A stretch of 64,000 bases of DNA from Polaromonas sp. (GTDB lineage: Bacteria > Pseudomonadota > Gammaproteobacteria > Burkholderiales > Burkholderiaceae_C), in NCBI GenBank assembly GCA_025362315.1, contig JANYGP010000040.1:1-64000 (forward strand). Direction: 5' to 3'. Under the pieces are notes generated by a model. That model was not told the origin of the DNA, searched no databases, and saw only the letters and a program-made list of their open reading frames with translations. Shown here one piece after another: positions 1 to 64,000 of the stretch (positions within the stretch are counted from its first letter, which is position 1; each line of letters opens with the position of its first letter). The position numbers and the translations under genes are program-made.

Positions 1-117
1 TAGGTTGTGCTGGTCTTGTGGTTTCGTGTTGGCCATTGCGAGGTTGATTCGCAGTCCACGAAACGCTCACGTCGCGTGGATGTTTAAGATTTTTTGAATG
101 ATTTGAAGGAGAACGCA
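1..117. other. Upstream region of phoU
   Basis: No gene could be read in this edge segment. It probably separates phoU from a pst transporter gene lying outside the window, as is usual for phoU, but nothing here proves that. The phoU ribosome binding site AAGGAG lies at 106-111. No clear Pho box was seen. Confidence 0.4.
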
Positions 118-819
118 ATGCCTGATAAACACTTGTCTACACAGTTCGACAGCGAACTCAACAGTGTCTCGTCACTGGTTATGGAGATGGGCGGCTTGGT
201 GGAGTCGCAAATTCGCACGGCTATTTACTCGTTGTCAAATTTTCATGCGGAAAGTGCCGATCAGGTTATTGACGTTGAGGTGCGCGTTAACGGCATGGAG
301 CTCGACATCGACCGCGATTTGTCGTCCATCATTGCCCGCCGCCAGCCCACTGCACGTGACCTGCGCCTGCTGATTGCCATCTCCAAGACCACCGCCAACC
401 TGGAGCGGGCTGGTGACGAGGCGGTGAAGATCGCTCGTATGGTCAAGTCAATCATTGCCAGTGGCGCGTCTCGTTCGCTGCCGTCGTCAGACCTGCGTGT
501 GGCCGCCGAGCTGGCGTCGGGCCTGTTGCGCAAAGCGCTAGACGCTTTTGCGCGCCTTGACCTCACGGCGGCAGTGTCGATCCTCAAGGAGGACGACGAA
601 ATCGACAAGGAGTTCGACGGCTTTGTACGCAAGCTCATCACCTACATGATGGAAGACGCGCGCACCATTTCCCCAAGCCTGGACCTGCTGTTCGTGGCTA
701 AAGCCATCGAGCGCATTGGTGACCATGCAAAAAATATTGCCGAGTTCACCATCTACATCGTCAAGGGCGCAGACGTGCGCCACACCTCAATGGCGGCCAT
801 TGAGTCGGCCGTTCAATAA
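118..819 (+). CDS. phoU: Phosphate signalling protein PhoU
   Basis: PhoU links the PstSCAB phosphate transporter to the PhoR/PhoB two-component system and keeps the Pho regulon off when phosphate is plentiful. The 233-residue product has the family's two repeated three-helix bundles; the metal-binding E/D-rich signatures are visible as NLERAGDEAVKIAR and the repeat AIERIGDHAKNIAE. I chose ATG 118 rather than the TTG at 94 because AAGGAG (106-111) sits at the right distance and the extra residues are not family-like. phoB and phoR follow on the same strand, which fits a phosphate-control operon. Cytoplasmic, membrane-associated. Confidence 0.95.
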   Translation: MPDKHLSTQFDSELNSVSSLVMEMGGLVESQIRTAIYSLSNFHAESADQVIDVEVRVNGMELDIDRDLSSIIARRQPTARDLRLLIAISKTTANLERAGDEAVKIARMVKSIIASGASRSLPSSDLRVAAELASGLLRKALDAFARLDLTAAVSILKEDDEIDKEFDGFVRKLITYMMEDARTISPSLDLLFVAKAIERIGDHAKNIAEFTIYIVKGADVRHTSMAAIESAVQ

Positions 820-885
820 CGACCCCGTGCGCGCCGCACCCCACTGCGGGTGGCTGCGCGCCATGCACTGGATAAAAGCGCCCGA

Positions 886-1602
886 ATGAAACACCTCCCG
901 CGTGTACTGATCGTTGAAGACGAACCCGCCATTGCCGAGTTGATCGCGGTGAATTTGCGTCACGGCGGCTTTGAGCCAGTTGTGGCGCAAGACAGCGTGA
1001 CCGCGCAACGCGAGCTGGACGCTGTGTTGCCAGACGTTATTTTGCTGGACTGGATGCTGCCGGGCCAAAGTGGTTTGTCGCTGGCGCGGCATTGGCGAAA
1101 GCAGGAGCGCACCATGGCCATTCCCATCTTGATGTTAACGGCGCGCGGGGACGAGTCGGACAAGATTGCTGGCCTGGACGCGGGCGCAGACGATTACATT
1201 ACCAAGCCGTTTTCAACCCAGGAAATGCTGGCGCGGATTCGTGCAGTGCTGCGCAGACGCGCGCCGCAGCCCCTGGGGGATTGCGTGACTGTGGGCGATC
1301 TTGTTCTTGACGCTGGCACGCACCGCATATCTTTTAAAAACCAGGAACTCAAGCTGGGACCGACCGAGTTCAAGTTGCTGTATTTTTTCATGACGCACAC
1401 GGAACGTGTACACAGCCGCAGCAACTTGCTCGACAAGGTTTGGGGTGACCATGTGTTCATTGAAGAACGCACTGTGGATGTGCATGTCAAGCGCCTGAGG
1501 GAGGCTCTGGGTGCGGCTGGTGCAATGGTAGAAACAGTACGTGGTGCGGGTTACCGGCTGACGGTGATGCCGGTGCTCGCTGCGGCACAATCTGGTGGAT
1601 GA
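886..1602 (+). CDS. phoB: Phosphate regulon response regulator PhoB
   Basis: OmpR/PhoB-family transcription factor of 238 residues. The N-terminal receiver domain has the acidic pair (IVEDE), the phospho-accepting Asp at about residue 55 (ILLDWMLPG) and the conserved Lys at about 107 (TKPF). The C-terminal winged helix carries the typical RTVDVHVKRLREAL and GAGYRL segments. When phosphorylated by PhoR it would bind Pho boxes and activate phosphate-starvation genes. The start at ATG 886 gives MKHLPRVLIVEDE; an in-frame GTG at 850 adds 12 unlikely residues. Its stop overlaps the phoR start (ATGA at 1599-1602), so the two are translationally coupled. Confidence 0.96.
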   Translation: MKHLPRVLIVEDEPAIAELIAVNLRHGGFEPVVAQDSVTAQRELDAVLPDVILLDWMLPGQSGLSLARHWRKQERTMAIPILMLTARGDESDKIAGLDAGADDYITKPFSTQEMLARIRAVLRRRAPQPLGDCVTVGDLVLDAGTHRISFKNQELKLGPTEFKLLYFFMTHTERVHSRSNLLDKVWGDHVFIEERTVDVHVKRLREALGAAGAMVETVRGAGYRLTVMPVLAAAQSGG

Positions 1603-2936
1603 TTTATCGCTGGTTCCTGGTTTTTGTCTGTTTGTGTGCAGGTGCCAGTTTGGGGTTTTTGCTGGCGGCAACAGATGGTTTGATTGCCGGCCTTTTCATT
1701 GCAGTGACGACGTGTTTGGCTCTTGACAGCATCCATTTAGGAAGGTTTTTGCGCTGGCTCCGTGTTGTTCAAAGCAACGATGCACTGGCCGCCACACCAG
1801 ACCTGTTGCCAAGCCTGCAGGGTGTGTGGCTGGATGCGGGTGAGCGTGTCCGCAAAATCATCCGGCAGCAAGAGCGCAAACTTCAAGATGCACAAGCCCG
1901 GCTGGACGAATTTTTGGCGGCCATGCAGGCGTCTCCTGTCGGTGTTGTGCTGCTGGACGCACAAGACCGCATTGAGTGGTGCAACGACATGGCCACGCAG
2001 CATTTTGGTTTTGATGCGCGGCGTGATTTGTTGCAGCACATCACCAACCTGGTAAGGGTGCCAGGTTTTAAAGCCTACATGGCGTCAAATGATTACTCTC
2101 AGGATGTTCTTGTTGCTGGCAGTGCCAGTCAGCCTGGCCGGCCTGTCAACCTGTCTGTGCATGCATATGCTTACGGCAACGAACGCAAGTTGCTTTTGTC
2201 GCGCGACATCACTGCCGTTGAATTGGCAGAAGCGATGCGGCGGGATTTTGTGGCCAACGTGTCGCATGAAATTCGCACGCCCCTGACGGTTCTTTCAGGC
2301 TTTATTGAAACGCTGCAGACTCTGCCGCTTGATGAGCCAGAGCGTGAGCGCTATCTGGCACTGATGGCCCAACAATCCCAGCGCATGCAGACACTGGTCA
2401 ACGATCTGTTGACATTGTCAAAGCTGGAGGGCAGCCCACAGCCTGGCGCCAACGAATGGACACCCTGCGATGCGCTGCTGGCGCAGTGCGAACAGGAGGC
2501 CAAGGCGCTGTCCAGGCTGCTGGCAACACAAGGGCACCAACTGCTGTTTGCAGCTGAAAAAGGCTGGCAGATAGCCGGGGTTCAGGCCGAGCTTTTCAGT
2601 GCATTTTCCAACCTGGTGACCAATGCTGTCCGGTACACCCCGGACGCCGGCCAGATTCATGTGAGCTGGCAGGTTCTTGCTGACGGGCGCGGGAAATTTT
2701 TGGTCAAAGACAGTGGGCCCGGCATTGCACCCGAGCATTTGCCCAGACTGACCGAACGCTTTTACCGGGTAGACCGCAGCCGGTCCCGCGAAACAGGCGG
2801 AACAGGGCTGGGCCTGGCAATTGTCAAACACGTGGCGCAGCGCCACAATGCGGAGTTGAACATAGAGAGCGTGAGCGGACAAGGCTCGTCTTTTTCTATT
2901 ACTTTTCCAGCAGCCCGCGTCCGCAAGATTTTATAA
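1599..2936 (+). CDS. phoR: Phosphate regulon sensor kinase PhoR
   Basis: Membrane histidine kinase of 445 residues that phosphorylates or dephosphorylates PhoB. Visible parts in order: two N-terminal membrane segments (about residues 5-45), a PAS-like domain (about 105-200), the H box SHEIRTPLT with His at about 223, an N box (NLVTNAVRYTP), a G1 box (DSGPGIAPEHL) and a G2 box (GGTGLGLAIVKH). The short N terminus without a large periplasmic domain is normal for PhoR, which senses through PstB/PhoU. It overlaps phoB by 4 nt and ends 20 nt before a convergent MATE gene. Confidence 0.95.
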   Translation: MIYRWFLVFVCLCAGASLGFLLAATDGLIAGLFIAVTTCLALDSIHLGRFLRWLRVVQSNDALAATPDLLPSLQGVWLDAGERVRKIIRQQERKLQDAQARLDEFLAAMQASPVGVVLLDAQDRIEWCNDMATQHFGFDARRDLLQHITNLVRVPGFKAYMASNDYSQDVLVAGSASQPGRPVNLSVHAYAYGNERKLLLSRDITAVELAEAMRRDFVANVSHEIRTPLTVLSGFIETLQTLPLDEPERERYLALMAQQSQRMQTLVNDLLTLSKLEGSPQPGANEWTPCDALLAQCEQEAKALSRLLATQGHQLLFAAEKGWQIAGVQAELFSAFSNLVTNAVRYTPDAGQIHVSWQVLADGRGKFLVKDSGPGIAPEHLPRLTERFYRVDRSRSRETGGTGLGLAIVKHVAQRHNAELNIESVSGQGSSFSITFPAARVRKIL

Positions 2937-2956
2937 GCCTGCTGCTTGCGGGCAAT

Positions 2957-4297
2957 TTATCGCTGGCTCTGTTTGACAGCCCGCCATAACAATGCCAACA
3001 GGCAGGCAGCAACACAAACCAGCGCCCATGTGGCTGCCAGCCAAAAACTGGCCGGATTCAAACTGGCCGGTTTGCCCGCCAACCCGACATGGGTCAGAAC
3101 ATAACCCCCATACAAACCCAGGCCCCAAAGCAGCATGCCGTACACCAGCAGCGGCGCAATCGTGATCCGGTAGCACCGAAGTAAAAAAGCACACATGGCT
3201 TGCGAGCTGTCTGCCAGGTGATACAAGGCAACCCATCCCAGCAGTACAGAAGCCTGGGCGATGATGCCAGGACTGGTTGAATACAAAGATGCCAGATAAT
3301 TTTTTGCTATTAATAATGTAGCTGCTAGCGCACATGAAATAACAGCTGCAAGCTTGATTCCCACCATAACCACCTGTTTCGCCTGCTTCGGCTTCCCCGC
3401 CCCTAACCACAATGATGTGCGCGCGCTGCATGCAATGGCAATCGACAAAGGCATCATGTAGAGCACTGCTGCCATGCTGGCTGCAATCTGGTGACTGGCC
3501 AAAGCGCTGGTGCCCAGTCTGGCGATGAACAAAGCCATCAGCGTGAACGACGTGACTTCCACCAGATAAGCCATCCCACCCGGCAAACCCAGCCGCGCAA
3601 ACCTGGCAATTGCAAGCCATTCGGGTCGCTCCATGGGCCGCCAGACCGCAAAGGGTTTGTACACGGCCTGCGTTTTGAGCATCACCACGCACAAAGCCAG
3701 CAACAGGTAATTCACCACCAGCGTGGCCCATGCGCAACCAACTGCACCCATCGGCTCCACGCCAGCACCGCCAGCCACCAGCCAGATGGACAAAGGTATT
3801 TTTACAGCGAGTGCGCCCAGTTGGAGCCAGGTGACAAAAAACGGTTTGCCCAGCGACTGGTTGAAAGTGCTGTACAGCCTGAAAAGCAGGGCAGGCACGA
3901 AAGCAAATGCCAGCACCGTCAGATAGTTTTGAACTTCCTGCAACATGTTGTCGGGCACCTGAGCCCACCTTAACAGTGGCGCCGGAAACAAAAGCACGGC
4001 AATGCCCACCACTGAAATCAAACCAGCCAGATAAAGACTTTGCCGCACAGATTTGCCAATCGCCGCGCTTTGTCCCGCGCCCAGCATTTCAGCCCAGATT
4101 GGCAGCAGCGCCTGCACAATGCCCATCAGCCCAACATACACGCTGATGTAAATGGCAGAACCTACCGACAAAGCGGCCAGGGCAGTGTCGCTGTAGCGTC
4201 CGGCAATCACAGTGTCAGCCACGCCAAACGCCATCACGGCAAGCTGGCCTGCCAGCACAGTGCCCGCGTGGCGGACAATTATTTTCAGCTCGCTCAA
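2957..4297 (-). CDS. MATE family efflux transporter
   Basis: Inner-membrane multidrug/toxin exporter of 446 residues, expected to use an H+ or Na+ gradient. About twelve hydrophobic segments arranged as two similar halves match the MATE (NorM/DinF) family; the N-terminal half has GVADTVIAGRYSDTALAALS, a typical MATE first-helix signature. Its ATG overlaps the stop of the upstream membrane glycosyltransferase-like gene by 4 nt, so both are probably co-transcribed. The substrate cannot be told from sequence. A copy of the dispersed motif (3304-3345) lies inside the gene and coincides with an AT-rich run of codons encoding part of a membrane helix, without breaking the frame. Confidence 0.9.
   Translation of the reverse strand: MSELKIIVRHAGTVLAGQLAVMAFGVADTVIAGRYSDTALAALSVGSAIYISVYVGLMGIVQALLPIWAEMLGAGQSAAIGKSVRQSLYLAGLISVVGIAVLLFPAPLLRWAQVPDNMLQEVQNYLTVLAFAFVPALLFRLYSTFNQSLGKPFFVTWLQLGALAVKIPLSIWLVAGGAGVEPMGAVGCAWATLVVNYLLLALCVVMLKTQAVYKPFAVWRPMERPEWLAIARFARLGLPGGMAYLVEVTSFTLMALFIARLGTSALASHQIAASMAAVLYMMPLSIAIACSARTSLWLGAGKPKQAKQVVMVGIKLAAVISCALAATLLIAKNYLASLYSTSPGIIAQASVLLGWVALYHLADSSQAMCAFLLRCYRITIAPLLVYGMLLWGLGLYGGYVLTHVGLAGKPASLNPASFWLAATWALVCVAACLLALLWRAVKQSQR
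3304..3345 (+). repeat. Dispersed motif copy 1 (intragenic, MATE)
   Basis: TTGCTATTAAT followed by AGCTGCTAGCGCACAT; the left half matches the family well, while the GGGCTA half is lost. The frame of the host gene is intact. Confidence 0.6.
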
Positions 4298-6042
4298 GGT
4301 GTTTTTGAGCTGTTGGCGCTGCCTGGTACACGCCGATAAACCAGCAGCGTTTCGTTTTTGTCAGCGGGTCTGCGCAGCGTTGCCATGAAAGCCCAATCCG
4401 GCAAATTGACACGATTGGCAAGTGTGGGTTGAGCGTCGGCATCCACGATCAGGTAAGGGCAATTTGCGTCAGCAGTTGCCTGTCGCAGATGCAATTGCCC
4501 GTGGTATTGCAGGGCTGCTGCCTGTGCGCTGGTCAAACCGTAGATCTCGGTACAAGCGGCCGGGCCAATCACCTTGGCCACTTGCCGTGCCATGGGCGCA
4601 TAACTGCGTGCATAGTCAAGCAACGGCAACCACAATGACATCAGCAGCAGCCAGCACAGCGTTGCGCCACCGGCAGGCAATACAAGAGATTTCCACACTG
4701 CGGAGCGATGCGCACCAACACGCCATCTCACCAGCCAAACCCAGGCCATCGTTGCCAGCAGCGCTATAACAAAAGCAAACACTGAAAAACTGGGCTCAAA
4801 CCCGGGCGCCAGTTTGGCGACATTGGCAGCGGGTTGCCGTGGAACGCCGGTTTGCATGGCGATCCAGATGACCCAGATGATGATGCCGCAACCCGTGAAA
4901 AACAGCAGGGTAAACCAGTCAATCAGCGAAGCAACCGAGCGCTTGAAAGTGGGCAGCGCAAAAGCCGCCAGCGCTGCCAGTGGCACCAGGCCCAGCAGCA
5001 GGCTGCGGTCGGCTGCAGGCGTTACCAGCGCAGAAGCAATGGCAACCATCGAAAACCACAGCGGCAATGCGACATGCCTGCCGGCCAGCTGTTTGCGCCA
5101 GCGCCAGAGTGTCCACAGTGCCAGCGGCCAGGCAGGCCAGGTAAACCACAGCAGCAACCGGGTCAGTTTGCGCCACTCGGTCCAGGCATCTGACCCCGTG
5201 ATGGGAAGCCACTGGACACGCCAGCGCCACAAGTCCAAAACCACGGCAAGCCCGGCCGAAAGCGCAGTAGCGGCCACAATCAGTACCACCCATTGCAGTG
5301 ATTGCTGCCGTGTCTCTGTATCTGACAGTTTGCCTGCCTGGTGCCAGCGCACGGTTTCTACAAAAGCGCCGCCACATCCCAGTAAAACAGCAATTGTGGG
5401 TGCGCCACTCAGGGCCAGACCAGTTACACCCAGCAGCAGCCCCAGAGCTGGCCCCAGCAACTTTGTCGCGCGGCGATACGGGCTGACTGCCAGCGCGTAG
5501 AACACCAGGGAAACAGAGCCCAACTGGGCCAGGGCAGGCGTTGTTTCGTGCGACAGCTGCGCCAGCCCCAGGCTGGCGATCAACGCCAATAAGCCTGCAT
5601 CGGCAATGGCGCGCGCATAGTCTGTCGGACTGGCTTCGCCGCCAAATGCAAAAGCCACAGGTTGTGCCTGTGGGCTGCGCGCCAGATAGTAAATGGCATA
5701 CCAGGTGTTTAACAACGTGAAAGCAAGCAGTGCCATGAATGGCACCCGCACTGCAAACGCCGGATCTAAAAAGGGCAGCAGCTTGATTGCCAATGCACCC
5801 AGCCAAAAGGGCAACAACGCATCAAATCCATTCGCGACTCCCAACAGCTGTGGAGTCAGCCAATCGGCTCTGTTCAGAGCCAGCTCCTGCATGACGCCAA
5901 ACGAAGCAATGTCGTCCACTTTCCAGGGCGCACGTCCAAAAAACCCCGGCAAGATATAGGCCACGCAAAACAGCAGCAGCGCAAGACGCGGCAGTCGGCG
6001 TACAGCCGACTGGGCGATGATGGCAGGGGAGGGCTTGTTCAA
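4294..6042 (-). CDS. ArnT-like GT-C family membrane protein
   Basis: Large membrane protein of 582 residues with roughly a dozen hydrophobic segments and a short soluble C terminus. The first loop after the N-terminal membrane segment reads GRAPWKVDDIASFG, which resembles the acidic catalytic loop of GT-C glycosyltransferases (ArnT/PMT, family 39). These use polyprenyl-phosphate sugars to modify lipids or proteins on the periplasmic side. The family assignment is by motif and topology; donor and acceptor are unknown. It forms an overlapping pair with the downstream MATE gene. Upstream, an intrinsic terminator separates it from rpmE2, so it should have its own promoter. Confidence 0.7.
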   Translation of the reverse strand: MNKPSPAIIAQSAVRRLPRLALLLFCVAYILPGFFGRAPWKVDDIASFGVMQELALNRADWLTPQLLGVANGFDALLPFWLGALAIKLLPFLDPAFAVRVPFMALLAFTLLNTWYAIYYLARSPQAQPVAFAFGGEASPTDYARAIADAGLLALIASLGLAQLSHETTPALAQLGSVSLVFYALAVSPYRRATKLLGPALGLLLGVTGLALSGAPTIAVLLGCGGAFVETVRWHQAGKLSDTETRQQSLQWVVLIVAATALSAGLAVVLDLWRWRVQWLPITGSDAWTEWRKLTRLLLWFTWPAWPLALWTLWRWRKQLAGRHVALPLWFSMVAIASALVTPAADRSLLLGLVPLAALAAFALPTFKRSVASLIDWFTLLFFTGCGIIIWVIWIAMQTGVPRQPAANVAKLAPGFEPSFSVFAFVIALLATMAWVWLVRWRVGAHRSAVWKSLVLPAGGATLCWLLLMSLWLPLLDYARSYAPMARQVAKVIGPAACTEIYGLTSAQAAALQYHGQLHLRQATADANCPYLIVDADAQPTLANRVNLPDWAFMATLRRPADKNETLLVYRRVPGSANSSKTP

Positions 6043-6098
6043 AACGAATATGACTTTACAAGACTATTTTTTTCAGTCAATTCTGGCAACAGCAGGCG

Positions 6099-6129
6099 AA
6101 AAAAAAGCAGCCTGAATTCAGGCTGCTTT
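6099..6129 (-). terminator. Intrinsic terminator of rpmE2
   Basis: On the minus strand, the perfect palindrome AAGCAGCCTGAA/TTCAGGCTGCTT (6105-6128) is followed by a run of eight T (6099-6106 read in reverse). It lies 28 nt after the rpmE2 stop. Confidence 0.9.
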
Positions 6130-6156
6130 GATGAGTTTTTGAGCTCAGTGCGCTAC

Positions 6157-6435
6157 TTAAGCAGCAGCAGGTGCAGCGTCTTTGGCAGCAGTTTTACCAA
6201 AACGGTTGCGGAACTTTTCAACGCGGCCGCCCATGTTGTCGACGGATTTTTGTGTGCCGGTGTAAAACGGATGTGACTCGCTTGAGGTGTCCAGTTTGTA
6301 CAGCGGCAGTTCGCGCCCGTCTTCCATTTTCAACATTTCTTTGGTGTTGACGCATGAACGCGTGACAAATTTGAAGTTGTTGGACAAGTCCAAAAAGCAA
6401 ACGTCGCGGTAGTTGGGGTGAATGCCGTCTTTCAT
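6157..6435 (-). CDS. rpmE2: 50S ribosomal protein L31 type B
   Basis: Component of the large ribosomal subunit and intersubunit bridge. The 92-residue product [16 protein letters not shown]... lacks the CxxC zinc ligands of type A L31 and has the type B insertion, so it is the zinc-independent form. ATG 6435 was chosen over the upstream ATG (6498) because AAAGGA lies just before it and the family starts with MKxxIHP. It lies 82 nt downstream of rho on the same strand and ends at a strong terminator. The alanine-rich tail ([10 protein letters not shown]) is common in Burkholderiales. Confidence 0.95.
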
Positions 6436-6517
6436 TTCTCTGATCCTTTGATATCGTTTCGGCAGCCACTCAAAACCATTTTGAGCACTTTCCGGCAAGC
6501 CTTGGATTATAGCTTGC

Positions 6518-7780
6518 CTAGCCGCCCCGGCGCATCATGTCAAAGAACTCGGAATTGTTCTTTGTTGCCTTCATGCTTTTCAGGACCAGCTCCATCGACT
6601 CAATCTCGTCCATGTTGTACATGAACTGGCGCAAAATGCGCGACTTTTGCAAGATTTCAGGCGCCAACAGCAGCTCTTCCTTGCGGGTGCCGCTGCGGTT
6701 GAGCTGAATGGCCGGGAAGACACGCTTTTCATACAGGCGTCGGTCCAAGTGAATTTCGCAGTTGCCAGTGCCTTTGAACTCTTCAAAAATAACCTCGTCC
6801 ATCCGGCTGCCAGTATCAACCAGCGCAGTGCCAACGATGGTCAGGCTGCCGCCTTCTTCAATTTTGCGGGCCGCACCAAAAAAGCGTTTGGGCCGCTGCA
6901 ACGCATTGGCATCCACACCGCCAGACAGGACCTTGCCAGACGAGGGCAACACGTTGTTGTAGGCGCGCGCCAGCCGTGTGATGGAGTCCAGCAAAATAAC
7001 CACATCCTTGCCCAGCTCGACCAGACGCTTGGCGCGTTCAATCACCATCTCGGCTACGTGCACGTGTCGCGCTGCAGGCTCGTCGAAGGTTGACGAAATC
7101 ACTTCACCGCGCACGCTGCGCTGCATCTCGGTCACCTCCTCGGGGCGCTCATCGACCAGCAGCACCATCATCACGGCTTCAGGGTAGTTGGCAGTGATGG
7201 CGTGGGCAATGTGCTGCATCATCACGGTTTTGCCAGACTTGGGCGGTGCTACCAGCAGGGCACGCTGGCCTTTGCCGATGGGCGCGATGATGTCAATGAT
7301 CCGGCTCGTCAGGTTTTCTTCTCCCTTGATGTCGCGCTCCAGCTTGAACTGCTCACGCGGGAAAAGAGGCGTCAGATTCTCGAACATCACCTTGTGTTTG
7401 TTGGCTTCAGGAGCGCCGTCGTTGACCTTGTCAAGCTTGTTCAGTGCAAAGTAACGCTCACCGTCTTTCGGGGTGCGCACTTCACCTTCGATCATGTCGC
7501 CCGTGTGCAAATTAAACCGGCGAATCTGGCTGGGACTGATGTAGATGTCGTCCGTGCTGGCGGTGTAGCTGGAGTCTGGCGCGCGCAAAAAACCAAATCC
7601 GTCGGGCAGCACTTCAAGCACGCCATCAGCCACGATCACTTCGCCAGTTTTGCTGCGCTTTTTAATGATGGCAAACATCAGCTCCTGCTTGCGCATGCGG
7701 CCGACGTTTTCAATCTCAAGAATTTCAGCTTGCTTGAGCACTTCAGACACATGCAGTGCCTTGAGTTCATTTAAATGCAT
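6518..7780 (-). CDS. rho: Transcription termination factor Rho
   Basis: Hexameric RNA-dependent ATPase that releases untranslated transcripts. The 420-residue length is standard. The N-terminal Rho-N helix bundle starts [15 protein letters not shown], followed by the cold-shock-like RNA-binding domain (GFGFLRAP) and the RecA-type ATPase core with Walker A PPKSGKT, Walker [15 protein letters not shown], and the Q-loop region [17 protein letters not shown]. Gene order trxA-rho-rpmE2 on one strand is common in beta- and gammaproteobacteria. The 334-nt stretch upstream may be its leader, consistent with the known autoregulation of rho in other bacteria (inference). Confidence 0.98.
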
Positions 7781-8114
7781 GGATTAACCTGCTAGTTTGG
7801 CTTGATGGTGTTGCATGAAAAGACATCTCGTTGGAGAGTCAAATGAAGCCGGATTGGTTTTTGCAAGCTTGCTGGAAGGGCAACTGTGCAAACCGGTGTT
7901 CGAGCAAACCGGCTACAGCCAGCTTGCGAAAAATGATTATGACAGGAAAAAAGGAGACAATCGAGCCGCCGAAAGCAGGCTTTTACGGGGGGCATCGCCG
8001 GTACTTGTCGGGTGAAAACATACGATTAAGCATCCGATAAAATACCCTTCAAACGCTGCTTGAAACGCCGAAGTCGACTATTGACGAACAAATCCAGTCA
8101 GGCCAACCTTGAAA
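7781..8114 (-). other. trxA-rho intergenic region, possible rho leader
   Basis: This 334-nt stretch has no convincing gene; short open frames on the plus strand have no family likeness. On the minus strand it would form a long 5' leader of rho. Rho genes elsewhere have attenuated, Rho-dependent leaders, so a regulatory role is plausible. No intrinsic terminator was seen, nor a clear promoter. Confidence 0.4.
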
Positions 8115-8447
8115 TCAAACAAGCTGCTGATCTATGAAGGCTGTGAGTTGTGACTTGCTCATGGCGCCCACTTTTGTTGCAGCAAGTTCGCCATTTTTAA
8201 AAATCATCAGCGTCGGGATGCCGCGAATGCCAAATTTGGCAGGAATATCCCGATTTTCATCCACATTCATTTTTGCTACTTGAAGCTTTCCGCTGTAAGT
8301 TGTGGCAACCTCATCCAGGATGGGCGCGATCATTTTGCAGGGGCCACACCACTCGGCCCAATAATCCACCAGAACAGGGTGCGCCGACTTCAAAACGTCT
8401 GCCTCAAACGTTGCATCGGTGGTATGTTTGATCAGATCGCTTGCCAT
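8115..8447 (-). CDS. trxA: Thioredoxin 1
   Basis: Cytoplasmic 110-residue thiol-disulfide reductase with the active site WCGPC (residues 33-37) and the cis-proline segment [11 protein letters not shown]. It would reduce ribonucleotide reductase and other disulfide substrates using thioredoxin reductase. The start at ATG 8447 gives [10 protein letters not shown] and has AAGGA upstream; the longer open frame to 8519 adds 24 unlikely residues. It is divergent from the addB-like gene with a 145-nt gap that must hold both promoters. Confidence 0.96.
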
Positions 8448-8592
8448 GTTGAATCCTTTTTTAAATTTGCTTTTGATGTCTGCAATGAAACTGGCGAAAG
8501 AAATTGATTGTGAAATCACCCAGAACGCCCGGTGATCCTTATTTTGTCAGAAACCAGGTCTGCATGTTCATTTTGACCAGCCTCCGCTGCCC

Positions 8593-11160
8593 ATGACTCT
8601 GAGAGCCAATTCCGCCAACACCACCAACCCTGCCAGTGCTGCCTGGCTTGAGGTCATGGCTCAATTGGCAGACCTGCTGCTTGCCAGGCGCATACACCCA
8701 TCACGCACAGTGGTGCTGGTGCCTTATGCCCAGCTGATTCAGCAGGCCCGGCTGGCCTGGACCAGCTTGAGCGCCATTGAAAACAGTTTTTTCATGCCGC
8801 GTTTTGAAACGACCATGAATTGGGCCAATGCGCTGCCCGGCCCGGCATTGCTGGCAGACGACATCCAGATGAACTGCGCAATAGACACATTGACCGCTGC
8901 CAGTCTTTTGAAAAGGGCGGGGCTCGCGGCACGCCAGCATGAGCTGACGGGCAGGCTGCTTGACGCTGCCCTCTCGCTGGCCCCGATTGCGGCAGCACAA
9001 GTACCAGGCGAACGCCTGGCCTGGGGCGCACGCCTGGCCAACGACATCATTGCCAGCATGGACAGCCCTGCCCTGGTGCTGGAATTGGCTATTGCCCGGA
9101 TTGCCCTGGCGTGGGCTTCGGCGTCCAACTACCCGACAGACGTTTTGTTCAATGCGCAGCCTGACTTGCTCGTGGTGATTGAAGGTTTCCAATCTGACCC
9201 GTTGACCGAATCGCTCAAAACGCATTTTGGCCATCGCGCTGCCAGCCTGCAGCTTGTCACGCCCCTGACATCCACCCCCGCCGTGACGCCCACAACGCAA
9301 GGGCAGGTCACACTGCACGCTGCGGCTGACCTGGAAGTCGAAGCGCAGCTGGCGGCGGCTTGCGTGCTGACGCACCTTGCAGCTGGATTGAGCCCGGTTG
9401 CGCTGGTGGCGCAAGACCGCTTGCTGACCCGCCGCGTGCGTGCCATGCTGGCGGGCAAAGGCGTGGTGATGCGCGACGAAACCGGTTGGAAGCTGTCGAC
9501 GACCCGCGCCGCTGCCACCGTGATGGGGTTGCTGCGTGCCGTGACCTGGGACGCGCCAGGCGATGCTGTGCTGGACTGGCTCAAAAATGCGCCTGCATTT
9601 GATGCGCGCATGCTGGCAAGATTTGAAGCTGCGCTGCGCAAATTGGGCATTGCCCAGTGGCACGCAGTGCCTGCAGAATTACCTGAATTCAAGGCTGTTG
9701 TTGCCCAGGCGGCGCTGTGCCGGGATGCATTTCAGCGCAGCCGCCCCATTGCCCAATGGCTGAGCGAGCTGCGCAGCGCTTTGGTGCAAACGGGCCAATG
9801 GCCAAGCTTGGCAGGCGACACCGCGGGCCTGGCTGTGATTGCAGCGCTGCACATGGAAAGCGAGCAGACAAACAGCAAGGCACTGCCCGCCAACCCGCGC
9901 ATGAGCCTTCATGAGTTCACCCAATGGGTCAACCAGGCGCTGGAAGCAGCCAGTTTTACGCCGGTTCATCCGCCCCACGCCCACGTGGTCATTCTGCCGT
10001 TGAGCCAGTTGTTGGGCCGCTCACTGGGCGCAGTGGTGATGCCCGGGTGCGATGAGCTTCGTTTTGATGTGTCGCCCGAGCCGCCCGGGCCGTGGACGCC
10101 TGCGCAGCGGCTGGTGCTTGGTTTGCCCAGTCGGGTAGAGCTGGCGCGCAACCAGCGCGCCGCCTGGCAACATGCGCTCGGCATGCAGCATATGGATGTG
10201 TTGTGGCGGCAAAGCGAAGGAGGCGACAGCCTGATGCCCAGCGGCTTTGTGCAGGAGCTGCTGCTCAGGCAAAAGCTGATGCAGCAACCTGCACCCCCGG
10301 CACGCGACCCAAGGCCGCAGCGCACAGTGGTCTTGCAGCCGGTGCTGCCGCCTCAAGCCAGCGGCCATGCCTTGCCAATGTCCCGGCTGTCGTCCACCGC
10401 GTATGAAGACCTGCGGCGCTGCCCCTACCGCTTTTTTGCGCTGCGCCAGCTCAAGCTGCAGGAAGCCCACGAGTTGCAAGAAGAAATCAGCAAACGTGAC
10501 TTTGGCAACTGGCTGCATTTGCTGCTCAATGACTTTCACATTGCCTTGAAAAATGAACAAAATACCGCTGTAGCCCAATCATCACTGGCGCGAACAGCTA
10601 TGCTAAACATAGCGGCAACCCAGGCCACGGAAAAGCTTGGCCTGAGTGACGAAGAGTTTTTGCCATTTGCCGCGATGTGGCCACGGGTGCGCGACAACTA
10701 TCTTTTATGGCTGGCCGGCCATGAAGCCACGGGTGCCACCTATGTTGAAGGCGAGGTGTGGAAAAGCGTGCAGCTGGGGGACATCGAGCTGGTTGGCAAA
10801 ATCGACCGCATCGACCAGCTACCCGATGGCAGCCGGCTGGTGATCGATTACAAAACCGAACCCCGCACCACAACGCAAGCCCGGATCAAAGACAAGAGCG
10901 AAGACTCGCAACTGACGTTTTACGCCGCGCTGCTGGACGACGACACGCTGGCTGCGGCGTACGTTAGCTTGAGTGAAAAAGAACCGACCAAAACCTGCGA
11001 GCAACCCGACATTGTTGGGCTGCGCGACGATTTGATCAGCGGGATTGTCAGTGACCTGCAGCGGATTGCGGCAGGCACGCTGCTGTCTGCGCTGGGTGAA
11101 GGCAAGGCGTGCGAGTTTTGCGCCGCGCGCGGCCTGTGCCGCAAGGATTTCTGGGTGTGA
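8593..11160 (+). CDS. AddB-like PD-(D/E)XK nuclease, FeS type
   Basis: 855-residue subunit of a double-strand-break resection enzyme, acting with the AddA-like helicase encoded next. The N-terminal and middle parts resemble an inactivated helicase fold. The C-terminal nuclease domain shows LVGKIDRIDQL...LVIDYKTE (catalytic Asp and Glu/Lys region, about residues 735-755). Four Cys fit the AddB iron-sulfur staple: RRCPYRFF before the nuclease, and CEFCAARGLC at the extreme end. The GTGA overlap with the next gene indicates coupling. A copy of the dispersed motif (10560-10618) is embedded in frame before the nuclease domain. The symbol addB is left open because proteobacterial forms are divergent. 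Confidence 0.85.
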   Translation: MTLRANSANTTNPASAAWLEVMAQLADLLLARRIHPSRTVVLVPYAQLIQQARLAWTSLSAIENSFFMPRFETTMNWANALPGPALLADDIQMNCAIDTLTAASLLKRAGLAARQHELTGRLLDAALSLAPIAAAQVPGERLAWGARLANDIIASMDSPALVLELAIARIALAWASASNYPTDVLFNAQPDLLVVIEGFQSDPLTESLKTHFGHRAASLQLVTPLTSTPAVTPTTQGQVTLHAAADLEVEAQLAAACVLTHLAAGLSPVALVAQDRLLTRRVRAMLAGKGVVMRDETGWKLSTTRAAATVMGLLRAVTWDAPGDAVLDWLKNAPAFDARMLARFEAALRKLGIAQWHAVPAELPEFKAVVAQAALCRDAFQRSRPIAQWLSELRSALVQTGQWPSLAGDTAGLAVIAALHMESEQTNSKALPANPRMSLHEFTQWVNQALEAASFTPVHPPHAHVVILPLSQLLGRSLGAVVMPGCDELRFDVSPEPPGPWTPAQRLVLGLPSRVELARNQRAAWQHALGMQHMDVLWRQSEGGDSLMPSGFVQELLLRQKLMQQPAPPARDPRPQRTVVLQPVLPPQASGHALPMSRLSSTAYEDLRRCPYRFFALRQLKLQEAHELQEEISKRDFGNWLHLLLNDFHIALKNEQNTAVAQSSLARTAMLNIAATQATEKLGLSDEEFLPFAAMWPRVRDNYLLWLAGHEATGATYVEGEVWKSVQLGDIELVGKIDRIDQLPDGSRLVIDYKTEPRTTTQARIKDKSEDSQLTFYAALLDDDTLAAAYVSLSEKEPTKTCEQPDIVGLRDDLISGIVSDLQRIAAGTLLSALGEGKACEFCAARGLCRKDFWV
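10560..10618 (-). repeat. Dispersed motif copy 2 (intragenic, addB-like)
   Basis: On the minus strand it reads GCTATGTTTAGCATAGCTG, then TTCGCGCC, then GATTGGGCTACAGCGG. Both halves of the family are recognisable. The host frame is intact. Confidence 0.65.
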
Positions 11161-14100
11161 CTGAAGCCGCTTATACCCACAACGGCCAGCCCATCGCCGC
11201 CGAGGCGTTTTATGCCATTGCCTGCGACCCGCGCCGCAGCGTCGCCGTGGAGGCCTGTGCAGGCGCCGGCAAAACCTGGATGCTGGTGTCGCGCATGGTG
11301 CGGGCGCTGCTGGACGGGCAAACCCAGCCGCATGAAATTTTGGCCATCACCTTCACCAAAAAGGCTGCGGGTGAGATGCGGGAACGGCTGTACGACTGGC
11401 TGGCCGAGTTTGCTCAGGCAGACGATGAAACCCTGGCAAAAGAGCTTGAAATCAGGGGTTTGAACGATAAAAACGGCCTGCAGTCCAATGAAAATGGGCG
11501 CAAGCAGCTATTAAATTTATACCAGCAGGTGCTGACTCATGGTCGTCAGGTACAGATCAGGACTTTTCACAGTTGGTTTGCGGCGCTGCTGCACACCGCA
11601 CCCATGGCCTGCCTGCAGCAGCTTGGCCTGCCGCTGGATTACGAGTTGCTTGAAGACGACGCGCCGGCCAAGGCGCTGGTCTGGCGGCGGTTTTACGGCG
11701 CCTTGCTCAAGTCCCCTAAGCTGAAAGCCGATTTTGAAGCTGTGGTGCAAACCCATGGCCGCTTTCAGACTGAGAAGGCGTTGAGCGGCGCGCTGGACAA
11801 ACGCAGCGAGTTCATGTTGGCTGATTCTGCCGGCGTGGTGGACGTGTCAGTGCAGCATTTTTCAGTTGTGTTTCCTGACTTTGCGCATCTGGCCCATCCG
11901 CACGATGCACTGGTGGCCGGGCCGGTCAACACACTTTTTCTGGCAGCTGCAAAAGTGCTGGGCACGGCAAGTGCTCGCACAATTTCAGCTGCAGGTGTCG
12001 AGCTGGAGCGTGCCCTGAGCCTGGGAGATGCTGACGCAGCGCTGTCAGCACTGCTGACCGACAAAGGCTCGGCACGCAAATTCAACGACAAAATTGTGGG
12101 TCTGGAAATTATTCGCCAGGCGCAAGACGCAGCACTGCGTGTGCTCGCTGCAGCCTCCCAACATCATGCCTGGGACTACCAGCTGCGCATGGCACGCCTG
12201 AGCAGGCTGCTGCTGGCCGAATTTGCAGCCCTCAAGCGCCAGCGTGGCTGGGTTGACATGAACGATGTAGAGCGCGCTGCCCAGGTCATGCTGTCTGACA
12301 CGGTGCTGTCCGGCTGGGTGCAGGAGCGGCTGGACGCCAACATCCGGCACCTGATGATTGACGAGTTTCAGGACACCAACCCACTGCAGTGGCAAGCGCT
12401 GTCCAACTGGCTCAGCGGGTATGCAGGTGCGTCCCGCGCACCAGGTGTTTTTATTGTGGGCGACCCCAAACAAAGCATTTACCGCTTCAGGCGTGCCGAG
12501 CCGCAAGTGTTCATTGCGGCCCAGCGCTTTATGCGGGACGCCCTGGGCGGCGATGTGCTGGCGTGCGACCACACCCGGCGCAGCAGCCACGCGGTTGTTG
12601 CCACTGTCAACACGGTCATGGCTGAAGCACAGCGCAACAACAATTACGACGGTTTTCGGGCGCATACCACGGCGTCAGGCGAGGCGGGCAGGGTGCTCAG
12701 GCTGCCTGCAATTTTGCGGGCCGACCACAAACAGGCGCCTGGCTTGCTAAATGCACAAGATGCCCCAGACGCCCATGAAACCGGTCCATGGCGCGACAGC
12801 CTGGACACGCCGCGCGAGCTGCTGGATGAAACGCTAAAAACACTTGAAGCGCGGCAGGCAGCAGCGTGGATCAAAAGCCAGATCGACAGCGGTATTGCAC
12901 CTGCTGACGTGATGGCTTTGAGCCGCAGGCGCTCCAGCTTGCTGCCGTTGCTGGTCGAGCTGCGCGCCTTGCATGTCCCCGCCCAGGTAGGCGAGAAAAC
13001 CCGGCTGATTGACTGCTGCGAAGTCCAGGACATGGTGGCACTGCTGGATGTGCTGGTGTCGCCGCAACATGACCTGTCGCTCGCACGCGCACTGCGCTCG
13101 CCGCTGTTCAATGTCAGCACAGATGCGCTGGTTGAAATTGTTCTGGCAATCAACGAAGCGCAGGGCCATGAGCAGGATCATGATCAAGGTCATGATCAAG
13201 GCGGCAACTCCACCAAACCAAAGCTGTCATGGTATGAACTGCTACAAACAAAGGAGCTGTCAGCGCCCGGATTGATTGGGCTGGGTAGTGTTTTAACCAC
13301 TTACAAAGCCCTCCTGGACGCCTTGCCACCGCACGATGCGTTGCAAGCCATCTTTGACCAGGGCGACGTGCTGGCGCGCTACGGTGCGGCCGCACCGGCT
13401 GCCAGCCGCGCGGCGGTGCTGTCCAATTTGCAGTCGCTGTTGACCCAAGCATTGCAGGTTGACGGTGGCCGGTATGCCACGCCTTATGCGTTTGTGCGGG
13501 CGCTGAAAGCGGGTGGCCTGCAGGCACCTGCAGCTGTCAACCCTGATGCAGTGCGTTTGCTGACCATTCACGGTGCCAAGGGTCTGGAGGCGCACGCCGT
13601 GCTGTTGCTCGACACCGACACGGCTCCCCGCCCGGCCGACAGCATGAGCGTGCTGGTTGACTGGCCGGGCGAAGCGCCAGCACCCCAAAAATTTGTGTTT
13701 TTAGTGAGCGAAAAAACACCGCCTGCCTGTGCTGCCAGCACCCTGGCAAATGAGCAGGCAGCCCGGGCCCGGGAAGAGCTCAATGCGCTCTATGTGGCCA
13801 TGACGCGTGCCAAAAACACGCTGGCGATTTCATCAATCGAGCCGTTTCGCGCAGCACCCAGCAGCTGGTGGCAGCGGCTTTGCCCGTTGGCAGACATAGC
13901 AGAGGTGCTGCCGCCGCCACTGCTTGCACCCGGCACAACGCAATCTCAGGCAACTTTCTGTCTGCCTGGATTGCCGGCTTTTATCAGCAACTTTGACGCT
14001 GCGCCCCCGTTAGCGCTTGAGGCAGACACGCCCAGCGCCCAAATTGGCAAAGCCATGCACCGGCTGCTCGAATGGCATGATTTTTCAGACGAGGCAGTCA

Positions 14101-14471
14101 GCCGGGCTGCATTTGAATTTGGACTGACAGCCGAACAAGCAGAACAAGCTCAAAAAACAGCCAAAGTCATTCGCCATGGCGCAGGTGCCTGGGCCTGGGA
14201 CGAATCCGTGGTGCAGTGGCAGGGCAACGAGGTCGAGCTGACCCACCGGGGCGTGACCTTCAGGCTGGACCGGCTGGTGCAGCGCGCCGATACGGGGCAT
14301 GCGGGGCAGTGGTGGGTGCTCGACTTCAAATCAAACGCCAACCCGCAAACGCAACCTGCACTGGTGGCAAAAATGCGGATGTATGTTGCTGCGCTTGAAG
14401 CTGTTTACCCGGGGCAGATTGTCAAGGCCGCTTTTTTGACGTCCGATGGTCGGGTGTGGATGGTGGACTGA
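11157..14471 (+). CDS. AddA-like UvrD-family helicase-nuclease
   Basis: 1104-residue SF1A helicase with a C-terminal nuclease, partner of the AddB-like protein in recombinational repair in place of RecBCD. Motifs seen: Walker A EACAGAGKTWML, motif Ia TFTKKAAGEMRERL, Walker B LMIDEFQDTN, motif III GDPKQSIYRFRRAEP, motif V LLTIHGAKGLEAHAV, motif VI LYVAMTRAKNTL. The nuclease at the end reads FRLDRLVQR...WVLDFKS. GTG 11157 overlaps the addB-like stop (GTGA); the open frame extends to 11109 but those codons lie inside addB. It contains two dispersed-motif copies and a small HDQG repeat, all in frame. Confidence 0.9.
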   Translation: MTEAAYTHNGQPIAAEAFYAIACDPRRSVAVEACAGAGKTWMLVSRMVRALLDGQTQPHEILAITFTKKAAGEMRERLYDWLAEFAQADDETLAKELEIRGLNDKNGLQSNENGRKQLLNLYQQVLTHGRQVQIRTFHSWFAALLHTAPMACLQQLGLPLDYELLEDDAPAKALVWRRFYGALLKSPKLKADFEAVVQTHGRFQTEKALSGALDKRSEFMLADSAGVVDVSVQHFSVVFPDFAHLAHPHDALVAGPVNTLFLAAAKVLGTASARTISAAGVELERALSLGDADAALSALLTDKGSARKFNDKIVGLEIIRQAQDAALRVLAAASQHHAWDYQLRMARLSRLLLAEFAALKRQRGWVDMNDVERAAQVMLSDTVLSGWVQERLDANIRHLMIDEFQDTNPLQWQALSNWLSGYAGASRAPGVFIVGDPKQSIYRFRRAEPQVFIAAQRFMRDALGGDVLACDHTRRSSHAVVATVNTVMAEAQRNNNYDGFRAHTTASGEAGRVLRLPAILRADHKQAPGLLNAQDAPDAHETGPWRDSLDTPRELLDETLKTLEARQAAAWIKSQIDSGIAPADVMALSRRRSSLLPLLVELRALHVPAQVGEKTRLIDCCEVQDMVALLDVLVSPQHDLSLARALRSPLFNVSTDALVEIVLAINEAQGHEQDHDQGHDQGGNSTKPKLSWYELLQTKELSAPGLIGLGSVLTTYKALLDALPPHDALQAIFDQGDVLARYGAAAPAASRAAVLSNLQSLLTQALQVDGGRYATPYAFVRALKAGGLQAPAAVNPDAVRLLTIHGAKGLEAHAVLLLDTDTAPRPADSMSVLVDWPGEAPAPQKFVFLVSEKTPPACAASTLANEQAARAREELNALYVAMTRAKNTLAISSIEPFRAAPSSWWQRLCPLADIAEVLPPPLLAPGTTQSQATFCLPGLPAFISNFDAAPPLALEADTPSAQIGKAMHRLLEWHDFSDEAVSRAAFEFGLTAEQAEQAQKTAKVIRHGAGAWAWDESVVQWQGNEVELTHRGVTFRLDRLVQRADTGHAGQWWVLDFKSNANPQTQPALVAKMRMYVAALEAVYPGQIVKAAFLTSDGRVWMVD
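11469..11525 (-). repeat. Dispersed motif copy 3 (intragenic, addA-like)
   Basis: On the minus strand: TATAAATTTAATAGCTGCTT, then GCGCCC, then ATTGGACTGCAGGC. It contains the full core AGCTGCTTGCGC. It encodes part of a leucine-rich segment that precedes the motif with FHSWF. Confidence 0.75.
13178..13201 (+). repeat. 12-bp tandem duplication in the addA-like gene
   Basis: The unit TCATGATCAAGG occurs twice in tandem and encodes HDQGHDQG. It sits in a low-complexity loop (GHEQDHDQGHDQGG) just before motif copy 4, so frame is kept. Confidence 0.8.
13239..13296 (+). repeat. Dispersed motif copy 4 (intragenic, addA-like)
   Basis: CTGCTACAAACAAAGGAGCT, then GTCAGCGCCCGG, then ATTGATTGGGCTGGG. 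Second copy within the same gene, opposite orientation to copy 3. Confidence 0.6.
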
Positions 14472-14559
14472 CGCGCCAGCACAAATGGGCGGTTTCTGGG
14501 AAACTTGCCGAGTTCTTTCATTCGTTCAAGCCATTCAAACTTCACCACCCGAAAACCCT

Positions 14560-15219
14560 ATGTTCAAACGCCTGACTTTATCGCTCGCCGCATTGGCCAT
14601 GACCACCAGCTTGTTGGCCCAAACCGCTGCACCAGCTTCGCTTGCAGCGCCTGCTGCCCCGGCCGCCCCAACCATCCGCCTGCGTGCCGTGATTGAAAAA
14701 ATCGACGCCACCAGCATCACCATCAAGGAGCGCAGCGGCGAAGTTATCACGCTGGTGCGGCCAACTGCCATGGATGTGTCAGAGGTCTACCCCATTGCCC
14801 TGGCCGACATCAAACCCGGAAGCTACGTGGGCACAGCCGCCATGCCGCAGCCCGATGGCACGCAGGTGGCACTTGAGGTGCTTGTGTTCCCGGAAGCAGC
14901 ACGCGGCTCGGGTGAGGGCCATCGCCCGTGGGATTTGCGTCCTGAAAGCACCATGACAAATGCCACTGTTGCTGACCTGGCTGCAGCGCCATCGACCGTG
15001 CCAGGCGGTCAGAAAATGACCCTCAAATACAAAGACGGTGAAAAGACGGTTCTGGTCCCCGCTGGTGTGCCCATCGTGACATTCAAGCCTGGCAAACAAG
15101 ACGAAGCAGCCTTGCTGGTGCCAGGTGCCAAAGTCCTGATCACAGCGCAAGAGCAGGCCGGCAAGCCAACAGCCCTGCGCGTGGTCGTTGGCCGCAACGG
15201 CTTTGCGCCGCCGATGTAA
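14560..15219 (+). CDS. Exported protein of unknown function
   Basis: 219-residue product with a clear signal peptide (MFKRLTLSLAALAMTTSLLA) followed by an Ala/Pro-rich linker and beta-rich sequence. The segment IRLRAVIEKIDATSITIKER and repeated short beta strands resemble OB-like or DUF5666-type periplasmic proteins, but the match is loose. ATG 14560 was chosen because it begins the signal peptide; the open frame extends upstream to 14446 without family sense. It lies 88 nt after the addA-like stop and before the leucine attenuator. Its function is unknown. Confidence 0.7.
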   Translation: MFKRLTLSLAALAMTTSLLAQTAAPASLAAPAAPAAPTIRLRAVIEKIDATSITIKERSGEVITLVRPTAMDVSEVYPIALADIKPGSYVGTAAMPQPDGTQVALEVLVFPEAARGSGEGHRPWDLRPESTMTNATVADLAAAPSTVPGGQKMTLKYKDGEKTVLVPAGVPIVTFKPGKQDEAALLVPGAKVLITAQEQAGKPTALRVVVGRNGFAPPM

Positions 15220-15253
15220 CTTCCAAATCAAGCCCAAATCAAGCCCAAATCAA
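15219..15253 (+). repeat. 11-bp tandem repeat after the exported protein gene
   Basis: About three near-identical units of the type AAATCAAGCCC lie immediately after the stop codon of the exported protein gene and upstream of the leucine leader. They may fall within the leuA promoter region; no convincing -35/-10 pair was found. Confidence 0.6.
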
Positions 15254-15271
15254 GTGTGATACATTCCAGTC

Positions 15272-15328
15272 ATGAACATGTCTTGCCTAGCACTGCTACT
15301 AATTTTGCCCAACGGGTTGGGTCAGTAA
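15272..15328 (+). CDS. leuL: leu operon leader peptide
   Basis: An 18-codon open frame starting ATG AAC ATG TCT. Six of its codons are leucine (codons 6, 8, 9, 10, 12 and 16), three of them the rare CTA. It stops at TAA 15326, just before a strong terminator, and leuA follows. The CTG-CTA-CTA run (codons 8-10) is placed so that a ribosome stalled there would leave 15310-15319 free to form an antiterminator. Leader peptides of this type are established for leu operons in other proteobacteria; this one is read from the sequence. The symbol is by analogy. Confidence 0.85.
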   Translation: MNMSCLALLLILPNGLGQ

Positions 15329-15386
15329 CGCGCGAGCATCTCTGAACAAACGGCCCGTTGCTACCCGCAGCGGGCCGTTTTTTTTT
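15308..15386 (+). promoter_or_regulatory. leuA transcription attenuator
   Basis: Three mutually exclusive helices can be drawn. The pause hairpin pairs CCCAA (15308-15312) with TTGGG (15317-15321). The antiterminator pairs CAACGGGTTG (15310-15319) with CGGCCCGTTG (15351-15360), 10 bp with two G-U pairs. The terminator pairs 15348-15361 with 15367-15380, 14 bp with loop TACCC, followed by a T run to 15386. A ribosome stalled on the Leu codons would favour the antiterminator and leuA expression; one that reaches the stop would favour termination. Confidence 0.85.
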
Positions 15387-15420
15387 GGGTGATGTGTTTG
15401 TGCTGCCGGGTCAATTGAAA

Positions 15421-15482
15421 AGTAGTTATTTTATTGGTCAAATAGGTTGTTAGCGCCCACAAAATGGGCGTCAACAGCTACT
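15421..15482 (+). repeat. Dispersed motif copy 5 (leuA leader)
   Basis: Weaker copy: TAGTTATTTTATTGG, then TTAGCGCCC, then AATGGGCGTC, between the attenuator and leuA. It lies in the leuA 5' UTR, close to the AGGAG at 15488-15492. Confidence 0.45.
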
Positions 15483-15498
15483 AAAACAGGAGTATTTC

Positions 15499-17037
15499 AT
15501 GGCTGACAAACTCATTATTTTCGACACCACCTTGCGGGACGGCGAGCAATCGCCCGGCGCGTCTATGACGCGCGACGAGAAGCTGCGCATTGCGCGCCAG
15601 CTGGAGCGGCTGAAGGTCGATGTGATTGAAGCGGGCTTTCCGGCCAGCTCGAACGGCGACTTTGAATGCGTCAAATCGATTGCGGAAGTCATCAAAAATT
15701 CAACTGTCTGCTCGCTGGCCCGGGCCAATGACCGCGACATTTCGCGCGCGGCTGAAGCGCTGAAGCCCGCTGCATCGGGCCGCCTGCATTTGTTCCTCGC
15801 TACCAGCGCGCTGCACATGGAAAAAAAGCTGCGCATGACGCCCGACGAGGTGTACGAGCAGGCCAAGTTGTCGACCCGATTTGCCCGCAACCTGATGGAC
15901 GACATCGAGTTCAGCCCGGAAGACGGCTACCGATCGGACCCGGACTTCTTGTGCCGCGTGCTGGAAGCTGTCATCAACGAAGGTGCCACCACCATCAACG
16001 TGCCCGACACGGTGGGTTACGCCATACCCGAGCTGTACGGCAACTTCATCAAAAACCTGCGCGAACGCATCCCGAACAGTGACAAGGCGGTGTGGTCGGT
16101 GCATTGCCACAACGACTTGGGCATGGCGGTGGCCAACTCACTGGCGGGCGTGATGATAGGCGGTGCGCGGCAGGTCGAATGCACCATCAACGGCCTCGGT
16201 GAGCGGGCGGGCAACTGCAGCCTCGAAGAAATCGTCATGGCAGTCAAGACCCGCAAGGACTATTTCAACCTCGACCTGAACATTGACGCCAAACACATTC
16301 TGGCCACCAGCCGCATGGTCAGCCAGACGACCGGTTTTGTCGTGCAGCCGAACAAGGCGGTGGTCGGTGCCAATGCGTTTGCGCATGCCAGCGGCATTCA
16401 CCAGGACGGCGTGCTCAAGGCGCGCGACACCTACGAGATCATGCGGGCTGAAGACGTGGGCTGGTCGGCCAACAAGATTGTGCTGGGCAAGCTCAGCGGC
16501 CGCAACGCGTTCAAGCAGCGCTTGCAGGAGCTGGGTGTGTCAATGCAAAGCGAAGCCGAGACCAACAGCGCGTTTGCAAGGTTCAAGGAACTGGCTGACC
16601 GCAAGAGCGAGATTTTTGACGAAGACATTCTGGCGCTGGTCAGCGATGAGAACGTGACCCAGGCTGCGGAGCAATATGCCTTTGTGTCCTTGTCGCAGCA
16701 CAGCGAAACCGGGGAGCGGCCCGAGGCCAGCATTGTGTTTACCGTTTTGGGTCAGGAAGTCAAAGGCACGTCCAGCGGCAATGGCCCGGTCGATGCGTCG
16801 CTCAAAGCCATTGAGTCCCATGTCAAAAGCGGCGCAGAAATGGTGCTGTATTCCGTCAATGCCATCAGCGGGTCCACTGAAAGCCAGGGAGAGGTAACAG
16901 TTCGCTTACAAAACAGCGGCCGTGTTGTCAACGGTGTGGGGGCTGATCCAGACATCGTGGTCGCGTCAGCCAAGGCCTACCTGAGTGCCCTGAACAAGTT
17001 GCAAAGTAAGGCAGATCGGGTTGCGGCTCAGGGGTAG
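15499..17037 (+). CDS. leuA: 2-isopropylmalate synthase
   Basis: First committed enzyme of leucine biosynthesis, condensing acetyl-CoA with 2-oxoisovalerate. The 512-residue protein begins with [16 protein letters not shown] (catalytic and metal-binding region), followed by the [13 protein letters not shown] metal motif, [12 protein letters not shown], and the C-terminal LeuA dimer/allosteric domain (from about residue 390) that binds leucine for feedback inhibition. AGGAG at 15488-15492 supports the start. Besides feedback control, expression should be set by the leader peptide and attenuator upstream. No other leu genes follow; the next gene is a peptidase. Confidence 0.97.
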
Positions 17038-17071
17038 GCCGAAAGTTTAAAAAATAGTGTTTAGTTTCAAC

Positions 17072-17117
17072 GACTTGAAGCATGTATTTGTAAAAATCGT
17101 GCTTCAAGTCAGGTTTT
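17072..17117 (+). terminator. Possible leuA terminator
   Basis: Inverted repeat GACTTGAAGCA (17072-17082) and TGCTTCAAGTC (17100-17110), 17-nt loop, followed after AGG by five T. The loop is long and the T run short, so the call is moderate. Confidence 0.5.
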
Positions 17118-17237
17118 TGACATCTCCTCATTCGAAATTTAAGAGACGCAGCTAAGTTTTTGATATTGCGTAAGTTTTTATATCTGTATACACTTCAGCC
17201 TTGCAAATTTACGCAATTCAAAGCAGGGCTTTTTACA

Positions 17238-18314
17238 ATGCTTAAACTGACTTTTCAGCGGGTTGCCAGGGTGTTTGGCGTGTTCACGCTGTTTGCGGCC
17301 CTTTGTGTTCCTGCTGTCAACGCTGCCAGCACCAAGAAACCCGTCGTCAAGAAGGTGCAGGTTACAAAAACTTCCACGTCGAAAAAAGTCCTTACGTCCA
17401 AGTCGAGCCGCCAGTCTGCCCGGTTTATATCAGGCATCAAGCGCAAATCCATCATGCGCATCGCCGCCACGCCGCCCCGGCCATCTTTTGGCCAGATCGC
17501 TGGTTTGCATGGCGCGCAGGATGCACTTGAACTGAAATCAAGTGTGGCACTGGTGATTGATCAGGACACCCGCGAGGTGTTATTCCGTAAAAACGACAGC
17601 GCGGTGTTGCCAATTGCGTCCCTGACCAAGCTGATGACCGGCGCTGTTGTGACAGCGGCAAAGTTGCCGATGGACGAGATGATCACCATCACGCAGGACG
17701 ACATTGACACTGAAAAAGGCAGCCGGTCCCGTCTGGCAGTGGGCACCTCCCTGACCCGCGGGGACATGTTGCACCTGGCCTTGATGTCGAGCGAAAACCG
17801 GGCTGCCCATGCGCTGGGCCGCACTTACCCGGGCGGCATGGCGGTGTTTGTCAGCCTGATGAACGCCAAGGCAAAGCTGCTTGGCATGGTTGACACCAAA
17901 TATGTCGAGCCCACCGGGCTGTCGAGTCGCAACCAGTCCAGCGCGCAAGATCTGGCGACGCTGGTCAGCGCTGCACATGCTGACCCTGTTCTGCGCGAAT
18001 ATTCAACGTCTACCGGCTACCAGGTGGCAGTTGGCAACCGTACCCTGCAGTACAACAACACCAACCGCCTGATCAAAAACCCCGAGTGGGACATCGGCTT
18101 GCAAAAAACCGGCTACATCACAGAAGCCGGCCAGTGCCTGGTGATGCAGACCAAAATAGCAGGGCGCAAGCTGATCATGGTGTTCCTGGATTCAGCTGGC
18201 AAACTGAGCCGCCTGGGTGATGCCGAGCGGGTTCGGCGCTGGGTGGAGTCCAACCCGGTTGCAGCTGAACGCAAAGTCACCATCAGCACCGCTGCCAAGC
18301 CTGTGAGCTTCTGA
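17238..18314 (+). CDS. pbpG: D-alanyl-D-alanine endopeptidase (PBP7-like)
   Basis: Peptidase S11 family enzyme that cuts peptidoglycan cross-links in the periplasm. The 358-residue product starts with a signal peptide (about residues 1-30) and a basic Lys/Ser/Thr-rich linker. The catalytic triad motifs follow: SLTK (about 128-131), SEN (about 185-187) and KTG in QKTGYI. ATG 17238 begins the signal peptide; the open frame extends to 17160. The stop codon lies inside an 8-bp tandem repeat (18304-18342). The symbol is by similarity to PBP7. Confidence 0.88.
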   Translation: MLKLTFQRVARVFGVFTLFAALCVPAVNAASTKKPVVKKVQVTKTSTSKKVLTSKSSRQSARFISGIKRKSIMRIAATPPRPSFGQIAGLHGAQDALELKSSVALVIDQDTREVLFRKNDSAVLPIASLTKLMTGAVVTAAKLPMDEMITITQDDIDTEKGSRSRLAVGTSLTRGDMLHLALMSSENRAAHALGRTYPGGMAVFVSLMNAKAKLLGMVDTKYVEPTGLSSRNQSSAQDLATLVSAAHADPVLREYSTSTGYQVAVGNRTLQYNNTNRLIKNPEWDIGLQKTGYITEAGQCLVMQTKIAGRKLIMVFLDSAGKLSRLGDAERVRRWVESNPVAAERKVTISTAAKPVSF

Positions 18315-18342
18315 GCTTCTGAGCTTCTGAGCTTCTGAGCTT
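18304..18342 (+). repeat. 8-bp tandem repeat over the pbpG stop codon
   Basis: TGAGCTTC occurs 4.9 times in tandem. The first unit encodes the last residues and the TGA of the second unit (18312-18314) is the stop codon. Gain or loss of later units would not change the protein. Confidence 0.9.
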
Positions 18343-18400
18343 GCTATTCTTTGAGTAGCTGTCAGCGCAATGATTGTATAGGCTGTACGCGATTTCAATG
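18341..18400 (+). repeat. Dispersed motif copy 6
   Basis: TTGCTATTCTTTGAGTAGCT, then GTCAGCGC, then ATAGGCTGTACGC. It starts at the end of the 8-bp repeats, between pbpG and the IclR gene. Confidence 0.6.
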
Positions 18401-18436
18401 CCTGAAAACGGCATTTTTCAGACCAGAAGCCAGTTG

Positions 18437-19216
18437 TCAACGCGGCCGATAACCCAATTCACTCGAAATCTCGTTCGCTGTGGCTTGCAACTTCGTCAGC
18501 CAATGCTCTTCCAGCCTGTCCGCCGGGGCTGAAATCGACAAGCCCGCGACCAGTGCATTCTGGTCGTCATAAATACCAGCGGCCATGCAGCGCACGCCCA
18601 GCTCCAGCTCTTCGTTGTCTCGGGCAATGCCATATTGCCGCGCTTTTGACAGCTCCCGCTCGAGGATAGGCAGCTGCGTGATCGAGTTGCGCGTCTGGCC
18701 CGGCAGGCCAGTGCGGGTGGCGTAACTGCGCAAACGCTGCGGGTCATCAAAAGCCAAAAACAGCTTGCCCACCGACGTCAGGTGCAGCGGCGCCCGCCCA
18801 CCAATGGCACGCACCACCTGCATGCCTGATCGTTCGCTGTACGCACGCTCGACATAGATGATTTCGTCGCCCTGGCGCACGCTCAGGTTCACCGGTTGCT
18901 GGGTCAGCTTGTGCAGCTCCCGCATCGGGCCCAGGGCTGCGTCACGCACATTGAGCCGTGCTTTGACCATGTTGCCCAGCTCCAGCAGGCGCATGCCCAA
19001 GCGATACGTGCCAGCCGCAGGGCGTTCGACAAAACGCCCGGTGGCCAGGTCATTCAATATCCGGTGGGCAGTGGACGCATGCAAACCCGACTTTTCGCTG
19101 ATTTCTTTCAGTGACATGGCCTCTTCGCGGTTGGCCAGAATGTCCAGCAGACTGAACATGCGTTCAATCACCTGAACCGTGGGTTTGACGGGTACAAAGC
19201 TGTCCTGTTTGGTCAT
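18437..19216 (-). CDS. IclR family transcriptional regulator
   Basis: 259-residue DNA-binding regulator. The N-terminal winged helix (about residues 12-75) includes MSLKEISEKSGLHASTAHRI, and the C-terminal effector domain is typical, with LHLTSVGKLFLAF and a Cys-containing GVRCMAAGIYDD motif. IclR proteins control catabolic or stress genes in response to small organic acids; the target here is unknown. It lies 32 nt downstream of bpt on the same strand, so it may share transcription with aat-bpt. No nearby catabolic gene points to its ligand. Confidence 0.9.
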   Translation of the reverse strand: MTKQDSFVPVKPTVQVIERMFSLLDILANREEAMSLKEISEKSGLHASTAHRILNDLATGRFVERPAAGTYRLGMRLLELGNMVKARLNVRDAALGPMRELHKLTQQPVNLSVRQGDEIIYVERAYSERSGMQVVRAIGGRAPLHLTSVGKLFLAFDDPQRLRSYATRTGLPGQTRNSITQLPILERELSKARQYGIARDNEELELGVRCMAAGIYDDQNALVAGLSISAPADRLEEHWLTKLQATANEISSELGYRPR

Positions 19217-19248
19217 GCGTAAATTTTACGCTATGAAATTACGATTCG

Positions 19249-20034
19249 TCAGGCGGCAACAGCAGGGGGTGTGACCCATTGGCCGTCGAGCCACACTTCA
19301 TGCGGCTTGAAGGCGGCCTTGTAGCGCATTTTGGCGCTGTCATTGATCCAGTAACCGAGGTAAACATAAGGCAAGTTCAGCATCGCAGCCTGCTCTATCT
19401 GCCACAGCACGCCGTAATTGCCAAAGCTGTTTTTGCTAACGGCATCGTCGGGCTCATAAAACGTGTACACGGCTGAAATGCCGTCTTCCAGCACGTCCAG
19501 GATGGCAACCATTTTGAGGACACCGCCCTGACTGGCATCGCCAGCCTCGCCTTTTTGATCACCGGAAGGTGGCTCCCGAAATTCAACCAGCCGCGTGTTG
19601 ACCCGGCTCTGCAGCAAAAACTGAGAGTACTGATCAGCGCTGTCGTGGTCCATGCCGCCGCCTGCATGGCGGCTGTTCTGGTAGCGCAAATACAGCTGGT
19701 AATGCTCGCTGGTAAAGCAAAGTTTCAGCACACGCACCACCAGGTTTTGATGCCGGGCTTGCGCGCGTCGCTGGCTTTTATTTGGCTTGAAGCTTTGCAC
19801 CGGCACCCGCAGCGGCACACATGCCTGGCAACCGTCACAGTACGGCCGGTAAGTGAACATGCCACTGCGCCGAAAGCCCTGCGCCACCAGGTTTGAATAA
19901 GCATTGTTGTTGATCAAATGGCTCGGCGTGGCCACCTGGCTTCTGGCCTGCCGGCCGGGCAAATAACTACACGGGTAGGCCGCTGTGGCGTAAAACTGCA
20001 GGGTCTGCAGCGGCAGGTCTTTGAGATGCGTCAT
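19249..20034 (-). CDS. bpt: Aspartate/glutamate leucyltransferase Bpt
   Basis: N-degron enzyme that adds leucine from Leu-tRNA to proteins with N-terminal Asp or Glu, marking them for ClpS/ClpAP. The 261-residue length fits. Seen are the N-terminal Cys cluster [13 protein letters not shown], the [10 protein letters not shown] basic segment, and the C-terminal [15 protein letters not shown] block of the ATE family. It overlaps the aat stop by 4 nt (start 20034, aat end 20031), forming a two-gene N-degron operon, a common arrangement in proteobacteria. Confidence 0.94.
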
Positions 20035-20798
20035 GTTGTTGCTGGCGTCTTGGATGTCAACAGATATTTCCAGTATACGGGGTCAAACTGCCATGTCGGG
20101 GCAGGGCGACTGATGGCCTCAGCTACGCCATTGACGAAGACATCCCGGCTGATTTCTTGCGCACCCAGTGATGCCAGATGAGCAGTATTTTGCTGGCAGT
20201 CAATCATGCCAATGCCATGCGCGAGGCAAAAAGCCACCAGCGCAGACAGCGCAATTTTGGACGCATCGCTTGCGTCGGCAAACATCGATTCACCAAACAC
20301 CATGCCGCCCAAATTCACACAATACAGCCCGCCAACCAGTTGGCCATCGACCCAGGTTTCAACACTGTGCGCAGGGCCTGCCGCGTGCAGGGCGCAGTAC
20401 GCTGCAATCATTTCCGGCAATATCCAGGTGCCCGGCTGGCCGTCTCGCGGCTTGGTGGCACACGCGTTGATCACACGGGCAAACGCCGTGTCAAAGCGGA
20501 CTTCACAAGCCGGATTGTCTGAAAAGTGCTGCAGCGTTTTGCGCAAGGACCGGTGCAGTTTGAACTGCCCAGTTTGCAGCACCATGCGTGGGTTGGGGCA
20601 CCACCACAGCGTGGGCTGCCCGTCGCTGTACCACGGGAAAATGCCTTGCCCGTAAGCGCGCACCAACGTCGTCACATCCAGCGAGCTTCCCGCAGCCAGC
20701 AAGCCGGGCGCGGGGTCGTCCAGCCCCCAGGCACGGCTGGCAGGCGGAAAGCTTTCACCCGCATCCAGCCAGGGCAAAGGGCGTTGCTGTTTTTTCAT
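20031..20798 (-). CDS. aat: Leucyl/phenylalanyl-tRNA-protein transferase
   Basis: Transfers Leu or Phe from aminoacyl-tRNA to N-terminal Lys/Arg of proteins for ClpAP degradation. The 255-residue protein shows the family signatures [25 protein letters not shown] and the central [15 protein letters not shown]. It is the first gene of the aat-bpt pair, divergent from tRNA-Asn with about 60 nt between. Cytoplasmic. Confidence 0.95.
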
Positions 20799-20839
20799 TT
20801 GGCGTAGGGCAAGGGGAGAGGCAGCGTTAAATAGGACGC

Positions 20840-20845
20840 TATAAT
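20840..20845 (+). promoter_or_regulatory. -10 box of tRNA-Asn
   Basis: TATAAT perfect hexamer 12 nt before the first tRNA base. No good -35 hexamer is visible at 17 nt. Confidence 0.6.
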
Positions 20846-20857
20846 CTTAGGCTGTAT

Positions 20858-20933
20858 TCCTCGATAGCTCAGTTGGTAGAGCGCCGGACTGTTAATCCGT
20901 AGGTCCCTGGTTCGAGCCCAGGTCGAGGAGCCA
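20858..20933 (+). tRNA. tRNA-Asn (GTT)
   Basis: Full cloverleaf: acceptor TCCTCGA pairs with TCGAGGA, D arm AGCTC..GAGC, anticodon loop CTGTTAATC with anticodon GTT, T arm CCTGGTTCGAGCCCAGG, discriminator G and encoded CCA (20931-20933). It is followed by a strong terminator. tRNA genes such as this are common integration sites, and the accessory stretch starts just after it. Confidence 0.98.
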
Positions 20934-20950
20934 AAAACTCTAATGAAATC

Positions 20951-20984
20951 AAGCCCTTACGCCACAAGCGTAAGGGCTTTTTTT
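20951..20984 (+). terminator. Terminator of tRNA-Asn
   Basis: AAGCCCTTACGC (20951-20962) pairs perfectly with GCGTAAGGGCTT (20968-20979), loop CACAA, followed by T7. Confidence 0.93.
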
Positions 20985-20997
20985 CTTTGTGGCTCGC

Positions 20998-21026
20998 CGT
21001 TGCTACCGCGTTGCTACCAGTAGCAA
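20998..21026 (+). repeat. Direct and inverted repeat downstream of tRNA-Asn
   Basis: CGTTGCTACC occurs twice (20998-21007, 21009-21018), and TTGCTAC-CA-GTAGCAA forms an inverted repeat (21011-21026). It sits in the leader of the DUF6499-like gene and may be a protein-binding site. No 3'-end duplicate of the tRNA was recognised further on. Confidence 0.5.
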
Positions 21027-21059
21027 TCATGTAGAGTGAACTCGCAATAAGGAGTCAAC

Positions 21060-22013
21060 TTGAAAAACGCATTCTTGGAAGAACTTCAAACGCTGGCCGA
21101 AAACGTTGAAGTCAGGCTGGATTGGAAAAATCCTCAGCCCTGCCCTGATGCGCAAAGTACCGACAGCGCAATGTGGGCGTGGGAATTTTTGCGAAGAAAC
21201 CGTCATTACGTCCGTGACTTCGATACCTTTGTCGAGAAAAATGACCAAGAGGTTCATGACAAGTTGGCCGTCGCTTGGGGCATTTCGAGACTAGCTGACC
21301 CCGGCCACTCATACGCAAAACTGCGCGAAGAAGACGTCATTATCAAAAGTGCTTTTCTCTTTGACGGCAGTGAGCCCTACGTAGTATTTCCTTACTATTC
21401 CAAAAGCGAAGTTATTGAGCAGGCTCGCCCCAACGGTCGGCGACTGCCTGACCCCAATGAGCTTACGATGCTGCTTGCACCGAACCAGATTGCAGTGATC
21501 CTCAACCGCGACGGAAACATACAACTCCAAATTGACTCGCTGCTAACGCAACTAAAGCAGCCTAAAATATCTGGACAATCAAGCCGGGATACACGCTGTT
21601 TTGTCTTCGAGGTTGATTCATCGGGCAACCAGCCGTCGGGAGATAGTGAAACGCATCTAGTTGGGTTTGAACACGAATATCCAACAGTGCACGTCCTCCT
21701 CTCACACCTTTGGCTTTCGCTTCGGTGCCTAGATGCGATGGGCGAATTTCAATCACCCAGTTTGGCGATCACTTCAAAACATTTTGTCGATCAATTGGTC
21801 GCAAAATTCAATGTTGAACGGGCATCGGGTGTCAGCGCCGCCTCGACATTGAAAACCAATCCTGATGAAAACTGGCGCAGGCAAGAAATAGTGGACGCTC
21901 TGCGCTACGGCTTGCGCTATGGCCTCTCAATGAGGCACATCACCGTCGCATCAACTGACCTTGAGAGTCAGGTAAAGAAATTGCGTTCGATCAAAAAGAA
22001 GCCTTTCAAATAG
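21060..22013 (+). CDS. DUF6499/DUF2285-like protein, mobile-element type
   Basis: 317-residue protein. Near the N terminus it has WAWEFLRRNRHYVRDF, the signature of DUF6499 regulators found on integrative and conjugative elements. The part around residues 200-260 (VHVLLSHLWLSLRCLDA) resembles the DUF2285 domain often fused to it. It starts at TTG 21060, supported by AAGGAG at 21049-21054. On mobile elements such genes flank integrase or relaxase genes, none of which is present here, so it may be a relic of an element at the tRNA-Asn site or a free-standing gene. The assignment is by motif memory; role unknown. Confidence 0.65.
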   Translation: MKNAFLEELQTLAENVEVRLDWKNPQPCPDAQSTDSAMWAWEFLRRNRHYVRDFDTFVEKNDQEVHDKLAVAWGISRLADPGHSYAKLREEDVIIKSAFLFDGSEPYVVFPYYSKSEVIEQARPNGRRLPDPNELTMLLAPNQIAVILNRDGNIQLQIDSLLTQLKQPKISGQSSRDTRCFVFEVDSSGNQPSGDSETHLVGFEHEYPTVHVLLSHLWLSLRCLDAMGEFQSPSLAITSKHFVDQLVAKFNVERASGVSAASTLKTNPDENWRRQEIVDALRYGLRYGLSMRHITVASTDLESQVKKLRSIKKKPFK

Positions 22014-22296
22014 CTGAGCAATCGGTCCACCAGGGTGCAAATTTTGTCGATGCCGCGAGAAAAGACTTTCTGACCTATCCAGCAGTTCACATCATCGGAC
22101 TAGGGCAGAATTCATCTAGTACCAACAAAAGCCACGCTTTGGGGTGAGCGAAAGCACATCGCCAATTCAAACGCGGTACGCATCTCGGCGCTTAACGGCG
22201 CTATGAGATTAAAGGGTCAAACCTAAGTCGCTTTGCATCGGCATCGCGCAGACCAACGCATTTAGCGTTGCAACCTTCACTGCTTGTTGCATCCAC

Positions 22297-22982
22297 TTAC
22301 GGCACACGCCTGCGGCTCTCGAACTTAGCTTTATTGAAAAGTTTTGGCAACGAAAAACGTTGCCAAGGAGTAGCTATGTCTTTAAAAAATATGCCGATAT
22401 GCACCAGTCCTGAATCTGCATCCACGCCAATATGCGCTTTCATGCACCATCCGTTAGGATGACCTTTGATCATGTACCACTGGTTGCCCTTTTTGCTCGA
22501 ATGCATCTCGGGGTCTCTTCCTTTGTCTTTGTTCTTTGGTGATGTGGGTGCCGCTATCAACGTGGCATCAACGGCCGTGCCAACTTTAAGCAGCAGGCCT
22601 TTGCGGGTGAGCAGCTCATTGACAGTGGCCAGTATCTGTACGGCCAACTTGTGCTCTTCCAACCTGTGGTGAAATCGCAAAATAGTGGACTCATCTGGCA
22701 GGCGGCCATGCGCATCGAGCTTGGCAAACTCGCGGTACAGGGGGATATCGAAGAAGGCCTCTTTCATGGCGGGTCGGACAGGCTGAACAATTGCTGCATG
22801 AAGTGCACGCGCAGCATGGTCTCAAGAGCAAACGGGGGTCTGCCGTTTTTACCCTCGGGGTAGTACGGTGCGATGAGCTCGACCAGCGCGGCTCACGGAA
22901 CGACGCGGTTCATCTCACGCAAGAACTCGCCTTTGCGGGTCCACTTGTTGCTCAGGTTCAAATCAAGGCTGCTTTGTTTCAT
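22297..22982 (-). pseudogene. IS5-family transposase, broken
   Basis: The minus strand encodes a recognisable IS5-type transposase in pieces. The first part (ATG 22982) reads MKQSSLDLNLSNKWTRKGEF and meets an in-frame TGA at 22893-22895, where a Trp is expected. A frameshift follows near 22770 in the segment encoding LFSLSDP. The second part (22297-22767) holds DESTILRFHHRLEEH, the DDE Asp in VDATLIAAP, and MKAHIGVDADSGLVH. About ten extra codons interrupt the segment around QWY. The end after SGLVH is unrelated to the family. It cannot make an active transposase. Confidence 0.88.
22344..22366 (+). repeat. Hairpin TTGGCAACG-AAAAA-CGTTGCCAA
   Basis: Perfect 9-bp inverted repeat with A5 loop, at the damaged 3' end of the transposase remnant. 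No T run follows on either strand, so not a classic terminator. Confidence 0.6.
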
Positions 22983-23105
22983 GGGCTCTATGTTCTCAGG
23001 CTTGCCTTACGTCGCGCTCACACATGACAGGGGGTTATGCAGAGTTTCCTTAGAGCAAATTCCCATTAATTTCAGATTTAGATAAAGCCCGCCACAATAC
23101 AAACA

Positions 23106-23219
23106 ATTAAAACTAAAGTCAAAAGCCTAATTCTTGAAGCGGTTGAACAGACTGCCAGCGACCTGCATCGGCTCAGTTTTATTGATCGAAGCAAGATGCG
23201 CAAGTTCGACGGTCTGTGA
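23106..23219 (+). pseudogene. HigA-like antitoxin, N-terminal remnant
   Basis: Reads KTKVKSLILEAVEQTA, then SDLHRLSFIDRSKMRKFD, matching the first 35-40 residues of Xre-family HigA-type antitoxins (typically TKVKNLILES...MREFDAL). It lacks a normal start (the first codon would be ATT) and hits TGA at 23217, before the helix-turn-helix domain. No toxin partner is adjacent. The following bases to about 23340 contain no readable gene. Confidence 0.6.
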
Positions 23220-23359
23220 GGCGCTAAAAAAGTTGAAGTTGTGTTCACCACTTTGCCTTCCAGCCGGCAATCGAAAATTGGTCAGCGCGCTGCACGGCTT
23301 GCCAATCAAAAAGCAGCTGGATGAAAGTCGCCAGCCACTTTTTCATTCAAAACCTATGT

Positions 23360-23421
23360 TTGCTATTAATTAAATAGCTGCTTGCGCACATAAATAGAGC
23401 GCTAGAGGCCTTAAAAATGCC
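23360..23421 (+). repeat. Dispersed motif copy 7
   Basis: TTGCTATTAATTAAATAGCT, then GCTTGCGCACATAAAT, then GCGCTAGAGGC. One of the best intergenic copies, with the left arm GCTATT...AATAGC palindromic. Confidence 0.85.
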
Positions 23422-23427
23422 TAAGAG

Positions 23428-23457
23428 CTGGCTGATCTGGCTGATCTGGCTGATCTG
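23428..23457 (+). repeat. 9-bp tandem repeat
   Basis: GCTGATCTG three times in tandem (23431-23457), preceded by CTG and flanked by AGCTGGC/GCCAGCT, which are themselves complementary. Confidence 0.85.
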
Positions 23458-23502
23458 GCCAGCTGACGCGCCAAATGGACTGCCAAGAGGAGCTTGAAGG
23501 CA

Positions 23503-23569
23503 AAATATTTCGTATTCGCCCTACAGTCCAATGGATATATGCGCTTGCAGCTGCTAAATTTGTAGCGCT
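23503..23569 (-). repeat. Dispersed motif copy 8
   Basis: Minus strand: GCTACAAATTTAGCAGCTGC, then AAGCGCATATAT, then ATTGGACTGTAGGGC. It lies 25 nt downstream of the truncated vapC. Confidence 0.65.
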
Positions 23570-23594
23570 TACCTTGCTTGAAGGGCGTTACCAT

Positions 23595-23882
23595 TCACCG
23601 AATACGGCGCACCTCAACCCCCACAGCCTTGGCCACTTGCAGCCAAGGCTTGTCGGCCGTCAAAACCACCGCTTTTTTGGCGCGCGTCAGTGCCAGGCAG
23701 GCGCGGTCACCTAATGACAGCCCAACCGTCCGCGTTATGCTCCGCACCCAAGCGGCATCGGCTGATTGCGTTTCGTCGAGTGCCACGATTTGCAGCTCGA
23801 CGGATGTCATGACGGTCGCCGCATCTGCTGGGCTTAGGCGGTTGGTCAACGTTGCGGTGCTTGCCGTGTGTGCATACAGCAC
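23595..23882 (-). pseudogene. Truncated VapC PIN-domain toxin
   Basis: The last 80 or so residues are nearly identical to the intact VapC at 24656-25078: LSPADAATVMTSVELQ, VGLSLGDRACLAL, VVLTADKPWLQV. The N-terminal third, with the first catalytic Asp and Glu, is missing. Its 5' end overlaps the last 37 nt of the RelE/ParE-type toxin gene, so a recombination junction lies around 23850-23880. It retains only half the PIN active site and should be inactive. Confidence 0.85.
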
Positions 23883-24136
23883 AGTACCAGCAATTGGCTG
23901 TCTTCAACTTTGTAAAGAACTGAATACGGAAAGCGTTTTAATAAAACACGTCGCACCTCTTGATGTACTTCAGGGGCAGCAAAAGGATTGCGCGCTATTC
24001 GGTTGATGGCCGACTCGAGGCAGCGAGCAAACTCATCACCCAAGCCTTGCCGCTGCAGGTCGTACCAGGCTTTTGCAGCAACTACCTGCGCATCGGCGCT
24101 GGTGCGAAAAACAACGGTTAGCGTCAATCGGCTCAA
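23846..24136 (-). CDS. RelE/ParE-type toxin
   Basis: 96-residue toxin of the RelE/ParE superfamily: TVVFRTSADAQVVAAKAWYD, then FARCLESAINRIARNPFAAP, then VRRVLLKRFPYSVLYKVED. ParE members poison gyrase and RelE members cut mRNA; which applies cannot be told. It starts at ATG 24136, overlapping the antitoxin stop by 4 nt. Its C terminus (CCMHTRQAPQR) runs into the truncated vapC and may have been altered by that junction, so activity is uncertain. Not to be confused with topoisomerase parE at 54.6 kb. Confidence 0.85.
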   Translation of the reverse strand: MSRLTLTVVFRTSADAQVVAAKAWYDLQRQGLGDEFARCLESAINRIARNPFAAPEVHQEVRRVLLKRFPYSVLYKVEDSQLLVLCCMHTRQAPQR

Positions 24137-24351
24137 TCAATTTGCAAATGAGTTTTGACGGTGCTCCAAGGCACGACTTCTTGAGGGCTGGCGCGGTGCT
24201 CGGCCAAGCGTTTTTCTATCTCTGCAACTTCATGGGTTTTGAGGGGCTGCACCGCCGCCTCCTGTGCCACGCTGTCCCACAGGTCTTCGGCCAGTTCAAT
24301 GCGTTCGGCAGCGCTTAAGGACAACAGCGCTTGCAGGTCTGACTTTCCCAT
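24133..24351 (-). CDS. Addiction-module antitoxin of RelE/ParE-type pair
   Basis: 72-residue small acidic protein of the Pfam Unstab_antitox (TIGR02574) type: LLSLSAAERIELAEDLWDSV is the family hallmark. It should neutralise the toxin encoded immediately downstream (4-nt overlap) and may autoregulate the pair. ATG 24351 (MGKSDLQALL) is supported by AAAGGAG; the open frame extends to 24399. Confidence 0.9.
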   Translation of the reverse strand: MGKSDLQALLSLSAAERIELAEDLWDSVAQEAAVQPLKTHEVAEIEKRLAEHRASPQEVVPWSTVKTHLQID

Positions 24352-24426
24352 AAATGCTCCTTTGTGATGTATTTGAATTGTAGAAGGCTTGCCAGACATC
24401 AGATACCTTCTATTGAGTCAAGCGTG

Positions 24427-24482
24427 GTGCTAGTAAATAAATAGCTGCTTGCGCATATAAATACTGGGCTAGAGGTCTAAAA
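24427..24482 (+). repeat. Dispersed motif copy 9
   Basis: TGCTAGTAAATAAATAGCTG, then CTTGCGCATATAAAT, then CTGGGCTAGAGG. A strong intergenic copy. Confidence 0.85.
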
Positions 24483-24568
24483 TAGATCTAAAAATCGCCT
24501 TAATTCACGCAATCTGGCGGTTTTCTGAGGCAAATAGACGGCGTACGAGCTGATTAAAAACCAAAAAC

Positions 24569-24631
24569 CCGTTATTTAGCGCTACAGCCCAATGAATACG
24601 TGAGCGTATAACTCCTAAATTCGTAGCATAT
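24569..24631 (-). repeat. Dispersed motif copy 10
   Basis: Minus strand: ATGCTACGAATTTAGGAG, then ACGCTCACGTAT, then ATTGGGCTGTAGCGC. It lies 25 nt downstream of vapC, the same spacing as copy 8 to the truncated vapC. Confidence 0.65.
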
Positions 24632-24655
24632 TCTTAGTTGTAAAAGTTCTACTTC

Positions 24656-25078
24656 TTAACGAATACACCGCACCTCAACCCCCACAGCTTTGACCACTTG
24701 CAGCCAAGGTTTGTCTGCCGTCAAAACCACTGCCTTCCTGGCGCGCGCCAGTGCCAGGCAGGCGCGGTCACCTAACGACAGCCCAACCGTGCGGGATGCG
24801 TTGCGCAGCCAGGCGGCATCGGCTGATTGCGTTTCGTCAAATGCCACTAATTGCAGCTCGACGGATGTCATCACGGTTGCAGCGTCTGCTGGGCTCAGGC
24901 CTTTGTCCAACAGCTTGGTCAGTACTTCGGTGTGATTGACTGCGCTGAACAGGTAGGGCTGGTTGAATGCGTTGATCACCTCGCCAGTGCCTGGCTCGTC
25001 GTTGAACAGTGCCAAAAGTGCCGACGCATTTAGCACGATGAAGTCGCTAATCGGGCCTGTTGTTACCGCTATTGCCAT
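24656..25078 (-). CDS. vapC: VapC-family PIN-domain ribonuclease toxin
   Basis: 140-residue PIN-domain protein expected to cut RNA, partnered with the AbrB-type antitoxin upstream. Visible active-site positions: HTEVLTKL (Glu), LSLGDRACLALA (Asp) and LTADKPW (Asp). The first, usually VLDASALLA, reads VLNASALLALF: the first catalytic Asp is Asn, which could lower metal binding. Start ATG 25078 is the likeliest; it overlaps vapB by 32 nt, and an earlier start at 25093 is possible. A truncated second copy lies at 23595-23882. Confidence 0.85.
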   Translation of the reverse strand: MAIAVTTGPISDFIVLNASALLALFNDEPGTGEVINAFNQPYLFSAVNHTEVLTKLLDKGLSPADAATVMTSVELQLVAFDETQSADAAWLRNASRTVGLSLGDRACLALARARKAVVLTADKPWLQVVKAVGVEVRCIR

Positions 25079-25313
25079 TATCAGCTTCGGCACGGCGCTC
25101 TGCTATCAGCTCGTCTGCCAAAGATTGGCCGGGAGGTACGTGCCTGCGCACCAGTGCCTGGGCTTGGCGAATGCGCTGCGCGCGTGTGGTGATGCGCGCT
25201 TGCCCTTCGTGCAGCTCCCATAAAACAGCATCGCCTTCTTTCAACTCCAATGCCTGCCGAATTTCAATTGGGATGACAACTCGACCACCTTCTGACATCT
25301 TCATTTGAATCAT
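25047..25313 (-). CDS. vapB: AbrB/MazE-type antitoxin VapB
   Basis: 88-residue antitoxin with an N-terminal swapped-hairpin DNA-binding domain (MSEGGRVVIPIEIRQALEL) and a longer C-terminal tail that would wrap the VapC toxin. AAAGGAG precedes ATG 25313. It should both neutralise VapC and repress the operon. The gene ends at TAG within the vapC reading frame. Confidence 0.9.
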   Translation of the reverse strand: MIQMKMSEGGRVVIPIEIRQALELKEGDAVLWELHEGQARITTRAQRIRQAQALVRRHVPPGQSLADELIAERRAEADNGNSGNNRPD

Positions 25314-25467
25314 TGAATAACTCCTTTGAGAGCGTTGAATGACATCTAATGTCCTCTGGGGAATTAGTCACAACAGAAAATTAGGGTCATACTCCCATGA
25401 ACTCCCATTAATTTCGTAATCAACACCCGTCTAGTCATCAACTTCGTTCGCCCGCAACACCTGATAC

Positions 25468-26577
25468 TCAAAGCCTCCCACAATCGTCGGGTACCGGTCG
25501 TTCAGCAAACCAGTCAATTGTCGTATCGGCGGTGCGCTTGGCGATGGTGATGTGGTCGCCTCCTGCTATCTGCAGGAACTGCACGGGTTGTCCGGCACGG
25601 CAGGTTTCTGCTACGAACTTATGTGTGACTGCCGCGGAAACGATGAGGTCTGCCGAGCCTTGGGCAAGCAGGATTGGCACACCAAAATTGCGCGGCACAA
25701 CAGAGTTCGCCTTCATCTGCTCAGCCTAACGGGGCGACGCGTTTAAATTAAGGCCGCGCAGCTGCCGAGTCAGTCGGACCAGTCCAATCTTTGTCCTGGT
25801 CTTGAAGCCATCCAGCGTTACGCAGTTTTTGGCCAGCCGACGGATTAGATCCTGGCCCGTTGGCCCTGTGATCGTGGACAGCGGTCTGTCATACACCTAA
25901 GACCAGGATGCACCCGCGAGGGCGGTCAACAGGGCGCGAATAGTTGCGTTTGCATTGCCCGTCAAATTTGCTGCCAGATCAACGGGGGGCGCTGCCGCAG
26001 CCGCACCCATCAGCTGCAACTCGGGGGCGTAGCTGGCCGCGAGTTGCGCAGTCCAGTGCGTTGCGTGACTCCCCTGCGTCTCACCCCACACGACAAAACG
26101 GTTGCTGGCAGATTCTTGCGGTACTTCTCTTGCAGCACGAACAAGGTCAAGCACCGAATGCCCGGCGCTTGGACCAACCAGATAAGGGTGCGGGCCCGGG
26201 CCACCCAGCCCTCGATAATCCGTTGCAGCCACGATATACCCTTGGCGCAACAAGCTCGACAAGCCCGCAATGCTGCTGAACAGCCAACTGTTTGTTGACG
26301 GTGCGCAATCGTCAGCAATGTCACTGGTGCCGTGCGCCCAGGCAACAATGTTGCGGCCCGCAGCAGGCGCAGGCCCGGCGGGGACGATCACCACACCCGT
26401 CACGTCAGTAGCTTTGTCGCCAGGCTCTGCCAAGCGATAAACAACGCGGTAGACTAGAGCGCCTTCTGGCGAGCCAACTATGGGCACGGCAGCAACCAGG
26501 CGGGGCGCAATGGCTGGCTGCGAGGCTTCGGTGGTGGCAGCCAAGACGGCAGATGCGAATACAAGAAGAATTTTCAT
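25468..26577 (-). pseudogene. Secreted alpha/beta hydrolase (LIP-like), two amber stops
   Basis: One continuous reading frame of about 369 codons resembles secretory lipase-type alpha/beta hydrolases, interrupted by TAG at 25897-25899 and TAG at 25726-25728. The N-terminal part has a signal peptide (MKILLVFASAVLAATTEAS), AWAHGTSD (oxyanion region) and ATDYRGLGGPG. The nucleophile elbow reads VVWGETQGSH, where GHSQGG is usual, so Thr stands in for Ser. The C-terminal part retains the Asp (GSADLIV) and His (GGDHITI) motifs. Both stops could come from CAG by C-to-T change. It is probably decaying. Confidence 0.85.
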
Positions 26578-26677
26578 CAGTTCACCCTATCACGCAGGGT
26601 CCAGTCGGATGGACTCAAGTTGCGTGAATTCAGCAGCCGCCAGATCGTTGACGTCGGTATTGCGGCTGATCTCTCAT

Positions 26678-27040
26678 TCAATTGCGAACAACATTAGCCG
26701 GCCGCAACCGCGTCTTCTTAGCCACCCCATCGGGCGAAAACAGAATTACAAACTCCGCTTTCGCATCTGAAGGCCCGCGTGACTTCGCGCGGTACACCCA
26801 CACTTCAAAGCCGCTGTCGAAATTGATCACGGTGGCTGCACCCAATGCTGCCATCACGTCGGCTTTGCTGCTTTTGCCAATCGTGATGCTGGCGCTGGCG
26901 CTTTGCATCGACATGGCTGGGTTACTGAAAGGCGGCGCTGCTGTGCTGCTGCCGAATATTCCCGGACCCGCGCACGCTACCAGCCAAAAGCAGCTTGCGC
27001 CGGCGATGCTGATGCGCGTCACTCTAGCGGTCGTACCCAT
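26678..27040 (-). CDS. Small lipoprotein, SmpA/BamE-like tail
   Basis: 120-residue predicted lipoprotein with lipobox LVAC (about residues 20-23) and a low-complexity linker. The end resembles SmpA/OmlA/BamE-type domains: ITIGKSSKADVMAALG, then SGFEVWVYRAKSRG. It follows the 27043-27894 gene with a 2-nt gap, so they are co-transcribed. Function is unknown; probably an envelope protein. Confidence 0.7.
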   Translation of the reverse strand: MGTTARVTRISIAGASCFWLVACAGPGIFGSSTAAPPFSNPAMSMQSASASITIGKSSKADVMAALGAATVINFDSGFEVWVYRAKSRGPSDAKAEFVILFSPDGVAKKTRLRPANVVRN

Positions 27041-27042
27041 GC

Positions 27043-27894
27043 TTAATCGCCGTCCATGTATTCAAACTCAACCAGCGTGTCGTCTGGCCAACTTCGGTCG
27101 CCCAGCGGCAGCACATAAGTGCGGTCAATCAATACTTCGCAGTCGCAATACGGCAGGTCACTTTTCAGCCCCGGGTCATCGCTGGCCGATGCGTACAGCT
27201 TGTCAATGGACAGCACTTCACGCCGATTGCCGGACACCAGCGCCACGCTGAACAGCGGGCGGTCAGCAAAGAACAAATACAGCGGGGCCTTGCGGTCGCA
27301 ATAAGCCGGTGTGTCCAGCACGGCCTGTGTGAGGCGGCCGATGATGTTGCTGCTGTTGGATATCAGACCGGCTTCCATGCCCACCCGGCATTCAAGCCTC
27401 AAGTCGCCCAGGCGCCTTGTGTTGGGCGGCAGCCCGGGTGTGCGAATGTCACTGCGCCAGGTCATGGTTTGGGACTTGCGGTTGGGGATGACCGTTGCGT
27501 TCTCATCGAGGGCTTTGGCGTTGCGCTCCAGCGTGAAGGTGCCGTCTGGCGACACCTCGACCGGAAATGCAACGGTGGACCCGATGACTTCCATCTCGAT
27601 GCTTTTCATGTCGGTGTCTGGCTTGCGCGGCAACAGCTTAAAGCGCAGCACGCCATTGGGTGACAAGCTGCGCTCGGCCGCAAACAGGTCCATGCCCCGC
27701 ACCATCTTGCGGAAAGACTTTTCAACCGGGTCGCCGTTGGCTTTGGCGGCGATGATGACGGGCGGCAGGGCGATGGTGGGTTTGACTTGGGCGTTTGCAT
27801 GGGCGCAGAACAGCGTCAGCAGCACAAACAACGCTGGCCGACTCTTGCGATTAGATGAAAGGCGCGATTTTCTTGGCAACTTTTTACTGTCCAA
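27043..27894 (-). CDS. Exported protein of unknown function
   Basis: About 283 residues with an N-terminal basic stretch and signal peptide (RPALFVLLTLFCAHANAQ). The mature part is beta-rich with paired Cys (LECRVG, PAYCDRK, PYCDCEV), suggesting disulfides in the periplasm. I recognise no family. The first codon is TTG at 27894; another start nearby is possible. It forms a pair with the downstream lipoprotein gene. Confidence 0.6.
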   Translation of the reverse strand: MDSKKLPRKSRLSSNRKSRPALFVLLTLFCAHANAQVKPTIALPPVIIAAKANGDPVEKSFRKMVRGMDLFAAERSLSPNGVLRFKLLPRKPDTDMKSIEMEVIGSTVAFPVEVSPDGTFTLERNAKALDENATVIPNRKSQTMTWRSDIRTPGLPPNTRRLGDLRLECRVGMEAGLISNSSNIIGRLTQAVLDTPAYCDRKAPLYLFFADRPLFSVALVSGNRREVLSIDKLYASASDDPGLKSDLPYCDCEVLIDRTYVLPLGDRSWPDDTLVEFEYMDGD

Positions 27895-28025
27895 CGTTGT
27901 TGACCGAACACTTCATTTCAATATATTGGCCTTGATTGCCAAGTTTTGTAGGATAAATTCCCCTGTGGCGGGGCTGCACAGCAGCCCACTTCCGCTTGAT
28001 TCCTTGAAAACACCATTTTTGAGTA

Positions 28026-28083
28026 TCAAATATGCCTATAGCCCAATTAATACGAGCGCAAGCAGCTCCCAAATATATAGCAT
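28026..28083 (-). repeat. Dispersed motif copy 11
   Basis: Minus strand: ATGCTATATATTTGGGAGCT, then GCTTGCGCTCGTATTAAT, then TGGGCTATAGGCATATTTGA. Together the clearest full-length example of the family. Confidence 0.88.
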
Positions 28084-28094
28084 CTACAAGGCAG

Positions 28095-28955
28095 TCACGC
28101 GGCACTCAAATCAACAACGCGTTCTGCCAAAAACTGATTGCTGCTGTCTGCCATGCTCCGGTACATCGCCGCACACAAGGCACGCGCCTTGTTGCCTGAC
28201 CAGTTGTCTGGCAGCAAGTCAGCGGGCAGTTGTGGGTCGCGCAGCAGCACCTTGCGGTATTCGTGGATCAGCAGCGTGCGGGTGTAAAACGCATTGGCTG
28301 GGTTCAGGCCTGCAGCGTCTGGCTCAACGGGTGCAAAGCGTTTGATGAAGTCTTGCCACGCCTGACCTACGGCTGCCAGCTTGAAGGTGTCTTGCATGAC
28401 GGTGGCCAGTGGTTGCCCGGTGTAGCCGTCAATGCTTTGCGCGCGCAGCACGACCAGCTGGCTTTGGGTTTGCGTGCTGCTGATGATTTCTTTCAGGGCT
28501 GTGTGGTCTGCATGCGGGTGGGCAAACACATTGCTGGAAACTTGCCCAAAGCCTGCCCACAGCAGGTCGCGCAAAAGGCGCTGGCGCGTGCTGGCTTTGA
28601 GCTGCGCGCTGACCAGGGCCAGCGTCCAGTGCCCGTCCCATGGCAGTGGTGCAAAGTCGTAGATGCGGCGCTGTGCGTGCACCACGCGTTGCTGGCCCAG
28701 CGTTGACAAGCCGTAAAAACTGCGCCGCCCCAGGCGCGTCACGTCAAACCAGCCATCTGCTGTCAGCCGGAAAGCACTGGTACGCACCAGACGCGACGTC
28801 AGGCCAAACAGCCCGGCCAGCTCGATCAGGCTGCCCAGACTGACAGGCGCTTTCCGCGCTGCCAGTGCGTCCCCGTACAAGGTCACCAGCAGTGAATTGG
28901 CCCGCAGCTTTACCCCGCTTTTAAGCAGGGTCATATTTTGAGGCAAGTGATACAT
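28095..28955 (-). CDS. paaX: Phenylacetate repressor PaaX
   Basis: GntR-like repressor of the paa genes, released by phenylacetyl-CoA. The 286-residue protein has a winged-helix N terminus ([20 protein letters not shown], then [14 protein letters not shown]) and the PaaX C-terminal domain. It is divergent from paaA. ATG 28955 lies inside the left half of the proposed operator; ATG 28934 (MTLLKSG) is an alternative start. Neither has a strong ribosome binding site. Confidence 0.92.
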
Positions 28956-28988
28956 CAATACAGGTTGAACAAAACAATATGTATCACT
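28946..28988. promoter_or_regulatory. Likely PaaX operator in the paaX-paaA gap
   Basis: Perfect inverted repeat AGTGATACAT (28946-28955) and ATGTATCACT (28979-28988) with a 23-nt spacer. It resembles the E. coli PaaX site (TGATTC and GAATCA half-sites with a long spacer). A -10-like TATAAG (28991-28996) for paaA follows directly, so binding would block the paaA promoter; the left arm overlaps the paaX start. Confidence 0.7.
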
Positions 28989-29039
28989 ACTATAAGCCCA
29001 CTCGGGTCTGCAAACCTGTTCAAACTCTCAAGGTTTTAT

Positions 29040-30032
29040 ATGTACGCACAACTTGTTGAAACCGGCACCAAAGGCGTTAAAGCGCTGGAAGACATGTTGC
29101 CCCAGGAGCGCGCCTGGCAAGAAAAAATCAACGCGGGCATCAAGGTTGAACCCAAAGACTGGATGCCAGACGCCTACCGCAAAACTCTGGTGCGGCAAAT
29201 CTCCCAGCACGCGCATTCAGAATATGTGGGCATGCTGCCCGAGTCCAACTGGATCGGCCGCGCGCCGACCCTCAAACGCAAAGCGATTTTGATGGCGAAG
29301 GTGCAGGACGAAGCCGGCCACGGCCTGTACCTGTACAGCGCGGTGGAGACATTGGGTGTGACGCGTGATGCGGTGTACGGCGACTTGCTCTCAGGCAAAG
29401 CCAAATACTCCAGCATCTTCAATTACCCCACATTGACCTGGGCCGACATTGGCGCGGTGGGCTGGCTGGTCGATGGCTCGGCCATCGTCAACCAGGTGCC
29501 GATTTGCCGCTGCTCGTACGGCCCGTACGCACGCGCGATGGTGCGGGTGTGCAAGGAAGAGTCCTTTCACCAGCGGCAGGGCTTTGACATCATGGTGGCG
29601 CTGTGCAAGGGCACGCCCGAGCAGAAAGCCATGGCGCAGGACGCGCTGAACCGCTGGTGGTGGCCGTCGATTGCGATGCACGGCCCGGCCGATGAGGTGT
29701 CTACCAACAGCGCGCAGTCAATGGCGTGGAAGATCAAGCTGAACAGCAACGATGAGCTGCGGCAGAAATTCATTGACCAGACCGTGCCGCAGATTGAATT
29801 TTTGGGGTTGAAGCTGCCCGACCCTGACTTGAAGTGGAACGAGGCGCGTGGCCATTACGACTATGGGCAAATTGACTGGGTTGATTTTTTCAACGTTGTC
29901 AAAGGCAAAGGCCCGTGCAACGAGGAACGTCTGGCGGCGCGTAACAAGGCTTGGGACGACGGTGCATGGTTTCGTGAAGCCTTGAGCGTGCATGCTGACA
30001 AGCAGGATGCTGAGCAACTCAAGGCAGCATGA
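29040..30032 (+). CDS. paaA: Phenylacetyl-CoA 1,2-epoxidase subunit PaaA
   Basis: Catalytic subunit of the di-iron monooxygenase PaaABC(D)E, which epoxidises the ring of phenylacetyl-CoA. The 330-residue protein has the Glu/His iron ligands in [14 protein letters not shown] and in [17 protein letters not shown] 29040 ([12 protein letters not shown]) was chosen over an upstream in-frame start at 28938, which lies in the operator. Its stop overlaps paaB (ATGATG). Confidence 0.97.
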
Positions 30033-30331
30033 TGGCTGAAGTCGCGACTCCCCGCGAATGGCCGATGTGGGAGGTGTTTATCCGCAGCCAGCACGGCCTG
30101 GCGCACAAGCATGTGGGCAGCTTGCACGCAGCCAATAGCGAGAGTGCCTTGCAGCATGCACGTGACGTGTATACCCGGCGCAACGAAGGCGTCAGCATCT
30201 GGGTCGTGCGCGCAAGTGACGTGGTGGCCAGCAGCGTTGCGGACAAAGCCGCACTGTTTGACCCGGCGCAAAGCAAGGTGTTCAGGCACCCAACGTATTT
30301 CCCTACGCCTGATGGCGTCAAGCATATTTAG
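30029..30331 (+). CDS. paaB: Phenylacetyl-CoA epoxidase subunit PaaB
   Basis: Small structural subunit (about 100 residues) of the epoxidase complex. Family motifs: [31 protein letters not shown] and SIWVVRASD. Starts within the paaA stop (ATG 30029 over TGA 30030-30032). A repeat-bearing 224-nt gap separates it from paaC, unusual within this tight operon. Confidence 0.96.
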
Positions 30332-30379
30332 GCTGCCAAGACCTTCATGGCGCAAGGCAAAAACCTGTTTTCTTGTTCA

Positions 30380-30515
30380 CTCTCCCGCATGCGAAGCTTA
30401 AGGCTTTGCCTTCAGGTGCGGGAGTGGGCCAGGGTGAGGGTGTTCACCCATCGCAGGAAGCCCCTCACCCCAACCTTCTGCCCAGGGGGCGAGGGAGCAG
30501 GCTCAGCTCTCATCA
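30380..30515. repeat. GC-rich palindromic (REP-like) element
   Basis: Imperfect hairpin-forming sequence with CTCTCCCGCATGCG...GTGCGGGAGTG and GGGTGAGGG...CCCCTCACCCC. It shares the CCCTCACCCCAACC type of motif with 35557-35685. It lies inside the paa operon between paaB and paaC. Confidence 0.65.
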
Positions 30516-30555
30516 GCCGGTTGTCACCATTTGAGCCAGTGACGACACACAACCA

Positions 30556-31305
30556 ATGACCGCCAAATTTGAATACCTTTTGCGGCTGGGTGACAACTGC
30601 CTGGTGCTGTCGCAGCAGCTATCGAGCTGGTGCGGCCACGGCCCGGCGCTGGAAGAGGATTTGGCCCTGACAAATACCGCACTTGATTTGCTTGGCCAGG
30701 CACGGCTGTGGCTGTCGTATGCAGGAGAGGTAGAGGGCTCTCGCAGGGATGAAGATGCGCTGGCGTATCACCGCGATGCAAATCAATTTCGCAACCTGTT
30801 AATTCTGGAGCAGCCCAACGGCCACTACGGCAACACCATTGCGCGGCAGTTTTTGTTTGACGTGTGGCACCAGCAGCTGCTGGCGAGCTTGTGTAGTTCA
30901 AGCGACATCCGCATTGCTGAAATTGCGCAGAAGTCAGTCAAGGAAGTGCGTTACCACGTGGAACGTTCTGCCGGCTTGATGGTCGCGTTGGGCGACGGCA
31001 CTGCCCTTAGCCATGAGCGGATGCAGGGCGCCATCGACAAGCTGTGGCCCTTCGCGCATGAGTGGTTTGAATCTGATGCGGTTGATGCGCAGTGTACAGC
31101 AAACGGCTTGTGCCCAGCCGCTGCCAGCTTGGCCGATCATTGGCAGGCCAGCGTGAAAGCGGTGCTTGACCGGGCCACGCTAACCATGCCCGCCTACACC
31201 GGCCATCAAAAAGGCGGCAAGCGCGGCCTGCACACCGAACACTTGAGCCATTTGCTGGCGCCCATGCAGGTGCTGCAGCGCACCCACGTGGGAGCGCAGT
31301 GGTGA
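30556..31305 (+). CDS. paaC: Phenylacetyl-CoA epoxidase subunit PaaC
   Basis: Non-catalytic ferritin-like partner of PaaA in the epoxidase core, 249 residues. Conserved parts: LRLGDNCLVLSQQLSSWCGH, GPALEEDLALTNTALDLLGQ, and HRDANQFRNLLILEQPN. The start ATG 30556 follows the REP-like gap. The stop overlaps paaD (GTGA at 31302). Confidence 0.95.
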   Translation: MTAKFEYLLRLGDNCLVLSQQLSSWCGHGPALEEDLALTNTALDLLGQARLWLSYAGEVEGSRRDEDALAYHRDANQFRNLLILEQPNGHYGNTIARQFLFDVWHQQLLASLCSSSDIRIAEIAQKSVKEVRYHVERSAGLMVALGDGTALSHERMQGAIDKLWPFAHEWFESDAVDAQCTANGLCPAAASLADHWQASVKAVLDRATLTMPAYTGHQKGGKRGLHTEHLSHLLAPMQVLQRTHVGAQW

Positions 31306-31835
31306 ATGCCATCGCCAAGATAAGCCGCGACACGCTACTTAGCTGGCTGGGCCAGGTCATGGACCCTGAAGTGCCTGTGGTGTCGATTGTTGACTTAGGC
31401 ATTTTGCGGGACGTGCAGTGGACAGACAGCGCTCAAAATTCAGTGCTGGTCACGGTCACGCCCACCTATTCGGGCTGCCCAGCAACTGAGGTCATTGCGC
31501 AGTCGATTCGTGACGCGCTGCAAGCGCGTGGTGTTGCCCAGGTTGAAGTCCGCACGCAACTGGCCCCGGCTTGGACAACTGACTGGATGACCCAGCAGGG
31601 CCGCGACGCCCTGCGCGCCTACGGCATTGCGCCGCCAGCAAGCGGTGCGCCCAGGGCCGACGGCAGCTTGCCCATCGATATCAGTGCGCTTACTAGCGGC
31701 AAGGTGGTGGTGCCGTGCCCACAATGCGACTCACGCAAAACGCGCTTGCTGTCGCAATACGGCTCTACTGCGTGCAAGGCGCTTTACCAGTGCAACAGTT
31801 GTCTGGAGCCGTTTGATTATTTCAAGCCGCACTGA
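31302..31835 (+). CDS. paaD: Phenylacetyl-CoA epoxidase assembly protein PaaD
   Basis: DUF59/MIP18-type protein (about 177 residues) probably needed for iron-sulfur maturation of the epoxidase. The N-terminal DUF59 part shows VMDPEVPVVSIVDLGILRDV. The C terminus has a four-Cys cluster CPQCDSRKT...ACKALYQCNSC. GTG 31302 overlaps the paaC stop; a GTG at 31299 is in the same frame. Named paaJ in some schemes. Confidence 0.92.
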   Translation: MNAIAKISRDTLLSWLGQVMDPEVPVVSIVDLGILRDVQWTDSAQNSVLVTVTPTYSGCPATEVIAQSIRDALQARGVAQVEVRTQLAPAWTTDWMTQQGRDALRAYGIAPPASGAPRADGSLPIDISALTSGKVVVPCPQCDSRKTRLLSQYGSTACKALYQCNSCLEPFDYFKPH

Positions 31836-31857
31836 CCAAATTTGACGGTAGCTGATT

Positions 31858-32973
31858 TTGACAACCCATTCATTTCACAAACTTGCTGTGGCCAGCGTTG
31901 AAGTGCTGACGCGTGACAGCATGGCCATCACATTTAACGTGCCCGAGCATCTGGCGGGCACTTTCGCCTACGTGCAAGGCCAGTACGTCACGCTGCGCAC
32001 GGTGATTGATGGCGAAGAGGTGCGGCGTTCGTATTCGATATGTTCAGCAGTGCAAGACAAACGCCTGCGGATTGCTATTAAAAAAGTAGCTGGTGGCGCA
32101 TTCAGTACCTGGGCTACAGGCTATTTACTGCCTCGGTCAACGATTGACGTGATGCCGCCGCAAGGCAATTTTCACATTCCGATCCAGCCAGACGCCGCCC
32201 GCCATGTGATGGCTTTTGCCGCAGGCAGCGGCATCACGCCGATGCTGTCGATCATCAAAACCACGCTGATGGCCGAGCCACTCACCCGCATCACACTGGT
32301 GTACGGCAATCGCTCATCGGGCAATGTGATGTTCAAGGAAGAGCTGCAGGATTTAAAAGACACCTACCTGGACCGCTTCAATCTGACGTGGGTCATGAGC
32401 CGCGAGACACAGGACATTGAGTTGTTCAATGGGCGGATTGATTACGAAAAAACCAGCGAGTTGCTGGGTCGATGGATAAATTCGACAGCTGGCTCAGCCA
32501 ATTTCGACGCCTCCTTTATTGACGCAGCTTTTATTTGCGGACCGCACGATATGATGCTGGCCGTTAGCCGCGCTTTGCAAGACAAAGGCATCGACAAATC
32601 ACGCATCAAAGCGGAGCTGTTTGGAACAGGCGTGTCCACCCAGCCCAGAGCGATGCAAACGGTCGCGCCAGGAGACGAGCCGTGTGAAGTTGAAGTCGTG
32701 CTCGACGGCAGCCGCCACAGCTTCAGCATGGCCAAAAACGGCATCAGCCTGATCGATGCCGGACTGAAAGCAGGCATTGACATGCCTTACGCCTGCAAGG
32801 GCGGCGTGTGCTCAACCTGCCGCGCACAGGTGCTGTCTGGCGAGGTCGATATGGACAACAACTATGCCCTGGAAGACTACGAAGTCGCCCGCGGCTTTGT
32901 GCTGTGCTGCCAGAGCTTTCCGGTGTCCAATAAACTGGTGATTGATTTTGACCAGGAGCACATTCATGCATGA
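31858..32973 (+). CDS. paaE: Phenylacetyl-CoA epoxidase reductase PaaE
   Basis: NAD(P)H-dependent reductase that passes electrons to PaaABC. It has an FAD domain (RRSYSICS), an NAD domain (AGSGITPMLSIIK) and a C-terminal plant-type [2Fe-2S] ferredoxin (CKGGVCSTCRAQ, plus VLCCQ). Start TTG 31858 is forced, as the next ATG would remove conserved sequence. A dispersed-motif copy (32071-32128) spans the codons of the family-typical segment IAIKKVAGGAFSTWATGYLL. Confidence 0.94.
   Translation: MTTHSFHKLAVASVEVLTRDSMAITFNVPEHLAGTFAYVQGQYVTLRTVIDGEEVRRSYSICSAVQDKRLRIAIKKVAGGAFSTWATGYLLPRSTIDVMPPQGNFHIPIQPDAARHVMAFAAGSGITPMLSIIKTTLMAEPLTRITLVYGNRSSGNVMFKEELQDLKDTYLDRFNLTWVMSRETQDIELFNGRIDYEKTSELLGRWINSTAGSANFDASFIDAAFICGPHDMMLAVSRALQDKGIDKSRIKAELFGTGVSTQPRAMQTVAPGDEPCEVEVVLDGSRHSFSMAKNGISLIDAGLKAGIDMPYACKGGVCSTCRAQVLSGEVDMDNNYALEDYEVARGFVLCCQSFPVSNKLVIDFDQEHIHA
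32071..32128 (+). repeat. Dispersed motif copy 12 (intragenic, paaE)
   Basis: ATTGCTATTAAAAAAGTAGC, then TGGTGGCGCATT, then CCTGGGCTACAGGCTATTTA. Both halves match, yet the encoded peptide is the usual PaaE sequence without insertion. Codons (GTA, AGT, ACA, TTA) are unlike those of the surrounding gene. Confidence 0.7.
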
Positions 32974-33769
32974 CTCTCAGTATATTCAGTACAGCGTTGC
33001 ACATGGGGTGGCAACGCTTACCCTGAACCGCCCGGACAAGCTCAACAGCCTGATGGGCGCGATGATGCTGGAGCTGTTCAGTGCACTTGGCACCGCTGCG
33101 CAAGACGACGCTGTGCGCGTGGTGGTGCTGACAGGCACAGGCCGCGCATTTTGCGCCGGACAAGACCTGGCTGACCCGGCCATGTCGCCCAAAGCCGGCT
33201 CCAGTGCGCCCGCAGACATTGGCGATGTGGTGGACACTTTTTACAGCCCGCTGGTGCGCCGCCTGCGCGCCATGCCCAAGCCGGTGGTGTGCGCTGTCAA
33301 TGGCGTGGCAGCCGGTGCGGGGGCCAACATTGCGCTGGCTTGCGACATCGTCATTGCGGTACAAACGGCCAGTTTTATTCAGCCGTTCTGCAAGCTGGGC
33401 CTGGTGCCCGATGCAGGTGGTACCTGGTTGCTGCCGCACCTGGTAGGTCGGGCCCGCGCGGTTGGTCTGGCATTGCTGGGTGACAAATTGAGTGCCGAGC
33501 AGGCAGCCCAGTGGGGTTTGATCTGGAAGAGTGTGGCGCCTGCGAATTTTGAATCGGAGGTTGCCAGTGTTGCGCGTAGCCTGGCTGACGGACCCACACT
33601 GGGTTTTGTGCGGACCCGTGAGGCCATCGACGCGGCAGCGACCGCAACGCTGGACGCGCAGCTGGACCTGGAAGCCGCCATGCAGCGTGAGCTGGGCAAC
33701 AGCCAGGATTACGCTGAAGGCGTCAAGGCGTTTATGGGCAAGCGCCCGCCTGTGTTTGTGGGCAAGTGA
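32966..33769 (+). CDS. paaG: Enoyl-CoA hydratase/isomerase PaaG
   Basis: Crotonase-family enzyme (267 residues). In the paa pathway PaaG isomerises the ring epoxide to an oxepin. Motifs: LTLNRPDKLNSL, GRAFCAGQDL (oxyanion hole) and GVAAGAGANIALACD, followed by FCKLGLVPDAGGTWLLP. ATG 32966 overlaps paaE by 8 nt with AGGAG upstream. PaaG versus PaaF (hydratase) is decided by context and is inference. Confidence 0.9.
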   Translation: MHDSQYIQYSVAHGVATLTLNRPDKLNSLMGAMMLELFSALGTAAQDDAVRVVVLTGTGRAFCAGQDLADPAMSPKAGSSAPADIGDVVDTFYSPLVRRLRAMPKPVVCAVNGVAAGAGANIALACDIVIAVQTASFIQPFCKLGLVPDAGGTWLLPHLVGRARAVGLALLGDKLSAEQAAQWGLIWKSVAPANFESEVASVARSLADGPTLGFVRTREAIDAAATATLDAQLDLEAAMQRELGNSQDYAEGVKAFMGKRPPVFVGK

Positions 33770-33802
33770 TTCGGTCGTCTCGTTGTCATCTCACACACAT
33801 TC

Positions 33803-35116
33803 ATGGCCATTCACACAACACCCACACAGCTGCTGGAGCCGATCGAGACAGCCAGCAGGGACGAGATCACTGCGCTGCAAACCCGGCGCCTGAAAGCCAC
33901 GCTGGCAAACGTATACCAAAATGTGCCGCACTACCGCAGAGCTTTTGATGCGGCAGGTGTGCATCCTGACGATTTCACAGCGCTGGCAGACCTGACCAAA
34001 TTCCCCTTCACCACCAAAAAGGACCTGCGCGCAAACTACCCGTTTGGCATGTTTGCCGTGCCGCAGTCCCGCATCATGCGCATTCATGCATCGTCAGGCA
34101 CCACGGGCAAACCGACAGTGGTGGGTTACACCGCCAATGACATCGACAATTGGGCTGACCTGGTGGCACGGTCCATTCGGGCGGCGGGTGGGCGTGCCGG
34201 GGACATGGTGCATATTTCTTATGGCTATGGTCTGTTCACAGGCGGGCTGGGTGCGCATTACGGCGCTGAGCGTTTGGGCTGCACCGTCATTCCCATGTCT
34301 GGCGGCCAAACTGAAAAGCAGGTGCAGTTGATTGAAGACTTCAAGCCGCGCATCATCATGGTCACGCCGTCTTACATGCAAGTCATCATTGAAGAATATG
34401 CGCGGCTGGGGCTGGATGTCAAAAAATCATCGCTTGAAATCGGCATCTTCGGCGCAGAGCCGTGGACCAACGCCATGCGCCGCGACATTGAAGCCGCTGC
34501 GGACATGGACGCGGTAGATATCTATGGCTTGTCTGAAGTCATGGGCCCGGGCGTGGCCAGCGAATGCGTTGAGTCCAAAGATGGTCCGGTGATCTGGGAA
34601 GACCACTTTTACCCCGAGATCATCAACCCGGACACGGGTGAGTTGCTGGCCGATGGAGAAGAGGGCGAACTGGTGTTCACGTCACTGACCAAAGAGGCCT
34701 TTCCGATCATTCGCTACCGCACGCGAGATTTGACGCGGCTTTTGCCACCCACATCACGGGCCTTCAGGCGCATGGGCAAAATTGTAGGGCGCTCTGACGA
34801 CATGCTGATCATTCGGGGCGTTAATGTCTTTCCAACGCAGATAGAAGAGTTGGTGCTGGCGCATCCGGAGTTGACGGCCTTGTACCAGCTGGTCATCACA
34901 CGTGAGGGGCATCTGGATGAGGTTGAAGTGCTGACAGAACTGCTAAGCGCTGCAGTGTCTTCAGAGCAGACAGCGACCCTTGGCAACACCTTGCAGGTGC
35001 GGATCAAGAACCTGGTGGGCATCAGTGCCAAAGTGTCTGTACTGGCCCCGGGTGCGATTGAGCGAACACAAACGGGCAAGTCGCGCCGCGTCATTGACAA
35101 ACGGGCCAAAGCATGA
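33803..35116 (+). CDS. paaK: Phenylacetate-CoA ligase
   Basis: Activates phenylacetate to phenylacetyl-CoA with ATP, the first step of the pathway. The 437-residue AMP-forming ligase has the P-loop-like HASSGTTGKPTVVGYT, the GLSEVMGPGVASEC segment and the C-terminal RSDDMLIIRGVNVFPTQIEE. ATG 33803 follows paaG by 33 nt and its stop overlaps paaI by 4 nt. Confidence 0.97.
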   Translation: MAIHTTPTQLLEPIETASRDEITALQTRRLKATLANVYQNVPHYRRAFDAAGVHPDDFTALADLTKFPFTTKKDLRANYPFGMFAVPQSRIMRIHASSGTTGKPTVVGYTANDIDNWADLVARSIRAAGGRAGDMVHISYGYGLFTGGLGAHYGAERLGCTVIPMSGGQTEKQVQLIEDFKPRIIMVTPSYMQVIIEEYARLGLDVKKSSLEIGIFGAEPWTNAMRRDIEAAADMDAVDIYGLSEVMGPGVASECVESKDGPVIWEDHFYPEIINPDTGELLADGEEGELVFTSLTKEAFPIIRYRTRDLTRLLPPTSRAFRRMGKIVGRSDDMLIIRGVNVFPTQIEELVLAHPELTALYQLVITREGHLDEVEVLTELLSAAVSSEQTATLGNTLQVRIKNLVGISAKVSVLAPGAIERTQTGKSRRVIDKRAKA

Positions 35117-35547
35117 CGCCCCAAAAAGTTGCGGATGAGGTCGGCATTGGCATGATGGCCAACGACCGCGCTTCACGGGGGATGGGCATGCGCCTGACGC
35201 ACATCAGCCCGGGCTCTGCGCACATCGACATGACGGTACGCGCAGACATGATCAACGGGCACAACACCTGCCATGGCGGCATGATCACCACGCTGGCCGA
35301 TTCAGCGTTTGCGTTTGCGTGCAATTCGTATAACTTTTTGACGGTTGCATCCGGTTTGAGCGTTGATTTCGCAGCCCCCGCTTTTGAAGGCGATGTGTTG
35401 ACAGCCCGCGCAGTTGAGGTGAATTTGAGCAACAGCACCGGCGTTTATGACGTCATGGTGTTTAACCAGAAGGGTGATTGCATCGCCGTATTTCGCGGGC
35501 GTTCGCATCGGATCAAGGGCAAGCAGACGGTAGAAATCTCAAATTGA
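35113..35547 (+). CDS. paaI: Phenylacetyl-CoA thioesterase PaaI
   Basis: Hotdog-fold thioesterase (144 residues) that rescues CoA from stalled hydroxyphenylacetyl-CoA intermediates. Key segment: MINGHNTCHGGMITTLADSA, which carries the catalytic Asp. ATG 35113 overlaps the paaK stop (ATGA). It is the last gene of the operon. Confidence 0.94.
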   Translation: MTPQKVADEVGIGMMANDRASRGMGMRLTHISPGSAHIDMTVRADMINGHNTCHGGMITTLADSAFAFACNSYNFLTVASGLSVDFAAPAFEGDVLTARAVEVNLSNSTGVYDVMVFNQKGDCIAVFRGRSHRIKGKQTVEISN

Positions 35548-35556
35548 CTTGACTCT

Positions 35557-35685
35557 CGCTCCCTCTCCCGTTGGGGGGAGAGGGCGGGGGTGAGGGGATA
35601 CACAACTGGTTAGGCAGCGCTATACGTATCGCAATCTTTCCTCACCCCAACCCCCTCCCCGCAAAGGCAGAGGGAGTTAAAACAG
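35557..35685. repeat. GC-rich palindromic (REP-like) element
   Basis: CCCTCTCCC (35561-35569) faces GGGAGAGGG (35576-35584), followed by GGGGTGAGGGG, and a mirrored CCTCACCCCAACCCCCTCCCC near 35640-35660. Same family as 30380-30515. No T run, so not an ordinary terminator, although it lies between convergent genes. Confidence 0.7.
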
Positions 35686-35700
35686 CGCCGAATAGCTGAA

Positions 35701-35764
35701 AATATCAACGAATATAGCCGTAGCGCTTGAAATACGGGCGCAAGCAGCTATTCATTAAATAGCA
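35701..35764 (-). repeat. Dispersed motif copy 13
   Basis: Minus strand: TTGCTATTTAATGAATAGCT, then GCTTGCGCCCGTAT, then GCGCTACGGCTATATT. It sits 3 nt before the end of the SDR gene. Confidence 0.8.
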
Positions 35765-35767
35765 ATC

Positions 35768-36571
35768 TCAAACAGCCTTGCGCAGCGTCGGCAAACCTAC
35801 ACCCGATGCATCAAACCCACCATCGACTGCCAGCACCTGGCCATTGACATAGCTGGCACCTGCACTGCACAAAAACCCGACAACCGATGCGATTTCATCG
35901 GTTGAGCCATAACGGTTCAGGGGAATGGCGTCGTAATAGTCCGACCGTATCGCCACGCTGTGCACCAGCTTTGACATGTCAGTGTCGACAGGGCCTGGTG
36001 CCACAGCGTTGCAGCGAATGCCGGCGTTGCCCAGCTCAACAGCCTGCTGCCTGGTCAGCGCAATGATGGCCGCCTTGCTGGTGCCATAGGCCACCCGCAA
36101 CGTGCTGGCGCGCAAGCCGGAGATAGACGCAATATTGACCACTGCACCACGCGAATTGCCAGCCTGTGCGGCATTCTTCAGCATGTACGGTACACAAGCC
36201 TGGGTACATAAAAACGCACCGTCCAGATTGACCGACAACACAGACCGCCATTCAGCAAATGTTGTCTCACCAATTGGCTTGAATACGGCAATGCCCGCGT
36301 TGTTGACAAGCGCATCAATGCGGCCAAACTGAACATGAATCTTCGCCATCACTGCATCCACGCTGGCCTCGCTGGACACGTCGCAGGGGAGGCACATTAC
36401 CTTTTCAGGGTTATGCAATCTTGCAGCTGTTGCCGCTAGCGTCGCTTCATCGACATCAACCAAAGTAATGCGGTAGCCATTGGCCAGAAACCATTGACCG
36501 ATAGCCAGGCCAATGCCACGGGCACCGCCTGTGACAACTGCAACAGGTAAATTTTTAGGGGTAGGGTTCAT
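35768..36571 (-). CDS. SDR family oxidoreductase
   Basis: Classical short-chain dehydrogenase of 267 residues: cofactor motif TGGARGIGLAIG, NNAG, catalytic Ser in ASISGL and the YxxxK of AYGTSKAA, with C-terminal YVNGQVLAVDGGFDASG. It likely oxidises or reduces an alcohol or keto group with NAD(P). Substrate is unknown; FabG-like and 2,3-dihydroxy-acid types look alike. It is convergent with the paa operon and has no clear partner gene. Confidence 0.9.
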   Translation of the reverse strand: MNPTPKNLPVAVVTGGARGIGLAIGQWFLANGYRITLVDVDEATLAATAARLHNPEKVMCLPCDVSSEASVDAVMAKIHVQFGRIDALVNNAGIAVFKPIGETTFAEWRSVLSVNLDGAFLCTQACVPYMLKNAAQAGNSRGAVVNIASISGLRASTLRVAYGTSKAAIIALTRQQAVELGNAGIRCNAVAPGPVDTDMSKLVHSVAIRSDYYDAIPLNRYGSTDEIASVVGFLCSAGASYVNGQVLAVDGGFDASGVGLPTLRKAV

Positions 36572-36582
36572 GGAAACTTTCT

Positions 36583-36800
36583 TTAAACAGCATTTAGGCT
36601 GACCTGATCAGGCAGGCATTCGTCCGGCGTAACTTCAAATGTCATGCAAATTGAGTTGTGACCAGGCCCAAACCGGCCACCGTAAATGTTACCTTGCGTG
36701 TCTGCCACCACGCCCGAATGCGCGGCGCCAAGCAAGCTGTCTGCCTGTAGTCGCACATCGCCAGCCAGACTGGCAATTTTTACTGCAGGGCCTTTGATAT
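36583..36800 (-). pseudogene. Beta-propeller (NHL-type) protein, C-terminal remnant
   Basis: The minus strand encodes LLGAAHSGVVADTQGNIYGG followed by about 25 residues to a stop at 36583. The H-x-x-x-x-DxxGNIY pattern is typical of the last blade of NHL/SMP-30-type six-bladed propellers. Upstream the frame loses sense where it runs into the antisense of the acyl-CoA synthetase remnant. Family assignment is tentative. Confidence 0.45.
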
Positions 36801-36858
36801 ATTGCCAGCTGTCGGTGCGTCTGGCCAGGCAGCAGTCGACCGGACAGTGATGGTCTGG

Positions 36859-37306
36859 CCTGCGAAGCTGCGTTTGCCGCGATTGAAAAGCACCGCGTGA
36901 CCAACATGTTCGCTGTGCCGTGAATCCTGGAACGCCTGGCAGTGTTCGCGGGCTACCGGAACTACCCGAGGCCCATGCCCAGGCTTTCAAACGCGGCTGG
37001 TTTCACACGGGCGACCTGGGTGTGATGAATGCCCGCGGCTTTGTGACAATGACCGGCCAGTCATCAGACATGTACATCTCAGGCCGCTCCAGCGTGTACC
37101 CGCGTGAAGTTGAGGAAGCGCTTTTAAGCATGCCCAACCTGCTTGAAGCTGCAGTATCTGGTGTGCCCGATGCAAATTGGGGTGAGCGAGGTGTGGCTGT
37201 GCTGGTTTTGCGTGATGCTGCAACTCCAGTTGCTATCGACCAAGTACTGGCACTCTTTGACGGCAATCTGGCCAAATACAAATGGCCTCGTGACATTGTG
37301 TTTTGA
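36859..37306 (+). pseudogene. Acyl-CoA synthetase, internally deleted
   Basis: Remnant of an AMP-binding acid-CoA ligase. At 36859-36918 it reads ACEAAFAAIEKHRVTNMFAV, a central segment of such enzymes, then jumps to AVFAGYRNYP and, after a frameshift near 36965, AHAQAFKRGWFHTGDLG, then MYISGRSSVYPREVEEALL and VPDANWGERGVAVLVL. Roughly 200 central residues are missing, as is the N terminus. The frame ends early at WPRDIVF, short of the catalytic Lys. Clearly non-functional. Confidence 0.85.
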
Positions 37307-37392
37307 GTAGCGCTCCCGAAAAGCGCTTACGGGAACCTTGTTAAAAAAGACATTCGGTCGGCGTAACTTGCAGCAGCGGCACAATTGGGTCG

Positions 37393-37905
37393 ATGACCAA
37401 ACCAGCCAGCCACCCAAACAGCCACGTTGATTCGCCAGTTGTATTTGAAGATGAATTTGCCGCGAGCCTGAAGGATCTGTTCGAAGAAAAAATCGTTTTC
37501 AACAAAACACTGGGACTGCAAATCACATCGCTGCAGCCTGGCCAGATCACAGCGCGAATCGCCATGCGCGGCGAGCTGATTGGCCACTACGCGCACAACC
37601 GCATTCATGGCGGCGTCATCAGTGCTGGACTTGACGCCATGGGCGGGCTTGCAGTGATGGTGGCCATCGGCGCAAGGCACATGGACGAGCCACCTGCGCA
37701 GCGCTTGCTGCGGTTTTTGAAGCTGGGCACCATTGACTTGCGGGTGGACTATTTGCGTCCCGGCATTGCAAAGCCTGGCGATGTGTTTGAACTGCGTGCT
37801 GAAGTGCTGCGCCTGGGATCCCGTGTGGCCAGCACGCGGATGGAGTTTTTGAGCGCTGATGGCAAGCTGCTGTCCAGCGCGGCTGCCGCCTACATCGTGT
37901 CTTAG
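37393..37905 (+). CDS. Hotdog thioesterase-family protein
   Basis: 170-residue PaaI/YigI-like hotdog protein. The segment IGHYAHNRIHGGVISAGLD resembles the thioesterase active-site helix, with Asp in LDAMGGL. It probably hydrolyses acyl-CoA esters; substrate unknown. It is convergent with the next gene and overlaps it by 4 nt at the 3' end. The preceding bases (37345-37365) resemble a stretch at 36616-36634. Confidence 0.82.
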   Translation: MTKPASHPNSHVDSPVVFEDEFAASLKDLFEEKIVFNKTLGLQITSLQPGQITARIAMRGELIGHYAHNRIHGGVISAGLDAMGGLAVMVAIGARHMDEPPAQRLLRFLKLGTIDLRVDYLRPGIAKPGDVFELRAEVLRLGSRVASTRMEFLSADGKLLSSAAAAYIVS

Positions 37906-38348
37906 CCTCGACCTTGCGGTTGGCTGATTTTTCGCGGCTTGCCAAAATCGTCAATCGCTACATAGGTTAGATTGGCCTCGGTCACCTTGATGATCGGCTC
38001 GGGTTGGCGCATGCGCTGGGCGTAAACCTCGACTTTTACCGTGATGGAGGTGTTGCCCACCCGCTCAACTTCAGAATAAAAGCTCAGCAAGTCGCCAACC
38101 TTGACAGGTTGCTTGAAAATAAACTGATTGACTGCAACAGTGGCGATGCGCCCGCCTGCCACACGTGCCGGAATGACGGAACCTGCCAGGTCTACCTGCG
38201 CCATGACCCAGCCACCAAAAATATCACCGTTCACATTGCTGTCAGCTGGCATGGTGATGACTTTGAGCACCAGCTCTTTGTCAATTGGCAGCTGAACCAG
38301 CTCGCCCGTGGGCGAATTACTGGGCTTGTCACTTGTTTGAGTTGTCAT
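37902..38348 (-). CDS. YciA-type acyl-CoA thioesterase
   Basis: 148-residue hotdog thioesterase. The family segment MPADSNVNGDIFGGWVMAQV, with catalytic Asp/Asn, is clear, followed by FKQPVKVGDLLSFYSEVERV. YciA enzymes hydrolyse a broad range of acyl-CoAs in the cytosol. ATG 38348 (MTTQTSDK) was preferred to 38378. It is divergent from the ABC transporter (61-nt gap). Confidence 0.9.
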   Translation of the reverse strand: MTTQTSDKPSNSPTGELVQLPIDKELVLKVITMPADSNVNGDIFGGWVMAQVDLAGSVIPARVAGGRIATVAVNQFIFKQPVKVGDLLSFYSEVERVGNTSITVKVEVYAQRMRQPEPIIKVTEANLTYVAIDDFGKPRKISQPQGRG

Positions 38349-38408
38349 AGGCACAATCTGGGTAATTATTAATAACAATCGCGATTGTCTCTGAAGGTTT
38401 GTAGTTTT

Positions 38409-40250
38409 ATGCGTTCCATGGCCCCTGATTCTGCCGCCCAGCCTGTTCTGGCTACCAAGTCAACTTCAAGTACACCGCCATCTCGTTCTGACTGGGACAC
38501 CCTCAAGCGTCTGTTTCCCTACCTGTGGGACTACAAATGGCGGGTGCTTGCCGCATTGACTTTCATGCTGGGTGCCAAGCTGGGCAACGTCGGTGTACCG
38601 CTGCTGCTGAAAAACCTGGTGGACACCATGAACATCAAGCCCGGTGATGCCCAGGCTTTGCTCGTTGTACCTGCCGCATTGCTGCTGGGATACGGCTTGC
38701 TGCGCCTGTCGACGTCGCTGTTCACTGAACTGCGCGAGCTGGTTTTTTCAAAAGCCACCGAAGGTGCATCCCGCAAAATATCGCTGCAGGTGTTCAGGCA
38801 CCTGCATGCACTGAGTTTGCGCTTTCACCTGGAGCGCCAGACCGGCGGCATGACGCGTGACATTGAGCGCGGCACACGCGGTGTGCATTCACTGATTTCT
38901 TATTCGCTGTACAGCATCATCCCCACGCTGATTGAAGTCACGCTGGTGCTCAGTATTTTGGCGGTCAAGTTTGATGTGTGGTTTGCCTGGATCACACTGG
39001 CTGCGCTGGCTTGCTACATCACCTTTACCGTGACGGTCACCGAGTGGCGCACGCAGTTCAGAAAAGAAATGAACGAACTCGACTCGTCCGCGCACAGCCG
39101 CGCCATTGACTCGCTGCTCAATTACGAAACCGTCAAGTACTTCAACAACGAAAATTTTGAGGCCACGCGCTATGACGAAAATCTGGCCAAATACCGCAAG
39201 GCCGCCATCAAAAGCCAACGCACGCTGAGCATGCTCAACAGCGGCCAGCAGTTGATCATTGCTATCGGGCTTGTGGCCATGTTGTGGCGTGCGACCCAGG
39301 GCGTGGTCGATGGCCGCATGACATTGGGCGACCTGGTCATGGTCAACGCGTTCATGATTCAGCTGTACATTCCGCTTGGATTTTTGGGTGTGATTTACCG
39401 TGAAATCAAGCAAAGCCTGACCGACCTTGACAAGATGTTCACGCTGATGGAAAAGGAACGCGAGGTGGCCGACGAGGCTGGAGCCAAGGCGATTGAAATC
39501 ACAACGTCGCCTGCTGTCAAATTTCAAAACGTTGATTTTGCCTATGACCCGGCGCGGCCGATCTTGAAAAACATCAGTTTTGAAATCCCACCGGGCAAAA
39601 CAGTCGCTGTGGTTGGCTCATCCGGTGCTGGCAAATCAACTCTTGCGCGCCTGCTTTTCAGGTTTTACGACGTTCAACAAGGCAGCATCACCATTGCCGG
39701 GCAAGACATCAAGCATGTCACCCAGGCCAGCGTGCGGCGTGCCATTGGTATCGTGCCGCAAGACACGGTGCTGTTCAACGACACGGTCGAGTACAACATT
39801 GCCTATGGGCAGACAGGTGCAACCCGGGCGCAAGTGGAAGAGGCTGCCAAATCTGCCCGCATCCACGACTTTATTGCCAGCACACCGCTGGGCTACAACA
39901 CCATGGTGGGCGAACGCGGCCTGAAATTGTCAGGCGGTGAAAAGCAGCGTGTGGCCATTGCCCGCACACTGCTGAAAAACCCGCCTGTGGTGATTTTTGA
40001 TGAGGCTACTTCTGCGCTGGACTCCGCCAACGAGCGCGCCATACAAGGTGAGTTGCGCGCCGCAGCACAAAACAAGACCACACTGGTCATCGCCCACCGC
40101 CTGTCAACAGTCGTGGATGCGCATGAGATTTTGGTGATGGACGGCGGACGCATTGTTGAGCGTGGCACCCATGCCCACCTGCTCAGCCTGGATCAAAAAT
40201 ATGCCCGCATGTGGAATTTGCAGCAGAGCAGCGAATCACTGGTGAGTTGA
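38409..40250 (+). CDS. Atm1-type ABC transporter (fused permease-ATPase)
   Basis: 613-residue half-transporter with an N-terminal membrane domain (about residues 30-320) and a C-terminal ATPase: Walker A GSSGAGKS, signature LSGGEKQR, Walker B VVIFDEATSALD, H loop VIAHRLS. The NYETVKYFNNE segment in the membrane domain is a hallmark of Atm1/HMT1-type exporters, which carry glutathione conjugates or metal-thiol complexes. Start ATG 38409 is likelier than 38385. Substrate is inference from the family. Confidence 0.9.
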   Translation: MRSMAPDSAAQPVLATKSTSSTPPSRSDWDTLKRLFPYLWDYKWRVLAALTFMLGAKLGNVGVPLLLKNLVDTMNIKPGDAQALLVVPAALLLGYGLLRLSTSLFTELRELVFSKATEGASRKISLQVFRHLHALSLRFHLERQTGGMTRDIERGTRGVHSLISYSLYSIIPTLIEVTLVLSILAVKFDVWFAWITLAALACYITFTVTVTEWRTQFRKEMNELDSSAHSRAIDSLLNYETVKYFNNENFEATRYDENLAKYRKAAIKSQRTLSMLNSGQQLIIAIGLVAMLWRATQGVVDGRMTLGDLVMVNAFMIQLYIPLGFLGVIYREIKQSLTDLDKMFTLMEKEREVADEAGAKAIEITTSPAVKFQNVDFAYDPARPILKNISFEIPPGKTVAVVGSSGAGKSTLARLLFRFYDVQQGSITIAGQDIKHVTQASVRRAIGIVPQDTVLFNDTVEYNIAYGQTGATRAQVEEAAKSARIHDFIASTPLGYNTMVGERGLKLSGGEKQRVAIARTLLKNPPVVIFDEATSALDSANERAIQGELRAAAQNKTTLVIAHRLSTVVDAHEILVMDGGRIVERGTHAHLLSLDQKYARMWNLQQSSESLVS

Positions 40251-40855
40251 CGGATCTGACGGCAGCGCAAAGGGCGTGATCAAGATGTTGCGATTCGTCT
40301 TGTGCTGAGAAAAACATGCTGTGTCGGCCAATTGGTCACCATGCTTGCAAGGCAATGTTTTTGGAGCGAAATAAGCCTTAGGCCCATGATATATGTGCGC
40401 AAGCAGCTCCTGAATTAATAGTAAACAAGGTCCTATGAAAGGGTTGTGCTTTGCAGTTCGGTTTCAACACGCTTGTTATAGACTGCCGTACGGCGCGATT
40501 TTCAGGAGTTGACCACGACCACACCCGTAGCTGAACGGGTTGAAAACGCCGCATGCCGCTTCGCCTGGCTGGACTGCACCCGGTACATATCTGGGTAGCA
40601 GACACTTGATTGCCAGGCTTTGTGATCCAGTGCAAGCGTCAATCCAGTTTGGTCGGCCAGTTTGACTTGCCAGATGCAGAACTGCACACCTGGATGGACA
40701 ATCAGCAGTTCTTTGCTGGTATTTGGCGGTATTTTTAGGCATAGCGCGCTTGACAGCAAAATCGTTTGAATCAGCCATCATTTCAAGTTAAATTAATCAG
40801 GCGCAACAGGTGCCGATAATTCGATTCTCTGCTTGCCCTATTTTTAAATACCATT
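40251..40855. other. 605-nt region with a possible decayed gene
   Basis: No intact gene is convincing. On the minus strand a frame from 40759 reads protein-like sequence (HPGVQFCIWQVKLADQTGLT), stops at TGA 40502, then continues in the same frame with RTAVYNKRVETELQ to a TAG near 40433. It could be a pseudogene or chance. A dispersed-motif copy lies at 40368-40428. No terminator with a T run was seen after the ABC gene. Confidence 0.35.
40368..40428 (-). repeat. Dispersed motif copy 14
   Basis: Minus strand: TTTACTATTAATTCAGGAGC, then TGCTTGCGCACATATAT, then ATGGGCCTAAGGCTTATTT. Full-length copy. Confidence 0.82.
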
Positions 40856-41704
40856 ATGAAAATTTTGCTCACTGGTGCCAAAGGTAATTTGGGCACAGAA
40901 TTCATGCGGCAAGCCGGCACGCAAGGCGGCCTGCATGTAATGCCGGTTGGCCGTGATGACTGGACGCACCTAAACGACAAGCTGGTCGGCTGCGACGTGC
41001 TGGTGCATGCCGCCAGTGATTTGCGCACTGCGGCTGCCACTTCACCCACGCGTTTGATGGATTCGAATGTCATGTCAACAGCCGTGCTGCTTGAAGCGGT
41101 GCGAAAGTGCGGCGTTAAAAAGTTCGTTTTTTTAAGCAGTTGTGCGGTGTATGGCGAAGACATGCAGACCGGGGAGGGCAGTTTGTGCTGCCCCATCACC
41201 ATCAACGGCATATCCAAGCATCTCAATGAAAAACTCATTGCAGAATTTTGCACGGCAAACAACATCCAGTTCCTCATACTGCGGGTCTTCAACAGTTACG
41301 GCGGGAACGACAGGTTTTCAATTTTCAGCCGGCTCGAGCATGCGCTGCTGACCAACACACCTTTCACGCTGAACAACTTTGGACGCATGCAACGCGACTT
41401 TGTTCATGTGGCCGATGTGGCGTCGATTGTGCTGAAGCTGGCAGCTACCGAAACCACTTACACACACCTGAATATTGGCACCGGCATTGCAACCAAGGTT
41501 GGTATGTTGGTTGAGGCCTTGTGTGTGCAGTTTCCGGCTCTGAATGTTCAGCATGGCGTGTCGAAGGAGGCTGAGTACTCCCGTGCCGAGATTTCCCGGT
41601 TGCGTGAATTCTGGGGCCATGACTTTATTCGGGTGGAAGACTTTATGGCGCAAACCTACGCACCCAGGCTGGCTGCATCCCTTGCCAGAGCTGCCCAGGG
41701 CTGA
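40856..41704 (+). CDS. NAD-dependent epimerase/dehydratase family protein
   Basis: 282-residue extended SDR. Rossmann motif TGAKGNLG, then VHAASD, then FLSSCAVYGED. The catalytic YxxxK position reads NGISK (ACC ATC AAC GGC ATA TCC AAG), so the usual Tyr is Asn by one base change. NAD binding may be kept but redox catalysis is doubtful. It probably acted on a nucleotide sugar. It is followed 42 nt later by the polymerase gene. The change should be confirmed as real. Confidence 0.85.
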   Translation: MKILLTGAKGNLGTEFMRQAGTQGGLHVMPVGRDDWTHLNDKLVGCDVLVHAASDLRTAAATSPTRLMDSNVMSTAVLLEAVRKCGVKKFVFLSSCAVYGEDMQTGEGSLCCPITINGISKHLNEKLIAEFCTANNIQFLILRVFNSYGGNDRFSIFSRLEHALLTNTPFTLNNFGRMQRDFVHVADVASIVLKLAATETTYTHLNIGTGIATKVGMLVEALCVQFPALNVQHGVSKEAEYSRAEISRLREFWGHDFIRVEDFMAQTYAPRLAASLARAAQG

Positions 41705-41746
41705 ACACTGAAGCCCAGCGCCTTCGCTGACTGAAATTGTCTGAAC

Positions 41747-43006
41747 ATGCGCCGCATTGCACACCTGGACATGGATGCGTTTTTCGCATCCATCGAGTTG
41801 CTGCGCTACCCGCAGCTCAAGGGTTTGCCAGTGGTGATTGGCGGTGGCAGACGCAAGGTGGATGATGCACTTTTAACTGCCCAGCCCGAGCGCGACCTGC
41901 GTTTTATTCCGGTGGCTGATTTCCCGCTGCTCAAAGACTATGTGGGGCGCGGCGTCATCACCACAGCCACCTATGCTGCACGGCAGTTTGGGGTCGGCTC
42001 GGCCATGGGCATGATGAAAGCGGCCAAATTGTGCCCGCAGGCAATTGTTCTGCCGGTTGATTTTGACGAGGTTCGCAAGTATTCGCGGCTGTTCAAAAGC
42101 ACCATTGTTGAAATCGCGCCGCAGATGGAAGACCGGGGTGTTGACGAGGTGTACATTGACTTTACCGATGTACCGGGCGGCCAGCGGGAGGGAGGGCGTG
42201 TATTGGCCAGGCTGATTCAAAAAGCCATCACTGAAGCAACAGGCCTGACCTGTTCAGTCGGCGTGGCCCCCAACAAATTGCTAGCCAAGATGGCCAGTGA
42301 ATTCAACAAGCCAAATGGCATTTCAGTCGTTCATGAAACAGACCTGCAAAACAAAATCTGGCCGCTGACCTGCCGGAAAATCAATGGCATTGGCCCCAAG
42401 GCAGATGAAAAATTGCAGGCGCTTGGCATTCACACAATTGGCGAGCTGGCCGTGCTGACGCCGGAATTTTTAATCCGTCATTTCGGCAAAGCCACCGGGG
42501 CGTGGATGCATGAAGTGGCCTGGGGCCGGGACGAGCGCCCTGTTGTGACCAGCAGCGAGCCTGTCAGCATGAGCCGTGAAACCACATTTGCACGTGACCT
42601 GCACGCCGTGCGTGACAGGGCAGAGCTTGGCAATATCTTTACAGGCCTGTGCATCAAACTGGCCCACGACCTGGCGAGCAAGGGATATGCCGCCAAAACC
42701 ATTGGGATCAAATTGCGCTACGACGACTTCAAAATAGCCACACGGGACCAGACGCTCGTCGGCCACACGCACGATGCTGCGGTCATCCGGCAGACTGCAG
42801 GCCAGTGCCTGAAGCGCGTACCGCTTGGCAAGAAGCTGCGGTTGCTGGGGGTACGTGCCGGGACGCTTGAAAAAACTGAAAATTTGCCCGAAAACCCCGA
42901 AAAAGGTATATTTAATGCATCAAATATGCCTGACGCCTATATAAAACGGTCGCTAATAGCTCCTGAAAATATAGCTAATGATGCACTGACCCGTCAGCTG
43001 TTTTGA
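41747..43006 (+). CDS. dinB: Y-family DNA polymerase (DinB/Pol IV-like)
   Basis: 419-residue translesion polymerase. Catalytic motifs: HLDMDAFFASIE (metal Asp), YIDFTDV and the VDEVYIDFTD block, SVGVAPNKLLAKMASEFNKP, then a helix-hairpin-helix (INGIGPKADEKLQALGIHTI). The C terminus ends DALTRQLF, which could serve as a beta-clamp-binding motif. The 12-nt gap to a convergent cytochrome gene is short. A dispersed-motif copy (42921-42977) forms most of the last 30 codons before the clamp motif. Confidence 0.9.
   Translation: MRRIAHLDMDAFFASIELLRYPQLKGLPVVIGGGRRKVDDALLTAQPERDLRFIPVADFPLLKDYVGRGVITTATYAARQFGVGSAMGMMKAAKLCPQAIVLPVDFDEVRKYSRLFKSTIVEIAPQMEDRGVDEVYIDFTDVPGGQREGGRVLARLIQKAITEATGLTCSVGVAPNKLLAKMASEFNKPNGISVVHETDLQNKIWPLTCRKINGIGPKADEKLQALGIHTIGELAVLTPEFLIRHFGKATGAWMHEVAWGRDERPVVTSSEPVSMSRETTFARDLHAVRDRAELGNIFTGLCIKLAHDLASKGYAAKTIGIKLRYDDFKIATRDQTLVGHTHDAAVIRQTAGQCLKRVPLGKKLRLLGVRAGTLEKTENLPENPEKGIFNASNMPDAYIKRSLIAPENIANDALTRQLF
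42921..42977 (-). repeat. Dispersed motif copy 15 (intragenic, dinB 3' end)
   Basis: Minus strand: AGCTATATTTTCAGGAGCTA, then TTAGCGACCGT, then ATATAGGCGTCAGGCATATT. It encodes NMPDAYIKRSLIAPENIA, in the variable C-terminal linker. Confidence 0.75.
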
Positions 43007-43018
43007 GCAGGCACCGCC

Positions 43019-43426
43019 TCACTTTGCTTTCAAAGTCGCCAGGTAAGCGATCAGGTCGCCCCGTTCCTGGGCATCGTCAACTGCAAATCCCATGCGCTGG
43101 CCGCTGACCAGATCTTCAGGGTCGGCCAGCCATTTGTTCAGGGTTTGCGGTGTCCAGCGAAGGCGGGATGCAGCCAGTTCCGCCGAATACTTGTAACCCT
43201 GCAGACTGCCAACCCGCCTGCCCATCACGCCTCGGTGTGCGGGGCCGGTGCGGTTGGCGTCAATGCTGTGGCACGCAGTGCAATGCGCCTGGTACAGGCT
43301 TTCGCCCCGCCCGGCATTGCCTGGCAGCGGGTTTTGCCAGTCGCGTGCCAGCTCAGGCGCCGAGTCAGCAAAGCTGAAACCAGACAAACAAATCAGGGCT
43401 GCGGGCAGGATGGATCGGGGATGCAT
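43019..43426 (-). CDS. Periplasmic c-type cytochrome
   Basis: 135-residue class I cytochrome c with a signal peptide (MHPRSILPAALICLSGFSFA), haem motif CTACH, and a likely axial Met in GQRMGF. It is close to the cytochrome c550/cytochrome-c-like domain of soluble electron carriers. It is divergent from the DUF3034-globin-cupredoxin cluster and could be an electron partner, but that is inference. Confidence 0.88.
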   Translation of the reverse strand: MHPRSILPAALICLSGFSFADSAPELARDWQNPLPGNAGRGESLYQAHCTACHSIDANRTGPAHRGVMGRRVGSLQGYKYSAELAASRLRWTPQTLNKWLADPEDLVSGQRMGFAVDDAQERGDLIAYLATLKAK

Positions 43427-43620
43427 TCAATGGATACGGCTTGAAGTTCCCCATGGATTCAGCTTGCAGTCAATATTGCAAAATACACAAAAATAAAAAA
43501 CATTGAAACATCTTTCAACAAATTGAATCCATTGAAAAAACGGGGACGTATTGACTCAGGCCACCGCGGCGAATGCTCATGCTGACTTTGAGCTGCTTAA
43601 TTACCTATCGAAGGATTTCC

Positions 43621-44547
43621 ATGACCACCAAACTGATAAAAACTTTCACTCTGGTTGCAGCCAGTGCAGCCTTGTATTGCGCAGGTGCCCATGCCGAAAC
43701 AGGCAAATTGTTGCTGACCAGTGGCGTCAGCAGTGTGGATGGCGCTGCGGGTGGCGGCTTGACGCCCTGGGCAGTCATTGGCAGCAATGCCACCGACGGC
43801 GAAGTTGGCGCATCGGCATTTGTGTCCCGCTTGGGAACCAAAGACTATGGCCTGAACATTGTGGGCGCTGCCTTGGGATTCAATGACCGCTACGAGCTGT
43901 CCATTGCCCAGCAGGATCTGGACACACGCGGCACGGGCACTGCGCTGGGCGTGCCCGGGCTGCACTTGAAGCAGACCATCGTTGGCGCCAAAGTCCGTGT
44001 TGCAGGTGATGCCGTGCTCGACAGCGACACCCTGATGCCGCAAATAGCCGTGGGCTTGCAGTACAAAACCCTGGGCAGCACCGGGCTGGATACGACGCTG
44101 AACGCACTGGGTGCCAAGCGCAGCGGGGTGGATGCCTACGTCAGTGCCACCAAACTGTTTTTAGGCACTGGCCTGCTGGTCAACGGCACATTGCGGGCAA
44201 CCAAGGCCAATCAGAACGGCCTGCTCGGCTACGGCGCAACGCTGGGCGGAAACGAAAACCGCTACACGCTGCAACCCGAGCTTTCGGTGGCCTATCTTGT
44301 CAGCAAAAATGTGGTGGTGGGTGCGGAATATCGCTTCATGCGCAACAAGCTTGAACGGGCAGGCGCCACAGCCGGCCTGGGCAACGGCCTGCGCTCTGAA
44401 GACTGGAAAGACATTTTTATTGCCTGGGCACCGAACAAGAATGTTTCACTCACGCTGGCTTATGTTGACCTGGGTGTTGTGGTGCCGGCAACAACTGCCA
44501 GCCGCAGGCAGCAAGGCGTTTATGTTTCTGCCCAACTGGCATTTTGA
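43621..44547 (+). CDS. DUF3034 family outer-membrane-like protein
   Basis: 308-residue exported protein with signal peptide (KLIKTFTLVAASAALYCAGA) and a C terminus ending in Phe (VYVSAQLAF), as in outer-membrane beta-barrels. The segment GAAGGGLTPWAVIG and IVGAKVRVAGDAVLDSDTLM fits DUF3034 as I recall it. ATG 43621 with AAGGA upstream; the open frame begins at 43573. First of four genes for exported proteins on the same strand (gaps 40, 24 and 215 nt). Function unknown; a barrel for small-molecule passage is a guess. Confidence 0.75.
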   Translation: MTTKLIKTFTLVAASAALYCAGAHAETGKLLLTSGVSSVDGAAGGGLTPWAVIGSNATDGEVGASAFVSRLGTKDYGLNIVGAALGFNDRYELSIAQQDLDTRGTGTALGVPGLHLKQTIVGAKVRVAGDAVLDSDTLMPQIAVGLQYKTLGSTGLDTTLNALGAKRSGVDAYVSATKLFLGTGLLVNGTLRATKANQNGLLGYGATLGGNENRYTLQPELSVAYLVSKNVVVGAEYRFMRNKLERAGATAGLGNGLRSEDWKDIFIAWAPNKNVSLTLAYVDLGVVVPATTASRRQQGVYVSAQLAF

Positions 44548-44587
44548 ATCTGCCCCGGCAACTTAACTTTTAAAATTCAGGAATCCC

Positions 44588-45046
44588 ATGCAAAAATCTG
44601 TTACTTTCATTTCTACTGTCGCAGCTGTCGCTGTGTCTGCCCTGTTACTGACAGGTGCGTCGTTTGCTCAAACTGTGACTGCCAAAGACGACCAGCTGTA
44701 CAAGGCCTTTGGTGAAAAGCCTGGCCTGGTCTTGTTGATGGACGACTTCATGACCCGCTTGCTGGCAGATCCCCGCACTGGCCCGCACTTCAAGCCAGCC
44801 AACCAGCAGCGCGTCAAGGACCAACTGGTAGAGCAGCTGTGCATGCTGTCAGGCGGGCCCTGTGTGTACAAAGGCGCTGACATGAAAAGCTCCCACGCCA
44901 ACCTGGACATCACCAAATCAGATTTTCACGCGCTGGTTGAGGTGCTGCAAATCGCCATGGACGCCAAAGGCATACCGTTTCGCAAACAGGGTGAAATGCT
45001 GGCATTGTTGGCCCCCATGAACCGTGACATCATCACGCCCAAATAA
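44588..45046 (+). CDS. Exported group 1 truncated haemoglobin-like protein
   Basis: 152 residues with a signal peptide (AAVAVSALLLTGASFAQ), unusual for truncated globins, which are normally cytosolic. The globin fold is recognisable: GEKPGLVLLMDDFMTRLLAD (helices A-B), LSGGPCVYKG, and proximal His in MKSSHANLDIT. The B10 Tyr is replaced by Met and the E11 Gln by Leu on my alignment to M. tuberculosis trHbN, giving a less polar distal pocket. It is 40 nt after the DUF3034 gene and 24 nt before the cupredoxin-like gene, indicating an operon. Confidence 0.82.
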   Translation: MQKSVTFISTVAAVAVSALLLTGASFAQTVTAKDDQLYKAFGEKPGLVLLMDDFMTRLLADPRTGPHFKPANQQRVKDQLVEQLCMLSGGPCVYKGADMKSSHANLDITKSDFHALVEVLQIAMDAKGIPFRKQGEMLALLAPMNRDIITPK

Positions 45047-45070
45047 ATTTCTAACCCGGTCAAAGCCACC

Positions 45071-45730
45071 ATGACAAAAAACCTAGTTTGTATTGCAATT
45101 TCAATGCTGTCAACGGCAGCGTTGGCAGGCAGCTTGACAGTGACAGTCATTGACAAGGAGGGCAAGCCTGTACCTGATGCGGTGGTGGTCATCATGCCAG
45201 CCAACAAAACAGTGCTGCCCAAAAAACCAATGGCGTCGCAGGCCACAGTTGCGCAGGAAAAAATGCAATTTATTCCCAGCGTCACCCTGGTACCCGTTGG
45301 CGCAAAAATCAGTTTTATAAACAACGACCCGTGGGACCACCACGTGCGCTCCTCACCAGCCGGCATGGGCCAGTTCAACACCACCAATGCAGGCTTTGAG
45401 CTGCGGCTGGAAGGCAAAGCCGATGGCAAGCCGGCAAAGCCCAGCGAGGTGACGCTTGACAAGGCAGGTGTGCTAGGCGCTACGCTGTTAGGCTGCTTTA
45501 TTCATGGCTCCATGCGCGGCTATGTGTATGCGAGCGATTCCCCCTGGGCCGCCAAGACAGGGCTTGACGGCACTGCACAGTTTGACGACTTGCCGGATGG
45601 GGCTGCACAAATCAAATTATGGCAAGCCGACCAGCTCATCGACGCGCCGAACCAGAGCGCCAGCGTCGGTACAACAGCTGCAAAAAATACGTTTCAGCTC
45701 TCAGTTGTGCCGCGCAAGCGCCGGGTTTGA
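45071..45730 (+). CDS. Cupredoxin-like exported protein
   Basis: 219-residue periplasmic protein (signal MTKNLVCIAISMLSTAALA). The cupredoxin fold is suggested by FINNDPWDHHVRSS (first His ligand) and LGCFIHGSMRGYV (Cys, His and Met ligands), fitting a type 1 copper site. Such proteins are often annotated 'methylamine utilization protein' without evidence. It probably carries electrons or binds copper next to the globin. Confidence 0.8.
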   Translation: MTKNLVCIAISMLSTAALAGSLTVTVIDKEGKPVPDAVVVIMPANKTVLPKKPMASQATVAQEKMQFIPSVTLVPVGAKISFINNDPWDHHVRSSPAGMGQFNTTNAGFELRLEGKADGKPAKPSEVTLDKAGVLGATLLGCFIHGSMRGYVYASDSPWAAKTGLDGTAQFDDLPDGAAQIKLWQADQLIDAPNQSASVGTTAAKNTFQLSVVPRKRRV

Positions 45731-45945
45731 ACGGTTAACCCAATCGGCCTGCATACCCCTTAAAAGCTGAGTTGTCGGCCAGTTTTGCTAGAGTAAGAAG
45801 TCTGCGCAGCATGCAACTGCCTGTTTATGCGGTCAGCTTGTCGTTCGATTTCCTGTATCACGGGTTAACCGTTTGGCGCTGCGCAGCTTCGGGGTTGCTT
45901 GCCGCTTTCGCAAGCGATTCAATTTTAACTTTTATAAAGCTACTC

Positions 45946-46407
45946 ATGAACAAACTTGCCGTCATCAAATTTGCTGCTTTGCCCATACTTTGCCTGGCTT
46001 TTGCAGGCCAAGCCCTGGCTGCTGACACCCCGTCTACACCGGTTGAAAACGCCAAGGCAGATGATTACGCCATTGGCAAAAAAGCTGTTGATGCCAAAAA
46101 CTGGGCGCTGGCAGCGGCCAGCTTTAAAAAGGTAGTGTCCGACAATCCAAAAAGTGCTGATGGCTACAACATGCTGGGCTATTCAAACCGCTGGCTGGGC
46201 AAATACGATGAGGCATTTGCAGCATATGACAAAGCACTGGCGCTGGACCCCAAGCACAAGGGCGCACTCGAGTATTCAGGCGTTGCCTACCTGAAGGTCA
46301 AACAAAAAGGCAAAGCAGATGAACAACTGGCCAAACTCAAGGCAATCTGCGCCAGCTGTGAAGAGACCTCGGATCTGGCCAAAGCCATTGCTGCCTACAA
46401 ACCATAG
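45946..46407 (+). CDS. Exported TPR-repeat protein
   Basis: 153 residues with signal peptide (FAALPILCLAFAGQALA) and at least two TPR units, e.g. ADGYNMLGYSNRWLGKYDEA and FAAYDKALALDPKHKGALEY. TPRs mediate protein contacts, suggesting a scaffold for the exported globin/cupredoxin set. A CxxC (CASC) occurs near the end. ATG 45946 begins the signal peptide; the open frame to 45772 is spurious. A 215-nt gap separates it from the cupredoxin gene. Confidence 0.78.
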   Translation: MNKLAVIKFAALPILCLAFAGQALAADTPSTPVENAKADDYAIGKKAVDAKNWALAAASFKKVVSDNPKSADGYNMLGYSNRWLGKYDEAFAAYDKALALDPKHKGALEYSGVAYLKVKQKGKADEQLAKLKAICASCEETSDLAKAIAAYKP

Positions 46408-46430
46408 TCTCGGCGATATGTTGGCACAGC

Positions 46431-46961
46431 TCAATGCAGAGTACTTTCCGGTCCGGGCGATTGATGCGCTTCCAGTTTGAAAAAGCCCGTACCCATGGAG
46501 CCTTGCGCCAGCTCTGCAGACGTGGCAGCCCGCACGGACTCCACTTTTAGCTGCAGCCGCAATGCAATGCCTGCAAGCGGATGATTGCCATCCAGCACAA
46601 CATGCTCGGGGTAGATTTCAGTGACGGTGTAGATATTGTCTGTTGGGGCGTTGCTTGAAGCGCCCGCAGGCATCGCAGCACCGTCATAAGTCATGCCTTC
46701 TTCCAGCTCAGCCGGAAATATCACGCGTTGCTCCAGGAAGACGAGGCTTTCGTCATAGTCACCAAAAGCCTCTTCTGGCTCGAGTTGAAATGAAAGTGTG
46801 TCGCCCGCAACATGGCCAGCCAGGTGTTCTTCAATTTTTGACAGCAGGTCTTGCCCGCCGTGTAAAAACTCGACAGATTCGTCCAGTTCATCCAGTACCT
46901 CACCCAGAGTGTCTTTTAGTGTCCAGGTCAGGCCAATAACGCAGGGAGATGTGATTTTCAT
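46431..46961 (-). CDS. SlyD-like FKBP-type peptidyl-prolyl isomerase
   Basis: 176-residue cytoplasmic prolyl isomerase with the insert-in-flap (IF) chaperone domain. Motifs: IGLTWTLKDTLGEVLDELDE, FLHGGQDLLSKIEEHLAG, and FQLEPEEAFGDYDE. It lacks the His-rich tail of SlyD. ATG 46961 was chosen over 46994. It is divergent from the RoxA-like gene with only 14 nt between the two start codons, so promoters must lie within the opposite genes. Confidence 0.88.
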   Translation of the reverse strand: MKITSPCVIGLTWTLKDTLGEVLDELDESVEFLHGGQDLLSKIEEHLAGHVAGDTLSFQLEPEEAFGDYDESLVFLEQRVIFPAELEEGMTYDGAAMPAGASSNAPTDNIYTVTEIYPEHVVLDGNHPLAGIALRLQLKVESVRAATSAELAQGSMGTGFFKLEAHQSPGPESTLH

Positions 46962-46975
46962 CGCACAATTGTCCC

Positions 46976-48169
46976 ATGGATATTCATCACGCACTCCCCT
47001 TGCTCGCCGGCATGACGCCTGCGCAATTCATGCGCCGGCATTGGCAAAAAAAACCTTTGCTTGTCCGCGGCGCCATTGCAGGTTTCAAGCCATTGCTGAG
47101 CCGTGCGGAGCTGGTCACACTGGCAGGTCTGGAAGAGGTTGACTCGCGCCTGATCAAAAAAAACAAGGACAGCTGGCGCATGAAAAATGGGCCTTTTGTG
47201 CCGCGCAGTTTGCCGCCCATGAGCAAGCCGGGCTGGACGCTTCTGGTCCAGGGCGTGGACGGCCACGACCCGCAAGTGCACCAGCTGCTGCAACAATTTC
47301 GATTTGTACCAGATGCAAGGCTCGATGATCTGATGATTTCCCTGGCATCACCTGGCAGTGGCGTTGGCCCGCATTTTGACAGCTACGACGTATTTTTATT
47401 GCAGGCCAGCGGGCGCCGGCAATGGCGAATTGGCCGGCAAAAAGACCTGACACTGCAAACCAATGTACCTTTGAAAATTCTGGAAAATTTTGAGCCGGAA
47501 GAAGAGTTTGTCCTGGAAGCAGGCGACATGCTTTACCTGCCGCCGCGTTATGCGCATGACGGCATTGCACAAGCCATGACAGGACCTGCCGGCCAAGCAG
47601 TGGACTGCATGACATATTCAATCGGTTTCAAAGCGCCTGCCCAGTCAGGGCTGGCTGCCGAAATGCTCCACAAACTGGCTGAATTCAGTGAAGACATTGA
47701 AGAAAGTAAAGAAGGCAGTGATAACAAGCGCGTGGCCGCGATGTACCGTGACCCGTTGCAGGCAGCAACCCCGACGCCCGCTGAGCTGCCTGAATCGCTG
47801 GTTCAGTTTGCAGGCGCTGCAGTGGCGCGGGCTCTGGCAGACCCGCTTGCATTGGCTTGTGCTGTGGGTGAGATCATGACTGCGCCCAAAGCCAACATGT
47901 GGTTTGACGATGCGCGTGAGCCATGGGAGCAATCGGCAGGGCTGGGGATTTGCCTGGATGCAAAAAGCCGCATGATGTATGACGCTGACCATGTGTTTAT
48001 CAACGGTGAAAGTTACCTTGCAAAAGGCGCTGACGTTGACCTGATGCGGCACCTTGCCAACGAACGCAATTTGCAGGCACCATTTTTGGCCAGGGCAAGC
48101 AAGAGCGCAGTTGCCCTGTTGTCTGACTGGCATGCTGCTGGCTGGATTCATTTTTCAAGAGACTGCTGA
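46976..48169 (+). CDS. Cupin/JmjC-type oxygenase (RoxA/YcfD-like)
   Basis: 397-residue Fe(II)/2-oxoglutarate oxygenase similar to YcfD (RoxA), which hydroxylates ribosomal protein L16. Iron ligands: HFDSYDVFLLQ (His and Asp) and RYAHDGIA (His), with the metal box preceded by DMLYLPPR. N-terminal start MDIHHALPLLAGMTPAQFM and the GWTLLVQGVD stretch also fit. It is followed directly by an unknown gene (GTG 48170). Confidence 0.88.
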   Translation: MDIHHALPLLAGMTPAQFMRRHWQKKPLLVRGAIAGFKPLLSRAELVTLAGLEEVDSRLIKKNKDSWRMKNGPFVPRSLPPMSKPGWTLLVQGVDGHDPQVHQLLQQFRFVPDARLDDLMISLASPGSGVGPHFDSYDVFLLQASGRRQWRIGRQKDLTLQTNVPLKILENFEPEEEFVLEAGDMLYLPPRYAHDGIAQAMTGPAGQAVDCMTYSIGFKAPAQSGLAAEMLHKLAEFSEDIEESKEGSDNKRVAAMYRDPLQAATPTPAELPESLVQFAGAAVARALADPLALACAVGEIMTAPKANMWFDDAREPWEQSAGLGICLDAKSRMMYDADHVFINGESYLAKGADVDLMRHLANERNLQAPFLARASKSAVALLSDWHAAGWIHFSRDC

Positions 48170-48673
48170 GTGGCGTGCGTACCCGATGATGTGGAATTGC
48201 CGCAAGGGCGATTCAGTGGCCGTCTGGAATTTGAGCAGTTGATCCGCCTTGGGTTTACCAAAGCCGCAGAGCAAGGCTGGCGGGAAATCATTCTTTGCGA
48301 TGGCACCTTTGAGGACTGGCCCTTGGGCGAGCGTGCTGTTGCCCAGTCACTGCAGGACTGGTCTGCATCAGGCCGCAAACTCACAATATTGGCCAAGAAC
48401 TACAGCGCAGTCGTGCGCAAGCACGCCCGCTTTGTGACGTGGCGCCAGACCTGGTCTCACGTGGTTTATTGCCGCTCAAATGCAGCTGTTTCAAGCGATG
48501 ACATGCCCAGTGCGCTGTGGAGTCCAGGTTGGGTTTTTCAAAGGGTGAATCTGGTGCATTGCACTGGATTTTCGGGCAGCGAACCGGGTCGTCGGGTTGC
48601 CTTGCGGGAGCGTCTTGACGCTTGCCTCAGGCAGAGTTCGCCTGCCTTTGCAGCCACCACATTGGGTCTGTGA
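48170..48673 (+). CDS. Conserved protein of unknown function
   Basis: 167 residues, GTG start adjacent to the oxygenase stop. Sequence features: IILCDGTFEDWPLGERAVAQ, LAKNYSAVVRKHARFVTWRQ, and TWSHVVYC. This resembles small proteobacterial proteins with a phospholipase-D-like fold remnant (DUF7931-like), a tentative match. Coupling with the RoxA-like gene suggests a linked role. Confidence 0.6.
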   Translation: MACVPDDVELPQGRFSGRLEFEQLIRLGFTKAAEQGWREIILCDGTFEDWPLGERAVAQSLQDWSASGRKLTILAKNYSAVVRKHARFVTWRQTWSHVVYCRSNAAVSSDDMPSALWSPGWVFQRVNLVHCTGFSGSEPGRRVALRERLDACLRQSSPAFAATTLGL

Positions 48674-48819
48674 TGTTTGTTTATTGCAACACGGCAGGCG
48701 CAGGGGCTGGACTTATTCGGGCTATACTCGAAAGCTGGACAAAAGTGCTCGAGTCCCTTTTGTCTGGTCAACTGTATTCTGACAATTCTTCGTTTGCGAC
48801 GCCGTTGCCAGCATCAGTT

Positions 48820-48849
48820 TTGACAATTTCCGGAAATTGTTTTTATATT
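48820..48849 (+). promoter_or_regulatory. Promoter with embedded 18-bp palindrome
   Basis: TTGACA (48820-48825) and TATATT (48844-48849) are spaced by 18 nt. The palindrome ACAATTTCCGGAAATTGT (48823-48840) is perfect and overlaps the -35 and spacer, like a repressor operator. The lipoprotein ATG follows at 48870 with GAAGGA just before it. Confidence 0.65.
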
Positions 48850-48869
48850 TATATTTGAAGGATAGTGAA

Positions 48870-49211
48870 ATGAACAAATCTCTAGTTTTGGCAGCTGTTG
48901 TTGCTACGATGGCCCTTGTTGCTTGCGGTGAGAAAAAAGTTGAAGTTCCAGTTGCAGTACCCGCTCCGGCACCTGCAGTCGTGGTGGTTCCAGCACCTGC
49001 CTCTGATGCAGCTGCGACAGCAGCATCTGGCGCTGCTGCCATGGCCAACGGCGCTGCTTCTGCTGCGACTGGCGCAATGGCTGCTGCCAAAGACGCTGCT
49101 GGCGCTGCCAAAGATGCAGCCGGTGCGGCCAAAGATGCAGCTGGTGCTGCTGGCGATGCCGCCACGAAGGCTGTTGACGCTGCCAAATCAGCAATGCCTG
49201 CAAAGCCCTGA
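48870..49211 (+). CDS. Alanine-rich repeat lipoprotein
   Basis: 113 residues with a lipoprotein signal (SLVLAAVVATMALVAC, Cys lipobox). The mature part is dominated by Ala, Lys and Asp with near-repeats of the unit KDAAGAA (about residues 72-95), predicted to form an extended helix. Similar small lipoproteins occur in Burkholderiales with unknown function. GAAGGA supports ATG 48870. A terminator follows at once. Confidence 0.75.
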   Translation: MNKSLVLAAVVATMALVACGEKKVEVPVAVPAPAPAVVVVPAPASDAAATAASGAAAMANGAASAATGAMAAAKDAAGAAKDAAGAAKDAAGAAGDAATKAVDAAKSAMPAKP

Positions 49212-49230
49212 GTCTTTCAGACTCTGTGAA

Positions 49231-49254
49231 AAACCGCCGCAAGGCGGTTTTTTT
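49231..49254 (+). terminator. Terminator of the lipoprotein gene
   Basis: AAACCGCC (49231-49238), loop GCAA, GGCGGTTT (49243-49250), then T run to 49254. Confidence 0.9.
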
Positions 49255-49359
49255 ATGGGCTCCCAAAGGCTACTTTCGGGCTGCTTTATCAATTTAACTT
49301 CACTGTGTGCAGGTTTTTGAATGGCACCGCTCACAATAGGCTTTAATCAAGCTTGACGG

Positions 49360-50130
49360 TCAGACATCCAGCCACGCACAGCCTTCATCGGGTGTTGCAA
49401 TCACGATGCCATGCACCTCGCGAGACAGCGCATTTGCCAGTATTTGACCTGCCAGAGCTGGCCGGTTGTTTTGCTGGCTGAGATGAGCTGCCACCACATG
49501 TCGCAAGTCGCTGTGCTGAACGGTGCAGGCAATGTCTGCCGCCTGTGCGTTGGACAAATGGCCATGATTGCCGCCTACCCTCAGCTTTAAAAATCCGGGA
49601 TAACTTGAAGCAGTCAGCATGTCGCTGTCATGGTTGCATTCAAGCAGCAACGCATTGCATCCCTTGAGGTGATTTGCAATGTGGTCAGTAACGTGACCCA
49701 AATCAGTCAGAATGCCGAGCTTCGCCCGGCCATCAGTGCAAGTCAATTGCAACGGCGCCCGCGCGTCATGCGGAACTGTGAATGGCGTCAGCTGGAGATC
49801 GCCGAGCGTGATTTTCAGTCCGTCATGTGCGGTATGCAGTAAACCAGACGAATTGTCAAAATTCATTGCAGCAGAAGTACCGGCGCTCATCCACACCGGG
49901 ATGCGGTGTTTGTCGGACAGCGCCTGAACGCAACCGACGTGGTCGCCATGCTCGTGGGTGATGAAGATGGCGTCCAGATCCTGGGCCTGCACTCCCGCTT
50001 TTTCCAGTCGGATTTGCAAATGCTTAAAGCCAAAGCCGCAGTCAATCAACAGATTGCAGGCATCAGGGCCTGTTGTCTGTACCAACGTGGCATTGCCGGT
50101 ACTGCCACTGCCCAGACTTTTAAAACGCAT
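49360..50130 (-). CDS. MBL-fold metallo-hydrolase (YycJ/WalJ-like)
   Basis: 256-residue metallo-beta-lactamase-fold protein. Metal motif THEHGDHVG, then later H in VPHDARAP, the ECNHDSDML segment and AAHLSQQNN. The start MRFKSLGSGSTGNATLV is typical of the YycJ/RNase J-like group, which may act on nucleic acids. It is third in the dapA-bamC-MBL gene order seen in Burkholderiales. Confidence 0.88.
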   Translation of the reverse strand: MRFKSLGSGSTGNATLVQTTGPDACNLLIDCGFGFKHLQIRLEKAGVQAQDLDAIFITHEHGDHVGCVQALSDKHRIPVWMSAGTSAAMNFDNSSGLLHTAHDGLKITLGDLQLTPFTVPHDARAPLQLTCTDGRAKLGILTDLGHVTDHIANHLKGCNALLLECNHDSDMLTASSYPGFLKLRVGGNHGHLSNAQAADIACTVQHSDLRHVVAAHLSQQNNRPALAGQILANALSREVHGIVIATPDEGCAWLDV

Positions 50131-50174
50131 TGATGTACAAAGCGCGACTCAGTTGCTGCGCATTGCCCTTTGTG

Positions 50175-51302
50175 TTATTTCAGATCGTCAACGATCACCT
50201 GAACAATACGCTGCGCATTGACAGAAGACTCTGGCAGACCCTGCGCGTTGAGAATTGACACAGTGGTTGCTTCACCCGTGCTTTTCAACGCAACGCGGTA
50301 CTTCAGCGGCGCACTTGCAGATGCACTGGCGCTGAACAATTTGCCAAAAAATCCAGGCTCTTTTTTATCAGACGTCACGTCAACATACCGCACAAAATAG
50401 ATGCCTTGTGCGCGGTCACGGTCTTCGACCGTGAATCCGGTTCTGTCAAGCGTCAAGCCAACACGGCGCCATGAACGGTCAAAACCCTCGTCAATTTGAA
50501 CAATCGGCACGCCATTGACATTGGCCAGACGTGACGTGGTGCGCGGGGCAGCAGAAGCCACCAAAGCCTTGGACTGCTCCTGGGTCACGCCAAGCTTGAC
50601 CATCAAACGGCGCAAAAATTCAGCTTCAAGCTCAGGGTTCGGCGGTTGCGGCTGCCAGACAGTGCTGTCGCCCGATGTACCGCCAGACTTGCCAACAACG
50701 GTTTCCACCAGACTGCGGTGGCTGATGTAAATTTCAGTCCCGCCTGTGGCATTACGTTCCAACCGGGTGCGAAACTTGTCGCGCTCGCCTGTGGAATACA
50801 AACTTTCCAGCACTTTGCCCAGCGCATTGCGAATAAAGTCCTGCGGCAATTTGGCCCTGTTTTCTGCAAAGTCGGTTTCCATGATGCCCAGGTTTTCCTG
50901 GTCCAGTGCCAGCAAAAACCCGCTCTCAAGCCAGAAGTCGCGTACCGGCCCCCACAACTTGTCAGCAGGTCGATTGACAACCAGCCAGCGCTGGTTGCCC
51001 GCCCTTTCAATGCGCACATCGCCAACCGCCAGGGATGCAACAGGCAGCGACTGTGTGCCTTGACCCACCTGAAAAGCGTTGGCACTGGCAACTGTGCCCG
51101 GTACCACGTACCGGGTTTCGCGGCTGAGCTGTGTCAGGTCTGGCGGAACGTCAAGAGACGGTCCGGCTTTGCCACTGGTCTTGTAATCAATTTTGTCGCT
51201 TTGCAAAAGGTTGCCAACCGAAGAGCAGCCAGACAGTGCAAAGGCGGCACTCAGCAGGGCCACGCTGCAAAATTGTGCAGGTTTGTTTTTCTTCAGCGTC
51301 AT
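50175..51302 (-). CDS. bamC: Outer membrane assembly lipoprotein BamC
   Basis: Lipoprotein of the BAM complex that inserts outer-membrane proteins. 375 residues with lipobox ALSGC (about residue 25), the unstructured N-terminal DKIDYKTSGKAGPSLDVPPD region typical of BamC/NlpB, and two helix-grip domains. ATG 51302 (MTLKKNKPAQF) is preceded by GAAGGA. It lies downstream of dapA across a TTTGA tandem repeat. Confidence 0.92.
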   Translation of the reverse strand: MTLKKNKPAQFCSVALLSAAFALSGCSSVGNLLQSDKIDYKTSGKAGPSLDVPPDLTQLSRETRYVVPGTVASANAFQVGQGTQSLPVASLAVGDVRIERAGNQRWLVVNRPADKLWGPVRDFWLESGFLLALDQENLGIMETDFAENRAKLPQDFIRNALGKVLESLYSTGERDKFRTRLERNATGGTEIYISHRSLVETVVGKSGGTSGDSTVWQPQPPNPELEAEFLRRLMVKLGVTQEQSKALVASAAPRTTSRLANVNGVPIVQIDEGFDRSWRRVGLTLDRTGFTVEDRDRAQGIYFVRYVDVTSDKKEPGFFGKLFSASASASAPLKYRVALKSTGEATTVSILNAQGLPESSVNAQRIVQVIVDDLK

Positions 51303-51320
51303 AAAAAGGAAATCCTTCAA

Positions 51321-51345
51321 AAATCAAATCAAATCAAATCAAATC
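51321..51345 (-). repeat. 5-bp tandem repeat at the dapA stop
   Basis: Minus strand GATTT repeated five times (plus-strand AAATC x5). The dapA TGA (51339-51341) lies in the repeat, which continues towards the bamC ribosome binding site. Copy changes would alter the dapA-bamC spacing. Confidence 0.9.
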
Positions 51346-52223
51346 AAACCGCATGCACGCAAAGCGTTTTCAACCACAGCCACATTGCCTGCTTCCAATG
51401 GGGTCATCGGCAAGCGCAGCGTCGGGCCGCACAGGCCCATTCGCGCCATTGCCCACTTGACGGGTATCGGGTTGGCCTCCACAAACAGGTTTTTGTGCAA
51501 AGGCAGCAACTGCAGCTGTAAGGCCATGGCGCGTCTGGCGTCACCCGCCACAGCAGCTGCGCACAGTTCATGCATCAATTTTGGGGCCACGTTGGCAGTC
51601 ACGCTGATGTTGCCCTGACCGCCGCAAAGCATCAGCGCCACGGCTGTCGGGTCATCGCCCGAATAAACTACAAAGCCCTGGGGAACTTCCCTGATCAGCC
51701 ACTGGGCGCGTTCGATGTTGCCCGTGGCTTCCTTGATGCCAACGATGCCAGGGATTTGGGCCAGCCGCAGCACAGTGGTGTGCGCCATGTCGGCCACCGT
51801 GCGACCGGGCACGTTGTACAACACACAAGGCAAATCGCCCGTTGCTTCGGCAATGGCCTTGAAGTGCTGGTACTGGCCTTCCTGGGTTGGCTTGTTGTAG
51901 TAAGGAACGACTTGCAGCTGGCAATCTGCACCAACTTGTCGTGCGTATTTGGCCAGCTCAATGGCTTCAGCCGTCGAGTTGGCACCGCAGCCTGCCATGA
52001 TGGGCACGCGTTTGCTGGCTTGCTCTACGGCCACACGAATGATTTCAACATGTTCCTGCACATTGATGGTGGGCGATTCACCGGTTGTGCCAACAACACC
52101 AATACAGTCGGTCCCCTCGGCCACGTGCCAGTCCACCAGTTTGCGCAGGGCAGCATAGTCCACACCGCCATCAGGAAGAAGGGGCGTTGCCAATGCAACG
52201 ATGCTGCCAGTAATTGGGTTCAT
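51339..52223 (-). CDS. dapA: 4-hydroxy-tetrahydrodipicolinate synthase
   Basis: Condenses pyruvate with aspartate semialdehyde in lysine and diaminopimelate synthesis. 294 residues with [21 protein letters not shown], the Schiff-base Lys in [13 protein letters not shown] and YSGDDPTA. The C terminus ends at a TTTGA repeat. First gene of dapA-bamC-MBL on the minus strand. Confidence 0.97.
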
Positions 52224-52296
52224 ATCTGGGATCCAGGCTAACAGGGGGTTCTGCTCAAAACACAGTGGCCCTATTCTACCCAGTCAGGGCCTTTTT

Positions 52297-52887
52297 TTAA
52301 GCCAGCAGGTAGCGTATCGGCGTGGCAGTGGAACCCACTGATTTGGTTGCCGAATTGACAGCTGCGATGCGCTGGACAAATCGTGCCGCCGTTTTGTACG
52401 TCGCAGGATAAAAGCCATTTTCATAAGCCACAACAACCAGGTCCTGACAAGCTTCCAGCAATTCACCGGAACAAAGTAAAAAATCAGGTCGCGACGGTTT
52501 GCCGACAGTCTCATTGCCCTGGGCAAAAGTTTCATAAATCAACACGCCATCTGGCGCCAGGCTGGCCAGCAAAGTTGCCATCAAAGGTCGCCACAAGTAG
52601 TTTGTTACCACCACCGCGTCAAACTGTCTGCCCGGCAACGGCCACGGCCCATCTTCAATATCCGCAACCACTTTCTCGCAAAGATGTGCTTCAATTGGTA
52701 TGGATTCAATAGCTGCTTGCGCCCTATCTATCAGGGTAATCCGGTGATTTAGCCGGTGAAAATGCATGCTGTGGCGGCCATAACCACAAGCCACGTCCAG
52801 TACCGTACCTTTCGGCCTGACCAGGTGGGACCAGCGTTTGACCCAATCCGAAGGTGGCTCATTGCCGTGCAACTGTTCGTCTTTCAA
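52297..52887 (-). CDS. Class I SAM-dependent methyltransferase
   Basis: 196 residues with SAM-binding motif I VLDVACGYGRHSMHF, motif II (TLIDRAQAAI) with the acidic residue binding the ribose, and VVADIEDGPWPLPGRQFDAV. The substrate is unknown; TehB-like proteins are similar. A dispersed-motif copy lies over the motif II codons (52695-52745). Confidence 0.85.
   Translation of the reverse strand: MKDEQLHGNEPPSDWVKRWSHLVRPKGTVLDVACGYGRHSMHFHRLNHRITLIDRAQAAIESIPIEAHLCEKVVADIEDGPWPLPGRQFDAVVVTNYLWRPLMATLLASLAPDGVLIYETFAQGNETVGKPSRPDFLLCSGELLEACQDLVVVAYENGFYPATYKTAARFVQRIAAVNSATKSVGSTATPIRYLLA
52695..52745 (+). repeat. Dispersed motif copy 16 (intragenic, methyltransferase)
   Basis: TTGGTATGGATTCAATAGCT, then GCTTGCGCCCTATCTATC, then AGGGTAATCCGG. 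It holds the full core AGCTGCTTGCGC over the codons of motif II, with no insertion evident. Confidence 0.7.
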
Positions 52888-53005
52888 GGCAAGTTGACCT
52901 TATTTTTCAGCGTAGGCAAGACCCTATTTTTAACGCCAGTGGGGGTGCAATAACCCGCCAGTTGCTGCGACATTCCAACGTAAATGGCTTCGAAAGTCAA
53001 AGCAG

Positions 53006-53062
53006 TCACTATTATTTTCATAGCTGCCAGCGCCCGTATCAATTGGGCTAAGTGCTTAAATA
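53006..53062 (+). repeat. Dispersed motif copy 17
   Basis: CACTATTATTTTCATAGCTG, then CCAGCGCCCGTATC, then AATTGGGCTAAGTGC. It lies between the methyltransferase and the small membrane protein gene. Confidence 0.75.
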
Positions 53063-53095
53063 ACACTTGAAATGGTTCAAACTCACTGTACGAAC

Positions 53096-53227
53096 TCAAA
53101 AACAGGCCCAGACCTGGTTGGCCAGCACCACCAGAAAATCTGACTGCGTATACAGCGCAAATACTCCCAACAAAGCCGCTGTCGCCGCTAACCACGAAAG
53201 CGTTTGCACCAGGCGCGAACGGGTCAC
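53096..53227 (-). CDS. 43-residue single-pass membrane protein
   Basis: Reads TRSRLVQTLSWLAATAALLG and FALYTQSDFLVVLANQVWAC from GTG 53227, next to the MFS stop (53229-53231). It has one hydrophobic helix (about residues 8-25) and ends NQVWACF. I recall similar tiny proteins beside this transporter in related genomes. It might be an accessory subunit of the carrier. Longer start at 53281 would overlap the MFS gene. Confidence 0.65.
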   Translation of the reverse strand: MTRSRLVQTLSWLAATAALLGVFALYTQSDFLVVLANQVWACF

Positions 53228-53228
53228 A

Positions 53229-54470
53229 TCAGGCTCCTGCCGGCTGCCGGCCGAGGGGAGGGCGCTGAATTGGCGCTTCACGCACAGGCAAGTTGATCAG
53301 CCCGGCAAAGACCCCCAGCACAATGGTGATGTACCAGACGATGTCATAGCTACCCGTTCTGTCGTACAGCACGCCACCCAGCCAGACGCCTAAAAACGAG
53401 CCAACCTGGTGGCTGAAAAACACAAAACCGCTGAGCATGGACAAATGCGCCACGCCGAAAATTTGCGCCACTGCGGCATTCGTTGGCGGCACTGTCGACA
53501 GCCATAAAAACCCCATCACGCTGGCAAAAACATAAACGGATGCAGGGCTCAGTGGTGCAGCAATAAAAATTGAAATCACCACGGCCCGCGCGAAGTAGAT
53601 GAAAGCCAGAATATTTTTCTTGGCCATCCGCTGACCCAGCACCCCTGCGGTGTAAGTTCCAAAGACATTGAACAACCCAATCAAGGCCAGGGCGTAACCG
53701 GCTACTTGTGGTGACAAGCCCTTGTCTTTCAAATAGCTTGGCATGTGCACACCGATGAAAACAACCTGAAAGCCACAGACAAAGTATCCTGCCATCAACA
53801 GCTGGAAACTGGGGTATTTGAAAGCCTCACGCAGCGCCTGGCCGATGGATTGCTCACGTGGCGGCGACTGCCCGCCTGCAAAGCCGCTTTCACGCAGCCC
53901 AAACGCCAGCGGCATGATCAGCAGCACAGCGCCTGCCAGTATCAGCAGCGCCTGCTGCCAGCCCAGATTGCTGATTAAAAAGCCTTCAATAGGCACCATC
54001 AGAAATTGGCCAAACGAGCCTGCGGCCGCTGCCACACCCATTGCCCAGGAGCGCTTGTCGGCCGAAATATTGCGGCCAATGATTCCGTAAATGACCGCGT
54101 AGGTTGTGCCAGCCTGCGCCGCGCCAATCAATACGCCCGCAGTGAGTGTGAACATGAATCCCGTAGGTGACAGGGCCATGCCAGCCAGCCCAAGTGCATA
54201 TAAAACAGCACCGCCCAGCAACACCTTGAACGCACCCAACCGGTCGGCCAGCATGCCGGCGAAAATCCCGCAAACGCCCCAGGACAGGTTTTGGATGGCT
54301 ATGGCAAAGGCAAAAGTTTCTCGCGTCCAGCCCTGGGCCTGCGTGATGGGTTGCAGCCACAAACCAAAGCCATGGCGGATGCCCATCGACAACGTGACAA
54401 TGGCGGCACCGCACATCAGCAGCTGCACAATTGAAAGTTTTTGATTGTTGGCAATTAGATTGGGTGTCAT
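53229..54470 (-). CDS. MFS transporter, monocarboxylate/OFA-like
   Basis: 413 residues, about twelve transmembrane segments. MFS motif GMLADRLGAFKVLLGG after helix 2, and RHGFGLWLQPITQAQGW in the first loop, a pattern of oxalate/formate antiporter-like and monocarboxylate carriers. It ends at the small membrane protein. The substrate cannot be assigned. Confidence 0.88.
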   Translation of the reverse strand: MTPNLIANNQKLSIVQLLMCGAAIVTLSMGIRHGFGLWLQPITQAQGWTRETFAFAIAIQNLSWGVCGIFAGMLADRLGAFKVLLGGAVLYALGLAGMALSPTGFMFTLTAGVLIGAAQAGTTYAVIYGIIGRNISADKRSWAMGVAAAAGSFGQFLMVPIEGFLISNLGWQQALLILAGAVLLIMPLAFGLRESGFAGGQSPPREQSIGQALREAFKYPSFQLLMAGYFVCGFQVVFIGVHMPSYLKDKGLSPQVAGYALALIGLFNVFGTYTAGVLGQRMAKKNILAFIYFARAVVISIFIAAPLSPASVYVFASVMGFLWLSTVPPTNAAVAQIFGVAHLSMLSGFVFFSHQVGSFLGVWLGGVLYDRTGSYDIVWYITIVLGVFAGLINLPVREAPIQRPPLGRQPAGA

Positions 54471-54612
54471 GGCCTGACTTTAACTTGTTGGTCTGCTGCC
54501 CGGGGGCTGGTCCTGAAGTTGAACGCGTGAACTGAACAAACAGGCCAACACTGTTTTTTTATCCAGCTTCCTGGCTATTGCCGTCTACAATTACGCCTTA
54601 ATATTGATTTTT

Positions 54613-56604
54613 ATGGCGACAAAACCCTCATTTCCTACAGCATCTGCAGCGCCTGAGTATTCTGAAAGCTCGATACGGGTGCTCAAAGGACTGGAGCCTG
54701 TCAAACAGCGCCCGGGCATGTACACGCGCACGGACAACCCGCTGCACATCATTCAGGAAGTGCTGGACAACTCTGCCGACGAAGCACTTGCAGGCTATGG
54801 TAAAAAACTGAAAGTCACGCTTCACATTGATGGATCCGTCAGCGTGGACGACGACGGGCGCGGGATTCCCTACGGCATGCACCCTGAGGAAAAAGCGCCT
54901 GTTGTTGAAATCGTTTTTACCCGTCTGCATGCCGGTGGAAAGTTTGACAAGGGCAAAGGCGGTGCTTACAGCTTTTCCGGCGGTCTGCATGGCGTAGGCG
55001 TCAGTGTGACCAATGCGCTTTCCAAGCGCCTTGAAGTCACGTCCTATCGCGATTCCATGGTGGCCCACCTTGTTTTTTCGGGCGGTGATGTCATAGAAAA
55101 GCTGAGCGTTCGCAAAGGCGCAGAAGGCGATCGCAAGTCTGGTACGTCCGTTCGTGCCTGGCCTGACGCCAAGTATTTTGAGTCATCCGTGCTGCCCATC
55201 AACGAGCTCACGCATCTGCTGCGCAGCAAGGCTGTATTGATGCCGGGCGTCAGCGTCACGCTGACAACCGAAAAAACCAAAGAGAGCCAGACCTGGTTGT
55301 ACAAGGGCGGCCTGCATGACTATCTGGCGCAAACACTGAACGGTGAGCTGGTCATTCCGATGTTTGAGGGCAAAGGCTTTGCAGATGCGCAGCATGAAAC
55401 TTTTGCAGAAGGCGAAGGCGCTGACTGGTGTGTGGCCTTCACGGAAGATGGCCATCCTGTGCGCGAAAGCTACGTCAATCTGATCCCGACCAGCGCTGGC
55501 GGCACGCATGAAAGCGGCTTGCGCGATGGCCTTTTTACTGCGGTCAAAAGTTTTATTGAGTTGCACAGCCTGCTGCCCAAGGGTGTGAAGTTGCTGCCCG
55601 AAGACGTGTTTGCACGCGCCAGCTACGTGCTGAGCGCCAAGGTGCTGGACCCACAATTTCAGGGCCAGATCAAGGAGCGGCTCAACTCCCGTGATGCCGT
55701 GCGGCTGGTGTCCAGTTACGTGCGACCAACGCTGGAGCTGTGGCTGAACCAGCACGTAGACTACGGCAAAAAGCTGGCCGAACTGGCCATTCGCGCAGCG
55801 CAAACCCGTCAAAAAGCAGGCCAAAAAGTTGAAAAGCGCAAGGGCTCTGGAGTGGCTGTCTTGCCCGGAAAGCTGACGGATTGTGAAAGCAAGGACCTGG
55901 CACACAACGAAGTGTTCCTGGTTGAGGGAGATTCAGCAGGCGGCAGCGCAAAAATGGGCCGCGACAAGGAAAGCCAGGCGATTTTGCCCCTGCGCGGCAA
56001 GGTGCTAAACACTTGGGAAGTCGAGCGTGACCGCCTGTTTGCCAACACGGAAATTCATGACATTGCAGTGGCCATTGGTGTTGACCCACATGGACCGGAT
56101 GACTCGCCGGACATGAGTGGCTTGCGTTACGGCAAGGTGTGTATTTTGAGTGACGCGGACGTTGATGGCTCGCACATCCAGGTGCTGCTGCTGACACTAT
56201 TTTTCAGGCATTTCCCCAAGTTGATTGATGCCGGTCATGTGTATGTGGCTCGCCCGCCGCTGTTCAGGGTCGATGCCCCGGCACGTGGCAAAAAACCGGC
56301 ATCCAAAGCTTATGCGCTTGACGATGGCGAGTTGACGGCCATTTTGGACAAGCTGCGCAAAGAAGGCGTGCGTGAAAGCTCATGGAGCATCAGCCGTTTC
56401 AAGGGGCTGGGCGAGATGAACGCCGAACAACTCTGGGAAACCACACTCAACCCTGACACGCGGCGCTTGCTGCCTGTGCAGTTGGGCAACCAGAGCTTTT
56501 TGCAGACAGAAAGTTTGATTACCAAGCTGATGGGCAAAGGCGAAGCTGCTGCCCGACGAGAGCTGATGGAGCTGCATGGTGATGCCGTGGAGATTGACGT
56601 TTGA
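54613..56604 (+). CDS. parE: Topoisomerase IV subunit B
   Basis: ATPase subunit of the decatenating type II topoisomerase. 663 residues with the GHKL ATPase (VLDNSADEALAGYGK, DDDGRGIPYGMHPEE, YSFSGGLHGVGVSVTNALS), TOPRIM (VEGDSAGGSAKMGRD, SDADVDGSHIQVL) and C-terminal GEMNAEQLWETT. GyrB would be about 800-900 residues with an insert, so the size favours ParE. ATG 54613 was chosen over 54604. A -10-like TACAAT is at 54586-54591. Confidence 0.95.
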   Translation: MATKPSFPTASAAPEYSESSIRVLKGLEPVKQRPGMYTRTDNPLHIIQEVLDNSADEALAGYGKKLKVTLHIDGSVSVDDDGRGIPYGMHPEEKAPVVEIVFTRLHAGGKFDKGKGGAYSFSGGLHGVGVSVTNALSKRLEVTSYRDSMVAHLVFSGGDVIEKLSVRKGAEGDRKSGTSVRAWPDAKYFESSVLPINELTHLLRSKAVLMPGVSVTLTTEKTKESQTWLYKGGLHDYLAQTLNGELVIPMFEGKGFADAQHETFAEGEGADWCVAFTEDGHPVRESYVNLIPTSAGGTHESGLRDGLFTAVKSFIELHSLLPKGVKLLPEDVFARASYVLSAKVLDPQFQGQIKERLNSRDAVRLVSSYVRPTLELWLNQHVDYGKKLAELAIRAAQTRQKAGQKVEKRKGSGVAVLPGKLTDCESKDLAHNEVFLVEGDSAGGSAKMGRDKESQAILPLRGKVLNTWEVERDRLFANTEIHDIAVAIGVDPHGPDDSPDMSGLRYGKVCILSDADVDGSHIQVLLLTLFFRHFPKLIDAGHVYVARPPLFRVDAPARGKKPASKAYALDDGELTAILDKLRKEGVRESSWSISRFKGLGEMNAEQLWETTLNPDTRRLLPVQLGNQSFLQTESLITKLMGKGEAAARRELMELHGDAVEIDV

Positions 56605-57473
56605 CTATCAGTTGCCTGCGCACGGTTGTTTGCCAATGGGTTGTGGTTTGCCTGGGCGGCCTGGCCATGCCCGCCTTTGCCGATGTTTGGGGCTACATCG
56701 ATGCCAAGGGCGTTGCACATTTTTCCAATGACAAGCTCGATGAGCGCTATGAGTTGTTCTTCAAGGGCAGCGAGAGTTTTTCAGCCGGCAAGGCAGATGG
56801 TCTGCCCGGCTCATCTTCAGTCAAAGCCGCCGACGCCAGTTCATCTGCACCAGCTACTGGAAGCGCCCATGCGCCAACCAAATTGCTGGCTTACTTTGAC
56901 GTGTCGCCCAACTACAAGGCAGTCAAGCATTTGCTGAAAGATGCTGCACAAACGCACGGCATTGACTACGAATTGCTGCAGGCCCTGATCGCTACTGAAT
57001 CCGGTTTTGATACTTTCGCTGTGTCTCCCAAAGGTGCTGTTGGCCTGATGCAACTCATGCCGCATACAGCGGAGCGTTATGGTGTCAGGGGCGAGCCAAA
57101 GATGCCGATTGAAAAAAAACTGACTGACCCGAAAACAAACATCAGGGCCGGTACCAACTACTTGCGCGATCTGATCAAAATGTTCCCCGATCAGCTTGAA
57201 CTGGCCGTCGCAGCCTACAACGCAGGCGAGGGTGCTGTGCAACGCGCGGGCAACAAAATACCCAATTACCCGGAGACCAGGAATTACGTCAAAACCGTGA
57301 TGCAGCTTTATGGACATTTAAAGCCGCCAGTCGTGCTGCAGGATGCCCGCAAAGCTCCCAATCGTGTGCGAATGGAAATGATGGGCGGCGTGTCAGGTGT
57401 GCCAGGGCGCAGCAATATGGTGCCCACTTTGACAGCGCAGTCACCCGCTTTGCAAGCTGCGGTGCCTGATTAA
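56601..57473 (+). CDS. Lytic transglycosylase (DUF4124-SLT)
   Basis: Exported peptidoglycan lytic enzyme of 290 residues. Signal peptide, then DUF4124-like [15 protein letters not shown], then an SLT domain with catalytic Glu in [34 protein letters not shown], and [15 protein letters not shown] 56601 overlaps the parE stop (TTGA). Its position between parE and parC is conserved in related genomes. Confidence 0.9.
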
Positions 57474-57498
57474 CTTTTCCGGAATTTTCGTACGACTC

Positions 57499-59865
57499 AT
57501 GGATCTTTTTACAGCAGACCCCGCGGCCAGCAGCCCTGATGCGGCTGATCAAAATTCACTTTCTGCCTATGCCCAGCGCGCTTACCTTGAATACGCGTTA
57601 AGTGTTGTCAAGGGCCGTGCGCTGCCCGATGCCTGCGACGGTCAAAAGCCCGTGCAGCGGCGTATTTTGTACAGCATGTCGCGCATGGGCTTGGGCTTTG
57701 GCGGGGCCAACGGCAACAGTGGTGCCAAGCCTGTTAAAAGTGCCCGCGTGGTGGGTGATGTGCTGGGCAAATACCACCCACATGGCGACAGTGCCGCTTA
57801 TGACGCGATGGTGCGCATGGCCCAAGACTTCAGCCAGCGTTACCCATTGGTGGATGGCCAGGGCAACTTCGGCAGCCGTGACGGCGACAGTGCCGCCGCC
57901 ATGCGCTACACAGAGGCACGTCTGGCCCGCATCACCAGCTTGCTGCTTGACGAGCTGGACGAAGGCACTGTTGATTTCATTCCCAATTACGATGGCTCGT
58001 TTGAAGAGCCTCGCCAGTTGCCAGCGCGCCTGCCTTTTACGCTGCTCAATGGCGCCAGCGGTATTGCCGTTGGCCTGGCCACTGAAATACCCAGCCACAA
58101 TCTGCGTGAAGTAGCTGACGCCTGTGTCGCCCTGATCAAAACGCCCAGGCTGCAGGACCAGGAACTGTACGACCTCCTACCTGGGCCAGACTACCCGGGT
58201 GGCGGGCAGATTATTTCGAGCGCGATTGAAATTGCAGCTGCCTACACAACGGGTCGGGGCTCACTCAAGGTGCGTGCCCGTTGGAAAATTGAAGACCTGG
58301 CGCGTGGCCAGTGGCAACTGGTGGTCACTGAATTGCCCATAGGCGTCAGCACACAAAAAGTGCTGGAAGAAATTGAAGAGCTGACCAATCCAAAGGTCAA
58401 GGCGGGTAAGAAGGCCTTGGGCGCGGAGCAATTGAATGTCAAGCAAACGCTGCTGTCTGTGCTGGACGTGGTGCGCGATGAGTCAGGCAAAGAAGCTGCC
58501 GTACGGCTAGTGTTTGAACCCAAAACCAGCCGCATTGAACAAAGCGAGCTCATCACCACATTGCTGGCGCATACAAGTCTGGAAAGCTCTTCGCCTGTCA
58601 ACCTGACCATGATCGGGCTGGACGGCAGGCCAGCGCAAAAGTCGCTTCGGCAAATCTTGACCGAATGGATTGCTTTCAGGCAAGCCACCATTGCCCGCCG
58701 CTCTCAACACCGATTGACCAAGGTGCTTGACCGAATTCATATTCTGGAAGGCCGCGCACTGGTGTTGCTCAACATTGACGAGGTGATTGCCATCATCCGC
58801 CAGTCTGACGAGCCCAAAGCCGCGTTGGTGGAGCGCTTCAAACTCAGCGACAGGCAGGCTGAAGATATTCTTGAGATTCGCCTGCGCCAGCTTGCCCGGC
58901 TGGAGTCCATCAAGATTGAGCAGGAGCTTAAAAGCCTGCGTGAAGAGCAGGGCAAGCTGCAAGAAATACTTGACAATCCGGCTGCTTTGAAGCGCTTGAT
59001 GATCCGGGAAATTGAGCTTGATGCCAAACAGTTTGCTGACCCACGCCGCACGCTGATTCAGGCCGAGAAAAAAGCCGTGCTGGAAGTCAAGGTACTGGAT
59101 GAACCCGTGACGGTTGTTGTCAGCAGCAAGGGCTGGATACGTGCACGTACCGGGCATGGCCATGAACCTTCCAGCTTTGCATTCAAGGAAGGCGACAGCC
59201 TGTATGGAACTTTTGAATGCCGGACAACTGACACGCTGCTGGTGTTTGGCAGTGCCTCCAAGGGAGCGGGGCGTGTTTATTCAGTCGCTGTGGCACTGTT
59301 GCCCAATGCACGCGGCGATGGCCAGCCAGTCACCACATTGATCGAGCTTGAATCTGGAACACATCCAGTCCACTATTTTGCGGGGCCGTCCAGCGCTGTT
59401 TTGTTGGTGTCCAGCAGTGGCGGGTATGGATTTTTAGCCAGTGTGGCGGTGATGACATCGCGGCTTAAGGCGGGCAAGTCTTTTATCAGCTGTGCTGAAG
59501 GTGAATCCATCTGTGAACCATCGCATGTCATGGGCACTTCAGGCAGTTTGCCTTTGAGCCCGGCAACCCATGTGGCCTGCGCGTCAACAGCGGGCCGCAT
59601 TCTTACCTTTGACATTTCTGAGCTCAAACAAATGGCAGGTGGTGGACGCGGCCTGATGCTGATTGACCTGGATGCCAAAGACACAATGGCTGGCGCAGCA
59701 GCCTACACCCGCAGCGTGCGCATCACCGGCATTGGGCGGGGTGGCAAAGCACGTGAAGAAACCCTTGAAATCAGGACCCTGAACAATGCAAAAGCAGTCA
59801 GGGCTCGCAAAGGCAAGGCTGCTGATCTGGGATTCAAACCCCTGTCCATCATCCGGGTGACGTGA
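57499..59865 (+). CDS. parC: Topoisomerase IV subunit A
   Basis: DNA-cleaving subunit. 788 residues with the quinolone-resistance region [20 protein letters not shown] and the catalytic Tyr in AMRYTEAR. The C-terminal beta-propeller lacks the GyrA box, consistent with ParC. It pairs with ParE to separate replicated chromosomes. 25 nt after the lytic transglycosylase. Confidence 0.95.
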
Positions 59866-59993
59866 GCTTCACAGGATCATTCGGAAGGCCCAATAACCGG
59901 AGCAAACCAGATCACGCCAGATGAGGCCAGATGAAGCCAACTGGCGCTGAGTGACACTGAATGATGCTGAGTGATGCTGAATAAATTTTGGAG
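59866..59993. repeat. Short imperfect repeats after parC
   Basis: Two sets of short near-repeats: CCAGATGA-type units (59920-59945) and GAGTGATGCTGA-type units (59950-59982). No gene or terminator was seen. Confidence 0.55.
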
Positions 59994-60053
59994 TTAAATA
60001 TGCTCTTGACGCCCATCATACGGGCGCAAGCAGCTATTGATTCAATAGCAATT
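59994..60053 (-). repeat. Dispersed motif copy 18
   Basis: Minus strand: ATTGCTATTGAATCAATAGC, then TGCTTGCGCCCGTATGATG, then GGCGTCAAGAGCATATTTAA. Its left end touches the stop of the following gene. Confidence 0.85.
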
Positions 60054-61194
60054 ATCTTTGCTCTGGCGACAACTGGGCGGCAACAGTTGTTTCAGGGTAG
60101 TTTGGCGAAACTGAGTCTTCAGCAATGGAAGAGTCAAACACCAGTGTTGACACCCGTGCAGCATTGCCACCCATGGCTGGTGATGACAAATCCCTGCCCA
60201 TCTGTTTTTCCCGCCTGCCATGTGCATGCGCCGCCTTGCTGGCTGTCGTTGTGATGCTTGCTGCAAAGTACAGACAGGTCAGGTCTCTTGCCAGATCCTC
60301 ATGCCGTCCACCCAGATGATCAACAAGCTGCAGGAAGTTAAGAGGCCTCACCGTTAGCTCATGCAATATGCTCAGCTGTTCATCTGTCAGCCACGACGAT
60401 GTGACCTTGGGTGGTTGCCGAAAATAAATGGTTTTGTGCCGGTAGCGTCCCGGGAACAGATCTCGACCCGAATGTTGCGCATAAATCCAACGGACTTTCA
60501 CAACATCGGTGAGGAAGAAATGCGGCGGAATGGCGGCTGCCTGAGTTGGGCGCTTTTCCCAGACAGCATCTTCAAAATTCTGAGGATCAGTGTCTGGCAG
60601 CAGACCAATCTGAAATGACAGCAGGTCAACCACTGCCAACAGCATGTTGGCATGCAAGACATGATAAGCAGTTGCCTTCAGATCTGGCTCACGCCGCGTC
60701 AAATGCTTGCCCAGCACAAATTGCGTCATCCGTATCCACAAACACCTTTCAAATTGCATCAGGAGGCGGTGGATACTGGCGGGCGAGGCAACATCACAGG
60801 TGAGGCCAGGTTCAATGTTCGGGTCAGCAACTGGGAGTGAAAAAGCAATGGGACGGTTCATGCTGCGCAAACTCAGCGTCATGGATTTTTCAGCCTTGTT
60901 GCCCGCCAAAACCTTCAGGTTGTCATTCTGCGATGCCTGAGCCGTCGAGCTCAGATGGGCATGGGAGCCACAAACCAGACGGGCATCAGCTTTTTCAAAG
61001 TCGCCAATTTCCCAGTCAGACGTCTGATGCAAAAGCAGCTTTACCATGCCCTTGATGTGTGCCCGTTGCTGATCGTTGAACCCGATCATTCCCAAGCGCA
61101 GTGTGGGCTTGTCACCCTGCTTTCGATCGTCATCGGAACCCGACGCGAAATTGGAATCGGGTGGCCTGGAAGTGAACATTTGTGGAATATGCAC
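60052..61194 (-). CDS. Large protein of unknown function
   Basis: 380 residues, no signal peptide. The N-terminal part (LRLGMIGFNDQQRAHIKGMV, then SDWEIGDFEKADARLVCGSH) could be a degenerate receiver-like domain. The C-terminal part has LSILHELTVRPLNFLQLVDH, LGGRHEDLARDLTCLYFAAS and a low-complexity tail. This last block looks like a regulatory module I have seen in Burkholderiales hypotheticals. No catalytic motif. It stands alone on the minus strand. Confidence 0.7.
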   Translation of the reverse strand: MHIPQMFTSRPPDSNFASGSDDDRKQGDKPTLRLGMIGFNDQQRAHIKGMVKLLLHQTSDWEIGDFEKADARLVCGSHAHLSSTAQASQNDNLKVLAGNKAEKSMTLSLRSMNRPIAFSLPVADPNIEPGLTCDVASPASIHRLLMQFERCLWIRMTQFVLGKHLTRREPDLKATAYHVLHANMLLAVVDLLSFQIGLLPDTDPQNFEDAVWEKRPTQAAAIPPHFFLTDVVKVRWIYAQHSGRDLFPGRYRHKTIYFRQPPKVTSSWLTDEQLSILHELTVRPLNFLQLVDHLGGRHEDLARDLTCLYFAASITTTASKAAHAHGRREKQMGRDLSSPAMGGNAARVSTLVFDSSIAEDSVSPNYPETTVAAQLSPEQR

Positions 61195-61312
61195 GAATTC
61201 TCACAATTTGTACATCCTGCAAATAGACTAATACCAAATTGTTAATTGAAACAGTCATATTCACACCGTTTTTTAGCAGAAAAACCGACTGTGTAACTCT
61301 TGCCTAAAACGT

Positions 61313-62506
61313 CTACAAGGCCTGTAAACGCTTGAGGGCTGCGTTTAATGTCTCGTCTTTTTTGGCAAAACAAAAGCGTACAAGCCTCTGATCGAACCCA
61401 TTGCCATAAAACGCAGACAGTGGTATCGCAGCAACACCTATCTCGGTGGTTAACCACTTGCAAAATTCCGCTTCATTCAAGTCGCTGACATCTGAAATGT
61501 CAACACACTGGAAATAACTGCCTTCACAAGGCATCAATTTGAATCGTGTTTTGGCCAGACCCGCACGAAACAGATCACGTTTGCGCTGGTAAAAAGCTGG
61601 CAAACCCAGGTAAGCCCCGTCGTTGCCCATGTATTGGGCCAAGCCATACTGCACGGGTGTGTTGACAGTAAAAACATTGAATTGATGCACCTTGCGAAAC
61701 TCGGCGCTGATGGCAGCAGGCGCGGCAACGTAGCCAATCTTCCAGCCAGTGACGTGGTATGTTTTACCAAAGCTGCTAACAATCAGTGACCGGGCAGCCA
61801 GGCCCGGAAAACGTGCAGCGCTTTGATGCATGCGGCCCAGATCTGCATCAAAAACCATGTGCTCGTATACCTCATCACTGATCAGCAAAACTTCAGTGCC
61901 ATGCAGCAGGTCTTGCAGTTTGAGCATGTCTGAATCCGACCAGACGGTTGCGCTGGGGTTGTGCGGCGAATTAACCAGGATCGCGCGGGTTTTCGGGGTG
62001 ATTGCAGCCCTTATTTTGTCAAAGTCTGGCCGGAAAGTGCCGGGTGTGAGCGCCACGCGAACCACAACACCGCCAGCCAGCTCAATGCCTGGCACATAAC
62101 TGTCGTAACAAGGCTCCAGCACAATGACTTCATCTCCCGGGTGGACAACAGCCAGTATGGCCGTGATGATGGCCTGCGTTGCCCCAGCGGTCACGGTAAT
62201 TTCAGTTGTCGGGTTGTAGGTGCGGCCATACAGTTTTTGCAGTTTGCCTGCGATGGCTTCGCGCAGCACTGGCACGCCCGGCATGGGCGGGTACTGGTTA
62301 TGGCCTTTGAGCATGGCCGTGGTTACTGCGTTGATCAGCTCGGGATCGCAATCAAAATCCGGGAAGCCCTGGCCCAGATTGACTGCATCATGCTCAAGCG
62401 CCAGAGCCGACATCACACTGAAAATGGTGGTTCCAACGGCTGGCAGCCGGGACGCAAGTGTGGGGGTGTGTTCAAGCACTGTGTTCATCGGGTTCATCAC
62501 ATTCAT
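61313..62506 (-). CDS. Pyridoxal-phosphate aminotransferase (YbdL-like)
   Basis: 397-residue class I/II aminotransferase. NLGQGFPDFD, NSPHNPSATVWS, DEVYEHMVFD and the PLP-Lys segment SSFGKTYHVTGWKIGYVAAP. It resembles the methionine aminotransferase (YbdL/KAT) group. Downstream of the CysB-like regulator with 7 nt gap, so sulfur amino acid metabolism is suggested. Confidence 0.9.
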   Translation of the reverse strand: MNVMNPMNTVLEHTPTLASRLPAVGTTIFSVMSALALEHDAVNLGQGFPDFDCDPELINAVTTAMLKGHNQYPPMPGVPVLREAIAGKLQKLYGRTYNPTTEITVTAGATQAIITAILAVVHPGDEVIVLEPCYDSYVPGIELAGGVVVRVALTPGTFRPDFDKIRAAITPKTRAILVNSPHNPSATVWSDSDMLKLQDLLHGTEVLLISDEVYEHMVFDADLGRMHQSAARFPGLAARSLIVSSFGKTYHVTGWKIGYVAAPAAISAEFRKVHQFNVFTVNTPVQYGLAQYMGNDGAYLGLPAFYQRKRDLFRAGLAKTRFKLMPCEGSYFQCVDISDVSDLNEAEFCKWLTTEIGVAAIPLSAFYGNGFDQRLVRFCFAKKDETLNAALKRLQAL

Positions 62507-62513
62507 CTGTCAA

Positions 62514-63452
62514 TTAAAAATCGTCCAGCAGGCCAGACATGGCTTTTTCAATCTGGCTACGGGTCAGATCGCTGCTGAGCAGCTCTGCAAATGTAAACAC
62601 AAAGTTGCGAAGGTAAGCACTGCGCTTGAAAGCCACACGCGCGACATTGACACCAAACAGATGGCCCACAGGGATGGCAACCAGATCGTTGTTCGAGCCG
62701 TCATCGCGAATCGCCATTTCAGCCAGCAGGCCCACTCCCAACCCAACCCTGACGTATGTTTTGATGACATCCGAGTCAATGGCTTCCAGGGCAATCCGGG
62801 GTTGCAAATGCCTCGCTGCAAAAGCCTGGTCAATCTTGGTTCGGCCAGTGAAGGACGGGTGGTAGGTAATCAAAGGCTCCAGAGCCAGGTCTTCCAGGGA
62901 AACATCGTTTTTGGTAGCCAGCGGGTGGTTGACTGGCAATACCAGCATGTGCTGCCATTCATAACAGGGTAGGGTGATCAGGTCAGCGTACTGCGTCAGT
63001 GATTCAGTAGCAATGCCAATTTCAGCGACTTCATCCAGCAGCATTTGCGCAACCTGATCCGGCGAGCCCTGGTGCAGGCTGACATTGACTTTTGGAAAGG
63101 CTTGCCGCAACCTGGCAATGGGTTGCGGCAGCACGTACCTGGCTTGGGTGTGCGTTGTTGCAATCGACAAGGTGCCGCTGTCCTGCTTGGAATACTGGTC
63201 CCCGATGCGCCGCAAATTACCCACTTCACGCATGATGAGGTCAATGCTCTTGAGCACGTGCGTCCCCGGCTCGGTGACCCGTTTCAGACGTTTGCCATGG
63301 CGGGCAAAAATCTCAATGCCAAGTTCTTCTTCCAGTTCAATAATGGCTTTGGACACACCCGGTTGGGACGTGTGCAGCGCCTTGGCTGTTTCGGTCAGGT
63401 TGAGGTTGCGCCGAATGGCTTCCTGGACAAATCTGAATTGATGAAGGTTCAT
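62514..63452 (-). CDS. CysB-like LysR regulator
   Basis: 312 residues; LysR helix-turn-helix (NLTETAKALHTSQPGVSKAI) and CysB-type effector domain (TTHTQARYVLPQPI, TYHPSFTGRTKIDQAF). Controls sulfate assimilation or cysteine biosynthesis in response to N- or O-acetylserine. It starts MNLHQFRFVQEAIRRN. It is 18 nt after cbiX on the same strand. Confidence 0.92.
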   Translation of the reverse strand: MNLHQFRFVQEAIRRNLNLTETAKALHTSQPGVSKAIIELEEELGIEIFARHGKRLKRVTEPGTHVLKSIDLIMREVGNLRRIGDQYSKQDSGTLSIATTHTQARYVLPQPIARLRQAFPKVNVSLHQGSPDQVAQMLLDEVAEIGIATESLTQYADLITLPCYEWQHMLVLPVNHPLATKNDVSLEDLALEPLITYHPSFTGRTKIDQAFAARHLQPRIALEAIDSDVIKTYVRVGLGVGLLAEMAIRDDGSNNDLVAIPVGHLFGVNVARVAFKRSAYLRNFVFTFAELLSSDLTRSQIEKAMSGLLDDF

Positions 63453-63470
63453 GGGCTTGGGGTGTTGCTG

Positions 63471-63845
63471 TCACGTCGTTACATGCGGGGCCAGGGCAAT
63501 GTCTGCCATCAACTCAATCAGGGCATTGTTTTCGCCAACGGTGGGCAAAAGCTCAAAGCCATTGGCGGGGTGAGCCGCCCGGATTTGCGCCATCAACAGC
63601 GGCAAGTCCTCCCGTGCATGCTTTCCGACGCCTAAAAATAACGGCAACACCCTTACATTACGGGCGCCAGCAGCTATCAAATCAGAAGCAGCTTCCTGCA
63701 GGGTCGGAGCGCACAGCTCAAGGTAAGCGCAGCGCACCAGCGCTTTTGGATCACGTTTGAGCATGCGCGCTGCAACGGCTTCAATTGGCAGCCGCCACAG
63801 CGAATCACGCGAGCCATGTGCAAAAAGAACAATGCCAGTTGTCAT
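63471..63845 (-). CDS. cbiX: CbiX/SirB-type chelatase
   Basis: 124-residue single-domain chelatase for cobalt or iron insertion into sirohydrochlorin. Catalytic His in GIVLFAHGSRD and second His in FLGVGKHAREDLP. Sirohaem is needed for sulfite reductase, fitting the CysB-like neighbour. A dispersed-motif copy overlays the codons of SDLIAAGARNVRVLPLFLG. Confidence 0.9.
   Translation of the reverse strand: MTTGIVLFAHGSRDSLWRLPIEAVAARMLKRDPKALVRCAYLELCAPTLQEAASDLIAAGARNVRVLPLFLGVGKHAREDLPLLMAQIRAAHPANGFELLPTVGENNALIELMADIALAPHVTT
63632..63687 (-). repeat. Dispersed motif copy 19 (intragenic, cbiX)
   Basis: Minus strand: TCTGATTTGATAGCTGCT, then GGCGCCCGTAATG, then AAGGGTGTTGCCGTTATTTT. The encoded peptide is typical CbiX sequence, not an insertion. 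Codons ATA, GTA, AGG, TTA, TTT stand out. Confidence 0.7.
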
Positions 63846-63869
63846 GTGTTTTGAATTTGATTTGTAATG

Positions 63870-64000
63870 TCAGCGTCTCAGAACCAGCCAGCCAAAAGCA
63901 CCCAGTGAAATAGCCATGTACAGCAAGCCGGGTGTAGCTGCCGCCAGCCAGGGTTGCCAGTTTTGCAGGTTGCCAATATAGCCAAAAACATTGTTCAAAA
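63870..64000 (-). CDS. lptG: LPS export permease LptG, C-terminal end
   Basis: The last 43 codons of a minus-strand gene running off the window: NNVFGYIGNLQNWQPWLAAA, then LLYMAISLGAFGWLVLRR and stop TGA at 63870-63872. This matches the final helix of LptG, the inner-membrane permease of the LptB2FG lipopolysaccharide exporter. Partial. Confidence 0.8.
   Translation of the reverse strand, partial: LNNVFGYIGNLQNWQPWLAAATPGLLYMAISLGAFGWLVLRR

Follow-up and report, generated by a model that had tools for sequence, protein, structure and literature searches.

The genome of Polaromonas sp. carries a ~56-bp motif whose copies look more like genome-wide sites of a recognition signal than like junk or an ordinary dispersed repeat. 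Orthologous sites of Rhodoferax are conserved as DNA, whether in genes or between them, and a single consensus position has a different letter from species to species at most of the common, unlinked sites. We consider it rather probable that the copies form an unrecognised genome-wide DNA code, namely, ~56-bp sites every 5–7 kb that are read by a putative factor, lie in housekeeping genes at a cost to protein sequence, and have species dialects in which most sites shift jointly. Such a code could be the longest signal for uptake or self-recognition and the first for the Comamonadaceae, or it could be the site of a chromosome-organising protein.

The original prediction described an abundant ~57-bp motif with 19 copies in both orientations in the window (i.e., the whole 64-kb stretch that was analysed), and all 19 positions are copies (Table 1). 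It also proposed a genome scan with a profile built from the copies. Profile A1, built from 46 copies of this genome, has 89 matches (E<1e-3) in 464 kb (the window, C90:1-240000, and C91:1-160000) and none in the same 464 kb when reversed. The window contains exactly 19 of these matches (weakest, 2.2e-7), which are the 19 predicted positions; because all of them are rows of A1, their detection is by construction. On the other contigs, which are independent of the profile rows, 40 matches were found in C90:1-240000 and 30 in C91:1-160000. The 3.48-Mb assembly has 472 occurrences of the core AGCTGCTTGCGC at no more than one mismatch and 14 of the reversed word. With at most two mismatches, the core has 37 matches in the window against 21.3 expected (largest shuffle, 36), and inside the window the core alone is weak evidence. 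Copy density is one per 3.4 kb in the window, above that of C90 and C91, and one per 5.2 kb over the 464 kb; by extrapolation from the latter, the whole genome would hold about 670 copies. In Rhodoferax, the conserved block takes up 56 model columns; in the Polaromonas sp. genome, it is about 70 bp long. The motif has an information content of 57–65 bits over about 56 columns. Its sequence includes AT-rich blocks as well as imperfect dyads, and the copies, found in both orientations, are about 60–75% alike.

Table 1. Motif copies in the window, with A1 profile scores in bits; hosts are predicted ORFs.
Positions	Strand	Score	Location
3303..3369	+	34.2	MATE-family transporter gene (2957-4297, -), antisense
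10548..10614	-	36.5	AddB-like gene (8593-11160, +), antisense; +4 aa vs Caenimonas, Ramlibacter
11456..11525	-	52.2	AddA-like gene (11136-14471, +), antisense; +4, +5 aa vs Caenimonas, Ramlibacter
13238..13309	+	38.3	Second copy in AddA-like gene (11136-14471, +), sense; length-neutral vs Caenimonas, Ramlibacter
15427..15494	-	35.8	Intergenic
18341..18411	+	37.0	Intergenic, convergent genes either side
23359..23427	+	50.9	Intergenic, inverted pair, left
23511..23567	-	33.6	Intergenic, inverted pair with 23359..23427, right
24428..24498	+	42.0	Intergenic, second (duplicated) inverted pair, left
24569..24630	-	32.8	Intergenic, second inverted pair with 24428..24498, right
28014..28083	-	58.7	Intergenic, top score in window
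32071..32130	+	37.5	PaaE-like reductase gene (31888-32973, +), sense
35702..35766	-	47.7	Intergenic, convergent genes either side
40356..40425	-	52.4	Intergenic
42910..42976	-	40.1	C-terminal end of DNA polymerase IV-like gene (41747-43006, +), antisense
52694..52764	+	37.0	Predicted ORF 52297-52887 (-), antisense
53007..53075	+	45.4	Short predicted ORF 52884-53195 (-), weakly called (score 17); copy antisense
59985..60052	-	47.5	Overlaps predicted gene end by 1 bp
63638..63692	-	29.6	Predicted ORF 63471-63845 (-), sense; peptide presumably CbiX-like

Predicted ORFs hold 43 of the 89 copies in the Polaromonas sp. genome, and in three Rhodoferax stretches (TS, TH, and BU) the corresponding counts are 21/38, 18/33, and 16/33; all genes were predicted by a simple hexamer ORF caller rather than taken from annotation. 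This in-gene position of about half of the copies had been missed in the original prediction. Open host genes include AddA, AddB, NadE, FabD, and DapF, and NCBIfam was used to check the families of 19 host proteins, three of which had no family. In-gene copies are in frame and use few frames: all 55 in Rhodoferax lie in two reading frames. In AddA, the copy at 11456..11525 is present at its place in 11 of the 16 same-genus loci covering the site, and that at 13238..13309 in 12 of 19.

Among the three Rhodoferax stretches, 78–96% of the located copies stand at common places (TS to TH: 24 of 26 located; TS to BU: 22 of 27 located). In six directed comparisons, synonymous identities in motif and flank were 0.86/0.60, 0.75/0.55, 0.75/0.55, 0.82/0.56, 0.86/0.61, and 0.78/0.56, an excess with P values from 6.8e-6 to 2e-12 in comparisons that share data. 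Partner loci were counted whether or not the motif was detected in the partner. Amino-acid identity is lower in the motif (0.66–0.77) than in the flanks (0.80–0.90). When windows of these genes were chosen for similarly low amino-acid identity, their synonymous identities were 0.51–0.53, and none of 5000 resamples reached the motif value in any of the three Rhodoferax pairs. The original prediction had attributed sequence variation among copies to differences in age or constraint, and the question is settled toward constraint, with orthologous Rhodoferax copies keeping the motif at synonymous sites. At wider distance, this constraint is absent or weak, because AddA has no synonymous excess (0.50–0.53 at two sites vs. 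a mean of 0.53 over 19 genes, namely, our own and 18 same-genus loci with carriers and non-carriers mixed) and NadE has a small one (0.604 vs. 0.562 in 37 Polaromonas/Rhodoferax genes; rank 139 of 545 windows). Over all 80 NadE loci, there is no synonymous rise at the site (0.495 vs. 0.51). Both genes count against a strong constraint at genus distance.

Species also differ in the motif itself. At column 40, TS has G in 31 of 38 copies and TH in 27 of 32, whereas BU has C in 28 of 32. This is the strongest difference among the 56 columns (P=4.8e-12, uncorrected), and 16 of the 22 sites common to TS and BU have G/C at this column. Over 22 variable columns, TS–BU identity is 0.65 for orthologous copies vs. 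0.43 for non-orthologous ones; because orthologous copies keep locus-specific letters, the copies have not been replaced whole. Related Rhodoferax lineages have dialects, as is the case for uptake signals.

Polaromonas and Rhodoferax commonly carry the motif, whereas its presence among related genera is patchy, and 1.05 Mb of related non-carrier DNA gave no match. Some carriers lack single sites, e.g., Polaromonas JS666 in NadE. The original prediction raised the matter of orientation bias, and total strand counts reveal none in the two genomes counted (R. bucti, 69/69; Polaromonas CG9_12, 25/33). An apparent run of 24 plus-strand sites on R. bucti contig C1 was an artefact among the matches listed. 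For Chi/KOPS-type polar sites, which have a strand bias relative to replication, the comparison covers these balanced totals. The 56 sites of one chromosome are evenly distributed along it (KS P=0.82), and the spacing CV, a descriptive value, is 1.22 in TH and 0.76–0.91 in the other five stretches. Scarcity in recently acquired DNA is a trait of uptake signals; in private DNA, we found three copies vs. 18.3 expected in TH (P=1e-5), four vs. 9.2 in TS (P=0.048), and three vs. 5.6 in BU (P=0.19); the depletion is clear only in TH. Plasmids and phages gave no blastn match to the 60-nt consensus, a null result that is weak because copies are only about 60–75% alike. ComEC is present in 10/10 genomes, including three apparent non-carriers.

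Our tentative explanation is that the copies may be sites of one ~56-bp DNA recognition signal with a trans-acting reader whose taste drifts between species, the driver being DNA uptake with a sequence bias and then recombination, as in the case of the USS of Pasteurellaceae and the DUS of Neisseriaceae. If so, cells would favour DNA of relatives bearing the signal, and therefore, in intergenic gaps and permissive linkers, alleles nearer the signal would keep replacing farther ones. All sites would be dragged to a new dialect once the receptor changed. We infer the reader factor, and uptake as the driver, from synonymous conservation and common places in Rhodoferax, the column-40 shift, length neutrality at 25 of 40 in-gene copies (see below), balanced strands, the even distribution along one chromosome, scarcity in private DNA, the few in-gene frames, and ComEC in 10/10 genomes. 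Against this explanation stand the length (about 56 bp and 57–65 bits vs. cores of 9–12 bp), the density (one per 5–7 kb vs. ~1 per kb), the ComEC genes of the three apparent non-carriers, some insertion-like copies, the absent or weak constraint at wider distance, and a private-DNA depletion that is clear only in TH.

DNA-level conservation and the coordinated column difference would also fit if the copies were bound by an abundant protein or complex of the chromosome that acts in nucleoid architecture, segregation, or repair, with selection keeping a site every 5–7 kb where gene or gap allows and with co-evolution of protein and sites. This is possible, though we hold it doubtful. The imperfect dyads, the AT-rich blocks, and the spacing CV are in its favour, and 57–65 bits could mean more than one bound subunit. 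However, the motif is scarce in TH private DNA and patchy among related genera, and therefore looks dispensable. Furthermore, single sites are absent in carriers such as Polaromonas JS666 (NadE), and the reader remains putative.

The original prediction spoke of a dispersed motif and proposed to look for a source element. A dispersed repeat with a source element is not supported: most located copies are at common places across species, and 25 of the 40 in-gene copies with a non-carrier ortholog have no insertion-sized length change. In this count, in which orthologs of the three Rhodoferax are entered separately and are not independent, 25 copies are within 5 aa of the ortholog, 10 differ by 6–13, and five by at least 14. 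It draws on 98 in-gene copies (43 from our genome and 55 from Rhodoferax), 58 of which were dropped for want of a non-carrier ortholog or anchors, or for an anchor span >90 aa. In NadE and AddA, carriers and most non-carriers are equal in length. A clean in-frame insertion was weakened by these equal lengths and then by the count of 25/40. For some sites in-frame insertion is plausible, namely, one in TS (+84 bp), GluQRS (15–21 residues), and a FemAB-like gene of the Polaromonas sp. genome (+14 to +19 aa), and a minority of copies are or look like insertions.

These insertion-like cases would suit an old mobile family of REP or RPE type, perhaps moved by the single-copy RAYT transposase, that inserted ancestrally and was kept alike by conversion or selection. 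REPs and REPINs are short, imperfectly palindromic, extragenic sequences with hundreds of copies in genomes that have a RAYT; Rickettsia palindromic elements (RPEs) are insertions that lie in frame in many unrelated protein genes. The motif resembles the former in length, imperfect palindromy, copy number, and a RAYT gene in the genome, and its [AG][TG]AG ahead of the core recalls the GTAG/GGAG of REPs. Its in-frame copies in many unrelated protein genes recall RPEs, yet those are insertions, whereas 25/40 motif copies are length-neutral within 5 residues. Unlike REPs, about half of the copies are in genes, and their places are common to species. A RAYT-type Y1 gene was found in 16/16 genomes searched, apparent non-carriers included. 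As a source, its adjacency to copies looked promising, but a copy lies in the 1.9–3.3 kb examined at 6 of the 13 RAYT loci of carriers, about what density predicts (an estimated 5–6). The arm that had been called palindromic (arm 1) lacks covariation, with no variable column pair better than shuffles. In the inner stem, none of 2000 shuffles reaches the value of pair 21-45, and four further pairs have P of 0.017–0.05. RNAalifold on the copies gave two pairs only, and the motif does not behave as a hairpin-forming palindrome. In the window, only a tRNA matches Rfam above gathering score, with no such match at copies; a sub-threshold Thr_leader overlaps the copy at 15427 (24.1 bits vs. 55; E 3.3). 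We rejected a structured RNA on these results. RAYT/REP and hairpin readings are not supported, and with column 40 differing while the rest stays locus-specific, a mobile family seems unlikely.

Several in-gene matches score low (20–26 bits) and lie in naturally conserved protein segments, including what we take to be a proton-pyrophosphatase look-alike and a MoeA-like gene; these matches may be partial or due to chance. Repeats in decay or fortuitous coding similarity, without any function today, would agree with these and with the AddA result across the genus, but are very improbable for the motif as a whole given 89 matches vs. none in reversed DNA and none in 1.05 Mb of non-carrier DNA, and are already contradicted by synonymous conservation and the coordinated column difference in Rhodoferax.

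If the recognition signal serves uptake, another bacterial family would have sequence-specific gene exchange, its signal would be several times as long as the known cores, and its dialects would predict gene-exchange partners. If it is a structural site, there would be a chromosome-wide code so far unread. Either way, DNA-level conservation outweighs protein conservation at the motif in housekeeping genes, and the search for a reader protein becomes concrete. For annotators, short variable linkers in such proteins may be DNA signals.

The original prediction knew of no named family, and none was found, although one dialect is probably listed in part, without function, in the sections of PMC5217627 used here. 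These report ATAGCT(N)22CAAAAG as a two-word motif of one species, P. naphthalenivorans CJ2, with no function and 125 copies (101 intergenic, 18 in genes, and six overlapping). Its spacing equals that of the [AG]TAGCT ... CTAGAG columns of our motif. At two Polaromonas loci (L095 and L103), motif-like sequence includes the exact pair, which is absent from the 464 kb of the Polaromonas sp. genome and the Rhodoferax stretches. R. ferrireducens T118 had the most motif pairs (140) among the genomes scanned (PMC5217627), and we can only guess at a link to the 56-bp motif. The BRE (Hot et al., 2011) is likewise a repeat of Comamonadaceae, also found in Bordetella, with some copies wholly in genes. 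As described in part of PMC3110155, it is about 90 bp, averages 69% GC in Bordetella, is often tandem, and has 29 copies in Polaromonas JS666 and four in R. ferrireducens; these published traits, rather than its letters, are what was compared with our motif.

In the literature listings examined, we found no uptake signal in Comamonadaceae. As far as the consulted parts of the sources go, USS and DUS lack orientation bias, have many copies in ORFs with intragenic orientation bias, originate by point mutation, occupy permissive places of the core genome, and form dialects (PMC1939737, PMC3630211, PMC1626085, PMC2346458). Like our motif, USS of Pasteurellaceae have hundreds of copies on both strands without orientation bias, many of them in genes, with subclade dialects and AT-rich segments by a GC-containing core (PMC1626085, PMC1939737, PMC2346458). 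USS arise by substitution rather than insertion, an origin that would fit the 25/40 length-neutral in-gene copies of our motif. However, USS consist of a 9-bp core and two AT segments at ~1 per kb, and their uptake is demonstrated, whereas our motif is about 56 bp at one per 5–7 kb, is a putative uptake signal, and has a minority of insertion-like copies. DUS of Neisseriaceae share with the motif dialects, which in DUS follow the species tree, and sites in permissive core-genome parts (PMC3630211, in part); they are 10–12 bp and bound by ComP, whereas our motif is about 56 bp and its reader is putative. The motif has the strong over-representation on both strands without bias of USS and DUS but not their short core of 9–12 bp at ~1 per kb. 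It appears to evolve like these signals, in a longer and sparser form.

Every one of the 19 copies of a ~56-bp dispersed motif that the original prediction had listed in the window is present at its place. A profile built from 46 copies of the window's genome, these 19 included as rows, recovered the same 19 at E<1e-3 (weakest 2.2e-7), and 70 further matches were found in contigs C90 and C91 of this genome (400 kb), which gave no rows to the profile. The reversed control of the same DNA gave no profile match at E<1e-3. Genome-wide, the motif core, a short word inside the motif, occurs 472 times with at most one mismatch, compared with 14 for the reversed word. Among 2039 first-look candidates, the 150 scored with a sequence-only model were all significant (E 1e-17 to 4e-11). 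The motif is a real and large signal, with DNA-level retention and a species dialect in Rhodoferax.

The motif carries 57-65 bits over 56 columns and has a layout of alternating AT-rich and GC blocks. The Rhodoferax consensus is TGCTATcaATTTAGTAGCTGCTtGCGCAgatTCcACGgGGGCTAGaGgCctATTTG; the window's genome has the same frame and a different middle (GCGCCC, AT-rich, TGGGCTA). Column pair 21-45 of the inner stem stood above all shuffles and four more pairs were marginal, while arm 1 showed no covariation. Inverted motif pairs are a recurrent composite form, and their locations are collected in the table with those of other individual features.

Positions of individual features (own, the window's genome; L, fetched locus)
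Sequence	Position	Strand	Feature
Window	23360-24875		Local duplication, ~1.06 kb apart, of two inverted motif pairs plus the DNA that follows
Window	23515-23814 vs 24576-24875		81% alike over 300 bp
Own C34	39675-39880		Inverted motif pair, window-like (~205-213 bp)
Own C36	~28099-28311		Inverted motif pair, window-like (~205-213 bp), by core places
Own C91	87045-88412		Presumably MoeA-like gene with two motif matches, one +35 residues vs Caenimonas and Ramlibacter
Own C70 (L184)	Near contig end		Y1 (RAYT-type) gene; motif copy ~180 bp upstream of Y1 domain
Window	11136-14471, codons ~820-831		AddA, synonymous-conservation peak off motif
L113 ORF	Codons ~63-74		NadE, synonymous-conservation peak off motif
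L095	~6574	Reverse	ATAGCT(N)22CAAAAGGC, then T-rich end
L103	~6509	Reverse	ATAGCT(N)22CAAAAGGC, then T-rich end

In a survey of 37 genomes, examples of the counts (core with at most one mismatch/reversed word) are Rhodoferax TS-BS-61-7 (593/31), R. bucti (478/20), Polaromonas glacialis (440/90), Polaromonas JS666 (244/100), Curvibacter HBC61 (101/79), Caenimonas soli (199/171), Ramlibacter WS9 (254/276), and Variovorax OK212 (477/412). The exact core has 0 to 220 copies in 60 genomes from 60 genera of the family. Two motif profiles gave no match at E<1e-2 in 1,045,062 bp of non-carrier DNA, namely, Caenimonas, Ramlibacter, and Curvibacter (400 kb together) and the same-genus genome G109 (645 kb). 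Five genomes of the window's genus (G101, G103, G105, G109, and G119) lack, at GluQRS, both the extra segment and the motif copy; this absence, and that of any match over the 645 kb of G109, may reflect either a loss or a motif never gained. The genome with 220 exact cores (G015:C1; loci L181, L197, and L199-L210) also has 18 Y1-transposase matches, several in fragments.

The positions of the motif are largely shared between species. We compared stretches of Rhodoferax TS-BS-61-7 (TS, 280 kb), Rhodoferax TH121 (TH, 280 kb), and R. bucti (BU, 240 kb), which have 38, 33, and 33 copies, respectively (best reversed-control E 0.25), and an aligned identity over the first 120-140 kb of ~83% for TS-TH and ~77% for TS-BU. 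Orthologous copies were found for 24/26 located TS copies in TH and 22/27 in BU, for 27/28 TH copies in TS and 21/27 in BU, and for 22/23 BU copies in TS and 20/21 in TH. The sites in NadE and in a gene that we take to be FemAB-like are common to the window's genome, Polaromonas, and Rhodoferax. Among same-genus AddA loci, site 1 is occupied in 11/16 and site 2 in 12/19.

Consistent with DNA-level retention, synonymous identity at conserved residues in Rhodoferax, with motif detection in the partner species not a condition, was higher in the motif (0.75-0.86) than in the flanks (0.55-0.61), whereas amino-acid identity was lower (0.66-0.77 vs. 0.80-0.90). Against same-gene windows of similarly low amino-acid identity, the motif reached 0.86, 0.76, and 0.78 vs. 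0.53, 0.52, and 0.51, with the motif value attained in 0/5000 resamplings of matched windows in each of three pairs. Intergenic copies, only 5-6 per pair, had an identity of 0.67-0.80 inside and 0.45-0.67 outside. Two results count against such retention: in 19 AddA genes from the window's genome and genus, carriers together with non-carriers, the motif sites had no raised synonymous identity, and in 37 Polaromonas/Rhodoferax NadE genes the rise was small. Both genes have synonymous peaks elsewhere in their sequence (0.71-0.75, with values in Polaromonas/Rhodoferax of up to 0.83), which may be further embedded signals.

Among 89 copies in the window's genome, 43 lie within predicted ORFs, 34 between genes, and 12 across a gene end; with a coding share of 89-92% in these stretches, genes are under-used by the motif, yet far from avoided. 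Of the 46 copies not contained in a gene, 14 fall in convergent and 3 in divergent gaps, even though, at 75 bp or longer, divergent gaps (41) outnumber convergent ones (27). Hosts identified through NCBIfam are, among others, AddA (two copies), AddB, DNA polymerase IV, NAD synthetase, FabD, DapF, GluQRS, KefC, aminopeptidase N, and PaaE. Frames are restricted, with 22/25 antisense copies in one frame and 13/18 and 5/18 sense copies in two, and all 55 in-gene copies of the three Rhodoferax stretches (39 antisense, 16 sense) in two. The peptide encoded in the antisense frame is Ala/Pro-rich and linker-like, and antisense copies are enriched in the rare codons ATA (15 vs. 1.3 expected), CTA (13 vs. 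1.1), and GTA (34 vs. 4.8).

Many copies appear to have arisen in place. When 40 in-gene copies were set against orthologs from non-carriers, 25 were within 5 residues in length, 10 differed by 6-13, and 5 by at least 14, although the 40 are non-independent, as orthologs from three species are among them, and some linker alignments are loose. AddA site 2, Rhodoferax NadE, and three further proteins, which by look we take to be DusA, methylmalonyl-CoA mutase, and hydroxyglutarate oxidase, are length-neutral. Insertion-like copies occur in GluQRS (a segment of 100 residues vs. 79-85 in five same-genus genes) and the FemAB-like gene; in the window's genome, DapF, NadE, PgeF, aminopeptidase N, and FabD are longer at the motif site than solved homologs, and at one TS copy the length differs by 84 bp from TH and BU alike. 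The same kind of test applied to the uptake signal sequence (USS) of Pasteurellaceae found gaps in 24% of alignments, according to the available part of that report (PMC1626085).

Many unlinked sites have changed at one and the same motif position. Column 40 reads G in TS (31/38) and TH (27/32) and C in BU (28/32), the strongest difference of 56 columns (P=4.8e-12 uncorrected; next column P=2e-4). Shared sites are G/C in 16/22 TS-BU and 16/21 TH-BU pairs and G/G in 17/24 TS-TH pairs. In 22 other variable columns, identity of orthologous copies was 0.77 (TS-TH), 0.65 (TS-BU), and 0.66 (TH-BU), compared with 0.41-0.43 for non-orthologous copies, a level to which 0/24, 2/22, and 1/21 orthologous pairs fell; whole copies were therefore mostly not overwritten. 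We infer a trans-acting reader behind this shift.

Neither AGCTGCTTGCGC nor GCGCAAGCAGCTA was found in the literature searched. Among the matches listed for uptake signals and repeats in Polaromonas or Rhodoferax, for transformation in Comamonadaceae, and for the beta-proteobacterial repeat element (BRE), two papers were relevant, namely, the BRE paper (PMC3110155) and PMC5217627. The available part of the latter lists the pair ATAGCT(N)22CAAAAG for Polaromonas naphthalenivorans, with no function assigned there. Judged from spacing and neighboring letters, which fit, and from its occurrence within motif-like sequence in L095 and L103, this pair is probably a dialect of the motif, and the variant at these two loci is probably a Polaromonas dialect.

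Copies are evenly spread along one chromosome, and the total strand counts of two genomes show no strand bias; the original prediction had raised orientation bias as a point to check. Private DNA of the three species has 10 copies vs. ~33 expected, significant alone only in TH. A mechanism must cover why the motif is kept as DNA in permissive places, often seems to arise where it stands, occupies shared positions, is spread evenly without strand bias, is scarce in private DNA, and differs in dialect. An architectural-protein site can explain most of these features, but the motif length and the minority of insertions are not a perfect fit. Biased DNA uptake with recombination is a documented process that, by analogy, would account for all of them together, although length and insertion minority do not fit perfectly here either. 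ComEC is present, yet not discriminating. In Haemophilus influenzae, 65% of USS are in ORFs, and USS as a whole have no orientation bias, as stated in the available part of PMC1939737. Since the short core of the USS and of the Neisseriaceae uptake signal (DUS) is not a feature of the motif, we do not claim membership in these families; the link to uptake is one of analogy, in that the motif evolves as USS and DUS do.
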